Positions 1 through 53,983 of a stretch of 53,983 nucleotides of DNA are shown here, piece after piece; the first letter of the stretch is position 1, and every line of letters starts with the position of its first letter. The stretch spans positions 1 to 53,983 of the IMG/VR virus record IMGVR_UViG_3300032313_001579; one strand, 5' to 3'. The stretch comes from a virus. A program made the translations under genes and the position numbers. Under the pieces are notes generated by a model, which was not told where the DNA came from, did no database searches, and saw only the letters and a program-made list of their open reading frames with translations.

Positions 1-713
1 CCGAGCTAGAAGAAGCCGAAGAGCTCGACGAAGAAAGCACACACGACGAAGACGACAAGGCTGAAAAAGCCGGCGAAAAAGTCACCAAAGACATCGAGTA
101 CGATGACAAAAAAGACAAGAAAATGGACGAGTCCATGGACGAAATGATGAGTGATCAAGATCCCATCGATGCCGTTGAAGCCGAAGAAACCGGCATGGAC
201 ATGGCCGAAGCCGAGGGCGACGAAGACTTAGAAGATCGCGTGGTTGACCTGGAAGACAAGCTGGATGAACTCATGGCCGAATTTGAAGCACTCATGGGCG
301 ACAACGGCGATGATGCTGTGGGCGACAAAATGGGCGGCGACGACCTAGAAATGGACGACACAGAAACCGCAGAATTCAGCAACGGCGACGAAGAAGAATC
401 CGAAGAAGAAGTAGAAATTGGCATGATGGAAGCAGTGAATCTTGCCAAGGCTCCTGCTCCTGTAACTTCTGAACCTGCAGGCACCAATACCAAAGGTCCT
501 ATCGCCAGCAACAGCGGCGCAAAAGGTGCAGTAGCAAGTCCTGTCAAAATGACAGGTGACACAGCCCAAGGTCGCCCAGCTCCCAAAGCTGGTGAGTTGA
601 TCGGCAAAGTGCAAAACAGCGTAGGTGGCGACAAGAAAATGTCTGTTGCACCAAAGCCAGTTACAGCACAAGCCACGGGTGTAAACACAAAAACTCCCTT
701 TCCCAAGGCTTAA
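1..713 (+). CDS. Acidic prohead core-like protein, 5' end outside window
   Basis: The reading frame is open from base 3, so the N-terminus lies upstream; the first internal ATG is at base 123. The visible 236 or so residues are dominated by Asp and Glu, with a Met-rich stretch (MDESMDEMM) and a probable coiled coil around VVDLEDKLDELMAEFEALM. The C-terminal third is Ala/Pro/Gly/Lys-rich and low complexity. It lies directly upstream of the prohead protease, where T4-like phages carry small charged prohead core proteins (gp67/gp68 position). A role as an internal scaffold or core component that the protease degrades is therefore inferred from place and composition, not from a recognised domain. 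Stop codon is 9 bases before the next ATG. Confidence 0.6.
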   Translation, partial: ELEEAEELDEESTHDEDDKAEKAGEKVTKDIEYDDKKDKKMDESMDEMMSDQDPIDAVEAEETGMDMAEAEGDEDLEDRVVDLEDKLDELMAEFEALMGDNGDDAVGDKMGGDDLEMDDTETAEFSNGDEEESEEEVEIGMMEAVNLAKAPAPVTSEPAGTNTKGPIASNSGAKGAVASPVKMTGDTAQGRPAPKAGELIGKVQNSVGGDKKMSVAPKPVTAQATGVNTKTPFPKA

Positions 714-722
714 CGGGTAGAT

Positions 723-1361
723 ATGGCTCGATATCTAAGAGAACATCTAAGCTTCACTCAGGCAAGAGCAGAAATCTTGTCTGAGGAAGCCGCGGATGGC
801 TCCGGCAAGAATCTCTACCTCAAAGGCATCTGCATTGAGGGCGGAGTTCGCAACGCCAATGAACGAGTATATCCTGTGAACGAAATAGCCAAGGCTGTGG
901 ACACCGTCAACGAACAGATCAAGACTGGTCATTCAGTGCTGGGTGAAGTAGATCACCCAGAAGACTTGAAGATCAACCTGGATCGTGTGAGTCACATGAT
1001 TGAAAAAATGTGGATGGATGGTTCTGCTGGATATGGAAAATTAAAGATATTACCCACACCCATGGGTGAGCTGGTAAAAACCATGCTGACCTCGGGCGTG
1101 AAATTAGGTGTTAGCAGTCGTGGCAGCGGTAACGTCAACGACGCCAACGGACATGTCAGTGACTTTGAAATTGTCACTGTAGATGTGGTTGCTCAGCCCA
1201 GTGCTCCCAACGCATATCCCACAGCAATCTACGAAGGCCTGTTAAATCATGCCGGCGGAGCTAGACTGTTGGAAATGTTCCGGGACCCAGCCAAGAGCAA
1301 CAAAGCACAGAGATACGTTCAAAGCGAAGTAATGCGTTTGATACGTGGTCTCAAAATCTAG
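723..1361 (+). CDS. 21: Prohead core protease gp21
   Basis: A 212-residue protein of the same length as T4 gp21, the serine protease that processes the scaffold, the major capsid protein and internal proteins inside the prohead, typically after (L/I)xE. Features seen: HPE motif with H78 in EVDHPEDL, then the serine motif GVSSRGSG at about 129-136 (candidate nucleophile S131 or S132), followed by DFEIVTVDVVAQPSAPNA, typical of the family. It sits between the acidic core protein and the gp22 scaffold, as in T4. Starts at ATG 723 with a weak upstream GGGTAGAT. A self-processing site is possible at the N-terminus (ILSEE). Identification is firm from motif order, length and synteny. Confidence 0.93.
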   Translation: MARYLREHLSFTQARAEILSEEAADGSGKNLYLKGICIEGGVRNANERVYPVNEIAKAVDTVNEQIKTGHSVLGEVDHPEDLKINLDRVSHMIEKMWMDGSAGYGKLKILPTPMGELVKTMLTSGVKLGVSSRGSGNVNDANGHVSDFEIVTVDVVAQPSAPNAYPTAIYEGLLNHAGGARLLEMFRDPAKSNKAQRYVQSEVMRLIRGLKI

Positions 1362-1372
1362 GAGAAATAAGC

Positions 1373-2473
1373 ATGTTAGATGCTATTAAACCGTTACTAG
1401 ATAGCGAACTATTAAGCGAAGAAGCTCAGCAAGAAATTACTGAGGCCTGGGAAACCAAGTTAAACGAAGCCCGCGAACAAGTGCGTGTAGAACTCCGCGA
1501 AGAGTTTGCACAACGCTATGAGCATGACAAACAAGTGATGGTGGAAGCCCTGGATCGTATGGTAACAGACGGTCTGACCGCAGAAGTCCAAGCAGTGCAA
1601 GCTGAAAAGCAAGCTCTAGCCGAAGACCGCGTCCGATTCCAAGCTCGGATCAAAGAAGATGCTACTAAGTTTAACAACTTCATGATCACCAAACTAGCTG
1701 AGGAAATTGGAGAACTGCGCAAAGATCGCAAGACACACAACGACGGAATGACCAAGTTAGAATCATTCGTTGTTCATGCTCTTGCACGCGAGATTCAAGA
1801 ATTTGCCGAAGACAAACAAGATGTGGTCAACACAAAAGTACGTCTAGTGGCCGAAGCTCGCACCAAGTTGGAACAATTGAAAGGCCGTTTCGTCACAGAA
1901 TCAGCCCGCAAAATGTCCAACGCTGTTAGCCAACATCTCCGGGCTGAACTCAGCCAACTCAAAGAAGACATCCAAGTTGCTCGCGAGAACAATTTTGGAC
2001 GCAGAATCTTTGAAGCATACGCCACTGAATTTGGCGCCACTCATCTCAATGAGAAAGCCGAAGTGCGCAAACTACATGACATCATTGCAAACAAAGATGC
2101 CAAGTTGGCCGAAGCCGTCCAGTTCACCGAGAAAGCCAAAGTTCTCGTTGAATCAAAAGAACGCGAGATCCGCATGATCAAGGAATCCAATCAACGCGAA
2201 AGCGCCATGGAAGAATTGCTGTCTCCTCTAAACGAAGAGAAGCGCGAAATCATGAAGAACTTGCTTGAAAGCGTGCAGACAAGTCGTTTGTCTAATGCTT
2301 TTGAAAAGTATCTACCAGCTGTACTAGCCGAAGGTACTGTGAAAGCCCGTAAAGTGATCACAGAAACTGTAAGCGTGGCCACTGGCGATAAATCTGCCCG
2401 CAGTCCAGATGCAGATCAAGCGGCTGACAGTGTCAGCAACGTGATCGATCTCAAGCGTTTGGCAGGGCTGTAA
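1373..2473 (+). CDS. 22: Prohead scaffold protein gp22
   Basis: A 366-residue, highly charged, almost wholly alpha-helical protein with long heptad-like Glu/Lys/Arg/Leu stretches, expected of the major scaffold that fills the prohead before DNA packaging and is then cut to peptides by gp21. It lies between protease and major capsid protein, the T4 order 21-22-23. The N-terminus MLDAIKPLLDSELLSEEAQ resembles other scaffold proteins of the group. ATG 1373 is preceded by TAGGAGA, a good ribosome binding site. Numerous LxE-like sites are compatible with proteolysis. The C-terminal segment NVIDLKRLAGL may be the part that contacts the capsid shell (inference). Confidence 0.9.
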   Translation: MLDAIKPLLDSELLSEEAQQEITEAWETKLNEAREQVRVELREEFAQRYEHDKQVMVEALDRMVTDGLTAEVQAVQAEKQALAEDRVRFQARIKEDATKFNNFMITKLAEEIGELRKDRKTHNDGMTKLESFVVHALAREIQEFAEDKQDVVNTKVRLVAEARTKLEQLKGRFVTESARKMSNAVSQHLRAELSQLKEDIQVARENNFGRRIFEAYATEFGATHLNEKAEVRKLHDIIANKDAKLAEAVQFTEKAKVLVESKEREIRMIKESNQRESAMEELLSPLNEEKREIMKNLLESVQTSRLSNAFEKYLPAVLAEGTVKARKVITETVSVATGDKSARSPDADQAADSVSNVIDLKRLAGL

Positions 2474-2480
2474 CCCAAGA

Positions 2481-2490
2481 CATAAAAATA
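2481..2490 (+). promoter_or_regulatory. Possible degenerate late promoter before gp23
   Basis: CATAAAAATA lies 11 bases upstream of the major capsid ATG and is a two-base-expanded relative of the CATAAATA octamer found elsewhere in the window. T4 gene 23 has its own strong late promoter, so a signal here is expected, but this copy is not an exact match. Confidence 0.3.
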
Positions 2491-2501
2491 AGGAGACTTA
2501 A

Positions 2502-3698
2502 ATGTCACAAGAATTATTAGAAGGCCGTTGGGACGAAACCAAAGACGCACTCTTGGAAGGTTTATCCGGATCCAAGCGTAGCTCAATGAGTGTAATCCTT
2601 GAAAATACCAAGAAGTACTTGCGTGAGAACGCTTCTTCTGGTTCCACAGTATCTGGTAACATCGCCACATTAAACCGTGTGATTCTGCCAGTGATCCGTC
2701 GTGTAATGCCAACTGTTATTGCTAACGAGTTGGTTGGTGTTCAGCCAATGACAGGTCCTGTTGGTCAAATCCACACATTACGTGTGCGTTATGCCCAGAG
2801 CTTGACAGACAGCAGTGCAGCTAGCACCAGCGTAACAGCTGGTCAAGAAGCATTGAGCCCATTCACAATTGCTACAGCGTACTCCACAGTTCCAACAGCT
2901 CAAACAACAGCTACTGGTTACACTGGTAACAACACAGCAAACATGGAAGGCACAGGCGGTAAGCAAATTTCCGTGCAGATCTTGAAACAAGCTGTTGAAG
3001 CTAAGACACGCAAGTTACAAGCTCGTTGGACATTTGAATCTGCACAAGACGCACAAGCCATGCATGGCATTGACGTTGAAGCAGAGATCATGGCTGCTCT
3101 TGCACAAGAGATCACAGCTGAGATTGACCAAGAAATCCTGTTGAGCTTGAGCACATTGGCTGCTACAGAGTTTACATACAACCAAGCTACTGTGTCTGGT
3201 ACAGCAACATTCGTTGGTGATGAGCATGCCGCTTTGGCAGTGTTGATCAACCGCGTTGCTAACTTGATCGCTCAGCGTACACGTCGTGGCGCTGGTAACT
3301 TTGCTGTTGTATCTCCAGCATCTTTAACAGTATTGCAATCTGCAACAACTTCAGCTTTTGCTAGAACTACAGAAGGCACATTTGAAGCACCTACAAACAC
3401 CAAGTTTGTTGGTACACTCAATGGCGCAATGCGTGTGTTCTGCAACAGCTACGCCGCAGACACAGCTAGTGTGTTGGTAGGTTATAAAGGCACAAGCGAG
3501 GCAGATGCTGCCGCGTTCTATTGCCCATATATTCCTTTAATGAGCAGCGGTGTTGTTCTTGATCCATCAACATTCGAACCAGTCGTATCATTCATGACAC
3601 GTTATGGCTTCGTTGAATTGACCAACACAGCAAGTTCGTTTGGTAACGCTGCCGACTATGTCGGAGAGATTGCCGTACAAAACTTGTCATTCTCCTAA
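2502..3698 (+). CDS. 23: Major capsid protein gp23
   Basis: A 398-residue protein that forms the hexamers of the head (HK97 fold). The N-terminal propeptide is followed by a candidate gp21 cleavage site YLRE/NASSG after residue 41, matching in place and pattern the T4 gp23 processing site (FLTE/A). After it come the family blocks VILPVIRRVMPTVIANELVG, VQPMTGPVGQIHTLRVRY and the late FMTRYGFVELTN. ATG 2502 has an excellent ribosome binding site, AAGGAG at 2490-2495, 6 bases away. The gene is followed by an intrinsic terminator. Shorter than T4 gp23 (521 residues), in the range usual for aquatic T4-like phages. Confidence 0.96.
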   Translation: MSQELLEGRWDETKDALLEGLSGSKRSSMSVILENTKKYLRENASSGSTVSGNIATLNRVILPVIRRVMPTVIANELVGVQPMTGPVGQIHTLRVRYAQSLTDSSAASTSVTAGQEALSPFTIATAYSTVPTAQTTATGYTGNNTANMEGTGGKQISVQILKQAVEAKTRKLQARWTFESAQDAQAMHGIDVEAEIMAALAQEITAEIDQEILLSLSTLAATEFTYNQATVSGTATFVGDEHAALAVLINRVANLIAQRTRRGAGNFAVVSPASLTVLQSATTSAFARTTEGTFEAPTNTKFVGTLNGAMRVFCNSYAADTASVLVGYKGTSEADAAAFYCPYIPLMSSGVVLDPSTFEPVVSFMTRYGFVELTNTASSFGNAADYVGEIAVQNLSFS

Positions 3699-3742
3699 TC
3701 AGAGAACGCAGTTTATTTTCTCAGGGATGGGAAGAAGCAAGA

Positions 3743-3766
3743 AAACCACTGCAAAGTGGTTTTTTT
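3743..3766 (+). terminator. Intrinsic terminator after gp23
   Basis: AAACCACT (3743-3750), tetraloop GCAA, AGTGGTTT (3755-3762), running into seven T residues (3760-3766). It ends the capsid transcript and lies right before the stop codon of the convergent minus-strand gene. Confidence 0.85.
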
Positions 3767-3770
3767 GTGA

Positions 3771-4919
3771 CTAAATTTTGAACCAGCTCAAGTATTGATG
3801 TATTTTATCGGTCACTGTCGACCAGTCGCCCATGCTGGGTTGACGGAACAATCGAGCACTTGGATACCAAGGATTTGAATCACGTGCCAGCAACCAGCGC
3901 CAGTCAGTGCCATACCAGTTGAGTGGTATCCAGGTGGGTCTTCCAAGAGCACCCGACAGGTGTGCCACAGCAGTATCCACGCTAATCACAACGTCCATGT
4001 GATGTATCAAGGCTGCCGAATCAGCAAAATTGTTCACCAGGCCTGGAAAATGTTGGACTCCTTGTTGAGTCAACTGTTGGGCTTGCTCGTTTGAGCATTC
4101 TACCTGCAGGTTGATCCATTCATAGTCGGGGTTGCGCTTTATCAAATCCAGCATGACTTCAAATGGCATGGCCTTGTGGCGATTGATCCAGGAGTCAGGA
4201 CGGCCCGACCAACAAAAGCCCACACGCAGACGTTTTTTAAAACCCAAGCGATCTTGCCACACCCGTGCCAGATCTGCTCTCGCGGACAGATACTGCAATT
4301 GATGCGGTAGATTGTCCAAGGTCACACCCTGGATTCCGGGTATGCTCATTATGGGAGTCCAATAATCAAATCCTTCGGGAGTATCTTTGACATCGACAAT
4401 TTGGTGTATCACAGGACTGCCTGCAAACAACGGCGCCAGATTGTCGTTGACCTGCAGGATCACTCTAGCTCCGGCACTGTGCAAGCCAAACACAAATCGC
4501 ACAAACTGTATGGTGTCGCCCAGACCCTGTTCCTGTATGACCAGGATAGTTTTGTCTCGTAGATCTTGACCGGTCCAGCGTGGCTGACTGTGACCAGGCA
4601 AAGTGCCAGCTAGATGTTCAAACTGCCAACGATGTTCGTACTGTGGCCAGCCACGAGCGTAGTCACCACTCAACAACAAGGCCACGGCCAGGTTGAAGTT
4701 GGGTGTGGCGGCTGTGGGTACCAACTGCACGCTTCTCTGCAAAAATGGTATGGCTGCCTCAGGCTCGCCTATTTCTCTCAACACATTGCCATAGTTGTTG
4801 AAGGCCGATGCCGAATTACGATCCTGTGTAAGAGCTTGAGCATAATTTTTCAAAGCACCTTCGGGGTCATTTGCTTCTCTGCAGGCATTTCCTGCTGCAA
4901 TAAGTTCTTCTGTGTTCAT
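3771..4919 (-). CDS. TPR-repeat glycosyltransferase (GT9-like C-terminal domain)
   Basis: A 382-residue protein. Residues about 5-100 form three tetratricopeptide repeats (for example AFNNYGNVLREIGEPEAAIPFL). From about 125 comes a GT-B-type domain beginning TILVIQEQGLGDTIQFVRF, the glycine-rich loop of the heptosyltransferase (GT9) family, and ending with VISVDTAVAHLSGALGRPTW and DWRWLLARDSNPWYPS. This TPR plus GT9-like layout is common in environmental bacteria and their phages. The sugar donor and acceptor are unknown; glycosylation of a virion protein or of host surface glycan are both possible. It is a single gene on the minus strand, convergent with gp23, with its own TTAAATA promoter-like motif 5 bases upstream of ATG. 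Confidence 0.8.
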   Translation of the reverse strand: MNTEELIAAGNACREANDPEGALKNYAQALTQDRNSASAFNNYGNVLREIGEPEAAIPFLQRSVQLVPTAATPNFNLAVALLLSGDYARGWPQYEHRWQFEHLAGTLPGHSQPRWTGQDLRDKTILVIQEQGLGDTIQFVRFVFGLHSAGARVILQVNDNLAPLFAGSPVIHQIVDVKDTPEGFDYWTPIMSIPGIQGVTLDNLPHQLQYLSARADLARVWQDRLGFKKRLRVGFCWSGRPDSWINRHKAMPFEVMLDLIKRNPDYEWINLQVECSNEQAQQLTQQGVQHFPGLVNNFADSAALIHHMDVVISVDTAVAHLSGALGRPTWIPLNWYGTDWRWLLARDSNPWYPSARLFRQPSMGDWSTVTDKIHQYLSWFKI

Positions 4920-4924
4920 GGCAA

Positions 4925-4932
4925 TATTTAAG
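4925..4932 (-). promoter_or_regulatory. Late-promoter-like octamer CTTAAATA, 5 bases from ATG
   Basis: On the minus strand CTTAAATA is followed by TTGCC and the ATG of the TPR glycosyltransferase. T4 late transcripts begin about 6 bases after the octamer, so the mRNA would start at or next to the ATG. There is no ribosome binding site between. Confidence 0.5.
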
Positions 4933-4967
4933 AAATGTTGGCGTACAGGTTATATTTTGTACAAGGA

Positions 4968-4975
4968 CATAAATA
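4968..4975 (+). promoter_or_regulatory. Late promoter CATAAATA
   Basis: An exact CATAAATA octamer upstream of the capsid-associated gene at 5068. It leaves a leader of roughly 85-90 bases that contains three small hairpins. Confidence 0.6.
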
Positions 4976-4981
4976 CTTGTC

Positions 4982-5039
4982 AACGCAATCCTGCGTTTTA
5001 TGCGGTGATTAATCCCACCGCGTAGCGGCTAGAACCCGC
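4982..5039 (+). other. Structured 5' leader with three consecutive small hairpins
   Basis: AACGCA-ATCC-TGCGTT (4982-4997), GCGGTG-8 nt-CACCGC (5002-5021) and GCGG-7 nt-CCGC (5025-5039) follow each other in the leader between the late promoter and the ribosome binding site at 5053. The pairing is read directly from the sequence; any role in mRNA stability or translation is inference. Confidence 0.45.
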
Positions 5040-5067
5040 ATTGGGCTTCTTTAAGGAGAAAACAAAA

Positions 5068-5814
5068 ATGGGACGTCCTCTCAAAATTCAAAAACTTTCT
5101 ACAGGTTCTGGTAATTCAGGTGCCTCGGTCTCAGTTGATCTGGCATATCCAAACTTTGGTAGTTTAACCAATCCGGTGTTCAACTCACCAGTACAGACTC
5201 TCAACAACAACCAGTATCTGGGCGTGGTTGGTGGTGCAGCACCCACAGACACACCTTCGGTTACCAATCCTCGGGTTGATGTTATAGTCAACATAGCCCA
5301 GCCTGACGGTTCGGGCCTTGGTGTGGCACAGGGCTATATCATACGCCAAAAAGGCGCACACAAGTATCTAGTGGGCGATGTCACCGGAGTTGTTGGCGGC
5401 GCATTTGTGGTTGGCCAGGCCTATCAGATTGTGTCCCTAGGCACCACCGACTGGGAATCTGCCGGCGCAGGTGCAAACTATGCAGTTGGACTGGTGTTCA
5501 CTGCCACCACAGTAGGCGACGGCGACGGCACTGCCAACTCAGTGGGTGTTTGTGTCTTGGACAATGATGTCACACCAGCAGTTGGACTCATGGCCATCAC
5601 ATTCACACAGACTGATAGCACAGCAGTACCACTCAGCAAGCTCACAAATAAGTTCTTGCTGGACTGGACCGGCGGCAGCACCTACGCAGCCGATCAAGTC
5701 GTCAACGATGTGCGCATAGTAGCCAACTTCTTTACCGACGAAGGCACCGTGATCAAATCTGGTACAGCGCAACAAACAGTAACCTTGGCCATAGTGGACA
5801 ATGTAACGTCCTAA
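5068..5814 (+). CDS. Capsid-associated virion structural protein
   Basis: A 248-residue protein starting MGRPLKIQK. ATG 5068 is chosen over the in-frame TTG at 5041 because AAGGAG (5053-5058) sits 9 bases before it. The protein is rich in Gly, Val, Thr and Ala with predicted beta structure. Its middle contains the segment QAYQIVSLGTTDWESAGAG and then FTATTVGDGDGTA, a small beta module recurrent in phage virion proteins. T4-like aquatic phages often carry a GRPL-starting structural protein next to gp23, so a head-decoration or head-surface role is likely but not shown. Followed by a terminator hairpin. Confidence 0.55.
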   Translation: MGRPLKIQKLSTGSGNSGASVSVDLAYPNFGSLTNPVFNSPVQTLNNNQYLGVVGGAAPTDTPSVTNPRVDVIVNIAQPDGSGLGVAQGYIIRQKGAHKYLVGDVTGVVGGAFVVGQAYQIVSLGTTDWESAGAGANYAVGLVFTATTVGDGDGTANSVGVCVLDNDVTPAVGLMAITFTQTDSTAVPLSKLTNKFLLDWTGGSTYAADQVVNDVRIVANFFTDEGTVIKSGTAQQTVTLAIVDNVTS

Positions 5815-5830
5815 TTTTGCCAGCATCAGG

Positions 5831-5863
5831 ATCCTCACAGCTACATACTGTGGGGATTTTTTT
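5831..5863 (+). terminator. Intrinsic terminator running straight into an ATG
   Basis: ATCCTCACAG (5831-5840), loop CTACATA, CTGTGGGGAT (5848-5857), a 10-pair stem with one G-T pair, then seven T residues (5857-5863). The next base begins the ATG of the following gene. Confidence 0.75.
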
Positions 5864-6451
5864 ATGACTCAAGCATTCGTATTGGGCAACGGCGTCAGTC
5901 GTCGAGACATTGATCTAGTAGATCTAGCCCGGTACGGCCGCATTTACGGATGCAACGCCCTGTACCGAGAACACACACCCGATGTGTTGGTCTCGACTGA
6001 CAGGCCCATAGCCGAACACATACAAAAAAGTGGTTACAGTGCCCAACACGAGTTTTACACCCGCAGACCCTTGCCCGGACTGGGTGCTCAAACTGTGCCC
6101 AAGCCCTATTTTGGCTACAGCTCTGGACCCATAGCCTTGGCCCTAGCAGCCATGCAAGGCAACAACTTGATCTACATGCTGGGCTATGATATGGGACCCA
6201 GCGCCTCAAAAACCATCAATAATTTGTATGCTGGCACAGAATTCTACAAACCCGTCACAGCCGCACCCACTTTTACCGGCAATTGGCTCAAACAACTGAT
6301 TTGCGTAATGACAGACCACAACAACACACAGTTTGTTCGAGTCACCGGTTCTACCACTGCACGCCTGGCCGAACTAGAAAGTATACGCAATCTAGAGCAT
6401 CTTGATTTGCACATGTTCTTGGACCGCATAAATAAGGCAAAGGATCTGTGA
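5864..6451 (+). CDS. Rossmann-like protein, DUF115/sialyltransferase-like N-terminus, function unknown
   Basis: 195 residues. The N-terminus FVLGNGVSRRDIDL followed by GRIYGCNALYREHTPDVLVSTD resembles the nucleotide-binding start of DUF115 and CST-type glycan enzymes (GNGPSL ... NA ... PD ... D). Later IYMLGYDMG forms a second beta-alpha unit. No catalytic residues can be assigned. It lies just upstream of the fibre genes, and a possible distant relative lies just downstream of them (19449-20111; both contain a LGY(D/N) motif), which hints at a role linked to adhesins or glycan. ATG 5864 follows the T-tract of the preceding terminator and has no ribosome binding site, which is odd. Confidence 0.45.
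   Translation: MTQAFVLGNGVSRRDIDLVDLARYGRIYGCNALYREHTPDVLVSTDRPIAEHIQKSGYSAQHEFYTRRPLPGLGAQTVPKPYFGYSSGPIALALAAMQGNNLIYMLGYDMGPSASKTINNLYAGTEFYKPVTAAPTFTGNWLKQLICVMTDHNNTQFVRVTGSTTARLAELESIRNLEHLDLHMFLDRINKAKDL
6427..6434 (+). promoter_or_regulatory. Late promoter CATAAATA inside the end of the preceding gene
   Basis: Exact CATAAATA, 17 bases before ATG 6452, with AAAGGA (6439-6444) correctly placed between. It would start transcription of the fibre-like gene cluster. Confidence 0.55.
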
Positions 6452-7051
6452 ATGGCAACCTACAAGAATATCAGCAGTGATTGGTACATTTCCGTGGACA
6501 ACGGAGTGGGCACAATCTATATTGACGGCAATCTAGACGTCTCTGGTAACATTACCTACGTCAGTGAAATTGCGGTCAACGATGCATTCATTATCGTAGC
6601 CGCCAACAATACCGGCACGGTCAATGACATGGGTCTGGTGGCCACCAAAATTGCCAACTCATCCTACGCAGGATTGAGATTTGATGTCACCGCTAATGCC
6701 TGGCAAATTTCCAGCAGTGTGTCTGCCAACGGTGCGCCCATTGCTTCCTATTCCAACATAGCCACTGGCAATGCCACGGTAGGCGGAGCCAACACTCAGA
6801 TACAGTTCAACGATGGCGGCGCTTTTGGTGCCACAGCCAATCTGACTTTTAACAAGAGTACCAATCGTTTGACCTTGACTGGACACCAGGCCTTGGCCAA
6901 TGTGGCTACTCCGGCCAATGTGGCAAATGCCGTGGTCATCTTCAGCAATGCTGTCAGTGCCGGTGGCACAGGCCTGTATTTTACCAGCGCAGCTGCCGCA
7001 GACGAACTGGTCAGCAAAAGCAAGGCCATAGTATTTTCAATCATATTTTAA
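6452..7051 (+). CDS. Fibre-like virion structural protein
   Basis: 199 residues, rich in Asn, Ala, Gly, Ser, Thr. N-terminal IYIDGNLDVSGNITYVSEIAV resembles the start of beta-structured tail-fibre modules. Residues about 111-145 carry GGANTQIQFNDGGAFG followed by LTFNKSTNRL, a module that recurs in both large fibres of this window (12002, 14210 and 17860 regions). It is therefore a small member of the same fibre family. Directly abuts the stop of the preceding gene; ribosome binding site AAAGGA. Whether it is part of a fibre, a fibre connector or a trimerisation partner cannot be told. Confidence 0.55.
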   Translation: MATYKNISSDWYISVDNGVGTIYIDGNLDVSGNITYVSEIAVNDAFIIVAANNTGTVNDMGLVATKIANSSYAGLRFDVTANAWQISSSVSANGAPIASYSNIATGNATVGGANTQIQFNDGGAFGATANLTFNKSTNRLTLTGHQALANVATPANVANAVVIFSNAVSAGGTGLYFTSAAAADELVSKSKAIVFSIIF

Positions 7052-7060
7052 GGAACAACA

Positions 7061-7372
7061 ATGACCATTCAAATAGCCAACGTGACCACAGCCGGTAATA
7101 CAGTTTACACCAGCTCGGGCAACACAGCCATAACATTTCTCAGCATTTGTAACTTTGCCAATGCCACCTGCACAGCCAACGTGTTTGTTGTGCCATCGGG
7201 CGGCACGGCTGGCAACACCAACATAGTGTTGGCAACTCTAGAGCTCACAGGTTTAGAAACATATCAATTGTATGCTGGCGGTGAAAAATTACTGTTGAAC
7301 AACGGAGATTTTGTTAATGTGCAGGCCAATGCCAACACAGTGACCACGGTCACCAGTTACACCACGATCTAA
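7061..7372 (+). CDS. Small virion protein, beta-rich
   Basis: 103 residues, MTIQIANVTTAGNTVYTSSGNTA, with Thr/Asn/Val/Ala-rich beta-strand pattern and no charged core. It resembles in size and style the 96-residue protein at 37870 (both have NT-VYT near the start and a conserved hydrophobic middle). ATG follows AAGGA (7051-7055). The stop overlaps the next ATG (TAATG), so it is translated together with its neighbours in the fibre cluster. Function unknown; a fibre or head ornament is likely from context. Confidence 0.5.
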   Translation: MTIQIANVTTAGNTVYTSSGNTAITFLSICNFANATCTANVFVVPSGGTAGNTNIVLATLELTGLETYQLYAGGEKLLLNNGDFVNVQANANTVTTVTSYTTI

Positions 7373-7770
7373 TGGGATATTATGTAAAAAATCGTCGCTT
7401 GCAAAGCGGCAGTACCGGAGTGCGCCTGCCGGTGGGCTCGGCCAGCGATCGTCCCGAATATCCCACCTTTGGCATGATACGCTACAACACTACCTCGGCT
7501 GCGGTGGAATTCTACGACGGCAGCATATGGGCCGCTCTCAGTGCCGCTGGCGCAATTAGCTACACAGTTGACGACTTTAATGCTGACGGCAGCACCGTGA
7601 CGTTTACCATGAGTGTAGCCGAGAGTTCTGCGACACAGATCATAGTGTTTATAGGATCAATCTATCAGGATCCGGCTACAGCCTACACTGTAGATGGTGG
7701 CTTGAATATAACCTTTACTTCAGCGCCGCCCAACGGCACAGTGATAAACGTAATACACAGCGAAACTTGA
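7372..7770 (+). CDS. Small fibre-module protein
   Basis: 132 residues. The pattern RPEYPTFGMIRYNTTSAAVEFYDGSIWAAL is the same module as GNTAQRPGTGVTGMLRFN ... LEVYDNSAWASV in the giant fibre (about residues 1405-1445) and in the 335-residue protein at 9745. It is followed by the paired DGSTVTFTM ... INVIHSE segment that also follows it in those proteins (DGATVAFTL ... GDVIDVRE). So this gene is a free-standing copy of a fibre domain. The ATG overlaps the preceding stop by one base. Confidence 0.6.
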   Translation: MGYYVKNRRLQSGSTGVRLPVGSASDRPEYPTFGMIRYNTTSAAVEFYDGSIWAALSAAGAISYTVDDFNADGSTVTFTMSVAESSATQIIVFIGSIYQDPATAYTVDGGLNITFTSAPPNGTVINVIHSET

Positions 7771-7773
7771 TCA

Positions 7774-7781
7774 GCTAAATA
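7774..7781 (+). promoter_or_regulatory. Late promoter GCTAAATA
   Basis: GCTAAATA just after the previous stop, 20 bases upstream of ATG 7802. Confidence 0.55.
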
Positions 7782-7801
7782 CCCTATACCGGGGATAATC
7801 T

Positions 7802-9745
7802 ATGGCAGTTAATTACATACAAGGACAGATTTTAGCCAACGTTCTCCAACGTGATGGCATAGATATCGCCATAGCCAATGCCAATGTGGGTATTGGCACC
7901 AACAGTCCTGTATCTAAATTAGAAGTAGCCGGCAATGTCACAGTGGGCAATATTGTAATCAGCAATGTAGGTAATATCAGTGCTGGCAATGTCAACATCA
8001 ACAACTTGGCAGGCCCAGTGGCCAACTCTGATGCCACTACAAAACTCTATGTAGATCTGGCTGTGGGCAATGTCAGCGGCAATGTTCTTGGTAATTTAAT
8101 TCAAATGGGCACCAACAGTCAGGGTGCCCTGGTCAGTAACGCTGTTACATTGACCACAACTACATCAGTTACCAACGGTATTACTTTGCTCAATCAAGTG
8201 CTGGGCAAACTTGTTCCGCCAGCGCCGCCAACTTTTCCAGCCAGTCAAAGTTTGGCAATCAGCAGTGTCAGTTCGTATCGCATGGCCAACATCACACAGG
8301 TCAACAACACAGCCAACAGTTTGACAGTGGCTGCTGGCGCAACAGTGTCCACGGCACGACGTGCGGCTACCTATGCTACCAATACCATCAGTACCGCGGG
8401 GCCAGGAGATTCTGGAACCATAAGTCTGTTCAGAAACGGCAGCAACATAGCCAATGTGACGCTGAATCCCAATGCCAGTCCCACAGCCAATGGAACCTAC
8501 AACAGCAATCTTGTGATTACCAACAACATGGATTACAACAGTGCCAATGCCAATATCACAGCAGGCTTTTGGTATGTGTTCAGCGCGGCAGTGTCAGGCA
8601 GCAACGCACCAGCCGGATGGAACGATCTGATCATAACAGATTCTGCCGCAGGCAACACCAATGTGGCCAGCTGGTATTATGATAATTCAAGTCCCAGCAC
8701 ACCCAGTTTTAGCAGCACCACCATGACTCCCCCGGGGTCAACAACATTATTATACAGCAGTACTATTCCGCATTATACCAACGTTAATCAATTTGCAATT
8801 GGCACAACAGTGGCCAACGTGTCGGGCAACATGTATCCAACATCAAACGTGCTGGCTTCCGGATCCAGCGGCGGAAGTTTTGCTGCTCCATCAAGTGTAA
8901 ACTACAATGCCAGCAACGTTGGCAGTAATATTTTAAATTCGTTTCAATCAGCAAGTCTCACCACAACTGCTAATGTGACCACTGGGTTTGGCGGCAGTGC
9001 CACTGGCCCAAGCATGTCTGTGAACAATAGTTATGCCACAGGCACACTAACATTGACCACAGCACTTGGCAACATAGTATTATATAAATCAGGCACAGCG
9101 ACTGCCATTGATGAAGGCAACATTGTGGTTACTGGTGTTGGCACCGGATCAGGCAATGCGGTGCGTATTGTAAATCCTGGCTCAGGAAACACCCCGGTCT
9201 ACACAGGCAGTGAAGCCACCTTCAACAGCCAGTCTAGCACGCTTGAAACATATGATGCCACAGTGGTTGGCAGTGGAGTACAAGGTGTACTTAAACACGA
9301 TCAAACAAACTATTCAACTGGCTATCTTCCAGCTGGGCCAAATCTAAGTGCTGGACGAACAGGCACACAATACTTTACATTTGCGTTTGTAAGAACTGCT
9401 GTGAGTAAATTTGATATTACTTATGCTGGTAACATAGCTGGTATGTGGGTAGCACTGCCCGGCAGCGTAATAGATTCTAGTTCTGGAGCCAACGGATGGA
9501 TTGACATGTCTCAAGCCTATGCTGGTAGTGGATATCCCGGAGTCAACAGTCCCGGTAACGGCAGCGACGGATGCTCGTTGGGCGGAGTTGTACAATTAAA
9601 CACCACGGTGGCCAGTACCAGTAAGACCTGCACGTTTGGTACGGTATCGAGTTCCAGTACAGCCACTAACGAAATTTATATTCGTGTAGCATTAACATCT
9701 GGTCAATCAGTAACTGGCCTCTCACTTAAGGCAGCGAGTAACTAA
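7802..9745 (+). CDS. Large fibre-like structural protein
   Basis: 647 residues, very rich in Asn, Ser, Thr, Gly and Ala, poor in charge. N-terminal 120 residues contain NVGIGTNSPVSKLEVAGNV, the common start of fibre proteins describing a strand-rich shaft, then DATTKLYVDLAVGNVSGNVLGNL. The segment NGITLLNQVLGKLVPPAPP (about 125-145) marks the join to a long C-terminal region of predicted beta domains. No enzymatic motif was seen. It probably forms a tail fibre, long whisker or baseplate-attached adhesin. Stop overlaps the next ATG (TAATG), so it is coupled to the 335-residue gene. Confidence 0.6.
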   Translation: MAVNYIQGQILANVLQRDGIDIAIANANVGIGTNSPVSKLEVAGNVTVGNIVISNVGNISAGNVNINNLAGPVANSDATTKLYVDLAVGNVSGNVLGNLIQMGTNSQGALVSNAVTLTTTTSVTNGITLLNQVLGKLVPPAPPTFPASQSLAISSVSSYRMANITQVNNTANSLTVAAGATVSTARRAATYATNTISTAGPGDSGTISLFRNGSNIANVTLNPNASPTANGTYNSNLVITNNMDYNSANANITAGFWYVFSAAVSGSNAPAGWNDLIITDSAAGNTNVASWYYDNSSPSTPSFSSTTMTPPGSTTLLYSSTIPHYTNVNQFAIGTTVANVSGNMYPTSNVLASGSSGGSFAAPSSVNYNASNVGSNILNSFQSASLTTTANVTTGFGGSATGPSMSVNNSYATGTLTLTTALGNIVLYKSGTATAIDEGNIVVTGVGTGSGNAVRIVNPGSGNTPVYTGSEATFNSQSSTLETYDATVVGSGVQGVLKHDQTNYSTGYLPAGPNLSAGRTGTQYFTFAFVRTAVSKFDITYAGNIAGMWVALPGSVIDSSSGANGWIDMSQAYAGSGYPGVNSPGNGSDGCSLGGVVQLNTTVASTSKTCTFGTVSSSSTATNEIYIRVALTSGQSVTGLSLKAASN

Positions 9746-10752
9746 TGGCCGTCTCAATAGCACAATACGTTGATTTACTATTTAAAAAACTGCAGGGCGT
9801 TGCCAAAACGGCCAATAGCACAGTTAAAAGCGCCAGCAACGAAAGCATTGCCAGTCCAGCGTTCCTACGTGGCGACATCATCTGGATGCAAAGCGACCAG
9901 ATTCCGTCAACGGCGCAGGCCGTGGCCAACATTGCAAATGCAAGAATAAACGGCAATTCTGTCGAGTGTGTGGCAGATACCACAGTGCCGCCCGTTGGTG
10001 GCATATATCCAACCTGGCTGAGTAATGTTGAATATTGGATTCCTCAAGAATTAGGAGCCACCTGGTTGCCTAAGATATTTGTAGGACCGTCTGCGGCCGC
10101 CAATATCCAGGCTACCGGAACTCAAATATTTTCCGCAGGTATTGGCGGAGTAGGCGAATACTATTTTGACACCCAAGCCGGTGTACTTAACTTTATTGGT
10201 GAAACTATTCCAACAGTGCTTACTGCTGGCAACGTAGTTTATGTTTCTGGTTATGAATATGTAGGTGATTTGGGTGTGCAGAACATACCAGACAATGCCA
10301 ATATTGGAAATTTACAGATCAGCAATACCACTATCACTACCACATTAGCCAACGGCAACATTACTCTTACAGCCACAGGCTCGCAATTTGTGCAGGTCTC
10401 AGGTACTGGATCTCTTATCATACCGTCTGGCAACACAGCTCAACGTCCCGGTACTGGAGTCACCGGCATGATTCGCATCAACACTCAGCTGAATCAAATT
10501 GAAGGATATGATGGTTCCAATTGGGTCGCCGGCAGCGGTACAGCCATTACCAACCAAACCCTTAACGGCGATGGATCAACAGTGACATTTGTTCTGGATA
10601 GTAGCACCACCACAGCTGCCGCGCTGGTCATGCTCAACGGTGTCACACAAGTGCCCACACAGGCCTACAACATGAGCCCAAGTCCCAGCGCTAATCTGGT
10701 TTTTACAGAAGCTCCGGCGTCGGGTGACGTTATAGACATAAGATTCTTATAA
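9745..10752 (+). CDS. Fibre-associated structural protein
   Basis: 335 residues. The N-terminal half (MAVSIAQYVDLLFKKLQGVAKT ... WIPQELGATWLPKIFVG) is different from the other fibres and may be the attachment domain. The C-terminal part contains GNTAQRPGTGVTGMIRINTQ ... EGYDGSNWVAG and NGDGSTVTFVLDSSTTTAAALVMLNGVTQ ... APASGDVIDIRFL, the same terminal module found in the 2006-residue fibre and, free-standing, at 7372. Coupled to the upstream gene through a TAATG overlap. Confidence 0.55.
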   Translation: MAVSIAQYVDLLFKKLQGVAKTANSTVKSASNESIASPAFLRGDIIWMQSDQIPSTAQAVANIANARINGNSVECVADTTVPPVGGIYPTWLSNVEYWIPQELGATWLPKIFVGPSAAANIQATGTQIFSAGIGGVGEYYFDTQAGVLNFIGETIPTVLTAGNVVYVSGYEYVGDLGVQNIPDNANIGNLQISNTTITTTLANGNITLTATGSQFVQVSGTGSLIIPSGNTAQRPGTGVTGMIRINTQLNQIEGYDGSNWVAGSGTAITNQTLNGDGSTVTFVLDSSTTTAAALVMLNGVTQVPTQAYNMSPSPSANLVFTEAPASGDVIDIRFL

Positions 10753-10832
10753 AAACCGGCAGCAAGCCAGGCTTTATCCAAGAAATAAAATCAAAAAAAA
10801 AACAACTGCAGATTGCCAAACTTTTGAACTCT

Positions 10833-10840
10833 GGTAAATA
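10833..10840 (+). promoter_or_regulatory. Late-promoter-like GGTAAATA
   Basis: GGTAAATA in the 141-base gap before the giant fibre, 53 bases from its ATG, with GGAGA (10884-10888) as ribosome binding site. The rest of the gap holds an A-rich tract (about 10793-10802) but no clear terminator. Confidence 0.45.
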
Positions 10841-10893
10841 AGTCATAGCCCGCAAAATGTCACGGCTAACGAGATCGATAACCGGAGAATAGT

Positions 10894-13800
10894 ATGGCTG
10901 TTACCAGGATTAAGAATAATCAAGTTACTGATAGTTCATCAGGCAACACACAAGTTGGTATCAATGCAGGTACCAAACTGCAGGATTTTTCCATCACAGC
11001 TGGCAAGATAGCCAACAACCTGACCTATGGATCAGACCTTACAGTCACCGGTAACCTCACAGTGCAGGGCAACAGCACTGCTATTGACACTACCATAACC
11101 ACAATTGAAGATCCAATTATTGTATTGGCCTCCACGCAGACTTCGGGTGCTCCGGCTGTGGACATTGGTTTCCTGGGTTTCCGCGGCAACGAAAGCAACA
11201 TAGCATTTGTCTGGGACGAAAGCGCCGACTCATTTGTGACAGCTTTTACCAGCACTGGTGAAAGCAACACCACGATCACCATAACCAGCTATGCCAATCT
11301 ACAGATTGGCAATCTCAGCTTGACTGGCAACATACTCAACAGCACTCTCAATGTTACTGGTAATATCACCGGTGGAAATCTTCTGACGCCTGGCTTGATT
11401 TCAGCCACCGGCGCTATAACTTCAGCGGCCAACATCACAGGTGGCAACATACTCACAGGTGGGTTGATCAGTGCTACTTCAACAATAACATCAGCGGCCA
11501 ACATTACTGGTGGTAATATCCTAACAGCTGGATTGATTTCAGCTACATCGACTATTACTTCAGCGGCCAACATCACTGGTGGTAACTTGCTGACAGCGGG
11601 CCTGATTTCAGCCACTTCAACAATAACTTCAGCAGCCAACATCACTGGTGGCAACTTGCTTACAGGTGGATTAATTTCAGCCACATCAACTATAACCAGT
11701 GCAGCCAACATCACTGGTGGTAACGTGTTGACTGGTGGTGTTGTTTCAGCCACTGCCAACATCACCGGCGGCAACTTGCTCACAGGTGGCCTAATCTCAG
11801 CTACCAGTACCATAACATCGGCTGCCAACATCGCAGGTGGCAACTTGCTGACAGGTGGCCTGATCTCAGCCACGTCAACTATCACTACCACAGCCAATAT
11901 CACCGGCGGCAACATCTTGTTTGGATCGGGTCAGGTATCTGGTACAGGTAACGTTTATGCTACTAATTTTATTGGTAACATTTCTGGCAACATTGATGCC
12001 GCAGGTGCCAACACACAGATCCAGTTCAACGACGACAACCTGTTGGGAGCCAGTGCCGCATTTACATTTAACAAAGCATCCAACGCTTTGGTCAACTCGG
12101 GCAACATTACCGGCGGCAACTTGCTGACGGCGGGCCTAATCTCAGCTACCAGTACCATAACATCGGCTGCCAACATCGCAGGTGGCAACATTACCACAGG
12201 CGGCCTAATCACTGCCACAGGCAACATTACCGGTGGCAATGTACTCACAGGTGGATTAATTTCGGCCACAAGCACTATTACCAGCGCAGCCAATGTCACC
12301 GGTGGCAACTTGCTCACCGGCGGAGCAGTTACAGCAACTGGCAACATCACCGGCGGTAATATTCTCACAGCAGGATTGGTCAGTGCTACTGGCACCATCA
12401 CATCAGCAGCCAACATCGCAGGTGGTAATTTGTTGACAGGTGGGTTGATCTCGGCCACTAGTACAATCACTAGTGCAGCCAACATCACAGGCGGTAATAT
12501 TCTCACAGCGGGCTTGATCAGTGCTACCAGTACCATTACTAGTGCTGCCAATGTGACGGGTGGCAACATTACCACTGCAGGTGTAGTTACAGCAACTGGC
12601 AACATCACCGGTGGTAATTTGCTTACACCTGGTCTTATTTCAGCCGCGGGTCTGGCCACCAGCGGCAACGTTCAAACTGCAGGGTTTGTCAGTGCCGCAG
12701 GCAATGTAATAGCACTTGCAGTCAACACAGCAACCTTGGCCAGTTCGGCTGGTATCACCATTACCACAATCGGGGCCAACGGCAACATCAATTTGACACC
12801 CAACGGCACTGGCAACATTGTGCTGGGTGGCAATACCTATGTCAATGGGGTCAACTTGACCCCGGTCCAAGACAATGACGTGGCCTCCAAATACTATGTT
12901 GACACTATTGCAACCACAGGTATAACCATACACGAGGCAGTTTTTGCAGCCACTAATACTACTTTGGCCACTGCCACCGGCGGTACAGTTACCTACAATC
13001 AGCCCAACGGCGCAGCCAATGGTGTTGGAGCAACACTGACCACAACCGGATCTTTCAATCTTATTGACACAGCCAACGTTCAAACTGTGGGCACACGTAT
13101 CTTGGTCAAAGATCAGGCCAATGCTGTGCAAAATGGTGTGTATGTGTATTCCAATACCACAGTGATTACACGAAGTACTGACACCGACCAATACGGTGCT
13201 GACAGCGCAGAATCCTTTAGTATCAACGATTACTTCTTTACCACGGGTGGTAACGTCAACGCAGGCACAGCGTTTGTTGTCAGCGCACCAGCAGGCGTGA
13301 TCACATTTGGCACCAGCAACATTAGTTTTGGTATCTTTAGTCAGAGCCAAGTTTATACAGCCAATACCGCAGCCGGTCTTGTTTTAAATGGTACAGTATT
13401 TTCTGCCAAAGTTGACAACAACACCACAGCCTTTGACAACGACGGCAACATCATTGTCAAGGCCGGCGCCAATTTAACCACGCCCAATATTGGTGCTGCT
13501 ACAGGTACAAGTTTGAGCGCCACTGGCAACATACAAGGCGGCAACATACTCACAGGTGGATTTGTAACTGCCACGGGCAATGTCACAGGTGGCAATGTCA
13601 CCACAGCCGGTTTGATCACAGTCACAGGCAACGTCACAGGCGGTAATATCTTGACTGCTGGATTGATTAGCGCCACATCAACAATAACTTCAGCAGCAAA
13701 TATAACCGGTGGTAACTTGCTTACAGGTGGATTGATTAGCGCCACATCAACAATAACCAGTGCGGCCAATATTTCGGGTGGCAATGTACTCACAGGTGGA

Positions 13801-16800
13801 CTAGTTAGTGCCACTGCCAATGTCACCGGTGGTAACTTGCTTACAGGTGGATTAATTTCAGCCACATCGACTATTACCAGTGCTGCCAACATTTCGGGTG
13901 GAAATATCCGCACAGCTGGATTAATCAGTGCCACTGGTAATGTGACTGGTGGCAACGTCACCACAGCCGGTTTGATCACAGCCACAGGCAACATCACTGG
14001 TGGCAATATCCTAACAGCTGGATTGATTTCGGCTACCGGTACCATAACATCGGCTGCCAACATCACAGGTGGCAACTTGTTGACAGGTGGTGTTGTTTCA
14101 GCCACTGCCAACATCACCGGCGGTAATATATTGTCTGGTGGTCTGGGATCATTTACAGGTAACGTAACAGCCGCAAACTTCATTGGTAACATCAGCGGTA
14201 ACATTGATGCTGGCGGTGCCAATACCAATATTCAATTCAACGACAGTGATATTTTAAATGGCAGCGCAGGATTTACCTTTAACAAGGTTGGCAACGTGGT
14301 CACAGCCAACGGCAATATCACCGGCGCCAACCTGTTCACAGGTGGTACGGTCAGTGCTACGGCCAACATCACAGGCGGTAATGTTCTCACAGCTGGCCTG
14401 ATCAGTGCTACAGGCAATGCCACATTGGGCAACGTTGGCACCAATCAGTTGAGTTTAAGTGGTAACGTAATAAGTGCATTGAACGTAACTGGTAACATCA
14501 CTGGTGGTAACTTGTTAACAGCCGGCCTAATCAGTACCTCTGGTAATGTATATGCTGAAAATATTCTCAATACCGCGGGTAACACACAAATCTCAATGGG
14601 TAACGGAAGTGGAATCATTGGAATAACCTCCACTGCTAACACAACACAGTTTTTACCAGGTGGCCAGATATCGTTAGGTGGTGCTGCACGAGTTCAGGGC
14701 GGCACATTTGCTGGGTCGTATCTTACATTAGGTGCAAGTCAAACAGATTTAGCCCAAGATCGTGGTGGCAATGTTACTGTGCAACTTGGAACAGGCGGCA
14801 CAATTGCCAACACCTGGACATTTGCACAGAGCGGAGCATTCCTTGCTCCGGGTGCGATCAGTGCCACAGGCAACATCACAGGCGCCAACCTAATTTTAAC
14901 CACAGGCTTAATTGATGGTCCAGCCGCAGGCAGGATCACCATCAATGGCAGTGACATTGACACTGACTTTGCTGTAGATGGCGATACCTTGGCCAACGTG
15001 TTCTATGTGGATGCCGGCACAGGCACAGCCAGTTTTGGCGCCAGCACACAGATTACCAATGCCATAGTAAACTTTGCCACAACCACCTCGATCAAGACAC
15101 CAGTTGGTAATACTGCACAACGTCCTGGCACAGGCGTTACAGGTATGTTGCGTTTCAACACTACCAGCAATGCCTTAGAAGTCTACGACAACAGTGCGTG
15201 GGCATCGGTTGGTACTCCAGTGTTTACCGTGATTGCTGATGAACAGTTTGCCGGTGATGGAGCAACAGTGGCCTTTACCCTAGGCAGCACACAGACCACC
15301 AATAGCTGTATTGTGTCTATCAACGGTGTGGTGCAGATTCCAACCCTGGCCTATGCAGTGGCCGGAACTGATCCAACCTGCGTGCTTACATTTACAGAAG
15401 CTCCGGCATCGGGTGACGTGATTGATGTGCGTGAAATTACCACCACAACCACAGTGACCAGTATTACCAACAGTTCAGGCAATGCGGTAGTATCAGTAAG
15501 TGATACAGCCGCGCAGGTCAATGTCACAGGTGACCTCAGTGTCAGCGGAACTATTCTAGGTGGCAACATCAACAGCACTGCTATCACCAGTGGCACGTCA
15601 AACATGTCAATTGTGTCCAGTGGCGGCAACATCCGCGGCAACGTGGCCGGCACCACAGTCATGACCATCAGCCCAGGCCTGGTAGACATTGTGGGCAACT
15701 TGACAGTGTCAGGCAATGCCACACTCAGTGGTAACATCTTGGGTGATCGTATCCAAAATGGCAATACCAGTTTTGATATCCAAACACCTAACGGTAATGC
15801 CAATATCAACATAGGTGGTACAGGTAACTTGGCGGTGTTTGCTCCGGGCAACTTGTTAATGACAGGTAATATTACACCAACTGCCAACATCACATATGAT
15901 TTGGGTACAAACACAAATCGCTGGAAAGATATATGGTTGGCCAACAGCACAATTTATTTGGGTAACAGTCAAATCAGTGCCAATGCCACAGCATTGATAT
16001 TCACAAACCCAGCAGGTGGACAAACTGTGTTAGCAGGCGCTACAGCTGGTATAACCGGCGCCACAGTAAGTGCCAGCGGCAACATCACTGGTGGCAACAT
16101 CTTGACAGCTGGATTGATCAGTGCCACCGGGGCCATCACAGGTGCTGCCTTAACTGGCACAAGCCTAACTGTGTCAACCGGCAACATCACCGGTGGCAAC
16201 TTGTTGTTGTCAGGTGCCATCATTGACTCAGCTCAGTTGGACATACAGACCTCAGCCGGCAGTGCCAACATTGCTCTAGCTCCAAATGGCACAGGTATGG
16301 TCACTGTCAGCACGCAGGTCAGTGCTGTGGGCAACGTCACAGGTGGAAATATTCGTACAGCTGGATTGATTAGTGCCACCGGTGCTATCACAGGTGCTGC
16401 CTTGACGGGTACCAGTTTAACTGTATCAACTGGTAACGTATCATGCGGTAATATTGTCAACACCAATGCCAATGGGGTAGGCAACATTGGTTCAACTGGC
16501 ACCAGATTCAACCAGGTGTTTGCTCTGGCCAGTTCGGCACAATACGCTGACTTGGCAGAAAAATATACTGCAGATGCAGAATATGCTCCGGGTACTGTAG
16601 TGGTATTTGGCGGCACAGCAGAAGTTACTGTCAATACTATAGACAGCGATCGCCGTGTAGCTGGTGTTGTTAGTACAAATCCAGCCTACATCATGAATGA
16701 CGCATTAGAAAGTGCTCACGTTGTCACAGTGGCACTCACAGGTCGTGTGCCCACAAGTGTAACTGGCACAGTACGCAAAGGTGACTTGATGGTATCAGCT

Positions 16801-16914
16801 GGCAATGGTAAGGCTCGTGCCGAAGCCAATCCAGCAGTAGGCACAGTGATTGGCAAAGCCTTAGAAGACAGCGAAGGCGATGCAGTGATAGAAGTAGTGG
16901 TTGGCCGCGTGTAA
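10894..16914 (+). CDS. Giant repeat-containing tail fibre protein
   Basis: 2006 residues. N-terminal 150 residues carry LTVQGNSTAIDTTITTIEDPIIVL, a frequent start of aquatic phage fibres. About residues 150-1215 hold some 30 short repeats of two forms: 23 residues (LISATSTITSAANITGGNLLTGG) and 17 residues (LITATGNITGGNVLTGG), interrupted by a GGANTQIQFND module and by a unit around 650-870 with YVDTIATTGITIHEAV and RILVKDQANAVQNGVYVY. Then come the QRPGTGVTGMLRFN module and, from about 1880, a C-terminal domain SAQYADLAEKYTADAEYAPG ... VEVVVGRV-like end shared with the next gene. That domain may act as a fibre-folding or maturation domain (inference). Predicted receptor-binding fibre; followed by a terminator. 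Confidence 0.8.
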   Translation: MAVTRIKNNQVTDSSSGNTQVGINAGTKLQDFSITAGKIANNLTYGSDLTVTGNLTVQGNSTAIDTTITTIEDPIIVLASTQTSGAPAVDIGFLGFRGNESNIAFVWDESADSFVTAFTSTGESNTTITITSYANLQIGNLSLTGNILNSTLNVTGNITGGNLLTPGLISATGAITSAANITGGNILTGGLISATSTITSAANITGGNILTAGLISATSTITSAANITGGNLLTAGLISATSTITSAANITGGNLLTGGLISATSTITSAANITGGNVLTGGVVSATANITGGNLLTGGLISATSTITSAANIAGGNLLTGGLISATSTITTTANITGGNILFGSGQVSGTGNVYATNFIGNISGNIDAAGANTQIQFNDDNLLGASAAFTFNKASNALVNSGNITGGNLLTAGLISATSTITSAANIAGGNITTGGLITATGNITGGNVLTGGLISATSTITSAANVTGGNLLTGGAVTATGNITGGNILTAGLVSATGTITSAANIAGGNLLTGGLISATSTITSAANITGGNILTAGLISATSTITSAANVTGGNITTAGVVTATGNITGGNLLTPGLISAAGLATSGNVQTAGFVSAAGNVIALAVNTATLASSAGITITTIGANGNINLTPNGTGNIVLGGNTYVNGVNLTPVQDNDVASKYYVDTIATTGITIHEAVFAATNTTLATATGGTVTYNQPNGAANGVGATLTTTGSFNLIDTANVQTVGTRILVKDQANAVQNGVYVYSNTTVITRSTDTDQYGADSAESFSINDYFFTTGGNVNAGTAFVVSAPAGVITFGTSNISFGIFSQSQVYTANTAAGLVLNGTVFSAKVDNNTTAFDNDGNIIVKAGANLTTPNIGAATGTSLSATGNIQGGNILTGGFVTATGNVTGGNVTTAGLITVTGNVTGGNILTAGLISATSTITSAANITGGNLLTGGLISATSTITSAANISGGNVLTGGLVSATANVTGGNLLTGGLISATSTITSAANISGGNIRTAGLISATGNVTGGNVTTAGLITATGNITGGNILTAGLISATGTITSAANITGGNLLTGGVVSATANITGGNILSGGLGSFTGNVTAANFIGNISGNIDAGGANTNIQFNDSDILNGSAGFTFNKVGNVVTANGNITGANLFTGGTVSATANITGGNVLTAGLISATGNATLGNVGTNQLSLSGNVISALNVTGNITGGNLLTAGLISTSGNVYAENILNTAGNTQISMGNGSGIIGITSTANTTQFLPGGQISLGGAARVQGGTFAGSYLTLGASQTDLAQDRGGNVTVQLGTGGTIANTWTFAQSGAFLAPGAISATGNITGANLILTTGLIDGPAAGRITINGSDIDTDFAVDGDTLANVFYVDAGTGTASFGASTQITNAIVNFATTTSIKTPVGNTAQRPGTGVTGMLRFNTTSNALEVYDNSAWASVGTPVFTVIADEQFAGDGATVAFTLGSTQTTNSCIVSINGVVQIPTLAYAVAGTDPTCVLTFTEAPASGDVIDVREITTTTTVTSITNSSGNAVVSVSDTAAQVNVTGDLSVSGTILGGNINSTAITSGTSNMSIVSSGGNIRGNVAGTTVMTISPGLVDIVGNLTVSGNATLSGNILGDRIQNGNTSFDIQTPNGNANINIGGTGNLAVFAPGNLLMTGNITPTANITYDLGTNTNRWKDIWLANSTIYLGNSQISANATALIFTNPAGGQTVLAGATAGITGATVSASGNITGGNILTAGLISATGAITGAALTGTSLTVSTGNITGGNLLLSGAIIDSAQLDIQTSAGSANIALAPNGTGMVTVSTQVSAVGNVTGGNIRTAGLISATGAITGAALTGTSLTVSTGNVSCGNIVNTNANGVGNIGSTGTRFNQVFALASSAQYADLAEKYTADAEYAPGTVVVFGGTAEVTVNTIDSDRRVAGVVSTNPAYIMNDALESAHVVTVALTGRVPTSVTGTVRKGDLMVSAGNGKARAEANPAVGTVIGKALEDSEGDAVIEVVVGRV
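11345..14540 (+). repeat. Coding repeats of 69 and 51 bases in the giant fibre
   Basis: Repeats encode 23- and 17-residue versions of (L/V)(I/V)(S/T)AT-x-(ITSAAN)I(T/A/S)GGN(L/I/V)(L/T/R)T(G/A)G. Copies differ at many synonymous sites, and Ser in ISAT is AGT in some and TCA in others. A 57-base identity exists between 11788-11844 and 12133-12189, exactly 345 bases (five 69-base units) apart, showing recent copying inside the array. Confidence 0.85.
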
Positions 16915-16932
16915 AGGTGCAAACTGTAAAAC

Positions 16933-16959
16933 ACAGGGTCTGCGGGTCCTGTTTTTTTT
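16933..16959 (+). terminator. Intrinsic terminator after the giant fibre
   Basis: ACAGGGTC (16933-16940), loop TGCG, GGTCCTGT (16945-16952), eight pairs with two G-T pairs, followed by eight T residues (16952-16959). A late promoter follows directly. Confidence 0.85.
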
Positions 16960-16960
16960 G

Positions 16961-16968
16961 GCTAAATA
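16961..16968 (+). promoter_or_regulatory. Late promoter GCTAAATA
   Basis: GCTAAATA one base after the terminator T-tract, 21 bases before ATG 16990. Terminator and promoter are back to back, so the second fibre has an independent transcript. Confidence 0.6.
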
Positions 16969-16989
16969 TTAGATATTACGGGAACCACA

Positions 16990-19449
16990 ATGGGCTTGAC
17001 CAAACCGCGTGCCGCGCAGATATTCAACTTAGATTACAAGCAATCTACGCGGGTAGTTACCACCACCAACATTACCTTGACGGGCGGCGCCCCCAACAGT
17101 GTAGATGGTGTCAATCTCAGTCTGAATGATAGAATCTTGGTCACGGGACAGACTACTGGCAGTCAAAACGGACTTTACCTTGTGACCACACTGGGTTCGG
17201 GCGCCAATGGTACCTGGGCCAGAACCAGCGATGGCAACGAAAACGGTGAAATTGAAGCCGGCATGATTGTGATGGTCACCGAAGGTACCATCTATGCCGA
17301 CACCCAATGGAAACTGATCACCGATGATCCTATTACGATCGGGACCACGGCCCTGACGTTTACACAAAACTACATGGCCAACTCAATATCGGGTGGTACT
17401 TCAAACGTAGTAGTTAACAGCAATGCCAATGTTACAATAAGTAGTGCTGGCACGGCCAACGTGCTGACTGTGAGCAGTGCAGGAACAGTAACCTCTGGAA
17501 CAGCAAGTGTTACAGGAAACGTTACAGGTGGTAACATCCTAACAGGTGGATTGATCAGTGCCACTGGCAACATCACCGGTGGCAACATACGCACAGCTGG
17601 GGTAGTAAGTGCCACAGGAGATATGTTTGGAAAAGAACTATGGTCAACCCAATCATCTGGCGACGAAGGCGGCCAAGTTAATCTTGGTATACCTGCTGCC
17701 AACACTGCCTTAACTGGCCAAGTTACCATTGATGTTTTTCAAAATCAATTGAGATTTTTCCAGGGCAACAGCTCTAGAGGTGCATACATTGACTTGTCAG
17801 CAGCGGCAGTTGGAGTAGGTTCAAACTTGTTGGCTGGCGGCGGTGGAGGTGGCACTCCAGGAGGATCAAACACTCAAGTTCAGTTCAACGATGGTGGTGC
17901 ATTTGGTGGCAATGCACAATTTACGTATAATAAAGCAACAAATATTCTTACTGCTGGCATTATATCTTCCTCTAACAACGGCAACGGAACAAACTTCCAA
18001 GTTGGCGACGACGCTTATATAGGTGATATCAACACTGCTGACACCATTGGCATCAGAGGTCAACAAAATGCTGCCAACGGGTTCATTGTGTTTGGTAATG
18101 CAGATTCTACAGGCAAACTTGGCCGCGCCGGCACTGGGCCGCTGACCTATGTTGGTGCGTTTAGCGCCACAGGTAACATAGATGGTGGCAATCTACGCAC
18201 CGCTGGGTTGATAAGTGCCACTGGTGCAATTACTGGTGCTGCCTTGACAGGTACCAGCTTGACGGTAAGCACAGGTAACATCACTGGCGGCAACTTGTTG
18301 TTGTCGGGTGCTATCCTTGATTCAGCTCAGTTGGACATACAGACCAGTGCTGCCAATGCCAACATTGTGTTGACACCAAACGGCACCGGCAACGTTAATA
18401 CTGGTGCCAATCTAAGTGTTACAGGTAATGTACAAGCTGGTAATCTTAAAACAGCCGGACTTATCAGTGCCACCTCAACTATTACAAGTGCGGCCAATAT
18501 TACAGGTGGTAACATCTTGACAGCTGGATTAATCAGTGCTACAAGTACTATCACAAGTGCGGCCAATATTACAGGTGGTAACATCTTGACAGCTGGCATA
18601 ATGAGTTCAACTGGCAATGGCATACATGGTAATATCTTAACAGCTGGCTTAATCTCGGCCACAAGTACCATAACCTCAGCTGCCAATGTGATTGGTGGTA
18701 ACATCAGCACAGCTGGATTGATCACAGCCACTGGCAACATACAGGGTGGCAACTTAAGAACAGCTGGATTGATCACGGCCACTGGTGCTATAACCGGTGC
18801 GGCCATTACGGGCTCTAGCCTGACTGTGACCACAGGCAACATCACAGCCGGTAATTTAATAATTAGCGGTGCCATTCAAGATTCTGCACAGTTAGACATC
18901 CAAACCACCGCAGCCAACGCCAACATTGTGCTCACACCCAACGGCACTGGAGTGATTGTTGCAGCTAAAGATATACGTAACGGACAGGCCACTGGTGTGG
19001 GCAATATTGGAGCCGCTGGCGCTACGTTCAACACTGTATTTGCCAAGGCCACCTCAGCACAATACGCTGACTTGGCAGAAAATTATCTAGCTGATTCTAA
19101 TTACGAGCCAGGGACCGTGGTTGAATTTGGCGGCATGAATGAAGTTACTATTTCTACACAAAATCACTCAACACGAGTGGCTGGCATTGTATCAACTAAT
19201 CCCAGTTATTTGATGAACTCTGCGCAGGCCGGCGAACATGTAATAGCAGTGGCACTCACGGGTCGTGTGCCTTGTAGCGTAGTTGGCACTATAGCCAAGG
19301 GTGATAGATTGGTTGCCAGCGATCAACCTGGAGTGGCTCAACCGTTAGATAAAAATTTTTACGAACCTGGTTGTATCATTGGCAAAGCTCTTGAATCCTA
19401 CAATTCAAATCAGATTGGAACAATAGAAGTTGCTGTGGGCAGATTCTGA
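16990..19449 (+). CDS. Second large tail fibre protein
   Basis: 819 residues. Residues about 17-135 form the module STRVVTTTNITLTGG ... RILVTGQTTGSQNGLYLVTT ... WARTSDG, related to the RILVKDQ unit inside the giant fibre. Short GGN repeats follow, then GGSNTQVQFNDGGAFGG and FTYNKATNIL, a second repeat block (about residues 480-620) and a C-terminal SAQYADLAENYLADSNYEPG ... GTIEVAVGRF domain paralogous to that of the giant fibre. Glycine run at about 278-288 looks like a flexible hinge. Likely a receptor-binding or accessory fibre. Start ATG 16990 behind GGGA (16980-16983). TGATG overlap with the next gene. Confidence 0.78.
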   Translation: MGLTKPRAAQIFNLDYKQSTRVVTTTNITLTGGAPNSVDGVNLSLNDRILVTGQTTGSQNGLYLVTTLGSGANGTWARTSDGNENGEIEAGMIVMVTEGTIYADTQWKLITDDPITIGTTALTFTQNYMANSISGGTSNVVVNSNANVTISSAGTANVLTVSSAGTVTSGTASVTGNVTGGNILTGGLISATGNITGGNIRTAGVVSATGDMFGKELWSTQSSGDEGGQVNLGIPAANTALTGQVTIDVFQNQLRFFQGNSSRGAYIDLSAAAVGVGSNLLAGGGGGGTPGGSNTQVQFNDGGAFGGNAQFTYNKATNILTAGIISSSNNGNGTNFQVGDDAYIGDINTADTIGIRGQQNAANGFIVFGNADSTGKLGRAGTGPLTYVGAFSATGNIDGGNLRTAGLISATGAITGAALTGTSLTVSTGNITGGNLLLSGAILDSAQLDIQTSAANANIVLTPNGTGNVNTGANLSVTGNVQAGNLKTAGLISATSTITSAANITGGNILTAGLISATSTITSAANITGGNILTAGIMSSTGNGIHGNILTAGLISATSTITSAANVIGGNISTAGLITATGNIQGGNLRTAGLITATGAITGAAITGSSLTVTTGNITAGNLIISGAIQDSAQLDIQTTAANANIVLTPNGTGVIVAAKDIRNGQATGVGNIGAAGATFNTVFAKATSAQYADLAENYLADSNYEPGTVVEFGGMNEVTISTQNHSTRVAGIVSTNPSYLMNSAQAGEHVIAVALTGRVPCSVVGTIAKGDRLVASDQPGVAQPLDKNFYEPGCIIGKALESYNSNQIGTIEVAVGRF
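18484..18596 (+). repeat. Exact 44-base direct repeat, 69-base period
   Basis: An identical 44-base stretch occurs at 18484-18527 and 18553-18596. The period is 69 bases, equal to one 23-residue fibre unit, so this is a very recent duplication of a single repeat unit. Confidence 0.85.
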
Positions 19450-20111
19450 TGCAAGCCAGATATCGAACAGACTACGCTGGCGAATTTGTAGTAGTAGAGA
19501 CTCGCTGGTCTGGTGGTAAAAAAACACAAACTAGAGAATTTGTTGCCAACCCCATTGAAAATCATCACATAAGTGGCCGTGCGGTCTGTATTGGGTCGGC
19601 ATTTGACGCAGATCGATTTGACCATGCCAGACTCCAACGACATCGCGGCGGCTTACTTGGATCAAAAAAATTACAGACCTATGGTACTGGTGACATAGCA
19701 ACCACCATGCGCCTGGACTTTGCTGTGGAAACACGTGCCTCTCAATTGGCCAACTTGAAAGAATCAGGATACACAGAAAAAAACATTGTGTACACCACAG
19801 CTCGACAATGTATTGCCACTCCAGGCGAATTTTATCTGATTCCGCTGTCGCCCAAACTGTTGGACATAGCCACTTTGCCGTATCTGGCAGCCTTTGACGG
19901 CCATCAAGAAATATTTTTACTGGGCTACAACCGAGAAACCGCAGTGGAAAACGCCACGTGGTCGCAACAAGTTAGAAATGTGGTTGATGCCTACCCGGCT
20001 GTGAAATTCTACTTTGTTGGTGAACCCACCAACATGTATGATTCTTGGTTGGAACCTGCCAACACACAGGCCATGACCCATAGAGATTTCATTGGCTACT
20101 GTGATGTGTGA
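19449..20111 (+). CDS. Rossmann-like protein downstream of the fibres, function unknown
   Basis: 220 residues. After an N-terminal beta region, AVCIGSAFDADRFDHARL opens a nucleotide-binding-like unit, with IFLLGYN near the end. The IFLLGY motif and overall plan recall the protein at 5864-6451, which lies just before the fibre genes. No enzymatic motif can be assigned with confidence. It is translationally coupled to the second fibre (TGATG), so a role in fibre assembly or modification is plausible. Its last 16 bases overlap the end of the convergent NUDIX gene. Confidence 0.45.
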   Translation: MQARYRTDYAGEFVVVETRWSGGKKTQTREFVANPIENHHISGRAVCIGSAFDADRFDHARLQRHRGGLLGSKKLQTYGTGDIATTMRLDFAVETRASQLANLKESGYTEKNIVYTTARQCIATPGEFYLIPLSPKLLDIATLPYLAAFDGHQEIFLLGYNRETAVENATWSQQVRNVVDAYPAVKFYFVGEPTNMYDSWLEPANTQAMTHRDFIGYCDV

Positions 20112-20536
20112 ACAGTAGACTCAATCACACTTATCTTGCTCTGCACAGCTTCAAAATTCACAGTTGACCACAGGCCTGGGTGCATGGGTCTGGGCCAGGT
20201 TCCTGAATCAATCCAGGCATATCCAAGATGTTCGTGATTGAGTTGGGGAACAAATTCTCGTTCCACGCTGCAATAAAAAGTATGATAGGCAAATACTCCG
20301 TCAACTGTGGTAAACTTTTCAATGGGTATCAGGCGCATGAAGTCAGGAACAAAACCCAGTTCTTCTTGGCACTCTCTGAACATGGTGTCACGCAAACTTT
20401 CGCCGGTTTCCATCTTGCCACCCGGTAGGCCCCATGACCCGGGATGTTTTGGATCATCTCGCATGAGATACAGATAGCGACCGGTATCTACAGCGTAGAA
20501 CCAAACGCCCACAGCATTTACAATACTAGAGTCCAT
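20096..20536 (-). CDS. NUDIX hydrolase
   Basis: 146 residues with a perfect NUDIX box at residues 40-62: GKMETGE, then RECQEELGF, matching G-x5-E-x7-R-E-x2-E-E-x-G. The family hydrolyses nucleoside diphosphates linked to another group (damaged dNTPs, capped RNA ends, ADP-ribose, NADH); the substrate is not evident. The ATG lies inside the end of gp15 with AGGAGG 3 bases before it, so it is the third gene of the gp14-gp15-NUDIX operon. Phage NUDIX proteins sanitise nucleotides or act on RNA caps; placing one in a late tail operon is unusual. Confidence 0.88.
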   Translation of the reverse strand: MDSSIVNAVGVWFYAVDTGRYLYLMRDDPKHPGSWGLPGGKMETGESLRDTMFRECQEELGFVPDFMRLIPIEKFTTVDGVFAYHTFYCSVEREFVPQLNHEHLGYAWIDSGTWPRPMHPGLWSTVNFEAVQSKISVIESTVHTSQ

Positions 20537-21933
20537 GTGCCTCCTGCATAGAGTCCTTGGTAGCTCTTAACCCAGGCTGAGCCGGTCCAACGATACTGTA
20601 TTTCTGTAGTGAGATTAGTGACATACTGTATATTATCTAGACTTGAGGTGCTATCAAAAGAAATCTGCCACCTGGCGCCATCCCATTCTACTATGTCATT
20701 GGCTTGAGCCACCAAGGGTTGGCCTCCTGTGCCAGACCAGGCGTCGGGATTGGTATTTCCTGAGTTTTCATAGCTTCCAGTGGCCTGTGTGAACAAATAT
20801 CTTTGACCTAAGGCAGCTGCCGGCAAGCCAAAACCCGGTCCGCTGACCAAAGGATCAATCACCGCGGTTATAGGCGACAAGGTATTGGCCGGCACTGTTC
20901 CAGCGTTTACCGTGAACAGCAAGAATCTATCATCGGTGGGATCAAATGCCACAGTTCCTGTGACCTCTGTACCGTCGGGTTGTTCCAGGGTCACGTAACT
21001 GATGCCCGGACGCAAGGTGCCGTACAAGTTGACCACGCTTTGCCATAACAGGTTGCTAGACGGTGAATCGGCTGGCGCCAGACTGGCGTTGGGTTCATCT
21101 ATGACCTGTTGTTTTCTCAAGGCCTGCAGTTTGTTGTCAATCAACAGGACTTGATACCCATAGGGTGTGAATCGTTGCCGTGTACCCAGCAGGAGATCGC
21201 TGTTGGTCAAGGAGTTGACCAAGTCGCCTTGTGCGTCATACACACTGGCTATGATACGCTCGATCACACCCAGTTTCTTGACCTTGGCTGGTGGAGTGAT
21301 CCACATAGGAAGAGTAAAACTCAACGTGGCAACATCTATGGGATTATCAGCATTAACTGGTATGGTTCTGCTGCTCCACCGTACATCCTTGAGATACAGC
21401 ACAGTCAAGCTGGTCCAGTCTATGTAGTTGTCGGTGCTTTGTATTTCCAGTCCCGGATTAAACAAGGTCAAGATCTGTTCCAACAACTGCATTTTTTGAT
21501 TGGTGTTTGATGTCCAGATATCCAGATTTACAGTCATCTCGTAGGGCACGGGCATGGCACGTTCAATGGTAAATGCATTGCCCTGCGTGGTCTCGTAAGT
21601 GTCAGTGTCGGCATCATAGGTCCTTTGTCGCACCTGTATGTTGTTGACAAAGTAAGGTTCCTGCATCCTGGGGCGATCATATTTCAAATCCGTGATGTAG
21701 AAGGTCATCAAGGGTGTTGACGGCATGTCATTGGCCGAGTTGTTTTGCAATATAGTCTGAGCCTGGCGACTGGCATCACCATAACGCACCGGCACACGGA
21801 TCAGAGTATCCACGTCTGAACCTGGTCCTTGTCCGGCTTGGTTAGGGCCATACTCCACATCAAAGTTAGAAAATACTCTAGCAAACTGTAGTAAGAAGCG
21901 CCGTATTTGTTGGTCGTAGAAGAACTGAGCGAT
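20518..21933 (-). CDS. 15: Tail sheath stabiliser/completion protein gp15, non-AUG start
   Basis: About 471 residues. The core IRVPVRYGDASRQAQTILQNNS ... QEPYFVNNIQVRQRTYDAD ... MPVPYEMTVNLDIWTSNTNQKMQLLEQIL is characteristic of gp15, which caps the contractile tail at its neck-proximal end. The first GTG (21858) would remove QFFYDQQIRRFLLQFARVF, which is conserved in the family as I recall it. Reading upstream, the frame stays open to 21985 with no ATG, GTG or TTG. The best start is ATC at 21931-21933, six bases after AGGGAG, giving M-A-Q-F-F-Y-D. The C-terminal third (from about 260) looks like an added beta domain ending RWTGSAWVKSYQGLYAGG. Confidence 0.82.
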   Translation of the reverse strand: MAQFFYDQQIRRFLLQFARVFSNFDVEYGPNQAGQGPGSDVDTLIRVPVRYGDASRQAQTILQNNSANDMPSTPLMTFYITDLKYDRPRMQEPYFVNNIQVRQRTYDADTDTYETTQGNAFTIERAMPVPYEMTVNLDIWTSNTNQKMQLLEQILTLFNPGLEIQSTDNYIDWTSLTVLYLKDVRWSSRTIPVNADNPIDVATLSFTLPMWITPPAKVKKLGVIERIIASVYDAQGDLVNSLTNSDLLLGTRQRFTPYGYQVLLIDNKLQALRKQQVIDEPNASLAPADSPSSNLLWQSVVNLYGTLRPGISYVTLEQPDGTEVTGTVAFDPTDDRFLLFTVNAGTVPANTLSPITAVIDPLVSGPGFGLPAAALGQRYLFTQATGSYENSGNTNPDAWSGTGGQPLVAQANDIVEWDGARWQISFDSTSSLDNIQYVTNLTTEIQYRWTGSAWVKSYQGLYAGGTWTLVL

Positions 21934-21935
21934 GA

Positions 21936-23288
21936 TTATCTCCCTGGAGGTCTTGGGTTGGCGGGTGTAATATTGCCACCTTGATCACCGTTGTCGGGTT
22001 GTATTTCCAGGATCTTACTGAGACTCTGGCGGCTGGGTATGTTGCCTATGTCGGTGGTAGGCACTGTGTAGGTGTTGTTCACAAAGCTGGCACGCTGAGT
22101 CAAGGCCTGTGTGGCATAATCCAAGTCGGTCCTCACATTGTCCGTAATGGCCAACCAGGCCTGCCCGTTGTAACGGAACAAGCGATTGGGAAAGTAATCT
22201 AGTCTCAAACAGTAATCTCCCAAGACCGGTGTGGGCGGAAATTGTGTGCCAGGCGTGACCGGCAATCCATTGGGCGCATGGGTTGATCCGGTAAGATACC
22301 CTTGTGCATAACCAAAGCCATTGGGTGAGATACCCTCGCCAGTCTGCGTTCCATCCACGGTGTTGGTAGTGTTGTCGGCAGTAAGCCCGGCTGACGCAGG
22401 TTCTCCATTGGGACCTGTGGGCAAAATGTAAAATTTAACATTGTCATACCCACTCAGTGGTACATCTTCATAGGCCTGAGTGAGTATGGCATCATTGATC
22501 TGTAAGTCTTTGGGTCGTGTGCTTTGCTTGTCACCCACGGTGTTGGGCGTGGTAATTACCGTCCAATACGTGGTATTTGTAATTGACGTGCCTGGCGGCA
22601 CATTTTGTGCAGCCTGATAATAGGTGTTGCCGTTGTTGACTATTTCGCCTGCGGGATAGAAATTGCCAGGATCCCAGATGTTTTCAGGCATGAATGGTTC
22701 GTCAATGATCTGGCTGTATTCTTGTGCATTGACCATGGGCGTGGCCTTGATGCGCCACAGGTGTGGTTGCCATGTTTGACTAAAACCTTCGGACGCAAAA
22801 TTGCCATCTTGTATCACATAGTATCTGGGCAGGCTTTTGACCAAGCTAGTGTCTAAGGGATGATAATCTCGCAGGTTGGGTATTTCTATCACATCGCCAC
22901 TCATGAGCTTGCGACCAAAGGTATCTATCATGTCGTTGTAGTGGAAGGTAATAAACAAGGTATCACCATTCAAGAACAGACCAAACTGTGTGAGATCAAA
23001 ATCTATGTCTTGTGTTCTATAGACACCACGCATGACAAACACATCAGGAGCATACACTCGGTCGCGGTTTTCCAACAACAACAAATCTTCAATAAACAAA
23101 GGATTTGTTGAATTGTAATTAGGTATAGTGGCGTCATTGTTGCCGTTGTCAGTGCCAGCACCTTGCGGACCAAGATATTTGTGCACCAGGATATCAATGC
23201 CGCCCACAGTGAACATTTCACTGATGTTGCGGTCAAGATATTGGTAATCGTAGGTTCGGTTAGGACGATAAAGGCTCAAGCGTGGCAT
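21936..23288 (-). CDS. 14: Neck protein gp14 with C-terminal extension
   Basis: 450 residues, beginning MPRLSLYRPNRTYDYQYLDRNI. Matches to the neck family include LLENRDRVYAPDVFVMRGVYR, FDLTQFGLFLNGDTLFITFHYND, GRKLMSGDVIEIPNLRDYHPL and YVIQDGNFASEGFSQTWQPHLWRIK. gp14 with gp13 forms the collar that joins head and tail. It is longer than T4 gp14 (256 residues); the extra region (about 210-400) includes an inserted beta segment with DYCLRLDYFPNRLFRYNGQAWLAI, a motif frequent in aquatic phage structural proteins. ATG 23288 is preferred over the upstream in-frame start because a late-promoter octamer lies between them. Stop TAA overlaps the start area of gp15. Confidence 0.85.
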   Translation of the reverse strand: MPRLSLYRPNRTYDYQYLDRNISEMFTVGGIDILVHKYLGPQGAGTDNGNNDATIPNYNSTNPLFIEDLLLLENRDRVYAPDVFVMRGVYRTQDIDFDLTQFGLFLNGDTLFITFHYNDMIDTFGRKLMSGDVIEIPNLRDYHPLDTSLVKSLPRYYVIQDGNFASEGFSQTWQPHLWRIKATPMVNAQEYSQIIDEPFMPENIWDPGNFYPAGEIVNNGNTYYQAAQNVPPGTSITNTTYWTVITTPNTVGDKQSTRPKDLQINDAILTQAYEDVPLSGYDNVKFYILPTGPNGEPASAGLTADNTTNTVDGTQTGEGISPNGFGYAQGYLTGSTHAPNGLPVTPGTQFPPTPVLGDYCLRLDYFPNRLFRYNGQAWLAITDNVRTDLDYATQALTQRASFVNNTYTVPTTDIGNIPSRQSLSKILEIQPDNGDQGGNITPANPRPPGR

Positions 23289-23295
23289 AGTCTTG

Positions 23296-23303
23296 TATTT
23301 ATG
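23296..23303 (-). promoter_or_regulatory. Late promoter CATAAATA, 7 bases from gp14 ATG
   Basis: Minus-strand CATAAATA followed by CAAGACT and ATG. No Shine-Dalgarno sequence fits; the predicted transcript starts at or next to the ATG. It drives the gp14-gp15-NUDIX operon. Confidence 0.6.
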
Positions 23304-23310
23304 GGGCAAA

Positions 23311-23339
23311 TTGACTTGACATGCCAAAGCAGTTATAAT
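23311..23339 (+). promoter_or_regulatory. Sigma-70 promoter TTGACT-17-TATAAT
   Basis: TTGACT (23311-23316), 17-base spacer, TATAAT (23334-23339), 7 bases before ATG 23347. It is divergent from the gp14 late promoter, with about 7 bases between the two elements. Confidence 0.75.
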
Positions 23340-23346
23340 TACAAGC

Positions 23347-23601
23347 ATGGATGAATTATATCAACGCTTGGATCGTGCAGAACGCCAAATAGCCACAATC
23401 AAAAACAAAGTTGCCCGTAAGGATCTGTTAAAAATGATCAAGGCCGTAGATCGGGCCATGGTGGCTGCAGACATGGAAAGCGTGGAATGCCGTAGATTAC
23501 ACAAGGAAACCGCACGCTATCGAGAATTGGTGAAAAATGCTAGTGATCTGATTGCTAATCTGGAGCAACACCTAACATTTGCGGCGTTGTTAAACGGTTG
23601 A
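23347..23601 (+). CDS. Small coiled-coil protein, unknown
   Basis: 84 residues, MDELYQRLDRAERQIATIKNKVARKDLLKMIKAVDRAMV, strongly helical and charged with a heptad pattern, probable coiled coil. No recognised domain. It has its own sigma-70-type promoter whose -10 box lies 7 bases from the ATG, so the mRNA should be leaderless or nearly so; no ribosome binding site is present. Expected to be made early, with host polymerase. Its stop lies within the -35 region of the next promoter. Confidence 0.65.
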   Translation: MDELYQRLDRAERQIATIKNKVARKDLLKMIKAVDRAMVAADMESVECRRLHKETARYRELVKNASDLIANLEQHLTFAALLNG

Positions 23602-23626
23602 CCAAAAATGGGTCACATGCTATAAT
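23598..23626 (+). promoter_or_regulatory. Sigma-70 promoter TTGACC-17-TATAAT with extended -10
   Basis: TTGACC (23598-23603), 17-base spacer ending TGC, TATAAT (23621-23626). The 12-mer ACATGCTATAAT recurs at the exonuclease promoter (26524-26535). Confidence 0.8.
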
Positions 23627-23649
23627 AATCAAATAACCTAGGAGAACCC

Positions 23650-24801
23650 ATGAACGCACGAGCCGCAACTGTGATCAAACCTTTGAATCCCAAAGGTGCT
23701 GAAACCAAATATATTGGGCACGAACCTGACTGGAAATTCCAACCCACAGAAGAAAATCGCATCAGTGCATTGAGCAAGGCCTTTGCCTGGTACAACTATC
23801 ACTATGGCAAAAAAGATGCCAAAGACATGCTGTGTCAGTACCTGGACGTCAATCATAGACCCAAAGATGCCAAGACCATGCGTGGCATTCCAGACAGCCA
23901 GATTCGACTCACCCCGGCCTGGGTGTGCAGGATGACCTTGATGGGCCTGACGCTCAACGAGCATGAGCAGTGCATCATTGATGAACAGATTGTCGGCATG
24001 CTAAAAATCAAACAAGAAGCACGACGTGACAAAGACGAAGTAGCCGCCGAAACTGCTGTGGCCAAACTCACAATCCAAGATCACTTGCGTGAAAAGGTGT
24101 CGGAATGTGCTGGCGAGCTAGAAGGCATGTTTGATGACTTTATCTCAGCCGGCGCCAAAATGACCGCAGACTGGAAACCCATTGCACAGATCCGTGGCAT
24201 GAACATCAGCCCCAACATGGTAGGCACCATTGCTGATGTGTGGAAAAAGAAATTGGCCGAGTTTGAAGAAGTTTTGGTTGGTGAGGACGCTGATCTAGTC
24301 GAAGGCTATGCACATCTCAACAAAAATCAGATCAAGCAGTGCATCAAATTCATTGAGCAGGTCATAGCCGATTGTGGTAACTATGTGCAGATCAAGAAAG
24401 TGGAACGTAAGCCACGTGCCAAGAAAGCTGTGAGTCCTGAACGACTCAGTGCCAAGTTCAAGTATCTTAAAGACTTTGCCGAACTTAAACTGTCAAGTAT
24501 TGCACCAGCACAACTGGTAGGTGCCAGCGAAGCTTGGTTGTATGACACCAAAAAACGCAAGTTGATCCATGTCATGGCCGACGTCCATCTAGGAACATTC
24601 AGTGTCAAAGGCTCGGCCATAGTGGGCTTTGATACCATGCAAACTGTACAAAAAACTCTACGCCGTCCGGCAGAACAGCTTAAAGAGCTACTGGCAGGTG
24701 GTAAACCTGCGGCTCGTAAATTGTTCAAGGACATAAAAGCCACAGAAACCAAGTTCAACGGACGTGGCAACGAGAATTTGATCATTCTTAAAAGCTGGTA
24801 A
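23650..24801 (+). CDS. Conserved phage protein of unknown function (383 residues)
   Basis: 383 residues, mixed charge. N-terminal part includes HEPDWKFQPTEENRISALSKAFAWYNYHYGKKDAKDML; the middle is helical (REKVSECAGELEGMFDDFI); a basic linker KVERKPRAKKAVSPERL separates a C-terminal domain with EAWLYDTKKRKLIHVMAD. The basic linker could bind nucleic acid. I recall similar proteins in aquatic T4-like phages annotated only as hypothetical. ATG 23650 has AGGAGA just before it and a strong extended -10 promoter, so it should be expressed early, in contrast to most neighbours. Confidence 0.7.
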   Translation: MNARAATVIKPLNPKGAETKYIGHEPDWKFQPTEENRISALSKAFAWYNYHYGKKDAKDMLCQYLDVNHRPKDAKTMRGIPDSQIRLTPAWVCRMTLMGLTLNEHEQCIIDEQIVGMLKIKQEARRDKDEVAAETAVAKLTIQDHLREKVSECAGELEGMFDDFISAGAKMTADWKPIAQIRGMNISPNMVGTIADVWKKKLAEFEEVLVGEDADLVEGYAHLNKNQIKQCIKFIEQVIADCGNYVQIKKVERKPRAKKAVSPERLSAKFKYLKDFAELKLSSIAPAQLVGASEAWLYDTKKRKLIHVMADVHLGTFSVKGSAIVGFDTMQTVQKTLRRPAEQLKELLAGGKPAARKLFKDIKATETKFNGRGNENLIILKSW

Positions 24802-24807
24802 ACCCCC

Positions 24808-24815
24808 GCTAAATA
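24808..24815 (+). promoter_or_regulatory. Late-promoter-like GCTAAATA, 5 bases from ATG
   Basis: GCTAAATA, then TTGGA, then ATG 24821. Too short a gap for promoter start site plus ribosome binding site. Confidence 0.55.
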
Positions 24816-24820
24816 TTGGA

Positions 24821-25705
24821 ATGCATCGAATTCCTAACAAAGTAGACTTCTATATAACCAATGTTTGCAATTTAACCTGTCAACGCTGTAACAGATTTAA
24901 CAACTTTGATTTTAAAGGTTGGCAGGATTGGAAAGACTACCGGGAAACTTACGAGCAGTGGAGTAAACTTGTTAGTCTACGTGCCATAACAATCATGGGC
25001 GGCGAACCCTTCTTGAACCCTACGCTCAAAGATTGGGTGGCAGGTCTTAATGATCTTTTCAGTATTGAAGTTCAAGTGCTGACCAACGGCACCCGCTTCC
25101 TACAAGCAAAAGGAGTATATGAAACCATGTTTTATAGATCTCCTGTTAGTAATGAGCAAAATCATATCGGAGTTAGTTTACACACCCCAGAAGATTTTGA
25201 ACAAATTCGTGCTGATATCTACGAATTCCTTAAAGGTGATGTAACCGAGTTCGCTAAAGATCAAAATCTCTGGGGTGCAGACTGGCAATTTAAGGATAGT
25301 AATGGCGTAATGATCAATGTTTATACCGTGGATAAATTTGCCGGAGCTGCGATTATTCCTAAATTTGAAGGCGGATATACATTACATGACAGCGACCCAG
25401 AACAAGCACACTCGACCTGTGCTTTTGCTAATTGGAAATCCTATCATTTTGTTCGTGGTAAATTTTACAAGTGTGGTCCATCTGCTCTATTGCCTGAATT
25501 TGATGATCAACACCACCTGGGCATCAGCGACAACGATCGCACCTTGCTACACGCTTACAAACCGCTTACCGTGGATAATTTTGCCGAATACCACGAAGAA
25601 TTTTTTGCCAACCTAGACAACCCGATTGCACAGTGTAAATTTTGCCCAGCTAGCCACCAGATGGAAAAAATCTATCCTGTACGCAAAGGTTCTAAATCTA
25701 GCTAA
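24821..25705 (+). CDS. Radical SAM enzyme
   Basis: 294 residues. The iron-sulfur motif CNLTCQRC (C16, C20, C23) opens the barrel and GGEP (60-63) binds S-adenosylmethionine. Four more Cys (CAFANW, YKCGPS and CKFCPAS in the C-terminal third) suggest an auxiliary cluster of SPASM or twitch type, the kind used by peptide-modifying enzymes. The substrate is unknown. Placed between an unknown early gene and the neck gene gp13, with a late-promoter octamer 5 bases from ATG. Two further radical SAM genes occur in the window (40003, 48486), but this one lacks their N-terminal Cys region. Confidence 0.85.
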   Translation: MHRIPNKVDFYITNVCNLTCQRCNRFNNFDFKGWQDWKDYRETYEQWSKLVSLRAITIMGGEPFLNPTLKDWVAGLNDLFSIEVQVLTNGTRFLQAKGVYETMFYRSPVSNEQNHIGVSLHTPEDFEQIRADIYEFLKGDVTEFAKDQNLWGADWQFKDSNGVMINVYTVDKFAGAAIIPKFEGGYTLHDSDPEQAHSTCAFANWKSYHFVRGKFYKCGPSALLPEFDDQHHLGISDNDRTLLHAYKPLTVDNFAEYHEEFFANLDNPIAQCKFCPASHQMEKIYPVRKGSKSS

Positions 25706-25708
25706 ATA
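25701..25708 (+). promoter_or_regulatory. Late promoter GCTAAATA before gp13
   Basis: GCTAAATA overlapping the stop of the radical SAM gene, 21 bases before ATG 25730. In the leader, GGAAC (25711-25715) pairs with GTTCC (25721-25725) around the CGGAG ribosome binding site. Confidence 0.6.
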
Positions 25709-25729
25709 CAGGAACACGGAGTTCCCTAC

Positions 25730-26500
25730 ATGGCCTTAGAAAATCAATCCAGCACAGAAACCCTTAAACAACAATTATTTGATTATGTGAGCCTGCAACT
25801 GGGCAATCAAATCGTTGATCTTGAGCTGGATGCCGAACACTATGAGGCCGCTTATCAGCGTACCATTGGAGTTTATCGGCAACGGGCACAAAACGCCTAT
25901 GAAGAAAGCTACAGCTTTTTGGAGTTGGTTGCTGATGTGAACATTTATGATCTTCCGCAGGAAGTGATCACAGTGCGACAGATATTCCGTAGAACCTTTG
26001 GTGACAGCACCGGTCCGTTTGCGTCAAACTTTGATCCATTTAGCCAGGCCAGTTTAAACGTGTATCTCATGAACTTCAATGTGGCCGGCGGCCTTGCTAC
26101 CTATGACTTCTACAGTCAATATGTGGAACAGGCCGGCAAAATGTTTGGTGCTTACATGAACTACACCTGGAATCCTGTGACCAAAAAACTGCAATTGATA
26201 CGTGATCCCAAGGGCACCGGCGAAAATGTATTGTTATGGACCTACAATCTCAAACCCGAATTCAACCTGCTGAGAGATTATCAAATCCAACAATGGATAC
26301 GTGACTACATGGTTGCGGCCTGCAAGATGATCATTGGTGAAGCCCGAGAAAAATTTGGACAGTATGCGGGTCCACAAGGTGGTAGCCAACTCAACGGAAC
26401 TGCCATGAAGGGTGAAGCACAGGTTCAAATGGATGCTCAAATTGAAGCACTCAAAAACTACGTAGACGGCAGTCAACCCATAACCTGGGTCATAGGCTAA
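25730..26500 (+). CDS. 13: Neck protein gp13
   Basis: 256 residues. Family blocks: QQLFDYVSLQLGNQIVDLELDAEHYEAAYQRTI, FLELVADVNIYDLPQEVITVRQIFRR, and the C-terminal IQQWIRDYMVAACKMIIGEAREKFGQYAGPQGGSQLNG. gp13 completes the head neck and with gp14 makes the connector to the tail. T4 gp13 has about 309 residues, so this one is slightly short. Late-type promoter and CGGAG ribosome binding site. Here gp13 and gp14 are separated and on opposite strands, unlike the T4 order 13-14-15. Confidence 0.88.
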   Translation: MALENQSSTETLKQQLFDYVSLQLGNQIVDLELDAEHYEAAYQRTIGVYRQRAQNAYEESYSFLELVADVNIYDLPQEVITVRQIFRRTFGDSTGPFASNFDPFSQASLNVYLMNFNVAGGLATYDFYSQYVEQAGKMFGAYMNYTWNPVTKKLQLIRDPKGTGENVLLWTYNLKPEFNLLRDYQIQQWIRDYMVAACKMIIGEAREKFGQYAGPQGGSQLNGTAMKGEAQVQMDAQIEALKNYVDGSQPITWVIG

Positions 26501-26506
26501 ACTTCA

Positions 26507-26535
26507 TAGACAGATACCAAAATACATGCTATAAT
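26507..26535 (+). promoter_or_regulatory. Sigma-70 promoter TAGACA-17-TATAAT, extended -10, 5 bases from ATG
   Basis: TAGACA (26507-26512), 17-base spacer ending TGC, TATAAT (26530-26535), then CTAGC and ATG 26541. The expected start site is at the A of the ATG, so a leaderless early mRNA is predicted. Confidence 0.75.
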
Positions 26536-26540
26536 CTAGC

Positions 26541-27065
26541 ATGAGCACCAGTTTGATGATCGACATAGAAGGCCTGGCCACTGGACCAGATGCCACCATC
26601 TTGACCATAGCAGCACAGAGTTTTAATCCATTTGGAACAGGCTACTATGACCGTTGCTACTATGCCAGGATCACTTTAGAAAGCCAGGAAAATCGCGCCA
26701 TAGAACAAGGCACGCTGGATTGGTGGTCGACTCAGAAAGAAGCACAGACCGAAGCCTTCATGGAAGAAGGGCGTGTGGATCTAGACCAAGCACTTGATAG
26801 CCTGTATAAAATAGCCTGGCAACACAAATTTATATTTGCAAACGGTCCCACCTATGACATGAACATTCTGGAACATGCCTACAAGAGTTACAACAAGGCT
26901 CTGCCTTGGCAGTTCTACAATGTGCGTGATGCCAGAACCATCTACAGCCTATGGCCTGGGCTACCTCGCCCTGCTACCAGCCATCATGCTCTTGAAGACT
27001 GCCGTAGACAGATTGACATGTTGCAGGCCACACTTAGACATTTGAACGTAAAGGAACTTAGATGA
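26541..27065 (+). CDS. DEDDh 3'-5' exonuclease (Rv2179c/RNase T-like)
   Basis: 174 residues with the full DEDDh set: D8 and E10 in MIDIEG, D106 in TYDMNIL, H149 and D153 in HHALEDC. The pattern, with SQENRAIEQGTLDWWSTQ in between, matches the short exonucleases related to Rv2179c and phage DexA-like enzymes that degrade RNA or single-stranded DNA from the 3' end. Likely used for turnover of host nucleic acid or for processing. ATGA overlap with the dNMP kinase gene suggests coupled translation. The promoter is host-type, consistent with early nucleotide salvage. Confidence 0.82.
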   Translation: MSTSLMIDIEGLATGPDATILTIAAQSFNPFGTGYYDRCYYARITLESQENRAIEQGTLDWWSTQKEAQTEAFMEEGRVDLDQALDSLYKIAWQHKFIFANGPTYDMNILEHAYKSYNKALPWQFYNVRDARTIYSLWPGLPRPATSHHALEDCRRQIDMLQATLRHLNVKELR

Positions 27066-27724
27066 TTATTGGAGTATGCGGACTTATAGGTGCCGGCAAA
27101 GACACCATTGCAGACTATCTTGTAAACATACATCAGTTCAGACGTGAAAGTTTTGCCAACACCTTGAAAGATGCTGTGGCCAGTGTATTTGGCTGGGACC
27201 GCGAACTGCTGGAAGGACGCACACGGCACAGCCGAGAATGGCGCGAGCAAGTGGACGCCTGGTGGGCTAATCGCTTGGGCATGCCCGATCTAACACCAAG
27301 ATGGGTGCTACAATATTGGGGTACCGAAGTGGTGCGTAGAGGATTTCACGACGATACCTGGATAGCCAGCCTGGAAAATCGCCTGCGAAAAACCACAGAT
27401 GATGTGGTCATCAGTGATTGCAGATTCCCCAACGAAATTGATGCTATTAAAAGAACCGGGGGATTGGTTATTAGAGTAGTTAGAGGCCCAGAGCCCGAAT
27501 GGTATCCACTGGCTGAATCTGTCAACGCAGGACCCACAAACATCACCTGGTCATTGAGCAAAGATCAATTGGCCAAATACAAAGTTCATGCCAGTGAAAC
27601 TGCTTGGATTGGTACTGAGTTTGATGCGGTTATAGACAACAACAGCACCATGGATCACTTGTATGCACAGATTACAAGTCTGGTTCAAGATCTCCAACCG
27701 CCCAGGTCAAATCCAGGCGGTTGA
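27062..27724 (+). CDS. 1: Deoxynucleoside monophosphate kinase (T4 gp1-like)
   Basis: 220 residues. P-loop GLIGAGKDT at residues 7-15, then YLVNIHQFRRESFANTLKDAVASVFGWDRELLEG, typical of T4 gp1 family kinases that phosphorylate dNMPs for phage DNA synthesis. VVISDCRFPNEIDAIK provides the second nucleotide-binding strand. ATGA overlap with the exonuclease. Its 3' end overlaps by 53 bases the end of the minus-strand HNH-like gene. The exonuclease and kinase together look like a salvage pair: degrade nucleic acid, then rephosphorylate the monophosphates (inference). Confidence 0.88.
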   Translation: MIIGVCGLIGAGKDTIADYLVNIHQFRRESFANTLKDAVASVFGWDRELLEGRTRHSREWREQVDAWWANRLGMPDLTPRWVLQYWGTEVVRRGFHDDTWIASLENRLRKTTDDVVISDCRFPNEIDAIKRTGGLVIRVVRGPEPEWYPLAESVNAGPTNITWSLSKDQLAKYKVHASETAWIGTEFDAVIDNNSTMDHLYAQITSLVQDLQPPRSNPGG

Positions 27725-28016
27725 CCTCCACACAGCAGTTTTGACATATGGTCTTGAGGTTGCGCATGGTGTTGTTGTTGAGATTGCCGTCTACATGATA
27801 TACCATGAGTTGTGCGGCATACTTGGAACGAAATCCACAGCGATCACAGATAGTTTTTTTCTTGTAGCCTGCTGACCGCCAACGCGGTGCAGGCTGAGGC
27901 ACGCGACGTGCTTTTTTGATGCACCAGTCACATCTAGTGCGGTAGTGGGTAACTCCTGCACGCCGATAGTTTACAGCACATAGTCGTTGATTACAGGCCG
28001 GACATTTGGGTCTCAT
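27672..28016 (-). CDS. HNH-like zinc-finger protein (possible homing or DNA nuclease)
   Basis: 114 residues, strongly basic. Four Cys pairs: C5-C8, C29-C32, C57-C60, C91-C94. Between the last two comes VYHVDGNLNNNTMRNLKTICQNC, which fits the HNH core (H74, D76, Asn residues, C-x2-C). Free-standing HNH genes are common in T4-like phages as homing endonucleases or DNA nicking enzymes. Orientation opposite to its neighbours and tail overlap with the kinase gene suit a mobile gene. A TAAATA motif lies 4 bases before its ATG. Confidence 0.65.
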   Translation of the reverse strand: MRPKCPACNQRLCAVNYRRAGVTHYRTRCDWCIKKARRVPQPAPRWRSAGYKKKTICDRCGFRSKYAAQLMVYHVDGNLNNNTMRNLKTICQNCCVEVNRLDLTWAVGDLEPDL

Positions 28017-28020
28017 GCTG

Positions 28021-28028
28021 TATTTACT
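28021..28028 (-). promoter_or_regulatory. Late-promoter-like AGTAAATA, 4 bases from ATG
   Basis: Minus-strand AGTAAATA, then CAGC and the ATG of the HNH-like gene. Confidence 0.4.
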
Positions 28029-28078
28029 ATCAAAAACCTTTGCAAAGGGATATTGCCGTCGCTTTTTTTTGCCAAGAC

Positions 28079-28086
28079 CATAAATA
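28079..28086 (+). promoter_or_regulatory. Late promoter CATAAATA before tail sheath
   Basis: CATAAATA, 25 bases before ATG 28112, with AAGGA (28100-28104) correctly placed between. Confidence 0.65.
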
Positions 28087-28111
28087 TCTTATATTAAAAA
28101 AGGAATTGGTT

Positions 28112-31100
28112 ATGGCCTTATTATCCCCAGGTGTACAAGTTAGTGTTATTGATCAAAGCAACTACACTCCCGCTGCTGCAGGCTCTACGCCTTATCTGTT
28201 GATCGTCACTGCAGAAAACAAGATTTCTGGTGCTGGTACTGGAATAGCTCCAGGTACCTTGGCTGCCAATGCCAATAAAGTGTACCTGATGACCAGTCAG
28301 CGCGATATTTTGAGCACGTTTGGCGTGCCCTTTTTCTACAACACTACTTCGGGCACACCCATCAATGGCTACGAACTTAATGAATACGGTTTATTAGCTG
28401 GCTACAGTGCGCTGGGTGTAACAAACTTGGCCTATGTACAACGTGCTGATATAGATCTGGCAGCACTCACAGCCACGCTGAATCGTCCAGTGGGAGCACC
28501 GGCCGCCAACAGTTACTGGTTTGATACTACCAACAGCACCTTTGGTATCAAGGAGTGGAATCAGACCACTTCAGCATTTACCAACAAAACTCCTAGTGTG
28601 ATCACTGACACAGTGTTCCTGGAGACCAGTAGCACAGTACCTTTGGCCAGTTATGGCAGCATTGGTGACTACGCAGTCACTGCCACCAGTGTTTACAATC
28701 CTATCTACTACAAGCGCGGCGGCCCTACCACAGCGCAAGCACCTGGATGGATTCAAGACGGTGCCAGCGCCGGTGACTTATACAACACCTGGGTGCTTGT
28801 AGGCAGCGACGAATGGAAAACAGCCTGGGCCACTATAGCTGGTACTCTAGCTCCCTCCAGTCTGACTGTCGGCAACAGTTTCAGCATCAATGACATTGTA
28901 ATCACAGTGGCTGCCAGTCCCAACAACACAGTCACACAGCTGGTGACCAGCATCAATGCTGCTCTCAATGCCAGTGGTGTGTATGCTGCCAACATTGGCG
29001 GTAAACTCACACTGTATGCAGACAGCTCTGCCACCAATGACGGATCCACAGAAGGCACTGGGGTTATAGCCATCAACAACATTTCTGGCACACCTTTGGC
29101 CACCTTGGGTATCACCGGCGGTGAATATGCTGCTCCGGCTTATTTTCCAGGAGCCAACTATCAAGCACCAAGATGGCGTAGCACAGACACACAACCAGAA
29201 CCCACTGGCAGTGTGTTCCAACAAACCAATGCTACCAATCAAGGCATGTTGGTGCAGATCAAACGCTATGATGCCACTCTGGGCACGTTTGTGTTGCAGA
29301 GTTGCACAGTATATGCCGATGACGCCGCAGCCCTGTATGCCTTGGATCCAATCAACGGCGGACAAAGTATTCCGGTAGGAACAACTTATGCACAGATTGA
29401 TCCCTACAACAACAACACAGGTGCCATACTGATCCTGGAACGTGTGGCCACTGGTGCCACGGTGATTACAGGCACAGATTCAACTCCAGTGTTTGTGACC
29501 AACTCCACATTTACTCTGGCTGCCACACAGCCAGAAACAGCCACAGTGGCAGCCGCCGTCACGGTGACCATACTGGGCACAACTGCCGCAGATTTTGAGG
29601 CCGCTGTGAGTGCTGCCAATGTGCCCAATGTCAGTGCTACTGTTGATAGTAATGGAGCAATAGTGTTTACACATGCCACCGGAGGAGACATTTTCTTGGT
29701 AGAAGGTGCCAACACACCTCTGGCTGATGCAGGATTTACTACAGCAACCACAGGCATACGTCAAACAGATGTAACTGGTTCAGGACTCACACTCAGCAAC
29801 TGGGTAGGAACTCCAACATTTACCTACACAGCCAGTGCCAACGCACCCAATGTGGATCCCGCAAATGGCACCTACTGGTACTACAGCGATGCCACCACAG
29901 TGGACATCATGATTCAAAACAACGGCACATGGCAGGGTTATCAGAATGTGACCAACGACGTGCGTGGATTTGATCTCAGCGACACCAATGCCGCCGGTCC
30001 CATATTCAGCACCACAGCACCAACCACACAGACCGATGAAGCAGAAAGCCCCTTGGCTTTGGGTGACCTTTGGATTGACACCAGTGATCTAGAAAATTAT
30101 CCCTTGATCAATCGTTGGGAAAATGTGGATGGCGAAAATCAGTGGGTACGTATTGACAACACTGATCAGACTACCATCAATGGTGTGTTGTTTGCTGATG
30201 CACGTTGGGCACCCAATGGCACTACCAATCCTATCACAGATCCTATTCCACCCATAGCCACTGGTAGCACTCCATTGATTACCAGCAACTATTTGGATCT
30301 TGACGCACCTGATCCTGAGCTATATCCTGAAGGCATCCTGCTGTTCAATACACGCAGAAGTGGCTTCAACGTGAAATCGTTCCAGGTCAACTACTTTAAT
30401 TCGCAGGATTATCCATCACCATTGGTACTGCCTAGCCAGACCGATGCTTGGGTCACAGCTTCAGCCAATCGCAACGATGGTAGCCCCAACATGGGTCGCC
30501 ATGCACAACGCTATCTCATTGTGCAGGCACTGAGAGTGGCTATCGATACCAGCACACAACTGCGTGAAAATCAAGCACAGTTCAACCTGATCACCTGCGT
30601 CAGCTATCCAGAACTGGCACCCAACATGGAAGTGCTCAACAACGATCGTGGCAACACCGGCTTCAGTTTGGTAGACACACCACTGCGCTTGACGCCTGAT
30701 GAAATTGTTACCTGGGCCACCAACAACAACGGTCTGGGACTCAGCACCGGAGATGGAGCTTTGACCGCCGGCGATCCTTATGGCGCTGCATTCTACCCCA
30801 GCTGTACCACAACCGATCTCACAGGAAACGTGGTGGTAACTGCACCAAGTCACATGATGTTGCGCACTATCATACGCAGCGATGCTGTGGCATTCCCTTG
30901 GTTTGCACCAGCTGGCTTGCGTCGCGGAGTGGTAGACAATGCTCTACAGATTGGTTACCTACAAGCTCAAACTGGTGAATTCCAGCCGTTGGGCGTAAAT
31001 CAAGGTCTGCGTGATGTGTTGTACTCGAACAATGTTAACCCAATCACGTTCATACCTGGCACAGGCATAACCAATTTTGGTAATCACACCTTGCAAGGCA

Positions 31101-31441
31101 CGGCCACTGCACTGGATCGTATCAACGTGGCACGCTTGGTAGCATTCATACGTGGACGCCTGGAGATCATTGGAGATCAGTACTTGTTTGAACCCAACGA
31201 TACTATAACTCGTAGCTCTATCACTAACCAGATCACAGCACTCATGGTGGATCTGGTCAACAAGCGCGGTCTCTATGACTTCTTGGTAGTGTGTGATTTG
31301 ACCAACAATACACCAGCTACCATAGATGCCAATGAACTGTATGTGGACATAGCCATTGAACCGGTTAAGGCAGTAGAGTTTATCTACATACCAATGCGCA
31401 TACAGAACACAGGAACCATAGCGGCACAAGCCTCGGCCTAA
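28112..31441 (+). CDS. 18: Tail sheath protein gp18
   Basis: 1109 residues. N-terminus MALLSPGVQVSVIDQSNYTPAAAGSTPYL and C-terminus VDLVNKRGLYDFLVVCDLTNNTPATIDANELYVDIAIEPVKAVEFIYIPMRI are diagnostic of the contractile sheath. ATG 28112 is preferred over 28040 because promoter and ribosome binding site lie between. T4 gp18 has 659 residues; the extra mass sits at about residues 130-690. One inserted segment (about 245-335, SLTVGNSFSINDIVITV ... VTQLVTSINAAL ... GGKLTLYA) resembles the insert repeat of flagellar hook-cap proteins. Inserted domains would face outward on the sheath. Confidence 0.95.
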   Translation: MALLSPGVQVSVIDQSNYTPAAAGSTPYLLIVTAENKISGAGTGIAPGTLAANANKVYLMTSQRDILSTFGVPFFYNTTSGTPINGYELNEYGLLAGYSALGVTNLAYVQRADIDLAALTATLNRPVGAPAANSYWFDTTNSTFGIKEWNQTTSAFTNKTPSVITDTVFLETSSTVPLASYGSIGDYAVTATSVYNPIYYKRGGPTTAQAPGWIQDGASAGDLYNTWVLVGSDEWKTAWATIAGTLAPSSLTVGNSFSINDIVITVAASPNNTVTQLVTSINAALNASGVYAANIGGKLTLYADSSATNDGSTEGTGVIAINNISGTPLATLGITGGEYAAPAYFPGANYQAPRWRSTDTQPEPTGSVFQQTNATNQGMLVQIKRYDATLGTFVLQSCTVYADDAAALYALDPINGGQSIPVGTTYAQIDPYNNNTGAILILERVATGATVITGTDSTPVFVTNSTFTLAATQPETATVAAAVTVTILGTTAADFEAAVSAANVPNVSATVDSNGAIVFTHATGGDIFLVEGANTPLADAGFTTATTGIRQTDVTGSGLTLSNWVGTPTFTYTASANAPNVDPANGTYWYYSDATTVDIMIQNNGTWQGYQNVTNDVRGFDLSDTNAAGPIFSTTAPTTQTDEAESPLALGDLWIDTSDLENYPLINRWENVDGENQWVRIDNTDQTTINGVLFADARWAPNGTTNPITDPIPPIATGSTPLITSNYLDLDAPDPELYPEGILLFNTRRSGFNVKSFQVNYFNSQDYPSPLVLPSQTDAWVTASANRNDGSPNMGRHAQRYLIVQALRVAIDTSTQLRENQAQFNLITCVSYPELAPNMEVLNNDRGNTGFSLVDTPLRLTPDEIVTWATNNNGLGLSTGDGALTAGDPYGAAFYPSCTTTDLTGNVVVTAPSHMMLRTIIRSDAVAFPWFAPAGLRRGVVDNALQIGYLQAQTGEFQPLGVNQGLRDVLYSNNVNPITFIPGTGITNFGNHTLQGTATALDRINVARLVAFIRGRLEIIGDQYLFEPNDTITRSSITNQITALMVDLVNKRGLYDFLVVCDLTNNTPATIDANELYVDIAIEPVKAVEFIYIPMRIQNTGTIAAQASA

Positions 31442-31447
31442 CATGAC

Positions 31448-31455
31448 CATAAATA
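31448..31455 (+). promoter_or_regulatory. Late promoter CATAAATA before tail tube
   Basis: CATAAATA, 23 bases before ATG 31479, with AGGAG (31466-31470) between. Confidence 0.65.
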
Positions 31456-31478
31456 ACTGCATATCAGGAGAACACTAA

Positions 31479-32105
31479 ATGTCAACAGCATCATTAACTA
31501 AACTGACCGTACCGCTGGCTAGCGATCAAAGCAACTCAGCCCAAGGTCTGCTGATGCCCAAACTCAAGTTCCGCTTTCGTGTGACTTTTTTGAATCTGGG
31601 CGTGAGCCAGCCCACAACAGAACTGACCAAACAGGTTATGGATTTTACACGTCCTAATGTGACATTTGACAACATTGATCTGCCCATCTACAACAGCACA
31701 ATCCGTTTGGCTGGCAAGCATTCGTGGGCCGATATTACTTGTCAGGTACGTGATGATGCAGGCGGTAATGTCAGCCGCTTGGTAGGTGAGCAACTGCAGA
31801 AACAACTGGACTTCCTGGAACAAAGCAGCGCCGCATCGGGCATTGACTACAAGTTTACCACGGTGTTTGAAGTGTTAGACGGTGGCAACGGTGCCAACAC
31901 TCCTGTAGCTCTTGAAACCTGGACTATTTTAGGTTGCTATCTACAAGGCGTCAACTACAACGATGCCAACTACGGATCGGGCACAGAACCCATGACAGTC
32001 AGCATGACCATACGCTACGACAATGCCTTGCAGACCCTTACTGGTGCTGATGTAGGTGTTGGTGCGTCAATTCCGTTGACAGTCAACAACGTAGCCACAG
32101 GCTAA
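31479..32105 (+). CDS. 19: Tail tube protein gp19
   Basis: 208 residues; T4 gp19 has 163. Family pattern: KLKFRFRVTFLNLG, TKQVMDFTRPNVTFDNIDLPIYNSTIRLAGKHSWADITCQVRDDAGG, then LETWTILGCYLQGVNYNDANYGSGTEPMTVSMTIRYDNA. It forms the inner tube through which DNA passes. Follows the sheath gene, as in T4 (18-19). Own late promoter and good ribosome binding site. Confidence 0.93.
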   Translation: MSTASLTKLTVPLASDQSNSAQGLLMPKLKFRFRVTFLNLGVSQPTTELTKQVMDFTRPNVTFDNIDLPIYNSTIRLAGKHSWADITCQVRDDAGGNVSRLVGEQLQKQLDFLEQSSAASGIDYKFTTVFEVLDGGNGANTPVALETWTILGCYLQGVNYNDANYGSGTEPMTVSMTIRYDNALQTLTGADVGVGASIPLTVNNVATG

Positions 32106-32111
32106 CAGCCT

Positions 32112-33320
32112 ATGGCGTTCGGCCAAAACATCCTCCAACCGTTTCCTCCTGGCGAAGGCGTTCGCGACTATCGCCACGCGGAAAAAACTTTCAGAGCCGG
32201 CGGCTACGATCTTGCACCTCGCAACAAGTTTTTATTCTATGTTTATTTCAATTTAAACACCAATATACCAGCAGTGGCCAACTTGACTTCGGGCGGCAAA
32301 AGCAGCACCATCGGACTCACAGTCAAAACAGCACAGTTGCCCGGCTACGCTATTGATGTACAGACCATGAACCAGTACAATCGCAAACGTCTGGTACAGA
32401 CCAAGATCAACTACAATCCTGCTCAAATTGTGTTCAATGATGATCACAATGATCTGGTACGCAACATGTGGTACCAGTACTATCAGTACTACTACAGCGA
32501 TCCAGTCTACCGGTATGGCAACACACCCAACCAGAGTGGTACTCTGGGAGAAATCAGTACCGCACTCAGTGGATTCAGTTACAACAGCAACGACACCTAT
32601 TCAGCCAGTAGACCTGTACAAAAATGGGGCCTCAATGGGCAAGGCTACAACAATCCTAGTCTGCAAAGTCTTGCCAGCAGTTTGTTAACTGGCCCAGCCA
32701 GCGGACAAGAACCTTTCTTCAGAGACATCACCATCTACGGCATGAGTCAAAAGACCTATGCTCAGTACACCATGATCAACCCGTTGATCACTGAGTGGAC
32801 TCATGACACCTATGACTATGGTCAAGGCAACGGTATTATGACTCATACCATGAGCATACGTTATGAAAATGTCAAGTACTATTCAGGAGCGGTTGGTGGC
32901 GCACAACCCAGTGATCCGGTCACAGGATTTGCTGATCCTTCGCACTATGATGTGGTGCCAAGTCCAATTGCTCCACCTGGCAGCACTGCCACAGTGGAAA
33001 GTCAGGGAACCATACGACCCAGCCCCAATGGAAGCAAGCAAGATCTACAGGCCCTGGCCACTGGACAAAATACTCTGCAAAATGTGTTGGGTGCAGTAGG
33101 ACAAGCCTTGGTTCCGTCAGCGGCCAGTTTCCTAAACGGTCAATTGGCTGGATCAGGCGCCTTGGGAGCGGCCTTGGTCACCGGCCTTGGCGTGGCTGCT
33201 GGCATTGGTGTGCCTGGCAGCATTGGACAAGTGCCCAACGGCACTGGCGGCATGAATTTCCCCACCCCTGCCGGTGTGGACGCTGCTACCAAACTTAGAA
33301 ATCTAATTAGCGGAGGTTGA
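32112..33320 (+). CDS. Tail-tube-fold protein, probable baseplate tube initiator (gp54-like)
   Basis: 402 residues. Residues about 30-270 repeat the tube fold: APRNKFLFYVYFNLN, TVKTAQLPGYAIDVQTMNQYNRKRLVQTKINYNPAQIVFNDD, and QYTMINPLITEWTHDTYDYG followed by TMSIRYENVKYY. The C-terminal 130 residues are Gly/Ala/Pro-rich and flexible. gp54 in T4 is a tube-like protein that starts tube assembly on the baseplate; this is the best fit, though a second tube variant is possible. Six bases after gp19 stop. Confidence 0.65.
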   Translation: MAFGQNILQPFPPGEGVRDYRHAEKTFRAGGYDLAPRNKFLFYVYFNLNTNIPAVANLTSGGKSSTIGLTVKTAQLPGYAIDVQTMNQYNRKRLVQTKINYNPAQIVFNDDHNDLVRNMWYQYYQYYYSDPVYRYGNTPNQSGTLGEISTALSGFSYNSNDTYSASRPVQKWGLNGQGYNNPSLQSLASSLLTGPASGQEPFFRDITIYGMSQKTYAQYTMINPLITEWTHDTYDYGQGNGIMTHTMSIRYENVKYYSGAVGGAQPSDPVTGFADPSHYDVVPSPIAPPGSTATVESQGTIRPSPNGSKQDLQALATGQNTLQNVLGAVGQALVPSAASFLNGQLAGSGALGAALVTGLGVAAGIGVPGSIGQVPNGTGGMNFPTPAGVDAATKLRNLISGG

Positions 33321-33322
33321 TC

Positions 33323-33682
33323 ATGGCATCGGTAAATGCTATCAATACCAAGACCGATCTCACAGTACAAATCTTTGACAGATTTTACGGCTACGAACAA
33401 CAAGTGCCGGTGGACGAGTATGATGCTGTATTGAGTTATTTTAAATCAGTTTTTCGATCAGCTGAGGCCGCCGGTAACTTTACTGTGAGCCTGTTCCGAG
33501 TTAGCCAGCAATCTAGCATACCTGTGATGACCCTGTTGCAACAGTTTCAAGGTCAAACTGCTCCACAAATAAATCTTACTTTGGCCTATTATCTCAATGG
33601 CGTACGCAGCTCCAGTACCTTGCTGGGCGTGAACACACCCACTCAAGCAAATTTCTACGTATCTCGTAATATCAGAACATAA
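33323..33682 (+). CDS. Conserved small structural protein of aquatic T4-like phages
   Basis: 119 residues. ATG 33323 is chosen over TTG 33317 because GGAGG (33312-33316) lies 6 bases before it. The sequence SVNAINTKTDLTVQIFDRFYGYEQQVPVDEYDAVLSYFKSVF ... GVNTPTQANFYVSRNIRT is, to my memory, conserved between tail and head-completion genes in aquatic T4-like phages without known function. Position between the tube-like protein and gp4 suggests a virion or assembly role. Confidence 0.7.
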   Translation: MASVNAINTKTDLTVQIFDRFYGYEQQVPVDEYDAVLSYFKSVFRSAEAAGNFTVSLFRVSQQSSIPVMTLLQQFQGQTAPQINLTLAYYLNGVRSSSTLLGVNTPTQANFYVSRNIRT

Positions 33683-33684
33683 TC

Positions 33685-34128
33685 ATGCCCAATTTTCGTC
33701 AAGGCATCTATACAGTGAAGAATCCTGGCAAGTATGTGGGCAAGGGCACGCCCAGATACAGATCTGGCTGGGAACTGACCTTCATGATGTTTCTTGACAG
33801 CAACGACAACATCGTACAGTGGGCCAGTGAAAGCATCACCATACCCTACAGAAATCCCATCACAGGAAAACAGAGCATGTATGTGCCAGATTTTTTTGTG
33901 ACTTACCGTGGACGTGACAACACAACTCGAGCAGAACTGATAGAAATCAAGCCCAAAAAACAAAGCCTGATTGAAAGCCGAATGACAGATAGAGATCGTG
34001 CTATAGTAGCTGTCAACTACGCCAAATGGGATTCTGCAACCAAATGGGCTCGACGCAACGGGCTCACATTTAGAGTGATCAACGAAGATCAGATATTCCA
34101 TCAAGGCAGCAAAAAGACCGGTAAATAG
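33685..34128 (+). CDS. 4: Head completion protein gp4 (nuclease-like fold)
   Basis: 147 residues (T4 gp4 150). Motifs: YRSGWELTFMMFLD with E30, YVPDFFVTYRG with P68-D69, and LIEIKPKK with E87 and K89, a PD-(D/E)xK arrangement shared with TnsA-like nucleases. gp4 finishes filled heads and gives them competence for tail joining; the DNA end may be its substrate. Compact neighbours on both sides (2-3 base gaps). Confidence 0.9.
   Translation: MPNFRQGIYTVKNPGKYVGKGTPRYRSGWELTFMMFLDSNDNIVQWASESITIPYRNPITGKQSMYVPDFFVTYRGRDNTTRAELIEIKPKKQSLIESRMTDRDRAIVAVNYAKWDSATKWARRNGLTFRVINEDQIFHQGSKKTGK
34120..34127 (+). promoter_or_regulatory. Late-promoter-like GGTAAATA at the gp4 stop, 4 bases from gp16 ATG
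   Basis: The octamer overlaps the AAATAG end of gp4, then GGTC, then ATG. It may be chance because AAATAG is a natural Lys-stop end, but the same geometry occurs at 41673-41685. Confidence 0.35.
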
Positions 34129-34131
34129 GTC

Positions 34132-34632
34132 ATGACGAGGAAATTAGAAGAACTTTTTGATCTGCCGCCCAGTGGTTGCGAAAGCGAAACTACTGAATCC
34201 GCGGCCGCCACTGAACAAACCCGTAGTCAGTTGGCGCAGATAGATGCTACTATAGACAAGATAGATGCAGCCTTGCCCATGGTGCGTGATTTAGAAGCCG
34301 GAGATGGCGAGTTGGATGACTTGGCTAACAAAGCCCAGGAAACCTTTGACAACTTGATGGATCTGGGTTTCAATGTGGACAGCCGCTATGCGTCAGAAAT
34401 ATTTGCTGTGGCCGGAACCATGCTGGGACATGCGCTCACAGCCAAGACTGCCAAGTTGAACAAAAAGCTAAAAATGGTAGATCTACAGTTGAAAAAGATG
34501 AAAATGGATCAGGACCAGGCCAGCAAGAGTGGTGATGAACCTGTGGAAACAGCACACGGACAGGTGCTGAGTCGCAACGATTTGTTGGAACGACTCATGA
34601 GCACAAGAGACCAAAACAATAACAAAGCATAA
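34132..34632 (+). CDS. 16: Small terminase subunit gp16
   Basis: 166 residues, T4 gp16 164. Pattern: MTRKLEELFDLPP, then helical ATIDKIDAALPMVRDL, DLANKAQETFDNLMDLGFNVDSRYASEIFAVAGTMLGHALTAKTAKLNKKLKMVDLQLKKMKMD. This central coiled coil with the hinge DLGFNVD is typical of gp16, which regulates the packaging motor and binds DNA ends. The large subunit gp17 lies 7 kb downstream here, not next to it as in T4. Confidence 0.92.
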   Translation: MTRKLEELFDLPPSGCESETTESAAATEQTRSQLAQIDATIDKIDAALPMVRDLEAGDGELDDLANKAQETFDNLMDLGFNVDSRYASEIFAVAGTMLGHALTAKTAKLNKKLKMVDLQLKKMKMDQDQASKSGDEPVETAHGQVLSRNDLLERLMSTRDQNNNKA

Positions 34633-34635
34633 ATA
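34628..34635 (+). promoter_or_regulatory. Late promoter CATAAATA
   Basis: CATAAATA overlapping the gp16 stop, 18 bases before ATG 34654. It would start the transcript of the putative internal capsid proteins. Confidence 0.6.
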
Positions 34636-34653
34636 TCGTATAGGGATACAAAT

Positions 34654-35262
34654 ATGAAAAATTTTCAAGAATACCTGGCCGAAAGCCAAAGAACCTACAA
34701 CTATCGCATGAAAATTGTGGGCGATGTTGAACCTGGGGTGATCAAAGCCTTGGAGGAAAAACTTCAACAGTTTGATCCTGTAAAAATTGGCGCTGTGAAA
34801 AAAACGCCCATACAGCTCAAACCTGCAGACTTTCCTGCACATGCCAATGAAAGTGTGAGTTGCATGGACTGTGAATTCCGCTATCCGGCCATTGAGCCAC
34901 AGATCCAACAGATTGCTCAACTGTTGGGACTTGATCCCAACCGTGTGCGTTTGTTGACCACGGCCTATGAAGACAGCCTGAATGTAGAGCGTGAAAAGGT
35001 TGAAGAAGAAAACAAAGACCTGCTGACCGATACTGACTATCCTGCACCGGACGCAGAACAACGAGCACTCAGCAAAGATTACTCAGCACCCTATGACGAG
35101 CATGCTGTGTTGAAGAATGCCTACCGCAGTGATTTTACCGTGGCTGGTGGCAAGACACCACCTGCCCGGACCACAAACGATTTGCCAATGGGCACATCAA
35201 GCCCTATGACCAAGGTCAAACGCCCACCACGTCCAGCCACTGGCGCCAACCCAAGAGGATAA
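34654..35262 (+). CDS. Probable internal capsid protein with capsid-targeting N-terminus
   Basis: 202 residues. The N-terminus MKNFQEYLAES closely resembles the T4 capsid-targeting peptide of internal proteins (MKTYQEFIAEA), and LAE/S is a consensus gp21 cleavage site. The body has SVSCMDCEFRYPAIEPQ, a helical region LLGLDPNRVRLLTTAYEDSL, and a Pro/Lys-rich C-terminus (KVKRPPRPATGANPRG). Function after cleavage unknown. Follows gp16 with its own late promoter. Confidence 0.55.
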   Translation: MKNFQEYLAESQRTYNYRMKIVGDVEPGVIKALEEKLQQFDPVKIGAVKKTPIQLKPADFPAHANESVSCMDCEFRYPAIEPQIQQIAQLLGLDPNRVRLLTTAYEDSLNVEREKVEEENKDLLTDTDYPAPDAEQRALSKDYSAPYDEHAVLKNAYRSDFTVAGGKTPPARTTNDLPMGTSSPMTKVKRPPRPATGANPRG

Positions 35263-35266
35263 CAGC

Positions 35267-37120
35267 ATGACATTTTTTTATGACCTAAACAAACGATTGG
35301 CTGACCTAGCCAAAAAACAAGAGCTTACAGAAAGTGCTCAACCTGCTGTGGCCGAAGGCAGTACAGGCGACTATTCAGCTAAAAAGGCTGCCGCTGGCAA
35401 AGATATTGGCAAGCCAGGAAAAATGTTTTCAAAGATTGCTAAATCAGCAGGCAAAGAATATGGTAGCAAGGCCGCAGGCGAACGTGTGGCCGGTGCTGTG
35501 TTGAACAAGTTGCGTGCCAAAGAAAGTGTAGAAGAAAGCGACATGGATGAGTCAGCATTGCAAGCCTACATTGGCGACAAAAAATATGGCAAAGCCGGTA
35601 TGGATGCACTTCGCAAAGCCGGACGCGAAGGCGCCAGCAAAGACAAAATGAGTCAGATTCGCAATCGCTACAACAAGATGGACGAAGCTGACATGGAAGA
35701 AGGCAATTATTTTGGTAATCAAGTTAGGCTTGCCAAAGAAAAAGGTTTGAAGAAAGCCGACCTAGATGGCGACGGCGACATGGAAACAGTGCGTGAAGCA
35801 AGCAAGCCGGACTACATTGACCTGGACAAGGACGGCAACCGTAAAGAAACTATGAAAAAAGCTGCCGCTGACAAAAAGAAAAGTCGCGGTGCAGGTACAG
35901 CATTTGATCCTGAAGTGGCCAAATCAATGTTTGCCACCAAAGACGAACATCCACGCTATGATGTCAAAGATACCGGTTACAGCAAGCGTTATACTCGTAA
36001 GGTTCAAGATGAACCAAAAGACGACACAGAAGTTGACACAGGTCCCAAGAAAAAAGGCCGTCCAAAAGGTCCTGAAAAAGGTCCTGAGCGTGTGACCAAG
36101 GGCAGCACCAAGTACAAGATGGTGGGTGGCCAGCGTGTGAAAAAAGAAAAAACCAAGGAAGATCTTGACACTGATGGCGTTATGATGAACACACCCAGCA
36201 ACATGAGCAGTGAAGACATTGAAAGCATTTCATTGATCAACAAAGGTGAATACGATCGTGAAGGCGACATGGCCAAAGATGATTTACAAAGTCTTGCCAT
36301 GGCAGCCAAAGAATTGCACAGTATCCTGGGTGACGATGAGAATCTGCCAGAGTGGGTTCAAAGCAAGATCACCAAGGCCTTGGACTATATCAATTCCAGC
36401 AATCAATACATGCAACAACAAAAAAATGATGCGGAACCTGTGGCAGAAAAAGCTGTAAGCAAAAAACAACAGCGTTTTATGGGCATGGTTCATTCAGCAC
36501 AAAAAGGCGAAAAGCCATCCAGCAAAGAAGTAGCCAAGGTAGCCAAGACAATGGGCAAAAAAGATGCCGAAGACTTTGCCAAGACCAAGCACAAAGGCCT
36601 ACCAGAAAAAGTCAAAGAAGCAGATGCAGAAACACCTAAAGAGAAAAAATCCAAAGGTGGTTACGATTTTGGTGGCAGTGTGTACGAAAACTACAACAAA
36701 CAGCTCACAAAGTTGCTCACAGAAGGCATGAATATCACAGTGAACATGAACACTGGCCCAGATGGTCAACCCAGCAAGAATATCACAGTCAGTGCCGACG
36801 GCGACGATGCTGAAGCACTTGCCGCATTGTTAAAGATGGCCGGCATCGGCGGTCACGACAACGCAGAAAGCTGTGGTACCTGTGGCAAAGCACCTTGCGG
36901 CTGTGAAGCACTTGACGAGAACTCACCAGACTGGCCTACCAATACAGAAACATCAGACAATGCACTACAGTACTCAGGCGGCTTAAACGGTCCTAAATCA
37001 ACTGGACAAACAACAGTTCCTGTGATTGCCAGCCAACTGCGTAGACAAGCATCAATGGAAGAATCTGTAAAAATTGAGCGCAACTTGTTTAAGTTATACA
37101 ACAACTACAAGAATCAATGA
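35267..37120 (+). CDS. Large charged low-complexity protein, probable internal head protein
   Basis: 617 residues, very Lys/Glu/Asp/Ala-rich. Visible elements: two short Asp-rich loops that look like calcium-binding repeats (DLDGDGDMETV and DYIDLDKDGNRKE at about 163-193), an AT-hook-like KKKGRPKGPEKG (about 260-272), and a Cys cluster SCGTCGKAPCGC (about 532-546). Several LxE-type sites could be cut by gp21. Together this suggests a DNA-associated protein packaged in the head, but no family can be named. ATGA overlap with the next gene (37117). Confidence 0.5.
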   Translation: MTFFYDLNKRLADLAKKQELTESAQPAVAEGSTGDYSAKKAAAGKDIGKPGKMFSKIAKSAGKEYGSKAAGERVAGAVLNKLRAKESVEESDMDESALQAYIGDKKYGKAGMDALRKAGREGASKDKMSQIRNRYNKMDEADMEEGNYFGNQVRLAKEKGLKKADLDGDGDMETVREASKPDYIDLDKDGNRKETMKKAAADKKKSRGAGTAFDPEVAKSMFATKDEHPRYDVKDTGYSKRYTRKVQDEPKDDTEVDTGPKKKGRPKGPEKGPERVTKGSTKYKMVGGQRVKKEKTKEDLDTDGVMMNTPSNMSSEDIESISLINKGEYDREGDMAKDDLQSLAMAAKELHSILGDDENLPEWVQSKITKALDYINSSNQYMQQQKNDAEPVAEKAVSKKQQRFMGMVHSAQKGEKPSSKEVAKVAKTMGKKDAEDFAKTKHKGLPEKVKEADAETPKEKKSKGGYDFGGSVYENYNKQLTKLLTEGMNITVNMNTGPDGQPSKNITVSADGDDAEALAALLKMAGIGGHDNAESCGTCGKAPCGCEALDENSPDWPTNTETSDNALQYSGGLNGPKSTGQTTVPVIASQLRRQASMEESVKIERNLFKLYNNYKNQ

Positions 37121-37854
37121 AAACACTAAAAGAATACATCGCTGAAAGTGAACAATGGATGGCATCGCCTGCTGCAGGTGACACCTTTGCCATTGAACTA
37201 GACGACGGTGTGTTGATTGAAACCTACATAATCGAAGTGGCCGACGATTGTATTCTTCTAGATTCTACCCCAGAAATCAATGCAGCCTTGAGTGAATGGG
37301 CCACACTGGAAGACACTGATGAAGGCGATTCAGGTGTGATACTTGAGACCATGGGCTACGGCACACTAGTAGGTGAAGGCGCCATGAAGCACGAAATGAT
37401 GAAGAATGCAGAACGCATGAGTTTAGAACAGTTCAAAGACCGCTATGGTGACGAAGACTGGATTGAAGAATTTTGGCGCACAGCCACTGGCGAGACAGAG
37501 CAGTTGAAAGACGATCAAGATGCGGCCGTGGTAGCTGGCAAAGAAGCTGCGATTGATGCCGCACAACGCTTGGCCACAGACGAAGCCAAGTATCAAGGTC
37601 GTGAAGTCGCTCTCAACAAACCCATGGCGGGAGATGTAAAAAAATCAAAAGTGTATGTGCGAGACCCTGCTACTGGCAACATCAAAAAAGTAAACTTTGG
37701 TCACGGCGGCAAAACTGCCAAACGATTGGGTCAAAAGACCATGAAGATAAAAAAATCTAATCCGGCTCGTAGAAAGAGTTTTAGAGCAAGACACAATTGC
37801 GACAACCCAGGACCAAAAACCAAGGCGCGATATTGGTCTTGCCGTGCGTGGTAA
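37117..37854 (+). CDS. Probable internal capsid protein with capsid-targeting N-terminus
   Basis: 245 residues. N-terminus MKTLKEYIAESEQ fits the T4-type capsid-targeting peptide, with IAE/S as the cleavage site. The acidic middle (EDTDEGDSG) is followed by a basic C-terminal domain KSKVYVRDPATGNIKKVNFG, then KSNPARRKSFRARHNCDN and TKARYWSCRAW, with conserved-looking Arg and Cys. I recall this C-terminal block from other aquatic phage proteins with no assigned function. Overlaps the previous gene by four bases (ATGA). Confidence 0.6.
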   Translation: MKTLKEYIAESEQWMASPAAGDTFAIELDDGVLIETYIIEVADDCILLDSTPEINAALSEWATLEDTDEGDSGVILETMGYGTLVGEGAMKHEMMKNAERMSLEQFKDRYGDEDWIEEFWRTATGETEQLKDDQDAAVVAGKEAAIDAAQRLATDEAKYQGREVALNKPMAGDVKKSKVYVRDPATGNIKKVNFGHGGKTAKRLGQKTMKIKKSNPARRKSFRARHNCDNPGPKTKARYWSCRAW

Positions 37855-37869
37855 ACAAAGGAAAATAAA

Positions 37870-38160
37870 ATGGCTGCAAACGTATATACAACACTAGGTA
37901 ACACCACAGTCTACACAGACAAACTACAAATCTCAACAGGTGCCAACGCAGTTACCTATCAAGTCTATGCCACTGCTCTAGGCAGTGCTGCACCTGTTGG
38001 TAATATCTATTCAGCACCAATCTCAATTCCAGCCAACACCATATTTGAAGTTTACTCAGGAGCAGGCAACAAAGTCACAGTGGCCGGCACACCATTTACA
38101 GCCTTGGAACTGGGCACAGCCAGTTCTGCACAAGAAAGCGTGATCGGCACCGGAGCCTGA
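37870..38160 (+). CDS. Small beta-rich virion protein
   Basis: 96 residues, MAANVYTTLGNTTVYTDKLQIS, with a repeated Thr/Ala/Val strand pattern and C-terminal GTASSAQESVIGTG. AAAGGA precedes the ATG. Comparable small proteins occur in aquatic T4-like phages near head genes and are taken as structural. It has the same general style as the 103-residue protein at 7061. Function unknown. Confidence 0.55.
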   Translation: MAANVYTTLGNTTVYTDKLQISTGANAVTYQVYATALGSAAPVGNIYSAPISIPANTIFEVYSGAGNKVTVAGTPFTALELGTASSAQESVIGTGA

Positions 38161-38162
38161 TC

Positions 38163-38534
38163 ATGCGAGCCCGCGAGTTTATTGCTGAACGTGACGGCAA
38201 GATTGGCATTCGCAGACAATCTGCTACCAGAGGGCTGACCGTATTTGGCGATGCAGAACGTAGCAACAGTGACTACACATTGAATCGTGTGATGATGGCG
38301 GCGGCCATGGCCGACGGATCGGGCAATGTGCTGGACATGGATGAAAAAAGTTGGATAGGAAAAAAACGTGGTGCTTATCCTTACACTGAAATTGAACACG
38401 AAATGCTGAAACAAGCATTCCGTGCAGCCGGGGCAGAATACACTGATTTGAATGCAGGCGACATGGACTCAGAAGAGGTACCCAGTACCAACACACACAG
38501 TCCTGTAATAGCATTCCAAGGATACCCCCGATGA
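38163..38534 (+). CDS. MRAREF-family protein, capsid-targeting-like N-terminus
   Basis: 123 residues. Starts MRAREFIAERDGK; IAE/R fits a gp21 cut. The body GLTVFGDAERSNSDYTLNRVMMAAAM ... KSWIGKKRGAYPYTEIEHEMLKQAFRAAGAEYTDL is a compact helical domain that I recall from aquatic T4-like phages. The C-terminus HSPVIAFQGYPR is nearly shared with the next protein, so the two look like diverged relatives at both ends. ATGA overlap with the next gene. Confidence 0.6.
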   Translation: MRAREFIAERDGKIGIRRQSATRGLTVFGDAERSNSDYTLNRVMMAAAMADGSGNVLDMDEKSWIGKKRGAYPYTEIEHEMLKQAFRAAGAEYTDLNAGDMDSEEVPSTNTHSPVIAFQGYPR

Positions 38535-38914
38535 GAGCTAGAGAGTTTGTGTCTGAAAGTCGTGCAAAGTTGCCACCAGAGGCCGCAGGCCCCATGCATG
38601 ACACCTACATGTTGCCAGGTTTAAGAAACAACGATGCGTACCGCAGTTACAGATTTGGTGTGGCCATGGCTCGTGCTCGAGCCGACCTAGGCGGCCCCGG
38701 AAAAGACCTGCCCAAGTGGAACACAGAAAGTGCCATGGGCATGTATGGAATTATTGCTGGCTTTGATGAAACAGTGGATCCTGTAATAGATCTAGCACTC
38801 AAAATGACTGACATCAAAGGTGGGAAAATAGCTGTCAGCACAGACGACAGTGAAGAACCTGCCTATGTCACAACCCGAAGCCCCATAAATAGTTTCAAAG
38901 GATACCCAAGATAA
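38531..38914 (+). CDS. MRAREF-family protein, second copy
   Basis: 127 residues. Starts MRAREFVSESRAK and ends RSPINSFKGYPR, matching the ends of the preceding protein, while the middle (GPMHDTYMLPGLRNNDAYRSYRFGVAMARARAD ... DLALKMTDIKGGK) differs. Terminal conservation suggests that the ends serve a common purpose such as head targeting. Both genes are coupled by ATGA and the next by TAATG. Confidence 0.6.
   Translation: MRAREFVSESRAKLPPEAAGPMHDTYMLPGLRNNDAYRSYRFGVAMARARADLGGPGKDLPKWNTESAMGMYGIIAGFDETVDPVIDLALKMTDIKGGKIAVSTDDSEEPAYVTTRSPINSFKGYPR
38884..38891 (+). promoter_or_regulatory. Late promoter CATAAATA inside the end of the preceding gene
   Basis: CATAAATA 22 bases before ATG 38914, with AAAGGA in between (11 bases before the ATG). 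Confidence 0.5.
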
Positions 38915-39522
38915 TGGCCAGCCCACCACCACCATATGATGACATTACCGGCATAAGCCGTGCTGTAATGAAAGACAATGCACAGGAAACCATCGCTAAT
39001 TATAATGGCGTTGCAAGACCTAGTGAATTAGTGGTCAACCAACTGACACAAGATATCTATGTGGGCAACGTCAATGGAAATCTAAATTTGGTCGCCTACG
39101 GATCTGGTGTTACCAGCACCACAACATTCAACCCACAGTTCACTGACGGATCCGGCACATTTGCTGGTGGCACCGCCACGGCATCTTTTGTGCGTATGGG
39201 TCCGCTGATGTTTATACATGTGTATGTGGATTTTGCAGGGGTCACCAACTTTGGCAGCACAGGTTATCAGATTACACTGCCTACCTCAGCTTTAAACACA
39301 TTTAGACTGGCCGGCGGCTCCCTGCATCAAACAGCTGGCGCTGGTGCTCCGGCTCTGTATCATATTGCCGGCATTGTAGACACAGTTGACAGCACTACAG
39401 TTATGAAACTGTATTATTCTGGGAGCACCACTGATCTAGTTTGGAAATTCAACACTCCGGCTGTTGGTGCATGGCAGTCAGGAGCACACTTTGATATCTC
39501 CGGCACCTACCAAATAGCTTAG
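38914..39522 (+). CDS. Virion structural protein, fibre/receptor-like
   Basis: 202 residues. N-terminus MASPPPPYDDITGISRAVMKDNAQETIANYNG, then ARPSELVVNQLTQDIYVGNVNGNLNLVAYG, the short N-terminal repeat of phage fibre and head-fibre proteins; the rest is a predicted beta sandwich (FVRMGPLMFIHVYVDFAG, GYQITLPTSALNTFR). It fits a short fibre or head-fibre protein. Translated after the MRAREF pair through a TAATG overlap. Confidence 0.6.
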   Translation: MASPPPPYDDITGISRAVMKDNAQETIANYNGVARPSELVVNQLTQDIYVGNVNGNLNLVAYGSGVTSTTTFNPQFTDGSGTFAGGTATASFVRMGPLMFIHVYVDFAGVTNFGSTGYQITLPTSALNTFRLAGGSLHQTAGAGAPALYHIAGIVDTVDSTTVMKLYYSGSTTDLVWKFNTPAVGAWQSGAHFDISGTYQIA

Positions 39523-39530
39523 ATACAAAT

Positions 39531-39968
39531 ATGAAAAAACTACTACTCACTCTTTTACTCATTCCATGTTTGGCCATGGCACAAAAAATGCCCAAGAATT
39601 CTGCCACCTATGACGCACAGATCATCAGAGTGAGTGACGGTGATACCATTGTAATTAGTGCACCATTCCTGCCTGCTCCACTCAAACCTGAACTGGCTTT
39701 GCGTGTGTTTGGTGTAGACACTCCAGAAAAAGGACATCGTGCCCAGTGCCCTAGCGAAGATGCTCGCGGTCAAGCCGCCAGTGAATTTACCAAAAATGCT
39801 GTAAAGAGCACCAAGAAGCATCAGGTCGTATTGTATTCTTGGGACAAGTTCGGCGGCCGTGTGCTGGGCGACATGATCCTGGACGGTGTCAGTCTACGTA
39901 GTGAACTGATCCGCAACGGCTTTGCACGTGAATACTACGGCGATGCCAAGCAGAGCTGGTGTCAATAA
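39531..39968 (+). CDS. Secreted thermonuclease (staphylococcal nuclease family)
   Basis: 145 residues with a signal peptide MKKLLLTLLLIPCLAMA, likely cleaved before Q18. The mature part has the SNase motifs: VSDGDTIVI (metal site), LRVFGVDTPEKG with R58 and E66, and DKFGGRVLG with R110, the three catalytic residues. Family enzymes cut DNA and RNA with calcium. A phage-encoded, exported nuclease could degrade periplasmic or extracellular DNA, remove competing phage DNA or act at lysis. It stands at the end of a virion-protein block, before a radical SAM gene. Confidence 0.85.
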   Translation: MKKLLLTLLLIPCLAMAQKMPKNSATYDAQIIRVSDGDTIVISAPFLPAPLKPELALRVFGVDTPEKGHRAQCPSEDARGQAASEFTKNAVKSTKKHQVVLYSWDKFGGRVLGDMILDGVSLRSELIRNGFAREYYGDAKQSWCQ

Positions 39969-39989
39969 TATATCTACCAAAACCCTGTA

Positions 39990-39997
39990 GTTAAATA
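39990..39997 (+). promoter_or_regulatory. Late-promoter-like GTTAAATA, 5 bases from ATG
   Basis: GTTAAATA, then GCAGT, then ATG 40003. This is the same geometry as at 24808. Confidence 0.5.
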
Positions 39998-40002
39998 GCA
40001 GT

Positions 40003-41133
40003 ATGAGCAATTTCTATTGTGCCGCCCCTTGGCGAGGCCTACACATCAATCCGCGTGGTGATGTCAAAACCTGTTGTGCAGGCGATCCCAACATGCTGGG
40101 CAATCTCAATACTCAAAGCATAGAAAGTATTCTGCATGGTCCTGTCATGCAAGAAATACGTCAAACTATTCGGCAAGGCCGTCCACATGAGCAATATTGC
40201 CACAATTGCATCCAAGCTGAACGCTATGGTCGCAGTGAACGCGATTGGCACAACACGGTCAGTCCAGAATTTGACCCAACAACAGCACCAGACGACGAAC
40301 ACCGTCCTGCCCTGATTGATGTGCGTTGGAATATTACCTGCAATCTGAGCTGTAATTATTGTGGCGACAAATGTTCGAGCAAATGGGCCGCATTGCAACA
40401 GGTGCCATTCAAGTCAGGTGCAAGACCATATTATCAGCAGGTTTGTGATTATCTCGAACACCATCGGTCGGCCATACGTGAAGTGGCCTTGGTCGGCGGT
40501 GAACCATTGTTGTTGCCAGAAAACGAACGACTGTTAGATGTCATACCAGATGATTGCATAGTGACATTGATAACCAATGTGTCGGTTGATTTGGCCTCAA
40601 ACAAAATTTTTAACAAATTAAAAACACGCAGTCAAGTGGGATGGAGTCTGAGTTTTGACAACATTGAATCACGTTTTGAATATGTAAGATACGGTTCCAG
40701 TTGGAACCTGTTGTTAAAAAATTTAAAGGTTATCAACAACCTGTTTGATCAACAAGGTCATTGGGGCGGAATACATGCTGTCTACAACATATACAATGCC
40801 ACACGATTGGTTGAATTTACCCAGTTTGCAAGAAGTCAAGGATTTACTATTCATTGGCAAAGTTTATATCAGCCAGACTGTTTAGATCCACAAAAATTAG
40901 GTTCTGCAACCATGTCATTGGCTCAAAAAGAAATTGAGCACTTGTTGACATTGGATATCTGTCTAGATTCAGAACGCGATTTTTTCCAACAAGTTCAACA
41001 AAATTTTAATTCCGTGCAGGATTTGAAAAATCAGTTTGCCGAACATACAAACAAGATTGAAACAATTTATCACACAGATCAACAAGGACAGTTTGAGATG
41101 TTATGGCCAGAACTGGAGTTCCTATGCAAATAA
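40003..41133 (+). CDS. Radical SAM enzyme with N-terminal Cys cluster
   Basis: 376 residues. Core motif CNLSCNYC (C113, C117, C120) and GGEP (165-168). Ahead of the core is a Cys-rich domain: C6 in YCAAPWRGLHINPRGDVKTCCAG, C24-C25, and C66-x2-C69 (YCHNC), a SPASM-like auxiliary cluster module placed at the N-terminus. The third radical SAM gene (48486) shares this plan. SPASM-type enzymes modify ribosomal peptides or proteins. It overlaps the start of the 2OG-Fe(II) oxygenase by 10 bases, so the two are probably translated together and may act on the same substrate. Confidence 0.87.
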   Translation: MSNFYCAAPWRGLHINPRGDVKTCCAGDPNMLGNLNTQSIESILHGPVMQEIRQTIRQGRPHEQYCHNCIQAERYGRSERDWHNTVSPEFDPTTAPDDEHRPALIDVRWNITCNLSCNYCGDKCSSKWAALQQVPFKSGARPYYQQVCDYLEHHRSAIREVALVGGEPLLLPENERLLDVIPDDCIVTLITNVSVDLASNKIFNKLKTRSQVGWSLSFDNIESRFEYVRYGSSWNLLLKNLKVINNLFDQQGHWGGIHAVYNIYNATRLVEFTQFARSQGFTIHWQSLYQPDCLDPQKLGSATMSLAQKEIEHLLTLDICLDSERDFFQQVQQNFNSVQDLKNQFAEHTNKIETIYHTDQQGQFEMLWPELEFLCK

Positions 41134-41681
41134 CCCCAGTAGACGAATATGCAGATCTTTACATGGTCAGCAACATAGTGTCCTCTGAACTGGAGCAAAA
41201 GGTTCTTTCTACTCCCTGGATGGATCTAGAATTTGTCAAACAACCTGGACAAGAAAATTGGCCTCGTAGGCTTGTTGTAGACAAATATCTGCCGTGGTTG
41301 GATCAGTGGCAACACGAAATTTTACAAAGTTGGCCAGTTTTAGAACAGAGTTTGGGTGTAAAATTACAATCTTATTCAGGCACAGCATTTTGGTTAGACG
41401 AGCCTGGATTTACATGTGCCATACACACTGATGGTGAAATGCCAGGCAGTTTACACATCAGCTGGATTGGAGACAGTGGGCTAGGCACCACATTTTATCA
41501 TAGCAAAAATCGTAACAATGTGAGATTCCGCCACAAGTTTACAAGCAATTCGGGCTATGCCATGATCAACATGCCAGATCAGTCTGGTTATCGCCATCTG
41601 CAATGGCATGGCATGTTGGAACCAGTGCCCAAAAATTCATATAGACTTACTAGTTACACCTGGTTAGTACCTATTAAATAG
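41124..41681 (+). CDS. 2OG-Fe(II) oxygenase-like protein
   Basis: 185 residues. ATG 41124, with TGGAG 5 bases before it, is preferred over ATG 41103 inside the radical SAM gene. Iron ligands: H101-x-D103 (AIHTDGE) and H162 (LQWHGML), with R174 (NSYRLTSY) as the 2-oxoglutarate anchor, the classic facial triad on a jelly roll. Family enzymes hydroxylate proteins, nucleic acids or small molecules. Pairing with a SPASM-type radical SAM enzyme suggests a two-step modification of one target. Confidence 0.75.
   Translation: MQITPVDEYADLYMVSNIVSSELEQKVLSTPWMDLEFVKQPGQENWPRRLVVDKYLPWLDQWQHEILQSWPVLEQSLGVKLQSYSGTAFWLDEPGFTCAIHTDGEMPGSLHISWIGDSGLGTTFYHSKNRNNVRFRHKFTSNSGYAMINMPDQSGYRHLQWHGMLEPVPKNSYRLTSYTWLVPIK
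41673..41680 (+). promoter_or_regulatory. Late-promoter-like ATTAAATA at the oxygenase stop, 4 bases from ATG
   Basis: Octamer within the last codons (ATT AAA TAG), then GTCC and ATG 41685 of the 29-residue ORF. It would also serve the large terminase. Confidence 0.4.
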
Positions 41682-41684
41682 TCC

Positions 41685-41774
41685 ATGTTCAATAAAATAA
41701 AAAAACCTCGGCATGTTGGAGTATTTTATGCTCAACCAATGCCAGCAGAAAACATGCTCAAGGAGTTGGTATGA
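41685..41774 (+). CDS. 29-residue small ORF coupled to large terminase
   Basis: ATG 41685 to TGA 41774: begins MFNKIKKPRHVGVFYAQ, ends NMLKELV. It fills the gap between the oxygenase and gp17, has a late-promoter-like octamer 4 bases upstream, and its stop overlaps the terminase ATG as ATGA. Its last bases AAGGAG form the ribosome binding site of gp17. It may be a leader peptide coupling translation or a small basic protein. Conservation cannot be judged here. Confidence 0.45.
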   Translation: MFNKIKKPRHVGVFYAQPMPAENMLKELV

Positions 41775-43333
41775 CTGCAGAGAGCGCACTGGTCAAGGCT
41801 CCATACAAACGCACTACGTTTACTGACCAACAACTTGATGAATTTTTAAAATGTGCTGATCCAGTTACCGGTCCAGAATATTTCATGGACAACTTTTTTT
41901 ACATACAGCATCCCACACGTGGCAAGATGCTGTACCACCCGTTCGAATATCAATCACGCCTGATTCATACCTATCACAATTATAGATTTAGCATCAGCAT
42001 GATGCCCAGGCAAACCGGTAAGTCGACTTCGGCAGCAGGTTACCTGTTGTGGTATGCCATGTTCGTACCAGACTCAACCATCCTAATTGCCGCACACAAA
42101 TACACAGGCTCACAGGAAATCATGCAACGTATCCGATACGCTTATGAACTATGTCCAGATCACATACGTGCAGGTTGCACCAGTTACAACAAAGGTAACT
42201 TGGATTTTGAAAACGGATCAAGAATAGTTTCAACAACCACAACAGAAAACACCGGTCGTGGTATGAGTATATCCTTGTTATACGCAGACGAGTTTGCATT
42301 TGTTCGTCCCGGTATTGCCAAAGAATTCTGGACCTCTATCAGTCCGACCTTGGCCACTGGTGGTAAAGCAATTATTACTAGCACACCAAATTCAGACGAA
42401 GATCAGTTTGCTCTGCTATGGAAAGGCGCCAACCGTTGCGAAGATGAGTTTGGCAATCCCACGGATCTGGGCATTAATGGATTCCGTGCCTATCGCAGTT
42501 ACTGGAACGAACATCCAGACCGTGATGAACGTTGGGCCACCGAACAACGAGCACAGCTAGGCGAAGATCGTTTCAGGCGAGAGATGGGATGCGAATTTAT
42601 CATCAACGATGAAACGCTTATAGCTCCAGCCAAGCTGATAGATCTACAAGGACACGAGCCCTTGTATAAAACCGGACAGGTGCGCTGGTATCAACGACCC
42701 AGGAAAGATCGTACCTATGTGATAGCTCTAGATCCCAGCCTGGGTACCGGTGGCGATCCTGCGGCCATACAGGTGTTTGAAGCCGAAACCACTGAACAGG
42801 TGGCCGAATGGCGCCACAACAGAACCACCATACCTGAACAGGTACGTATTTTGACCAGTATCTGTGCCCATATCAATGAAACTGTGCAGAATCCGCAAAA
42901 AGTCTACTTCAGCATAGAAAACAACACCATTGGCGAAGCTGCCTTGATCAGCATAGCCGAATACGGAGAAGAAAATATCCAAGGCTATTTTCTCAGCGAA
43001 CCCAGTGGTGGCGGCAATCGCAGATATCGCAAAGGATTCAACACCACCAACAAGCCCAAACTGGCAGCCTGTAACAAGCTCAAATTGCTGGTAGAAACCG
43101 GTCGCATGAAAATACGTAGCTCGGGCCTGGTTTCAGAGCTCAAAACTTTTGTGGCTTCGGGCATGGGCTATGCAGCCAAACCCGGCGAAACTGACGATCT
43201 TGTTATGAGCACAGTACTGGCCATACGCATGTTACAGTTGCTCCAGACCTATGACAGTGACATCAATAATCAACTGCGTGATCACGGCGATGAGATTAGA
43301 CCACCCATGCCGTTCATAGCAGTATTGCGATAA
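41771..43333 (+). CDS. 17: Large terminase subunit gp17
   Basis: 520 residues (T4 610). ATPase: Walker A MPRQTGKST (78-86), Walker B LLYADE with D173-E174, coupling motif ITSTPN (202-207). Nuclease: D321 in IALDPSLGTGGD, E383 in YFSIENN, D475-D476 in GETDDLVMS. gp17 cuts the DNA concatemer and drives it into the head. AAGGAG precedes the ATG, which overlaps the 29-residue ORF. The stop codon TAA is part of the next late promoter. Confidence 0.96.
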   Translation: MTAESALVKAPYKRTTFTDQQLDEFLKCADPVTGPEYFMDNFFYIQHPTRGKMLYHPFEYQSRLIHTYHNYRFSISMMPRQTGKSTSAAGYLLWYAMFVPDSTILIAAHKYTGSQEIMQRIRYAYELCPDHIRAGCTSYNKGNLDFENGSRIVSTTTTENTGRGMSISLLYADEFAFVRPGIAKEFWTSISPTLATGGKAIITSTPNSDEDQFALLWKGANRCEDEFGNPTDLGINGFRAYRSYWNEHPDRDERWATEQRAQLGEDRFRREMGCEFIINDETLIAPAKLIDLQGHEPLYKTGQVRWYQRPRKDRTYVIALDPSLGTGGDPAAIQVFEAETTEQVAEWRHNRTTIPEQVRILTSICAHINETVQNPQKVYFSIENNTIGEAALISIAEYGEENIQGYFLSEPSGGGNRRYRKGFNTTNKPKLAACNKLKLLVETGRMKIRSSGLVSELKTFVASGMGYAAKPGETDDLVMSTVLAIRMLQLLQTYDSDINNQLRDHGDEIRPPMPFIAVLR

Positions 43334-43336
43334 ATA
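43329..43336 (+). promoter_or_regulatory. Late-promoter-like GATAAATA, 7 bases from ATG
   Basis: GATAAATA contains the gp17 stop codon; ACTTACT and ATG 43344 follow. No ribosome binding site is present. Confidence 0.55.
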
Positions 43337-43343
43337 ACTTACT

Positions 43344-45062
43344 ATGGCAGATATTACACCCGCTCGTAAATTGTTTGACCTTTTGATCAGCAGAGATTTT
43401 GATCCAGAAATGCTGGATGCCACAGGTCGCCCTGCAGAAGACCCTGCCGAAACAGAAATATTCAGCTTTGATTTCCGTGCCCAAAGCGGCCAGGATTATG
43501 GTACAGTTGTGATCATGCTGGGTGACAACAACGAACTTGAAGTTTATTGCTCGGACAACGTGGGCCGCGGCATAGAAGGCACAGACAAAAACGACTGGTT
43601 TGGTTTTTTGGAACAGCTCAAAAACTTTGCCACCCGTAATTTTATGAGCTTTGGCATCAAAAATCTCAACCGTTTGCGTTACAGCATGCAAGGGCAGGCC
43701 GCCATCAAGGAAGGCCTATTTGAGTCATGGTCTGGCAAACGAGACGTAAGTTGGAATGCTGGAGCCACAGAGAGCCGACTCATGATCAAACACAAACGGG
43801 TCATGGGCGAAGGCGAAGCTAGATTCCGTTGTGTAGAAAGCCTGTTTATTGAAACAGCCGAAGGTGAACGCTACAAGTTACCTTTCCGTAACCTCACAGC
43901 AGGCAAGGCCATGTTGGAGCATGTGCGTGCTGGTGGTCGCCCTTACGACCTTCGCGGACAACACATTGCAGAAATGGTCACAGAACTCACAGTGCTGAGT
44001 CGCTTCAAACGTGCCAATGCTGGCCGGTTATTGGAAGGTGACACAGCCACTCTGGTAGAGCAGGCCACTAACTATTTTGAAAACTTACGACACAATCTCA
44101 AGAGCCTGGCCACAAGAACAGGATACACACGATATTTTGAGTCATGGTCGCCCATGGAACTGTCAGAACAAGAAGTTGTGATTGAAGGACTCAAACATTT
44201 ATTTGTAACACAAAGCATCGATCAACGCATTGAAGAAGCATTGCCGTTGATTGCTAGGATTCAACAACAGGAAAACGCTATGAAAGAAGCCGCAATATTT
44301 GAATCATGGGCTGACCAGCTCATGGAAGGAACTTGGCAAACACCAGACACGCCAGAAAAACAACAGAAATTGATTGAACTACTCAGTACAGATCTGCCCG
44401 TGGGTGCCGACGCTACCAATGCTCAAGAACAACTGTATGACCTCCTGGGTGACGACGTGTTGTTTGATCAACTGCAGGCATTGGCTGATCGGGATGCCAA
44501 TGCTGATGCCCGTCAAGTCATCTTGAACCGCATGCAAGAATTAGATTCGGATCCAGATGTAATGAAAGTGATCACCAGCTTGAACATTGACGCCACAGCA
44601 GAGATGAATCCGCCTGAGCAGACTCCGGCTGATCTAGATACGGATCAAGACATGAAAGAAGCTGTCAAGGATCCTAAGGACCAAACTGAAGATCCGGCCG
44701 GCACTGCTCAACCAGACTATCCAGAGTATCAAGATGATTTGGCTAGTATTCTTAAAACAGCCGGAGTTCCTGAGCAGGAACAGCCAGCTCCGGACTATGA
44801 ACCGGAAGTGTCAGAAACAGCCAATCCAGGTGTGACACCGGCCGACATTGATGGTGTGCCTGCAGAGGAATTGGATGAAGCCAGCCGTTGCAACATGACC
44901 GAAGCTGGTGAAATGTGTCCAACACACGGACTCAAAGAGTGCGGTATGGAAGAAAGTGCATTGGCAGGACAGTACGGACATTCGGGCCGGATGAAGCCGG
45001 TAGACAAAGACACCACGTTCCTGGATCGTCTAAAAGAACTATCAGGCATGATGCGCAAGTAA
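43344..45062 (+). CDS. Conserved phage protein of unknown function (572 residues)
   Basis: 572 residues. The N-terminal domain (to about 250) is mixed alpha/beta (FSFDFRAQSGQDYGTVVIMLG, KNFATRNFMSFGIKNLNRLRYSM). The motif FESW occurs three times (126-129, 265-268, 319-322). Residues 420-520 are acidic and Pro-rich. The C-terminus holds EASRCNMTEAGEMCPTHGLKECG with four Cys, reminiscent of the Cys cluster in the 617-residue protein, then a helical end. Similar proteins stand after terminase in aquatic T4-like phages as far as I recall. Possibly a head-packaged protein; function not known. The promoter abuts the ATG. Confidence 0.6.
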   Translation: MADITPARKLFDLLISRDFDPEMLDATGRPAEDPAETEIFSFDFRAQSGQDYGTVVIMLGDNNELEVYCSDNVGRGIEGTDKNDWFGFLEQLKNFATRNFMSFGIKNLNRLRYSMQGQAAIKEGLFESWSGKRDVSWNAGATESRLMIKHKRVMGEGEARFRCVESLFIETAEGERYKLPFRNLTAGKAMLEHVRAGGRPYDLRGQHIAEMVTELTVLSRFKRANAGRLLEGDTATLVEQATNYFENLRHNLKSLATRTGYTRYFESWSPMELSEQEVVIEGLKHLFVTQSIDQRIEEALPLIARIQQQENAMKEAAIFESWADQLMEGTWQTPDTPEKQQKLIELLSTDLPVGADATNAQEQLYDLLGDDVLFDQLQALADRDANADARQVILNRMQELDSDPDVMKVITSLNIDATAEMNPPEQTPADLDTDQDMKEAVKDPKDQTEDPAGTAQPDYPEYQDDLASILKTAGVPEQEQPAPDYEPEVSETANPGVTPADIDGVPAEELDEASRCNMTEAGEMCPTHGLKECGMEESALAGQYGHSGRMKPVDKDTTFLDRLKELSGMMRK

Positions 45063-45085
45063 ATTTGTAATTAGAACAACCGCGT

Positions 45086-45093
45086 CATAAATA
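45086..45093 (+). promoter_or_regulatory. Late-type octamer CATAAATA upstream of gp32
   Basis: Exact CATAAATA immediately upstream of a sigma-70 promoter, so gp32 could be transcribed both early and late, as ssDNA-binding protein is needed throughout. Confidence 0.5.
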
Positions 45094-45097
45094 TTCA

Positions 45098-45126
45098 TTG
45101 ACGCTACTCAAACCAGCGTGTATACT
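45098..45126 (+). promoter_or_regulatory. Sigma-70 promoter TTGACG-17-TATACT before gp32
   Basis: TTGACG (45098-45103), 17-base spacer, TATACT (45121-45126). It predicts a leader of about 95 bases before ATG 45227. Confidence 0.75.
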
Positions 45127-45160
45127 TGTAAAAGTGTATGCGCTTTTTTGTTAGCATCAC

Positions 45161-45220
45161 AGGCAACGTAACATCTAAACATTTAGATAGGCAACACATA
45201 GTAAACTTTAGAAAGGCAAC
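45161..45220 (+). repeat. gp32 leader: three AGGCAAC repeats and a palindrome
   Basis: AGGCAAC occurs at 45161-45167, 45189-45195 and 45214-45220; ATCTAAA (45173-45179) and TTTAGAT (45182-45188) form a 7-base inverted repeat between the first two. In T4 the gp32 leader is the target of translational self-control, so an operator role is reasonable, though not shown. Confidence 0.5.
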
Positions 45221-45226
45221 TTAACT

Positions 45227-46207
45227 ATGGCATCATTAGCAGAAATTCGCGCAAGACTAGCCGCTAGCGAATCAAAACAAGGCGGAAACTCCACAGGCGG
45301 TGACAACTCGATTTACCCACATTGGAACATGGAAGAAGGCCAAAGTGCCACGCTCCGTTTCTTGCCTGATGGTAATTCAAAGAACACATTCTTTTGGCAA
45401 GAACGGGCTATGATCCGCTTGCCATTCAATGGCATCAAAGGCGAAGCAGATTCTAAACAAGTCTACGTCCAAGTGCCGTGCATGGAGATGTGGCAAGAGA
45501 CCTGCCCAGTGCTGACGGAAGTACGCACCTGGTTCAAGGACAAGGCTCTGGAAGATATGGGTCGCAAATATTGGAAAAAACGCAGTTATATTTTCCAGGG
45601 TTTTGTTCGCGAGAATCCACTTGCTGACGACAAGACTCCTGAAAACCCAATCCGCCGTTTCATCATTGGTCCTCAGATCTTTACACTTATCAAAGGTGCA
45701 TTGATGGATCCAGAACTGGAAGAATTGCCAACAGACTTGATGCGTGGTCTGGACTTCCGTATCAGCAAGACATCCAAAGGCGGCTTTGCTGACTACAACA
45801 GTTCAAAGTGGGCACGCAAAGAATCGGCCCTTGCAGAAGCTGAACAGGCCGCGGTTGAAAAACACGGTCTGTTTGATTTGAGTACATTCTTGCCCAAGAA
45901 ACCTTCAGAGGCAGAAGTCCGGGTCATCAAGGAAATGTTCGAAGCGTCAGTAGACGGACAGACCTATGATACCGAACGTTGGGGTCAGTATTTCCGCCCA
46001 GCAGGTGTCAATGCTCCAGCAGGTGTATCCAGTGCCACACATGCCGACGAAGATGCTCCAGCACCGGCGGCCAAACCGGCTCCGGTAGCGGCCAGCAGTT
46101 TTGACGACGAGGATGATGCTCCGGTGTCAGCACCGGTAGAAGCCAAACCGGCAACTCAGAAAGCCGAAGATATTTTGGCCATGATTCGTGCTAGACAAAA
46201 GCAGTAA
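45227..46207 (+). CDS. 32: Single-stranded DNA-binding protein gp32
   Basis: 326 residues (T4 301). The N-terminal basic region MASLAEIRARLAASESKQGG is followed by the OB-fold core with IYPHWNMEEGQSATLRFLPDGNSKNTFFWQERAMIRLPFNG, then RSYIFQGFVRENPLADDKTPENPIRRFIIGPQIFTLI. The acidic C-terminal tail ASSFDDEDDAPVSAP recruits replication partners in this family. Of the zinc-binding ligands of T4 gp32 I see only C-x6-C (PCMEMWQETC), so zinc binding may be altered. Ribosome site AAAGG at 45212 is 10 bases away. First gene of the recombination block with UvsX and UvsY. Confidence 0.93.
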   Translation: MASLAEIRARLAASESKQGGNSTGGDNSIYPHWNMEEGQSATLRFLPDGNSKNTFFWQERAMIRLPFNGIKGEADSKQVYVQVPCMEMWQETCPVLTEVRTWFKDKALEDMGRKYWKKRSYIFQGFVRENPLADDKTPENPIRRFIIGPQIFTLIKGALMDPELEELPTDLMRGLDFRISKTSKGGFADYNSSKWARKESALAEAEQAAVEKHGLFDLSTFLPKKPSEAEVRVIKEMFEASVDGQTYDTERWGQYFRPAGVNAPAGVSSATHADEDAPAPAAKPAPVAASSFDDEDDAPVSAPVEAKPATQKAEDILAMIRARQKQ

Positions 46208-46214
46208 TCAAAAA

Positions 46215-46239
46215 TAGTCCGGGTGTAACACCCGGACTA
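46215..46239 (+). terminator. Perfect 11-pair hairpin after gp32, without T-tract
   Basis: TAGTCCGGGTG (46215-46225), loop TAA, CACCCGGACTA (46229-46239). Very stable, but followed by AACTACTAC and not by T residues. It could protect the 3' end of the gp32 mRNA, be a processing site, or reduce readthrough into the next gene. Confidence 0.6.
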
Positions 46240-46252
46240 AACTACTACACAT

Positions 46253-47161
46253 ATGAAATTTTCCTTGGTATTTGACAAATCTGGCGATACTCTGCCTTTT
46301 GAGGTAAAGTACAATCACAAATTGTTTGAATTCTTTGTAGACTATTCTAATCAACAAACACAAAATTCTTTTTCGAATAGTCAAATGTTGTACAAGGATC
46401 TTGACAAAAAAATTACACATCTGCATTGGGCAATTTCAAAAACCAACGAAGTGTTGTATTCATTAACAGGACAAACATTTGATCAACATACAAATTTAGA
46501 AAACTATCTAGATCAGAATTTTCTAAATAAAACTCACTGTGATTGGGTGTTTTCACAAAAAAAATCAGTCAACATTGACCAATTGAGATTTAGTAATATT
46601 TCAGATTTGGCAAGGATTGGCAATCAGTTGCATGAGTTATATCCTGACCATATACGGACTATACCAATAGCACCAGTATTGGAAAAATTGGGGTACATTT
46701 ACCCTTATGAAGAAGTTAACATGGGAGTTCATCGTCTTGAAAGTTCGTTTAACAAACAAAATTTAGAATTTAGTGCAGACAACAAGTGGGAAGTTTTTTC
46801 AAACCCTTATATAGACACCATGGTTTCCAACAACGATGTTGTGAATTTTAGTTTTGGATATACCTATGTTGGCCGGCAGTATTACAATAAATTTGAGTAT
46901 TTTGACAGTGACTTATTGTACAAAGACCATTATAATTATGAAACATTGGAATTTTCATTTCAGTTAAATTTGCAAAAGCCACAGACTATTTTGTATAGCC
47001 CGGAGTTGATTGAATGGTCGAAGAAGCACGATGTTCCAATGATAACTACACAGTTACCTATTGCCAACATACTAGACATTGAAACAAAGTTGTTTGAATA
47101 TAGAAAAATTTTGTACAGAAATTCTCGAGATAACAATCGAGTAAAAATTGTTTTAAACTAA
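46253..47161 (+). CDS. AT-rich gene of unknown function (302 residues)
   Basis: 302 residues, starting MKFSLVFDKSGDTLPFEVKYNH, rich in Asn, Phe, Tyr and Lys. No domain recognised; helical-plus-strand pattern with HLHWAISKTNEVLYSL and IGNQLHELYPDH. Base composition is clearly more AT-rich than gp32 and uvsX on both sides, and it splits a pair expected to be cotranscribed. It follows a strong hairpin and has no clear ribosome binding site. This looks like an acquired accessory gene. Confidence 0.65.
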   Translation: MKFSLVFDKSGDTLPFEVKYNHKLFEFFVDYSNQQTQNSFSNSQMLYKDLDKKITHLHWAISKTNEVLYSLTGQTFDQHTNLENYLDQNFLNKTHCDWVFSQKKSVNIDQLRFSNISDLARIGNQLHELYPDHIRTIPIAPVLEKLGYIYPYEEVNMGVHRLESSFNKQNLEFSADNKWEVFSNPYIDTMVSNNDVVNFSFGYTYVGRQYYNKFEYFDSDLLYKDHYNYETLEFSFQLNLQKPQTILYSPELIEWSKKHDVPMITTQLPIANILDIETKLFEYRKILYRNSRDNNRVKIVLN

Positions 47162-47175
47162 GAAAAAGGAAAATC

Positions 47176-48234
47176 ATGGGCAAACCATTTGACATAAGCA
47201 AGTTCCGCAAGGACATCACAAAAAGTATCGAAGGTCTGAGCATTGGATTTAATGATCCAACTGACTGGATTTCAACAGGCAACTTTGCCTTGAATTATCT
47301 CATCTCAGGAGACTTTAACAAAGGTATTCCTCTGGGCAAGATCACAGTGTTTGCCGGCGAGTCCGGTGCAGGCAAAAGTTATATTTGTTCTGGCAACATT
47401 GTCAAGAACGCACAAGAGCAAGGCATCTTTGTTATCCTAGTTGATACAGAAAACGCACTTGATGAAACATGGCTACACGCACTTGGCGTAGACACAGGCC
47501 CAGACAAATTGCTTAAATTAAACATGAGTATGATTGATGACGTGGCCAAAGCTATTTCAACATTCATGATTGATTATAAGGCCTTGCCCGACGGCGAGCG
47601 CATGAAGGTGTTGTGGGTTATCGACTCGTTGGGCATGTTATTGACCCCAACTGATGTAAACCAATTTGAAGCCGGTGACATGAAAGGTGATATGGGTCGT
47701 AAACCCAAGGCACTTACAAGTCTTGTTCGCAACTCAGTCAATATGTTTGGTGGCTACAACGTTGGAATGGTCTGTACCAACCACACATACGCAAGTCAAG
47801 ACATGTTTGATCCTGATGATAAAATATCAGGCGGTCAGGGCTTTATCTATGCGTCAAGTATTGTTGTGGCCATGAAGAAGATGAAACTCAAAGAAGACGA
47901 GGATGGCAACAAGATCTCTGAAGTCATGGGCATCCGTGCCGGTTGTAAGGTAATGAAAACACGCTATGCCAAACCTTTTGAAGGTATGCAGGTCAAGATT
48001 CCGTACGAAACAGGTATGAATCCCTACAGCGGATTGACTGATCTGGCCGAAAAGAAAGGCCTGCTCAAGAAAGATGGTAATCGACTCATGTTTGTGACTT
48101 CAGATGGCGAGATCATCAAACAGTTCCGCAAGGCCTGGGAAAGCAATGAAGAAGGTTGCTTGGACAAGGTCATGGCCGATTTTGCAAATCAAAAAGAAAC
48201 GGTAAGTACTGAAGAAACAGCCTCGGAGGAATAA
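47176..48234 (+). CDS. uvsX: RecA-like recombinase UvsX
   Basis: 352 residues (T4 391). Walker A GESGAGKS (61-68), Walker B VLWVID (145-150), and the DNA-binding loop region MKGDMGRKPKALTSLVRNSVNMFGGYNVGMVCTNHTY. It forms filaments on single-stranded DNA for strand exchange and recombination-dependent replication with gp32 and UvsY. AAAGGA stands 7 bases before the ATG. The acidic end SEE is followed 3 bases later by the next gene. Confidence 0.95.
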   Translation: MGKPFDISKFRKDITKSIEGLSIGFNDPTDWISTGNFALNYLISGDFNKGIPLGKITVFAGESGAGKSYICSGNIVKNAQEQGIFVILVDTENALDETWLHALGVDTGPDKLLKLNMSMIDDVAKAISTFMIDYKALPDGERMKVLWVIDSLGMLLTPTDVNQFEAGDMKGDMGRKPKALTSLVRNSVNMFGGYNVGMVCTNHTYASQDMFDPDDKISGGQGFIYASSIVVAMKKMKLKEDEDGNKISEVMGIRAGCKVMKTRYAKPFEGMQVKIPYETGMNPYSGLTDLAEKKGLLKKDGNRLMFVTSDGEIIKQFRKAWESNEEGCLDKVMADFANQKETVSTEETASEE

Positions 48235-48237
48235 CGG

Positions 48238-48486
48238 ATGTCGGTAGAATTAAGCAAAGAAATTTGGGACGAACTCAAGCGTTATGTTAATCCACAAGAT
48301 CGTGGTGACGCCGCAGAAACATTGGTCAGTGTGTTGATTGACAACGATGCGTCAGCTGACGAAATTCGAAACACATTCAAGGGAGACACCGAAGTCAAGC
48401 ATGCTTTGGCCAGTTATCTTAAAGATCACGAAGAAGATGAAGAGATAGACGAGTACGATGAAGACGAAGAAGACGAAGACTACTAA
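48238..48486 (+). CDS. Small acidic protein next to UvsX
   Basis: 82 residues: a short helical domain (VELSKEIWDELKRYVNPQDRGDAAETLVSVLIDND) and a C-terminal run of almost only Asp and Glu. I recall close relatives beside uvsX or other replication genes in aquatic T4-like phages. The acidic tail resembles DNA-mimic or SSB-interaction tails, so it may be a partner of the recombination complex. TAATG overlap with the radical SAM gene. Confidence 0.65.
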   Translation: MSVELSKEIWDELKRYVNPQDRGDAAETLVSVLIDNDASADEIRNTFKGDTEVKHALASYLKDHEEDEEIDEYDEDEEDEDY

Positions 48487-49652
48487 TGCCTCAATCAACT
48501 TCGGGTGACTTCTATTGTAGTGAAAAATTTACTTGGCTTTCTGTTGATTTAGAAAAACGTCAAACTTTTTCGTGTTGTGCTGCCCGTCCTGCCCAGATAG
48601 ATATTACCTGGATCAAGCAACACCCTGGTCAGCTGTTTAATACTCCGGTACTACAGAAAGAACGAGAACAGATGTTGCTGAATCAGCCGGTTGTCAGTTG
48701 TGAGGAAGTTTGCTGGAAACCTGAGCAGGCAAATTTAATAAGTCGTCGTCAGATGTTGAAAAGTCAGTCTCGCACACACGTTAACATTGATGTGGTTACG
48801 CCAGAAAAACTCAATATAGTATTGGGGTCAACTTGTAATCTGACTTGTTCTTATTGTTGCAAAAATTACAGTTCAGCCTGGCTGAGAGATATTGCCAATC
48901 ATGGCGCATACTTGGATCAGGAAAGGTTCCAAATTAACAACAAAGACCGGTTAGTTATACAAATAAGCCAAAAAGAACATCAGGAATCTAATGGCTTCCA
49001 AATATTGTTGACCGAAATACAAAGCTTCTCGGATGTTAAAGAGATCTATATTTCTGGTGGCGAACCGTTTCTGTACAATAACTTGCCAGATTTATTAAAT
49101 CAATTGGGCAGTCGCTCTGCTAATATAACCTGTTATACTGGATTGGGTGTAGATCCTACACGTTTTTCTGCCCAGCTGAAAAAAATTAAAAATAAGGATA
49201 GATTAACCATTGCTGTTAGTGGAGAAACTTGCAACCAACTTTATGAATTCAATCGTTATGGCAATACCTGGGACAATTTTCTTGTCAATGTCAGAGAATT
49301 ACAAACACAAGGATTCAATTATCAATTTTCTTCGGTACTTAGCAATTTGACTATTTTTGGATTGCTTGATTTTGTTAAACTTTTTGCCGACAAAGAAATT
49401 AAACACCAGTTTTGCGCAGTACCAGATTTTCTCAATGTAAACGTGTTGGACGACGTCAGCAAGAGCAAGTTAAAAATTGCGTTGCAGGAAAGTAATTTAT
49501 CATTTAAACAAGAAGTGTACAATACCATATCCCAGCCCTGCACCGATCAACAAAGAAAAGAGCTGTCAATATATGTGAAAGAATTTGCCAGAAGAAGAGA
49601 TCTGAGTCTGAACATATATCCAGAACATTTTCTGTCCTGGATCGAATATTGA
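48486..49652 (+). CDS. Radical SAM enzyme with N-terminal Cys cluster
   Basis: 388 residues. Core CNLTCSYC (C117, C121, C124) and GGEP (191-194). N-terminal Cys residues C11, C30-C31, C72 and C76 mirror those of the protein at 40003 (C6, C24-C25, C66, C69), so the two are probable paralogues with an extra cluster ahead of the barrel. The substrate is unknown. It lies between the acidic protein and UvsY in a recombination operon, an unexpected place, and is more AT-rich than those neighbours. Confidence 0.83.
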   Translation: MPQSTSGDFYCSEKFTWLSVDLEKRQTFSCCAARPAQIDITWIKQHPGQLFNTPVLQKEREQMLLNQPVVSCEEVCWKPEQANLISRRQMLKSQSRTHVNIDVVTPEKLNIVLGSTCNLTCSYCCKNYSSAWLRDIANHGAYLDQERFQINNKDRLVIQISQKEHQESNGFQILLTEIQSFSDVKEIYISGGEPFLYNNLPDLLNQLGSRSANITCYTGLGVDPTRFSAQLKKIKNKDRLTIAVSGETCNQLYEFNRYGNTWDNFLVNVRELQTQGFNYQFSSVLSNLTIFGLLDFVKLFADKEIKHQFCAVPDFLNVNVLDDVSKSKLKIALQESNLSFKQEVYNTISQPCTDQQRKELSIYVKEFARRRDLSLNIYPEHFLSWIEY

Positions 49653-49681
49653 TATGAATGTATTATTGGAGAAACTAAAGT

Positions 49682-50134
49682 ATGTGGTATAGCAAGATTG
49701 TGGCCAGTTTGGGAAATATCCCAGATTTTCTTGCCTATTATGAACAGGAACTAGAGTCGGCCAAGGCTGACTGTCGCATCGGTGGCCTGGTAGAAAAAAA
49801 TATCACGGCTTTGCCCGGTATCACTGAGCACAGATTTAACCAGCTACAAGAGATAGAAGCAGTGCTGAACTATCTCAATATACAACTAAGAAAAATACGC
49901 AGAAGGCATTTTCAAAAGTATCTGGAAGGTTATGCTAGAGCCCTGACCAGCAGAGACGCAGAAAAATATGTGGATGGTGAAGATGAAGTGATTGATTTTG
50001 AAACTATCATAAATGAAGTGGCTCTGTTGCGTAATCGCTGGCTGGGAATTATGAAAGCCATGGAAAGCAAGAACTTTATGCTGGGCCATGTGGTAAGATT
50101 GCGGGCAGCCGGCATGGAAGACATACAAGTATGA
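49682..50134 (+). CDS. uvsY: Probable recombination mediator UvsY
   Basis: 150 residues (T4 UvsY 137), helical and basic: TEHRFNQLQEIEAVLNYLNIQLRKIRRRHFQKYLE, then ALTSRDAEKYVDGEDEVIDFETIINEVALLRNRWLGIMKAMESKNF. The plan matches UvsY of aquatic T4-like phages, with a conserved RDAEKYVDG block, and the place near uvsX and gp32 agrees. UvsY loads UvsX on gp32-covered DNA. ATG 49682 with GGAGA 9 bases before it. ATGA overlap with the methyltransferase gene. Confidence 0.65.
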   Translation: MWYSKIVASLGNIPDFLAYYEQELESAKADCRIGGLVEKNITALPGITEHRFNQLQEIEAVLNYLNIQLRKIRRRHFQKYLEGYARALTSRDAEKYVDGEDEVIDFETIINEVALLRNRWLGIMKAMESKNFMLGHVVRLRAAGMEDIQV

Positions 50135-50886
50135 AGTTTGTACATCCTGGTGACAGCCATTGTCATAGTCTGCAGGTGTTAAACGCCTTGTATGAATACG
50201 ACGATTTTATGGCCAGTATCAGAAGCATGGTAGATCTAGGGTGTGGTGCAGGTGATGATTTGATATGGTGGGCCACAGCCACCACCCGAGACGAAGTGCC
50301 TGAACCCTTGAATATACGCTGTTACGGTATAGATGTAGTACCGGCCCCCAACTCCATCAAACCATATCTCAACATAGCCTATCAACAAGGCAGTTTTGAA
50401 GAAACCATAGTTCCACATCCTGGTGGATTTGATGTGTTATGGTGTCACGATGCGTTTCAGTATGCTATTAATCCCTTACAGACCTTGAGTCAGTGGTGGC
50501 ACATGGCCAGCCCAGGCGGCATGCTGGTGCTGAGTGTACCCCAGACTATACTGACGCAACGTGGGCAACTGGCCTACTATCTTAATTCCCACAGTTACTA
50601 TCATCACACCATGGTCAGCCTGATGCACATGCTGGCCACCTCGGGTTGGGACTGCCGATCTGGTTTTTTCCGGCAGGCACATGCTGATCTCTGGATCCAT
50701 GCTGTGGTTTACAAAAGCTCGCATGCGCCGCAGGATGCCAAAACAACTACCTGGCATGAGTTGTCTGAACTTGGACTCCTGCCCGAATCAGCAGACCGTA
50801 GCATTTATGCGCATGGCTATTTGCGGCAACAAGATCTTATTTTGCCCTGGGTAGACAAAAGCCTTGCATCCATGGCACAACTATAA
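50131..50886 (+). CDS. SAM-dependent methyltransferase (class I)
   Basis: 251 residues. Motif I VDLGCGAGDD (about 34-43), motif II acidic end YGIDVVP, and FDVLWCHDAFQYAINPLQTLSQWWHMASPGGMLVLSVP for motifs IV-V, as in UbiE-like small-molecule methyltransferases. Substrate unknown; the following glycosyltransferases suggest sugar or glycan methylation. Start overlaps the end of uvsY as ATGA. Confidence 0.78.
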   Translation: MKFVHPGDSHCHSLQVLNALYEYDDFMASIRSMVDLGCGAGDDLIWWATATTRDEVPEPLNIRCYGIDVVPAPNSIKPYLNIAYQQGSFEETIVPHPGGFDVLWCHDAFQYAINPLQTLSQWWHMASPGGMLVLSVPQTILTQRGQLAYYLNSHSYYHHTMVSLMHMLATSGWDCRSGFFRQAHADLWIHAVVYKSSHAPQDAKTTTWHELSELGLLPESADRSIYAHGYLRQQDLILPWVDKSLASMAQL

Positions 50887-50889
50887 CCC

Positions 50890-51663
50890 ATGACCTGGAT
50901 CCTGCCCCCGCTAGAAGGTACCAGGTCACAAGGCCAACGCATGATCTATGTCAGCAGTGACATGGTCTATTACGATCTTTATGTGCGTCCCTTGATACAT
51001 AGCGTAGTGCGCCAGATTCCATGGATACATGTACATGTGCATCTGATCTTGGATCAGGCACCGCCCACAGATCTTGAAGCCCACGAACGTGTGACTCACA
51101 GCTGGGAAATACTAACGCCCCAGTTCATAGATGCCATGCCCATGTCTGCCAGCACGTCCAGGAATGAGATGAACATGCGCATGCTTAAGACCACGAATCT
51201 GACGGAAATCAAAAAAAAGATCTACTACAGTTGTGCCAGATTCTTGCGCATGGCCGAACTGTTTGGTCCAGATCAACAGGTCCTACAGATTGATGCGGAT
51301 ACCATCTTGCAGGGAGCTTTTGCTCCTGAAGAATTTGACTCAATTACTCGGTCTCCTAGGGCCATGCGCAAACCCAAAGATCCTGGCACCTTGATTGCCA
51401 GTTGCATTGGTCTAGGCACAGGGTCGTCGGGTCAGCAGTTCCGTGAACACTTCCGTGATCTGTTGCTGGCCACTTTTGATCGTGGTGCCTATTGGTTCAT
51501 GGATCAAGACTGTCTGCGTGAAGCGTTTCGAAACATAGAATTTGAAACCATTGATATATTATGGTGCAGTTGGGGCAACAAGCGTGGCATGCGTTTCTTC
51601 ACCGGCAAAGGCGACAAAAAATATCAGTCTGACTTTGTAAACAAGGTAGAATCGTGGCGTTGA
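50890..51663 (+). CDS. GT-A-fold glycosyltransferase-like protein
   Basis: 257 residues. YVSSDMVYYDLYVRPLIHSV starts a nucleotide-sugar-binding unit; VLQIDADTILQG supplies the DxD metal motif of GT-A (GT8-like) enzymes; WFMDQDCLREAF resembles the acceptor-side motif. It is followed by a GT25-like and a second DxD enzyme, so the three probably build or extend a glycan. Stop overlaps the GTG of the next gene. Confidence 0.65.
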   Translation: MTWILPPLEGTRSQGQRMIYVSSDMVYYDLYVRPLIHSVVRQIPWIHVHVHLILDQAPPTDLEAHERVTHSWEILTPQFIDAMPMSASTSRNEMNMRMLKTTNLTEIKKKIYYSCARFLRMAELFGPDQQVLQIDADTILQGAFAPEEFDSITRSPRAMRKPKDPGTLIASCIGLGTGSSGQQFREHFRDLLLATFDRGAYWFMDQDCLREAFRNIEFETIDILWCSWGNKRGMRFFTGKGDKKYQSDFVNKVESWR

Positions 51664-52232
51664 AGGGTTACGTCATACGCCTAGAATCACATGAACTCAG
51701 CGAGGCCTGGAGTCTGCATGCCATGACCACGGGCCAAGACCACGGTTGGGATTTGTCTTATTGGCCCGGTGTGGATGGACGTACCACCGATCTAGCACAA
51801 CATGGTATTGACATCTATCAAGGTCACAAAAAATGTGTTCGGTACATGTCTCGCCCTGGCACACAGGGTTGTTTTCTTAGTCATTGGCAACTGTGGAATC
51901 AGTGTGTGCACCAAGATGAACCCATGGCCATCTTTGAACATGACGTGGAGTTTGTACGTGGTCCTCTCATGACGTTGCTCGACACAGACGTGATCAAATT
52001 GGAAGGTTTCCGTCCCAGCAAGCCCATCGCCGCTGGACAGTGGTGGGAAGGCGCTAGGGCCTACGTGATCTCTCCGCAGGGCGCCAGCAAGATCCTTGCT
52101 TGGGTCAACAAACATGGAGCCATGCCTGCGGACTGGATGCTGTGTGACGGCATAGTGAATGTGTCACACAATCAGCAAGGTCTGGTTCGGGTTAGACAAA
52201 ACGCTTTCAGTTTTACCAGAGACCTAGCATGA
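51654..52232 (+). CDS. Glycosyltransferase family 25-like protein, GTG start
   Basis: 192 residues. GCFLSHWQLWNQC and MAIFEHDVEF are the typical GT25 (LPS beta-glycosyltransferase) motifs with the ExD-like metal site; ARAYVISPQGASKIL is the expected downstream block. GTG 51654 with AAGG 7 bases before it is the best start, inside the end of the previous gene. ATGA overlap with the next gene. Confidence 0.75.
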   Translation: MALKGYVIRLESHELSEAWSLHAMTTGQDHGWDLSYWPGVDGRTTDLAQHGIDIYQGHKKCVRYMSRPGTQGCFLSHWQLWNQCVHQDEPMAIFEHDVEFVRGPLMTLLDTDVIKLEGFRPSKPIAAGQWWEGARAYVISPQGASKILAWVNKHGAMPADWMLCDGIVNVSHNQQGLVRVRQNAFSFTRDLA

Positions 52233-53029
52233 GTCGCAGAATGATTTACCAGGTGTATGTGGGCGAGACCAGTGCCTTGTATGATCGGTGCATAGCTTCA
52301 GTTGCAACCTATTGTGATCGCTATGATATCACACACATCATACAGCGTGAACCTATTTTACGCATCAGACCAGACATGACTCGTACTCTGCGCAGCCGTG
52401 AAGCAGTGGAACGATTGGGTTATCTGCCCATATTTGAAAAAGAAAATGCATTTGCCTATCTGGATCAATATGACCAGATAGCCATCATAGACAGCGACAT
52501 CCTGATTCGAAACACTGCACCCAACATCTTTGATCATTTGCCTACAACTCTGGCCTTTGGGGCCGTGGCTGAAAGAGACCTGCCCTGCACCGCCAAACAT
52601 GCATCAAAGATCACCAAGTATAGCCATGCGGCCTTTGATCAGTTGACCGACGTGGACTGGGTATGGGGTGATTGGGGTGCCGAATTTTACAACATGGGCA
52701 TGATGGTCATCAACTCAGCCGTGTTCGCTCCATATCTTTTAGGGCAGACTCCGGCTGAATTCTTGGCCAGACCCGAGTTCAAAGATTTTATAGACGGCAT
52801 GGGCTATTTCCGCTGGAGCACAGATCAGATGCTGTTGAACTGGTGGGTGAAAAAAACTGGCATGCCCAGGAAGAATCTGGACTGGCGCTGGAATGCTCTG
52901 TACAAGGCTGTCACAGATGACAGCTTGCCAGATGCACACTTTGTGCATTTCTTTCTCAAAGATCTCTTGCCAGCCCGTGGTGAAAACGTTGACCAACTCA
53001 TGCAACTTGTCGGCGAATCTGCAAGCTAA
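52229..53029 (+). CDS. GT8-like glycosyltransferase
   Basis: 266 residues. MIYQVYVGETSALYDRCIASVATYC opens the GT-A fold; IAIIDSDILIRN holds the DxD motif; FYNMGMMVINSAVF and STDQMLLNWWV match the acceptor and second metal regions, and HFVHFFLKD the terminal His motif of GT8. Substrate unknown. Last gene before a new late promoter. Confidence 0.72.
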   Translation: MSRRMIYQVYVGETSALYDRCIASVATYCDRYDITHIIQREPILRIRPDMTRTLRSREAVERLGYLPIFEKENAFAYLDQYDQIAIIDSDILIRNTAPNIFDHLPTTLAFGAVAERDLPCTAKHASKITKYSHAAFDQLTDVDWVWGDWGAEFYNMGMMVINSAVFAPYLLGQTPAEFLARPEFKDFIDGMGYFRWSTDQMLLNWWVKKTGMPRKNLDWRWNALYKAVTDDSLPDAHFVHFFLKDLLPARGENVDQLMQLVGESAS

Positions 53030-53032
53030 ATA
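53025..53032 (+). promoter_or_regulatory. Late promoter GCTAAATA
   Basis: GCTAAATA overlapping the stop of the GT8-like gene, 25 bases before ATG 53058, with AAAGGA before the ATG. Confidence 0.55.
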
Positions 53033-53057
53033 ATATACACATATTATAAAGGATCTC

Positions 53058-53630
53058 ATGGGCGGCAATGACAAATACATGCGTAAATATTACCCTGATG
53101 CTTTGCCTACCAAGGTACAGGGTCGGGTCATAACTGAAATGCGCACAGTGGCCGCGGACACACCGCCTGGATGTTTCATGGAAGTGGGAGTGTACCAAGG
53201 CGGAACTGCCTGGCACCTGTGTGAAGTGGCAAAGAAACAGGATCGGCAGGTATTCTTGTATGACACCTTTGAAGGCATACCATTCAAGGACGACATAGAC
53301 CATCATGATGTGGGCGACTTCAGTGACACAGACTATGACACCGTGAAATCACGACTGCCCTATGCCACAGTGATCAAAGGCACGTTTCCTGACAGTGCCG
53401 TGCCCATGCCGCCCATAGCGTTTGCACACATTGACTGTGATCAGTATCGTGCCATACGACAAAGTGTGGCTCATGTGTTGCCCTTGATGGTACCCGGAGG
53501 CATTATCTGGTTTGACGATGTGGTTGACTGGATACCCGGAACCATGCAGGCCATCAAGGAAATGTTTGGCGATCAATATGTGGTCAGTGACACCAAAAAA
53601 GTCTATGTTAAAATACCCGGTACACAGTAA
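53058..53630 (+). CDS. TylF-like SAM-dependent O-methyltransferase
   Basis: 190 residues. CFMEVGVYQGGTAWHL is motif I of the macrocin O-methyltransferase (TylF) family, VFLYDTFEGIP is motif II, FAHIDCDQY and PGGIIWFDDV contribute the metal-binding Asp residues. TylF enzymes methylate hydroxyls of sugars. Next to three glycosyltransferases it likely caps a glycan. TAATG overlap with the next gene. Confidence 0.78.
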   Translation: MGGNDKYMRKYYPDALPTKVQGRVITEMRTVAADTPPGCFMEVGVYQGGTAWHLCEVAKKQDRQVFLYDTFEGIPFKDDIDHHDVGDFSDTDYDTVKSRLPYATVIKGTFPDSAVPMPPIAFAHIDCDQYRAIRQSVAHVLPLMVPGGIIWFDDVVDWIPGTMQAIKEMFGDQYVVSDTKKVYVKIPGTQ

Positions 53631-53983
53631 TGAAAATATATCAATATGCTAATCACGACGAGTATGTGGCCGCACAGATTGAAGCTAATGTGCGCAAGAT
53701 CAAAAATGTCTGGGTGGATCGACACACCATTGTAACCATAGCGGCCAGACATGATCAAGCGAAGGATATACTGTGTCATGGTACCAGAAATGCCACAGAA
53801 CAACGATATTTTTTAGAGTCATTCCCGCAAGCCAAAATCATAGGCACAGAGATCAGTCCTACGGCTGACCAGTTTCCCATGACTGTGCAGTGGGACTTCC
53901 ATGAAGTCAACGCCGACTGGACTGGACGCATGGACATAGTGTACAGCAATGCAATAGATCACTCTTATGATCCGGTATTGGCC
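53630..53983 (+). CDS. Methyltransferase-like protein, 3' end outside window
   Basis: 118 residues visible, starting MKIYQYANHDEYVAAQIE. ILCHGTRNATEQRYF is a motif I-like loop, IIGTEISPTA the acidic second strand, and MDIVYSNAIDHSYDP the motif IV region, as in small class I methyltransferases. Its ATG overlaps the preceding stop, so it belongs to the same operon. The C-terminus is cut by the window end. Confidence 0.65.
   Translation, partial: MKIYQYANHDEYVAAQIEANVRKIKNVWVDRHTIVTIAARHDQAKDILCHGTRNATEQRYFLESFPQAKIIGTEISPTADQFPMTVQWDFHEVNADWTGRMDIVYSNAIDHSYDPVLA

Follow-up and report, generated by a model that had tools for sequence, protein, structure and literature searches.

Our analysis revealed a two-enzyme unit, a radical SAM protein (rSAM-B) locked to a 2OG-Fe(II) oxygenase near the terminase large subunit gene (TerL), in an uncultured jumbo-type phage that encodes three iron-sulfur radical enzymes. 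The coupling of the two genes is strong. Tailoring of a glycan is the best explanation that we can offer and one that we consider reasonably probable, with a sugar as candidate substrate and the virion as likeliest recipient. Rather than acting on a peptide, the set of enzymes most likely produces a sugar coat of an unusual kind, probably on the virus particle. The window, i.e. the whole stretch of DNA analysed, comprises the 53,983 nucleotides of IMG/VR record IMGVR_UViG_3300032313_001579.

Radical SAM enzymes of the window

A preliminary description of this DNA had placed radical SAM genes at 24821, 40003 and 48486. A check of the window's open reading frames found all three, and PF04055 matches each of them:

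24821..25705, plus strand: rSAM-A, radical SAM protein with a C-terminal four-Cys (twitch-like) set (PF04055 3.6e-8; slot between g23650 and g25730)
40003..41133, plus strand: rSAM-B, N-terminal twitch radical SAM protein (PF04055 1.5e-5; NF033640 199.7 bits, cut-off 170; invariant Cys sets)
48486..49652, plus strand: rSAM-C, second N-terminal twitch radical SAM protein (PF04055 3.5e-9; NF033640 158.5 bits; optional slot between g48238 and UvsY)

rSAM-B exceeds the curated cut-off of the N_Twi_rSAM family (NF033640) over its full length, while rSAM-C scores just under it and thus resembles the family but stands formally outside. To our knowledge no reaction has been assigned to this family, whose members here differ in occupying virus-specific slots together with a 2OG oxygenase, and our literature searches found no functional study of N-terminal twitch enzymes in phages. 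Residues 6-69 of rSAM-B match PF13186 (1.8e-12). The N-terminal four-Cys twitch and the C-x3-C-x2-C core are present in all 43 rSAM-B homologues compared, with C6, C24, C25, C66 and C69 as well as the radical SAM cysteines C113/C117/C120 invariant. The preliminary description had correctly recognized a Cys-rich domain common to rSAM-B and rSAM-C, including the positions of its cysteines, and this is an N-terminal one-cluster twitch domain. The term SPASM-like does not fit, since the domain holds one invariant four/five-Cys set (C6/C24-25/C66/C69 in rSAM-B) and not the two clusters (about seven Cys) of SPASM. The two genes, which had been regarded as a duplicated type, are distant paralogues (23% identity over 269 aa, 2e-13) and do not stem from a recent duplication. 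rSAM-A has a further set, C200/C218/C272/C275, which the preliminary description did not mention; of 58 homologues compared, 95% or more have conserved it.

A queuosine-type identity, which had been named as a possible objection, is not supported, with scores against the QueE model TIGR03963 (cut-off 260.1) of 34.8 bits for rSAM-A and 33.7 bits for rSAM-B. Foldseek searches with rSAM-B gave weak and mixed matches, all with TM below about 0.5, and are not discriminating because nucleotide enzymes (viperin, AbmM) and peptide enzymes (SuiB) match about equally weakly. The twitch domain of rSAM-B does align with that of BtrN. BtrN, HygY and NeoN carry out epimerisation, dehydration or oxidation by radical chemistry on aminocyclitols and aminosugars. 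The twitch domain is C-terminal in BtrN but N-terminal in rSAM-B and rSAM-C, and only rSAM-A has the BtrN order.

The three genes also differ in their genomic setting. rSAM-A occupies a fixed slot, with g23650 as neighbour in 55/55 loci and g25730 in 53/54. For rSAM-B, 149 relatives were found in IMG/VR. A pattern scan of the same resource gave no close relatives of rSAM-C; synteny searches found C-like genes at 23-57% identity, and the slot between g48238 and UvsY holds one in 6 of 25 loci. Up to 14 radical SAM genes were counted on a single contig among the relatives.

The rSAM-B/oxygenase pair at the terminase gene

The following features surround rSAM-B, and a promoter-like box is included for rSAM-A:

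39531..39968, plus strand: staphylococcal-nuclease-like protein, usual upstream neighbour of rSAM-B (PF00565 1.2e-10; synteny)
39992..39997, plus strand: TAAATA late-promoter-like box, 5 nt before the rSAM-B ATG
24810..24815, plus strand: TAAATA late-promoter-like box, 5 nt before the rSAM-A ATG
41103..41681, plus strand: 2OG-Fe(II) oxygenase, overlapping rSAM-B by 31 bases (invariant HxD/H/R; model and Foldseek)
41685..41774, plus strand: 29-aa ORF, probably no conserved gene (in the window; no room in relatives)
41771..43333, plus strand: TerL, terminase large subunit, fixed anchor downstream of the cassette (PF03237 2e-17; synteny)

The oxygenase with its complete H-x-D...H...R set, already proposed from the sequence, is genuine. 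H108, D110, H169 and R181 are invariant among 27 homologues and sit on the double-stranded beta helix of the superfamily in a model with a pLDDT of 91.5, to which Foldseek matched PDB oxygenases of the P4H, PHD2 and AlkB types and, as best match, PolD, a 2OG enzyme of nucleoside-antibiotic biosynthesis. None of the 27 members matched any Pfam 2OG family, and the oxygenase of the window is likewise unrecognised by Pfam.

Conserved co-occurrence in related phages had been suggested as a check, and the pair is indeed kept: in an oxygenase-seeded scan rSAM-B lies directly upstream of the oxygenase in 76/78 testable loci. Among loci collected by TerL, rSAM-B is present in 38/68 and stands alone before TerL in 22 of these 38, while all 8 oxygenases are accompanied by rSAM-B. 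In loci seeded with rSAM-B itself the gene had looked like a universal part of the core, a view that was discarded on these TerL-seeded counts. An independent-pairs test of oxygenase against rSAM-B on the TerL tree had too few pairs to reach significance. Natural fusions join rSAM-B to the oxygenase (L065/L068) or to an SGNH domain, and the optional cassette between rSAM-B and the terminase keeps a constant order, namely rSAM-B, oxygenase, second twitch radical SAM, SGNH, TerL. The modification system that had been postulated is thus strongly supported for the near-obligatory pair of rSAM-B and oxygenase, which is the only unit; the three radical SAM genes form no single operon, with rSAM-A in its own slot and rSAM-C optional.

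TAAATA occurs 19 times on the plus strand of the window, and in 13 cases a gene starts no more than 40 nt downstream. The boxes abutting the ATGs of two of the three radical SAM genes had been noted before, and in relatives the box ends 4-7 nt before the rSAM-B ATG in 64/79 loci. Relatives frequently carry this box within an inverted repeat upstream of rSAM-B, which is absent from the window.

None of the annotated phages searched has the TerL-linked rSAM-B unit, and searches of cultured phages with rSAM-B, the oxygenase and rSAM-C gave no match. A pattern-based scan of 84,980 bacterial and archaeal species genomes, which distant bacterial members could escape, found no close relative of rSAM-B. 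An rSAM-rich, T4-like uncultured phage is already on record: the marine environmental genome TARA_ERS488813_N000010, reported in 2017, has 12 radical SAM genes, listed among Fe-S auxiliary genes (PMC5332604). The available part of that survey does not describe a TerL-linked cassette, a 2OG partner, fusions or a sugar-cluster context. That listing, together with the separate slot of rSAM-A and the optional nature of rSAM-C, would suit a set of unlinked auxiliary metabolic genes, each acting in a different host pathway and co-occurring only through general radical SAM richness. We regard this as quite improbable in view of the linkage of rSAM-B to the oxygenase, the fusions, the constant cassette order, the common twitch family in sugar-type clusters and the outcome of the prokaryote scan.

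Sugar genes and the nature of the substrate

Genes for sugar transfer and modification are found in the window downstream of rSAM-C and beside the major capsid gene:

50131..50886, plus strand: SAM-dependent methyltransferase (PF08242 6.5e-7, PF08241 2.8e-6)
50890..51663, plus strand: GT8-like glycosyltransferase, weak (PF01501 0.01)
51654..52232, plus strand: GT25 glycosyltransferase (PF01755 4.2e-13)
52229..53029, plus strand: GT8-like glycosyltransferase, weak (PF01501 0.013)
53058..53630, plus strand: TylF/macrocin-O-methyltransferase-type sugar methyltransferase (PF05711 2.3e-14)
3771..4919, minus strand: TPR and GT9-like protein, candidate virion glycosyltransferase, adjoining the major capsid gene (TPR 1.3e-10, PF01075 7e-6)

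In all 7 relatives found to have it, the TPR-GT9 gene adjoins the capsid gene. No sugar gene lies beside rSAM-B in the window, where its neighbours are the nuclease and TerL, and the association of twitch enzymes with sugar or aminocyclitol genes is seen there only at a distance from rSAM-B. It is found in relatives, including jumbo contigs. A cluster on one contig (G015), with counterparts in G002, G016 and G017, combines an epimerase resembling sugar 4,6-dehydratases with a DegT aminotransferase of the PseC type, an amidinotransferase and a carbamoyltransferase, and in G015 an oxygenase of the window type adjoins the carbamoyltransferase. Clusters of this type contain four to six radical SAM genes, one at 408 bits for N_Twi_rSAM, and in G016 a homologue of the second radical SAM lies inside the sugar cluster. 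The PDB matches of the amidinotransferase are glycine and inosamine-phosphate amidinotransferases, which, like the neighbouring amino- and carbamoyltransferase genes, recalls the setting of BtrN, HygY and NeoN. Slots near rSAM-B in relatives hold SDR/epimerase, SGNH and GT-like genes; the 'TEK' proteins were called GT-like, and c10 sulfotransferase-like, by eye and not by a model. Among annotated phages, a relative of rSAM-A in cyanophage S-SCSM2R stands amid GT, GT25, aminotransferase, 2OG and inosamine amidinotransferase genes, and in Vibrio phage K566 twitch enzymes alternate with GT8 and GT4-like genes, but neither an rSAM-B orthologue nor the TerL cassette was found in annotated phages. 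Pfam tallies near and far from radical SAM genes showed a modest enrichment of sugar families, modest because these genomes are sugar-rich throughout.

The preliminary description had suggested a peptide or protein as target. In that case rSAM-B could epimerise or cross-link peptides and the oxygenase could be a hydroxylase of the prolyl/asparaginyl type, with a late structural protein as target. The position in a late structural region by TerL, the late-type promoter, the appearance of SuiB and anSME among the weak fold matches of rSAM-B, and an oxygenase fold that is near protein hydroxylases of the P4H/PHD2 type and also near PolD agree with this. RiPP maturases such as SuiB, AlbA and SkfB also share a radical SAM core with an auxiliary-cluster domain, but their two-cluster SPASM domain, precursor gene and leader recognition were not found in the window phage. 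All peptide-maturase models score far under cut-off, the single-cluster twitch leaves no space before residue 6 for an N-terminal leader-binding domain, and no precursor peptide gene lies beside rSAM-B, where there is often no room between neighbours. The 29-residue ORF next to the terminase does exist, but it is not conserved in relatives, where the gap between oxygenase and TerL is about 9-17 nt if the two are adjacent; it was ruled out as a precursor. With related enzymes interleaved with glycosyltransferases, we consider it unlikely that a virion protein or peptide is modified directly.

Modification of DNA or nucleotides, giving a hypermodified base or a viperin-like chain-terminating nucleotide, is to us the least probable alternative. 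The best of the weak fold matches of rSAM-B are AbmM and viperin, the oxygenase has PolD as its best match, and glycosyltransferases can decorate DNA, as discussed in PMC12619734. Against this, the viperin model NF038283 (cut-off 180) gives just 34.5 bits for rSAM-A and 32.1 bits for rSAM-B, the thymidylate-synthase/dCMP-hydroxymethylase family PF00303 is absent from 15 contigs and further ones of 177-364 kb, and late-type promoters suit virion assembly better than replication. A search for Tet/JBP hydroxylases gave no match, and neither did the control genomes.

A proposed tailoring unit for phage glycans

We infer that a sugar is the substrate, and the reaction types given here are to be read in the same way. 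rSAM-B and the oxygenase would act as a pair of tailoring enzymes in a glycan biosynthesis encoded by the phage, in which the twitch enzyme may remove a hydrogen from the sugar or from a glycan, leading to epimerisation, dehydration or oxidation, and the 2OG enzyme may hydroxylate or oxidise the same scaffold. The optional second twitch enzyme and the SGNH-type esterase/acyltransferase could alter the product. rSAM-A and rSAM-C may take part in the same chemistry, with the glycosyltransferases and sugar methyltransferase downstream of rSAM-C. The unit would be transcribed late along with the structural genes, which makes the virion the likeliest recipient and probably the target, and a candidate for the attaching enzyme is the TPR-glycosyltransferase, whose gene is conserved next to that of the capsid protein.

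A broader and more tentative possibility is that uncultured jumbo-type phages, as a widespread group, have their own multi-step radical pathway to aminosugar- or aminocyclitol-like glycans coating their virions, with the TerL-linked cassette as a late, exchangeable tailoring step. Such a pathway might comprise a dehydratase, an aminotransferase, up to six clustered twitch radical SAM enzymes, an amidinotransferase, a carbamoyltransferase and the 2OG oxygenase.

The natural fusions of radical SAM with oxygenase and SGNH domains provide material for enzymology. If the glycan reading is true, the N_Twi_rSAM family gains a testable role and a 2OG partner, and phages would have elaborate radical chemistry for the tailoring of sugars. 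Chemically unusual glycans would then be expected on phage particles, and adsorption, evasion of defence or particle stability could change with them.

Radical SAM proteins and the oxygenase partner of one of them

The 53,983-base IMG/VR virus record covers part of the genome of a T4-like myovirus. The capsid protein shows 60-65% identity to its counterparts in jumbo phages (Pseudomonas phage PA5oct, Vibrio phage 2.275.O and Sinorhizobium phage Phosso), the terminase shares up to 54% identity with PA5oct-type phages, and related contigs reach sizes of up to 317-364 kb. The three radical SAM (rSAM) genes claimed in the preliminary description, here A, B and C in order along the window, are all real, and so is the 2OG-Fe(II) oxygenase gene overlapping B, whose product has invariant metal and 2OG ligands when homologues are compared. 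B carries an N-terminal twitch domain of the NCBIfam family N_Twi_rSAM (199.7 bits against a cut-off of 170), and C has the same N-terminal type, scoring slightly under that cut-off (158.5 bits). B and C share 23% identity across 269 residues (2e-13) and are, judged by sequence, distant paralogues. The auxiliary cysteines of A (C200, C218, C272 and C275) are C-terminal, as in BtrN-type enzymes, and are kept among 58 relatives; the B profile also matched the BtrN twitch in the PDB, but with inverted domain order. Action of rSAM enzymes on aminocyclitols and aminosugars is established (BtrN, NeoN), and HygY is a twitch epimerase (PMC10991966 and references therein). The oxygenase had no match in Pfam, PHROG or NCBIfam, while its confident structure model (pLDDT 91.5) matched prolyl-hydroxylase, AlkB and PolD-type oxygenases in the PDB.

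A cassette upstream of the terminase gene

With the patterns used, IMG/VR yielded 149 relatives of B, and the top 80 were 60-76% identical. In B-seeded loci B lies upstream of the terminase large subunit gene (TerL), separated by zero, one or several genes in the constant order oxygenase, second twitch rSAM, SGNH-type protein, and now and then by extra genes (GT-like, epimerase; L016 and L069). Since these loci had been picked by B, linkage was retested with other seeds. When the oxygenase was the seed, B was immediately upstream in 76 of 78 testable loci; of the other two, one had B about 780 bases off and one lacked it. With TerL as seed, 38 of 68 testable loci carried B, and the oxygenase occurred in eight, never without B. 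On the TerL tree B required at least 9 changes (shuffled mean 22.7) and the oxygenase at least 6 (shuffled mean 7.7). B thus emerges as optional and inherited in part, with a mobile oxygenase gene that stays linked to it. Fusions that occur in nature join B to the oxygenase (564 aa; L065, L068) or to the SGNH protein (618 aa; L005, L006); the two contigs of each are identical in sequence, hence one lineage per fusion type. To regard the rSAM set as unlinked auxiliary genes would leave the B/oxygenase coupling unexplained. In almost half of the close TerL relatives (L262-L340) the position just before TerL holds no cassette, which makes this region a hot spot of gain and loss.

The suggested co-occurrence in relatives thus holds for the B/oxygenase pair and fails for a short peptide gene: the 29-residue ORF beside the oxygenase has no counterpart there, and in those relatives whose oxygenase gene is immediately followed by TerL the gap is only about 9-17 nt. 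B frequently abuts a nuclease gene upstream and TerL downstream, and this tight flanking leaves no room for a precursor gene. None of the peptide-maturase models run on the rSAM proteins of the window came near its cut-off. On present evidence, B and the oxygenase are not a peptide system. Direct modification of a virion protein, the main rival to glycan tailoring, appears improbable. Modification of DNA or nucleotides is less likely, because a thymidylate-synthase-family hydroxymethylase was not found in contigs of up to 364 kb; a Tet/JBP search gave no match, the control genomes being equally without one.

Sugar genes in the window and in relatives

The genes after C in the window encode UvsY, a methyltransferase, a GT8-like protein, a GT25, a second GT8-like protein and a TylF-type sugar methyltransferase. 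Further features concern sugars:

3771-4919 of the window, minus strand: TPR repeat and GT9-like protein, whose gene converges on that of the major capsid protein
G002 (L092), G015 (L245-L246), G016 (L249) and G017 (L253): array of four to six twitch rSAMs with carbamoyltransferase, amidinotransferase and GT-like proteins

The TPR-GT9 gene adjoins the capsid gene in the window and in 7/7 relatives where it was found, and its OGT-like layout suggests capsid glycosylation. This position is kept in L255-L261 at 60-66% identity.

That T4-like uncultured phages are rich in rSAM genes is known, PMC5332604 giving 12 in one 183-kb genome. The rSAM-rich relatives carry 2-14 per contig, with further twitch rSAMs in fixed slots around SSB, UvsX and UvsY alongside SDR/epimerase-type proteins, and with cytidylyltransferase-cupin proteins and glycosyltransferases after UvsY. 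Between SSB and UvsX the window encodes a 302-aa protein of no recognised family (46253-47161), a slot that holds SDR/twitch-rSAM genes in these relatives.

A sugar/rSAM cluster of about 16 kb in G015 has counterparts in G002, G016 and G017, all contigs of uncultured jumbo phages. The cluster as described is a composite over the four, some pieces being seen in some contigs only: a dTDP-glucose-dehydratase-like epimerase and a PseC/DegT aminotransferase (both seen in G002, G015 and G016), an amidinotransferase with PDB matches to glycine and inosamine-phosphate amidinotransferases, a carbamoyltransferase, GT-like proteins and the four to six rSAMs, one at 408 bits for N_Twi_rSAM. G015 lacks B, and there the window-type oxygenase adjoins the carbamoyltransferase; the G016 cluster contains a homologue of the second rSAM. 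A conserved protein of about 800 aa (L245:4088-6484, minus strand, and homologues) also lies within it and has no usable Pfam match.

Vibrio phage K566 (L341, record 160-171 kb) has twitch rSAM genes interspersed with GT8 and GT4-like ones in alternation; as a named phage it is a possible laboratory-tractable relative. In cyanophage S-SCSM2R a relative of A lies between an aminotransferase and glycosyltransferases, with a 2OG oxygenase and an inosamine amidinotransferase nearby. Literature searches, which covered open-licence papers, turned up no account of the B/oxygenase cassette linked to TerL, of its fusions or of the sugar clusters with twitch rSAMs.

TAAATA boxes and timing

On the plus strand of the window, 13 of 19 TAAATA sites precede a gene start by at most 40 nt, in zones making up about 3.7% of the sequence, and the motif is likely a late-promoter element. 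The promoter-abutting ATGs noticed earlier were borne out, TAAATA ending 5 nt before the ATG of both A and B; in relatives (L004-L083) it ends 4-7 nt ahead of the ATG of B in 64/79. In many relatives the site upstream of B sits within an inverted repeat, e.g. CCTGTAAATACAGG, and may be a leaderless late promoter; this repeat is absent from the window copy. TAAATA so near the ATG suggests late, possibly leaderless transcripts, and modification of the virion would agree with such late timing.

What the first reader, a model, noticed from the sequence alone, without database searches (positions are those of the whole stretch)
34654..38914. Four proteins with T4-like capsid-targeting peptides ending in gp21 sites
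MKNFQEYLAE/S (34654), MKTLKEYIAE/S (37117), MRAREFIAE/R (38163) and MRAREFVSE/S (38531) resemble the T4 internal-protein targeting peptide MKTYQEFIAE, which is removed by gp21. The gp21 gene and a matching site in gp23 (YLRE/N after residue 41) are in the same window. In T4 such proteins are injected with the DNA and defend it or take over the host. These four are therefore candidate injected effectors with unknown activity.
Basis: partly seen in the sequence, partly recalled or inferred. Interest (0 to 1): 0.7.

Follow-up and report, generated by a model that had tools for sequence, protein, structure and literature searches.

The report
Capsid-entry tags on jumbo-phage proteins
Four neighbouring proteins of an uncultured giant T4-like phage begin with a short peptide that almost certainly directs them into the phage head and is then clipped off, and in related phages the same peptide sits on dozens of unrelated proteins, including likely host-attacking enzymes, so it can be used to find proteins that phages inject with their DNA.

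Summary
The four ORFs at 34654, 37117, 38163 and 38531 start with 9-10 residue peptides ending in [LIV]xE, and no other gene start in the window does (4 of 55; shuffled starts give 0.04). The peptide is not particular to these proteins. In IMG/VR the 9-residue form MRAxEF[IVL]xE heads about 28 unrelated bodies, among them ADP-ribosyltransferase, kinase, GNAT, GH19, LysM and ParB-like proteins. A scrambled pattern is nearly absent. A weight matrix trained only on those other proteins ranks the window's four as the top 4 of 816 starts and, in T4, ranks gp61.1, IPIII and IPII as the top 3 of 1326. All ten tagged records of at least 150 kb from that scan encode a gp21-type protease (random records 2/6). 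When E9 is lost, RAxEF stays and a new [LI]xE appears downstream. Best reading: T4-type capsid-targeting sequences cleaved by gp21, in a new 9-residue variant plus the classic 10-residue form. 'Injected effector' is unproven for these four: none has an enzymatic domain. The 34654 protein is a conserved, syntenic virion protein (PA5oct homologue detected by MS), more likely a core component. Cleavage, packaging and injection were not shown here.

The parts
34654..35262 (+). ORF A, 202 aa, tag MKNFQEYLAE/S (tag codons 34654-34683); conserved tagged protein, N-terminal ~100 aa probably ferredoxin-like
   Evidence: 78 of 82 homologues keep the canonical tag; PA5oct homologue EST35_0202 is annotated structural protein, ESI-MS/MS; phrog_14802 virion structural protein; low-confidence model shows beta-alpha-beta-beta-alpha-beta
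37117..37854 (+). ORF C, 245 aa, tag MKTLKEYIAE/S (tag codons 37117-37146); C-terminal phrog_7595 domain
   Evidence: 24 of 28 homologues with the N-terminal region keep the canonical tag
38163..38534 (+). ORF E, 123 aa, tag MRAREFIAE/R (tag codons 38163-38189)
   Evidence: PWM rank 1 of 816
38531..38914 (+). ORF F, 127 aa, paralogue of E, overlapping start ATGA, tag MRAREFVSE/S (tag codons 38531-38557)
   Evidence: PWM rank 2 of 816; AlphaFold2 model pLDDT 87, tag a separate short helix at pLDDT 62
723..1361 (+). gp21-type prohead protease, proposed to remove the tags
   Evidence: phrog_207 head maturation protease, E 1.9e-58
2502..3698 (+). gp23 major capsid protein; predicted gp21 site L40-R41-E42/N43 (codon 42 = 2625-2627)
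   Evidence: phrog_138, E 6.3e-98; site conservation
1373..2473 (+). ORF between gp21 and gp23, by position the gp22-like scaffold that would form the docking core
   Evidence: phrog_10922, unknown function; scaffold role inferred from gene order only
35267..37120 (+). ORF B, 617 aa Lys/Arg/Asp/Glu-rich neighbour, untagged but with LTE/S near its N-terminus; overlaps start of C (ATGA)
   Evidence: same-position gene EST35_0203 of PA5oct is MS-detected
34132..34632 (+). small terminase (gp16-like), syntenic marker
   Evidence: phrog_445, E 4.1e-5
33685..34128 (+). head closure / gp4-like protein, syntenic marker
   Evidence: phrog_218, E 5.7e-38
41771..43333 (+). large terminase gp17, syntenic marker
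   Evidence: phrog_36964 / phrog_2

Best explanation
The N-terminal peptides are T4-type capsid-targeting sequences (CTS). During prohead assembly the tag docks each protein onto the scaffold core through its hydrophobic face (F/L4 and Y7 in the 10-residue form; A3 and F6 in the 9-residue form). gp21 then cuts after the Glu of [LIV]xE, freeing the mature body inside the head with the DNA. Packaged bodies would leave with the DNA at infection. For E, F and C the body is probably an accessory or internal head protein, possibly an early-infection factor. For A it is more probably a conserved core component. SHOWN by sequence: tag position, conservation, modularity, co-occurrence with gp21, equivalence to the T4 IPII/IPIII tags. 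INFERRED: docking, cleavage, packaging, injection.
For: 142 of 145 matches open an ORF. Bodies fall into about 28 unrelated clusters, yet M1, A3 and F6 are invariant and R2, E5 and E9 are at 90% or more in 70 diverse members. (2) Selection acts on the peptide, not the DNA: 249 distinct 27-mers among 258 tags. (3) A matrix from 61 tags of other bodies ranks window C and A 3rd and 4th of 816 starts (E and F 1st and 2nd), and T4 gp61.1, IPIII and IPII 1st to 3rd of 1326 (annotation). (4) T4 genetics: residues 4 and 7 of the CTS target, 8 and 10 process (PMC9026906); these are the conserved positions here. (5) Separable halves: 217 of 224 E/F-body homologues have RAxEFhxE; in the 4 with E9 changed, RAxEF stays and [LI]xE appears at residues 11-13, as in T4 IPI, whose site lies at residue 19 (own knowledge; N-terminus MKTFKEFTSTTTPVSTITEA). 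(6) gp21 in 10/10 tagged records of at least 150 kb from the tag scan, against 2/6 random ones (Fisher p 0.008). (7) Virion data in a relative: the PA5oct homologue of A is MS-detected, and the two PA5oct proteins beginning MKINDIITE/G and MKIKDILVE/S at their annotated starts are both MS-detected.
Against: No N-terminal or virion data exist for this phage. gp21 was found in 0/17 tagged records of 60-100 kb; these look like fragments (gp21 lies about 30-220 kb from the tag in the long records), but that was not proved for each. A broader motif test on PA5oct virion proteins was not significant (4/49 detected vs 2/58 undetected, p 0.41). The position equivalent to the T4 targeting residue Y4 is Ala in the MRAxEF form. 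The PA5oct and Phosso homologues of A lack the Glu, so cleavage is not universal in that family. The mature bodies are acidic to neutral (pI 5.2-6.5), unlike the basic T4 internal proteins.
Confidence: 0.85

Rival explanations
1. The tag is a capsid-entry tag, and E, F and C are injected early-infection effectors (anti-restriction or host takeover).
For: In relatives the same tag precedes an ADP-ribosyltransferase (PF03496, E 9.5e-13), GNATs, a polyvalent-protein kinase, proteins matching a PHROG of host-takeover protein kinases and ParB-like domains. The tagged kinase/GNAT proteins match parts of DarB-like and PLxRFG polyvalent proteins of other phages. T4 Alt and IPI are precedents (PMC9026906).
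Against: E, F, C and A themselves have no recognised effector domain. The model of F has little structure beyond two main helices and no PDB match. E/F are found in many relatives as a fixed tandem pair, less variable than expected of arms-race genes. Part of C (phrog_7595) also occurs in pelagiphage podoviruses.
Confidence: 0.35
2. All four, or at least A, are structural core/scaffold components: the tag docks them into the prohead and cleavage frees the core, with no role after injection.
For: A is 72-91% identical across close relatives over its whole length and syntenic between gp16-like and gp17 genes from PA5oct to this phage; it is MS-detected in PA5oct. Four A homologues lack the Glu but keep the targeting residues, as expected of a protein that must enter the head but need not be freed.
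Against: E/F have no detectable homologue in cultured phages, so they are not universal core parts. T4 tagged proteins are mostly dispensable internal proteins.
Confidence: 0.45
3. The peptide is conserved for a non-head reason, such as a translation-enhancing 5' end, a recombination cassette, or docking to another partner.
For: It sits at the very start of genes, many in tandem, and tags are shared between unrelated bodies, as a recombining gene-start cassette would produce.
Against: Codons vary freely while residues do not (249 distinct 27-mers of 258). The late-promoter core is not enriched upstream (26/258 vs 266/1399). The same matrix finds the experimentally proven T4 CTSs.
Confidence: 0.05

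Closest known systems
T4 capsid-targeting sequence of IPII/IPIII (MKTYQEFIAE) and IPI
   Same: N-terminal, 9-10 residues, aromatic/aliphatic pair then xE, shared by unrelated bodies, gp21 protease in the genome; IPII and IPIII are among the top 3 T4 starts with a matrix trained on environmental tags
   Different: The MRAxEF[IVL]xE form is one residue shorter and has Ala where T4 has the targeting residue Y4; it is found on about 28 body types, including enzymes, whereas T4 has three IPs
T4 Alt (packaged ADP-ribosyltransferase)
   Same: Relatives of this phage have an MRAxEF-tagged ADP-ribosyltransferase of PF03496
   Different: Not in this window; none of the four window proteins is an ART
P1 DarB and polyvalent injected proteins
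   Same: P1 DarB carries an N-terminal capsid-targeting region that works on a reporter (PMC9024508); tagged kinase/GNAT modules match DarB-like polyvalent proteins
   Different: There many domains share one giant protein; here single domains each carry their own tag
PA5oct EST35_0202 and syntenic jumbo-phage proteins
   Same: Homologous over the first ~60-77 residues to ORF A, same gene order, MS-detected in PA5oct virions
   Different: PA5oct and Phosso versions keep F4/Y7 but lack the Glu of the cut site

Membership tests
T4-type capsid-targeting sequence (CTS) | Short peptide at the extreme N-terminus (10-19 residues in T4) | tested here: met
   Positions 1-10 or 1-9 of all four; starts confirmed by homologues
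T4-type capsid-targeting sequence (CTS) | Targeting residues 4 and 7 (Y4, F7 in IPIII) | tested here: inconclusive
   A: F4/Y7 and C: L4/Y7 fit; E/F have F6 in place of F7, but Ala3 in place of Y4, invariant across bodies
T4-type capsid-targeting sequence (CTS) | Processing residues: aliphatic at 8, Glu at 10, i.e. [LI]xE | tested here: met
   All four; 217/224 E/F-body homologues, and the E9-less ones have [LI]xE at residues 11-13
T4-type capsid-targeting sequence (CTS) | Shared by otherwise unrelated proteins of one phage group | tested here: met
   About 28 unrelated body clusters; mean column identity of 70 members 7% with the tag conserved
T4-type capsid-targeting sequence (CTS) | gp21-type prohead protease in the same phage | tested here: met
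   Window 723-1361; 10/10 tagged records of at least 150 kb
T4-type capsid-targeting sequence (CTS) | Tag removed in the virion; tag sufficient to package a foreign protein | not testable with these tools
   Needs virion proteomics or fusions
T4 internal proteins IPI-III | Small basic mature bodies | tested here: not met
   Mature pI 5.8 (A), 5.2 (C), 5.3 (E), 6.5 (F)
T4 internal proteins IPI-III | Sequence homology of the body | tested here: not met
   No T4 internal-protein match in Pfam, PHROGs or NCBIfam or by tblastn in phage records
Injected enzymatic effector (Alt-like, polyvalent) | Catalytic domain in the body | tested here: not met
   None in A, C, E, F; present in tagged proteins of relatives

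The most novel reading that the evidence does not exclude
A large group of uncultured T4-like jumbo phages uses one 9-residue address label (MRAxEF[IVL]xE, removed by gp21) to load many different effectors, among them ADP-ribosyltransferases, kinases, acetyltransferases, putative metalloproteases, lysozymes and ParB-like proteins, as separate small proteins into the head. This is a modular counterpart of the giant polyvalent injected proteins of other phages, and it lets the injected proteome be read from sequence alone.
Probability: 0.6. Interest if true: 0.78.

Novelty: new variant of a known kind. Interest (0 to 1): 0.62.

Why it matters
If the tag is a capsid-entry signal, it is a sequence handle for finding which of the thousands of unknown phage proteins are delivered into the host with the DNA, where anti-defence and host-takeover functions concentrate. 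It would also extend the T4 targeting code, known mainly from three T4 proteins, to jumbo phages and give short tags for loading proteins into other phage heads.

Tried and rejected
Late-promoter core TAAATA upstream of tagged genes: not enriched (26/258 vs 266/1399). Broad M[KR]..hxE motif among PA5oct virion-MS proteins: not significant (4/49 vs 2/58, p 0.41). Search for the peptide strings in papers: no phage paper found. Enzymatic or anti-defence domains in the four proteins: none. PDB by sequence for A, E/F and C: nothing convincing. Fold search: F has no PDB match, only one homologue-like hit from an uncultured phage; the A model is low confidence (pLDDT 57) and gives only generic ferredoxin-like matches, not used as functional evidence. 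Cultured phages with E/F homologues: none at E up to 1. First clustering with loci selected by homology gave only 4 bodies; the unselected pattern scan gave about 28.

Full report
OBSERVATION. The window is a 53,983-base IMG/VR virus record of a T4-like myovirus: gp21-type protease, a gp22-position ORF, gp23, sheath, tube, gp4-like, gp16-like and gp17 genes. The four reported ORFs exist with the reported N-termini. The motif M[KR]x(2-4)[FYL][ILVM]xE matches exactly these four among 55 gene starts; shuffling the N-termini gives 0.04 on average, and 0 of 301 internal methionines match. The gp23 site is L40-R41-E42/N43, so the cut is after residue 42, not 41; among 31 homologues L40 is invariant and E42 is kept in 28.

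THE TAG IS PORTABLE. In 120 sequences (the window and loci from homology searches), 14.5% of called gene starts match the tag, against 0.8% of internal methionines (these loci were chosen for containing tagged families, so the figure is inflated). Of 145 matches, 142 open a reading frame of at least 35 codons. After removing the tag, the proteins fall into about 28 unrelated clusters; a 70-member sample has 7% mean column identity, with M1, A3 and F6 invariant and R2, E5 and E9 nearly so. Among 258 tags there are 249 different 27-base sequences, so the peptide and not the DNA is conserved. In 20 long tagged records the pattern occurs 48 times and its reversed control never; nine random long records and five cultured phages have none.

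LINK TO T4. A weight matrix from 61 tags on bodies other than those of the window ranks window starts E, F, C, A as 1-4 of 816. E and F match the search pattern by construction, so C and A are the informative ones. The same matrix ranks T4 gp61.1, IPIII and IPII as 1-3 of 1326 T4 starts; IPIII is the protein on which the CTS was defined and IPII has the same propeptide. Published T4 genetics assigns targeting to residues 4 and 7 and processing to residues 8 and 10, with Asp10 allowing targeting but not processing (PMC9026906). The conserved positions here coincide, except that the position equivalent to residue 4 is Ala in the 9-residue form. Natural variation separates the two halves as T4 genetics does. 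Of 224 distinct E/F-body homologues, 217 have RAxEFhxE; in the four with E9 replaced, RAxEF remains and [LI]xE appears at residues 11-13, although these four may share one origin. Four of 82 A homologues, including PA5oct and Phosso, lack Glu10 but keep the targeting positions.

LINK TO gp21. Tag-scan records of at least 150 kb have gp21 in 10/10, random-pattern records in 2/6, Fisher p 0.008. Tagged records of 60-100 kb have it in 0/17. In the long records gp21 lies roughly 30-220 kb from the scanned tag, and about half of the tagged records of 60-150 kb carry the same large sheath or a gp17-type terminase, so fragmentation is the likely cause, but this is not proved for each. Records brought in by ORF A or F also mostly have gp21, one of 177 kb not.

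VIRION EVIDENCE FROM A RELATIVE. The PA5oct homologue of A is annotated as found by ESI-MS/MS and lies in the same gene order. PA5oct also has two short proteins with 9-residue N-termini of the same layout at their annotated starts, MKINDIITE/G beside the portal gene and MKIKDILVE/S; both are MS-detected. A broader motif count is not significant.

WHAT THE TAGGED PROTEINS DO. In relatives, tagged bodies include an ADP-ribosyltransferase of the exoenzyme family (E 9.5e-13), GNATs, class I chitinase/endolysin, LysM, ParB-like and kinase domains. One tagged GNAT-kinase protein matches parts of DarB-like and PLxRFG polyvalent proteins. The kinase also occurs in phages XacN1 and Slicko01 behind different N-terminal peptides that end in FLSE or LLE just before a conserved APLPDDWD, as if each phage lineage had its own version of the tag. 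P1 DarB is itself packaged by an N-terminal signal (PMC9024508). The four window proteins have no such domains. A is a conserved virion protein with a probable ferredoxin-like N-terminal part (low confidence). E and F are tandem paralogues; the model of F has two main helices and a loosely attached tag helix and no known fold. C ends in a domain (phrog_7595) shared with pelagiphages, including podoviruses.

VERDICT. Capsid-targeting sequence cleaved by gp21: about 0.85. Injected effector for E, F and C: about 0.35. A is more likely a core component. This is a new variant of a known kind: the CTS itself is known from T4, and a review has suggested that CTSs let T4-like phages load varied proteins. 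I found no description of the 9-residue form or of its spread over effector enzymes in the open-access papers searched, which does not cover subscription journals.

Noticed in passing
L395 (T4 AF158101) 18966-19130, minus strand: T4 gp61.1, annotated hypothetical (54 aa), begins MKTFKEFIKE/D and is the best T4 match to the environmental tag matrix, above IPII and IPIII: a candidate overlooked T4 internal head protein.
   Followed up: partly
L204:5135-7946: Three adjacent MRAxEF-tagged genes, including a PF03496 ADP-ribosyltransferase and a second 'LYHATG' protein that may also be an ART: a possible injected-effector island.
   Followed up: partly
L485 (Alishewanella phage Slicko01) 56-3609: Five consecutive genes share a different N-terminal peptide (LYESLLEE or LYSTLLE type) on ART-like bodies and a kinase, a possible lineage-specific capsid tag.
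   Followed up: no
L488 (Agrobacterium phage Atu_ph07) 2366-4982: Three consecutive genes begin MRLFQLLE, MRWHQLIE and MKWHQLTE, again suggesting a lineage-specific N-terminal tag.
   Followed up: no
L129:2992-3609: Tagged GH19-type endolysin/chitinase in which the tag is followed directly by DRRGFLGALGAGAMAAAG, resembling a twin-arginine signal.
   Followed up: no
window 35267-37120: Untagged 617-aa charged protein between A and C with a conserved central motif (phrog_30268 and others) and an LTE/S near its N-terminus; the same-position PA5oct gene is MS-detected, so it may be another prohead core protein.
   Followed up: no
window 24821-25705 and 40003-41133: Two ORFs with cysteine clusters (CNLTCQRC, CNLSCNYC) resembling radical-SAM proteins inside the structural gene region.
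   Followed up: no
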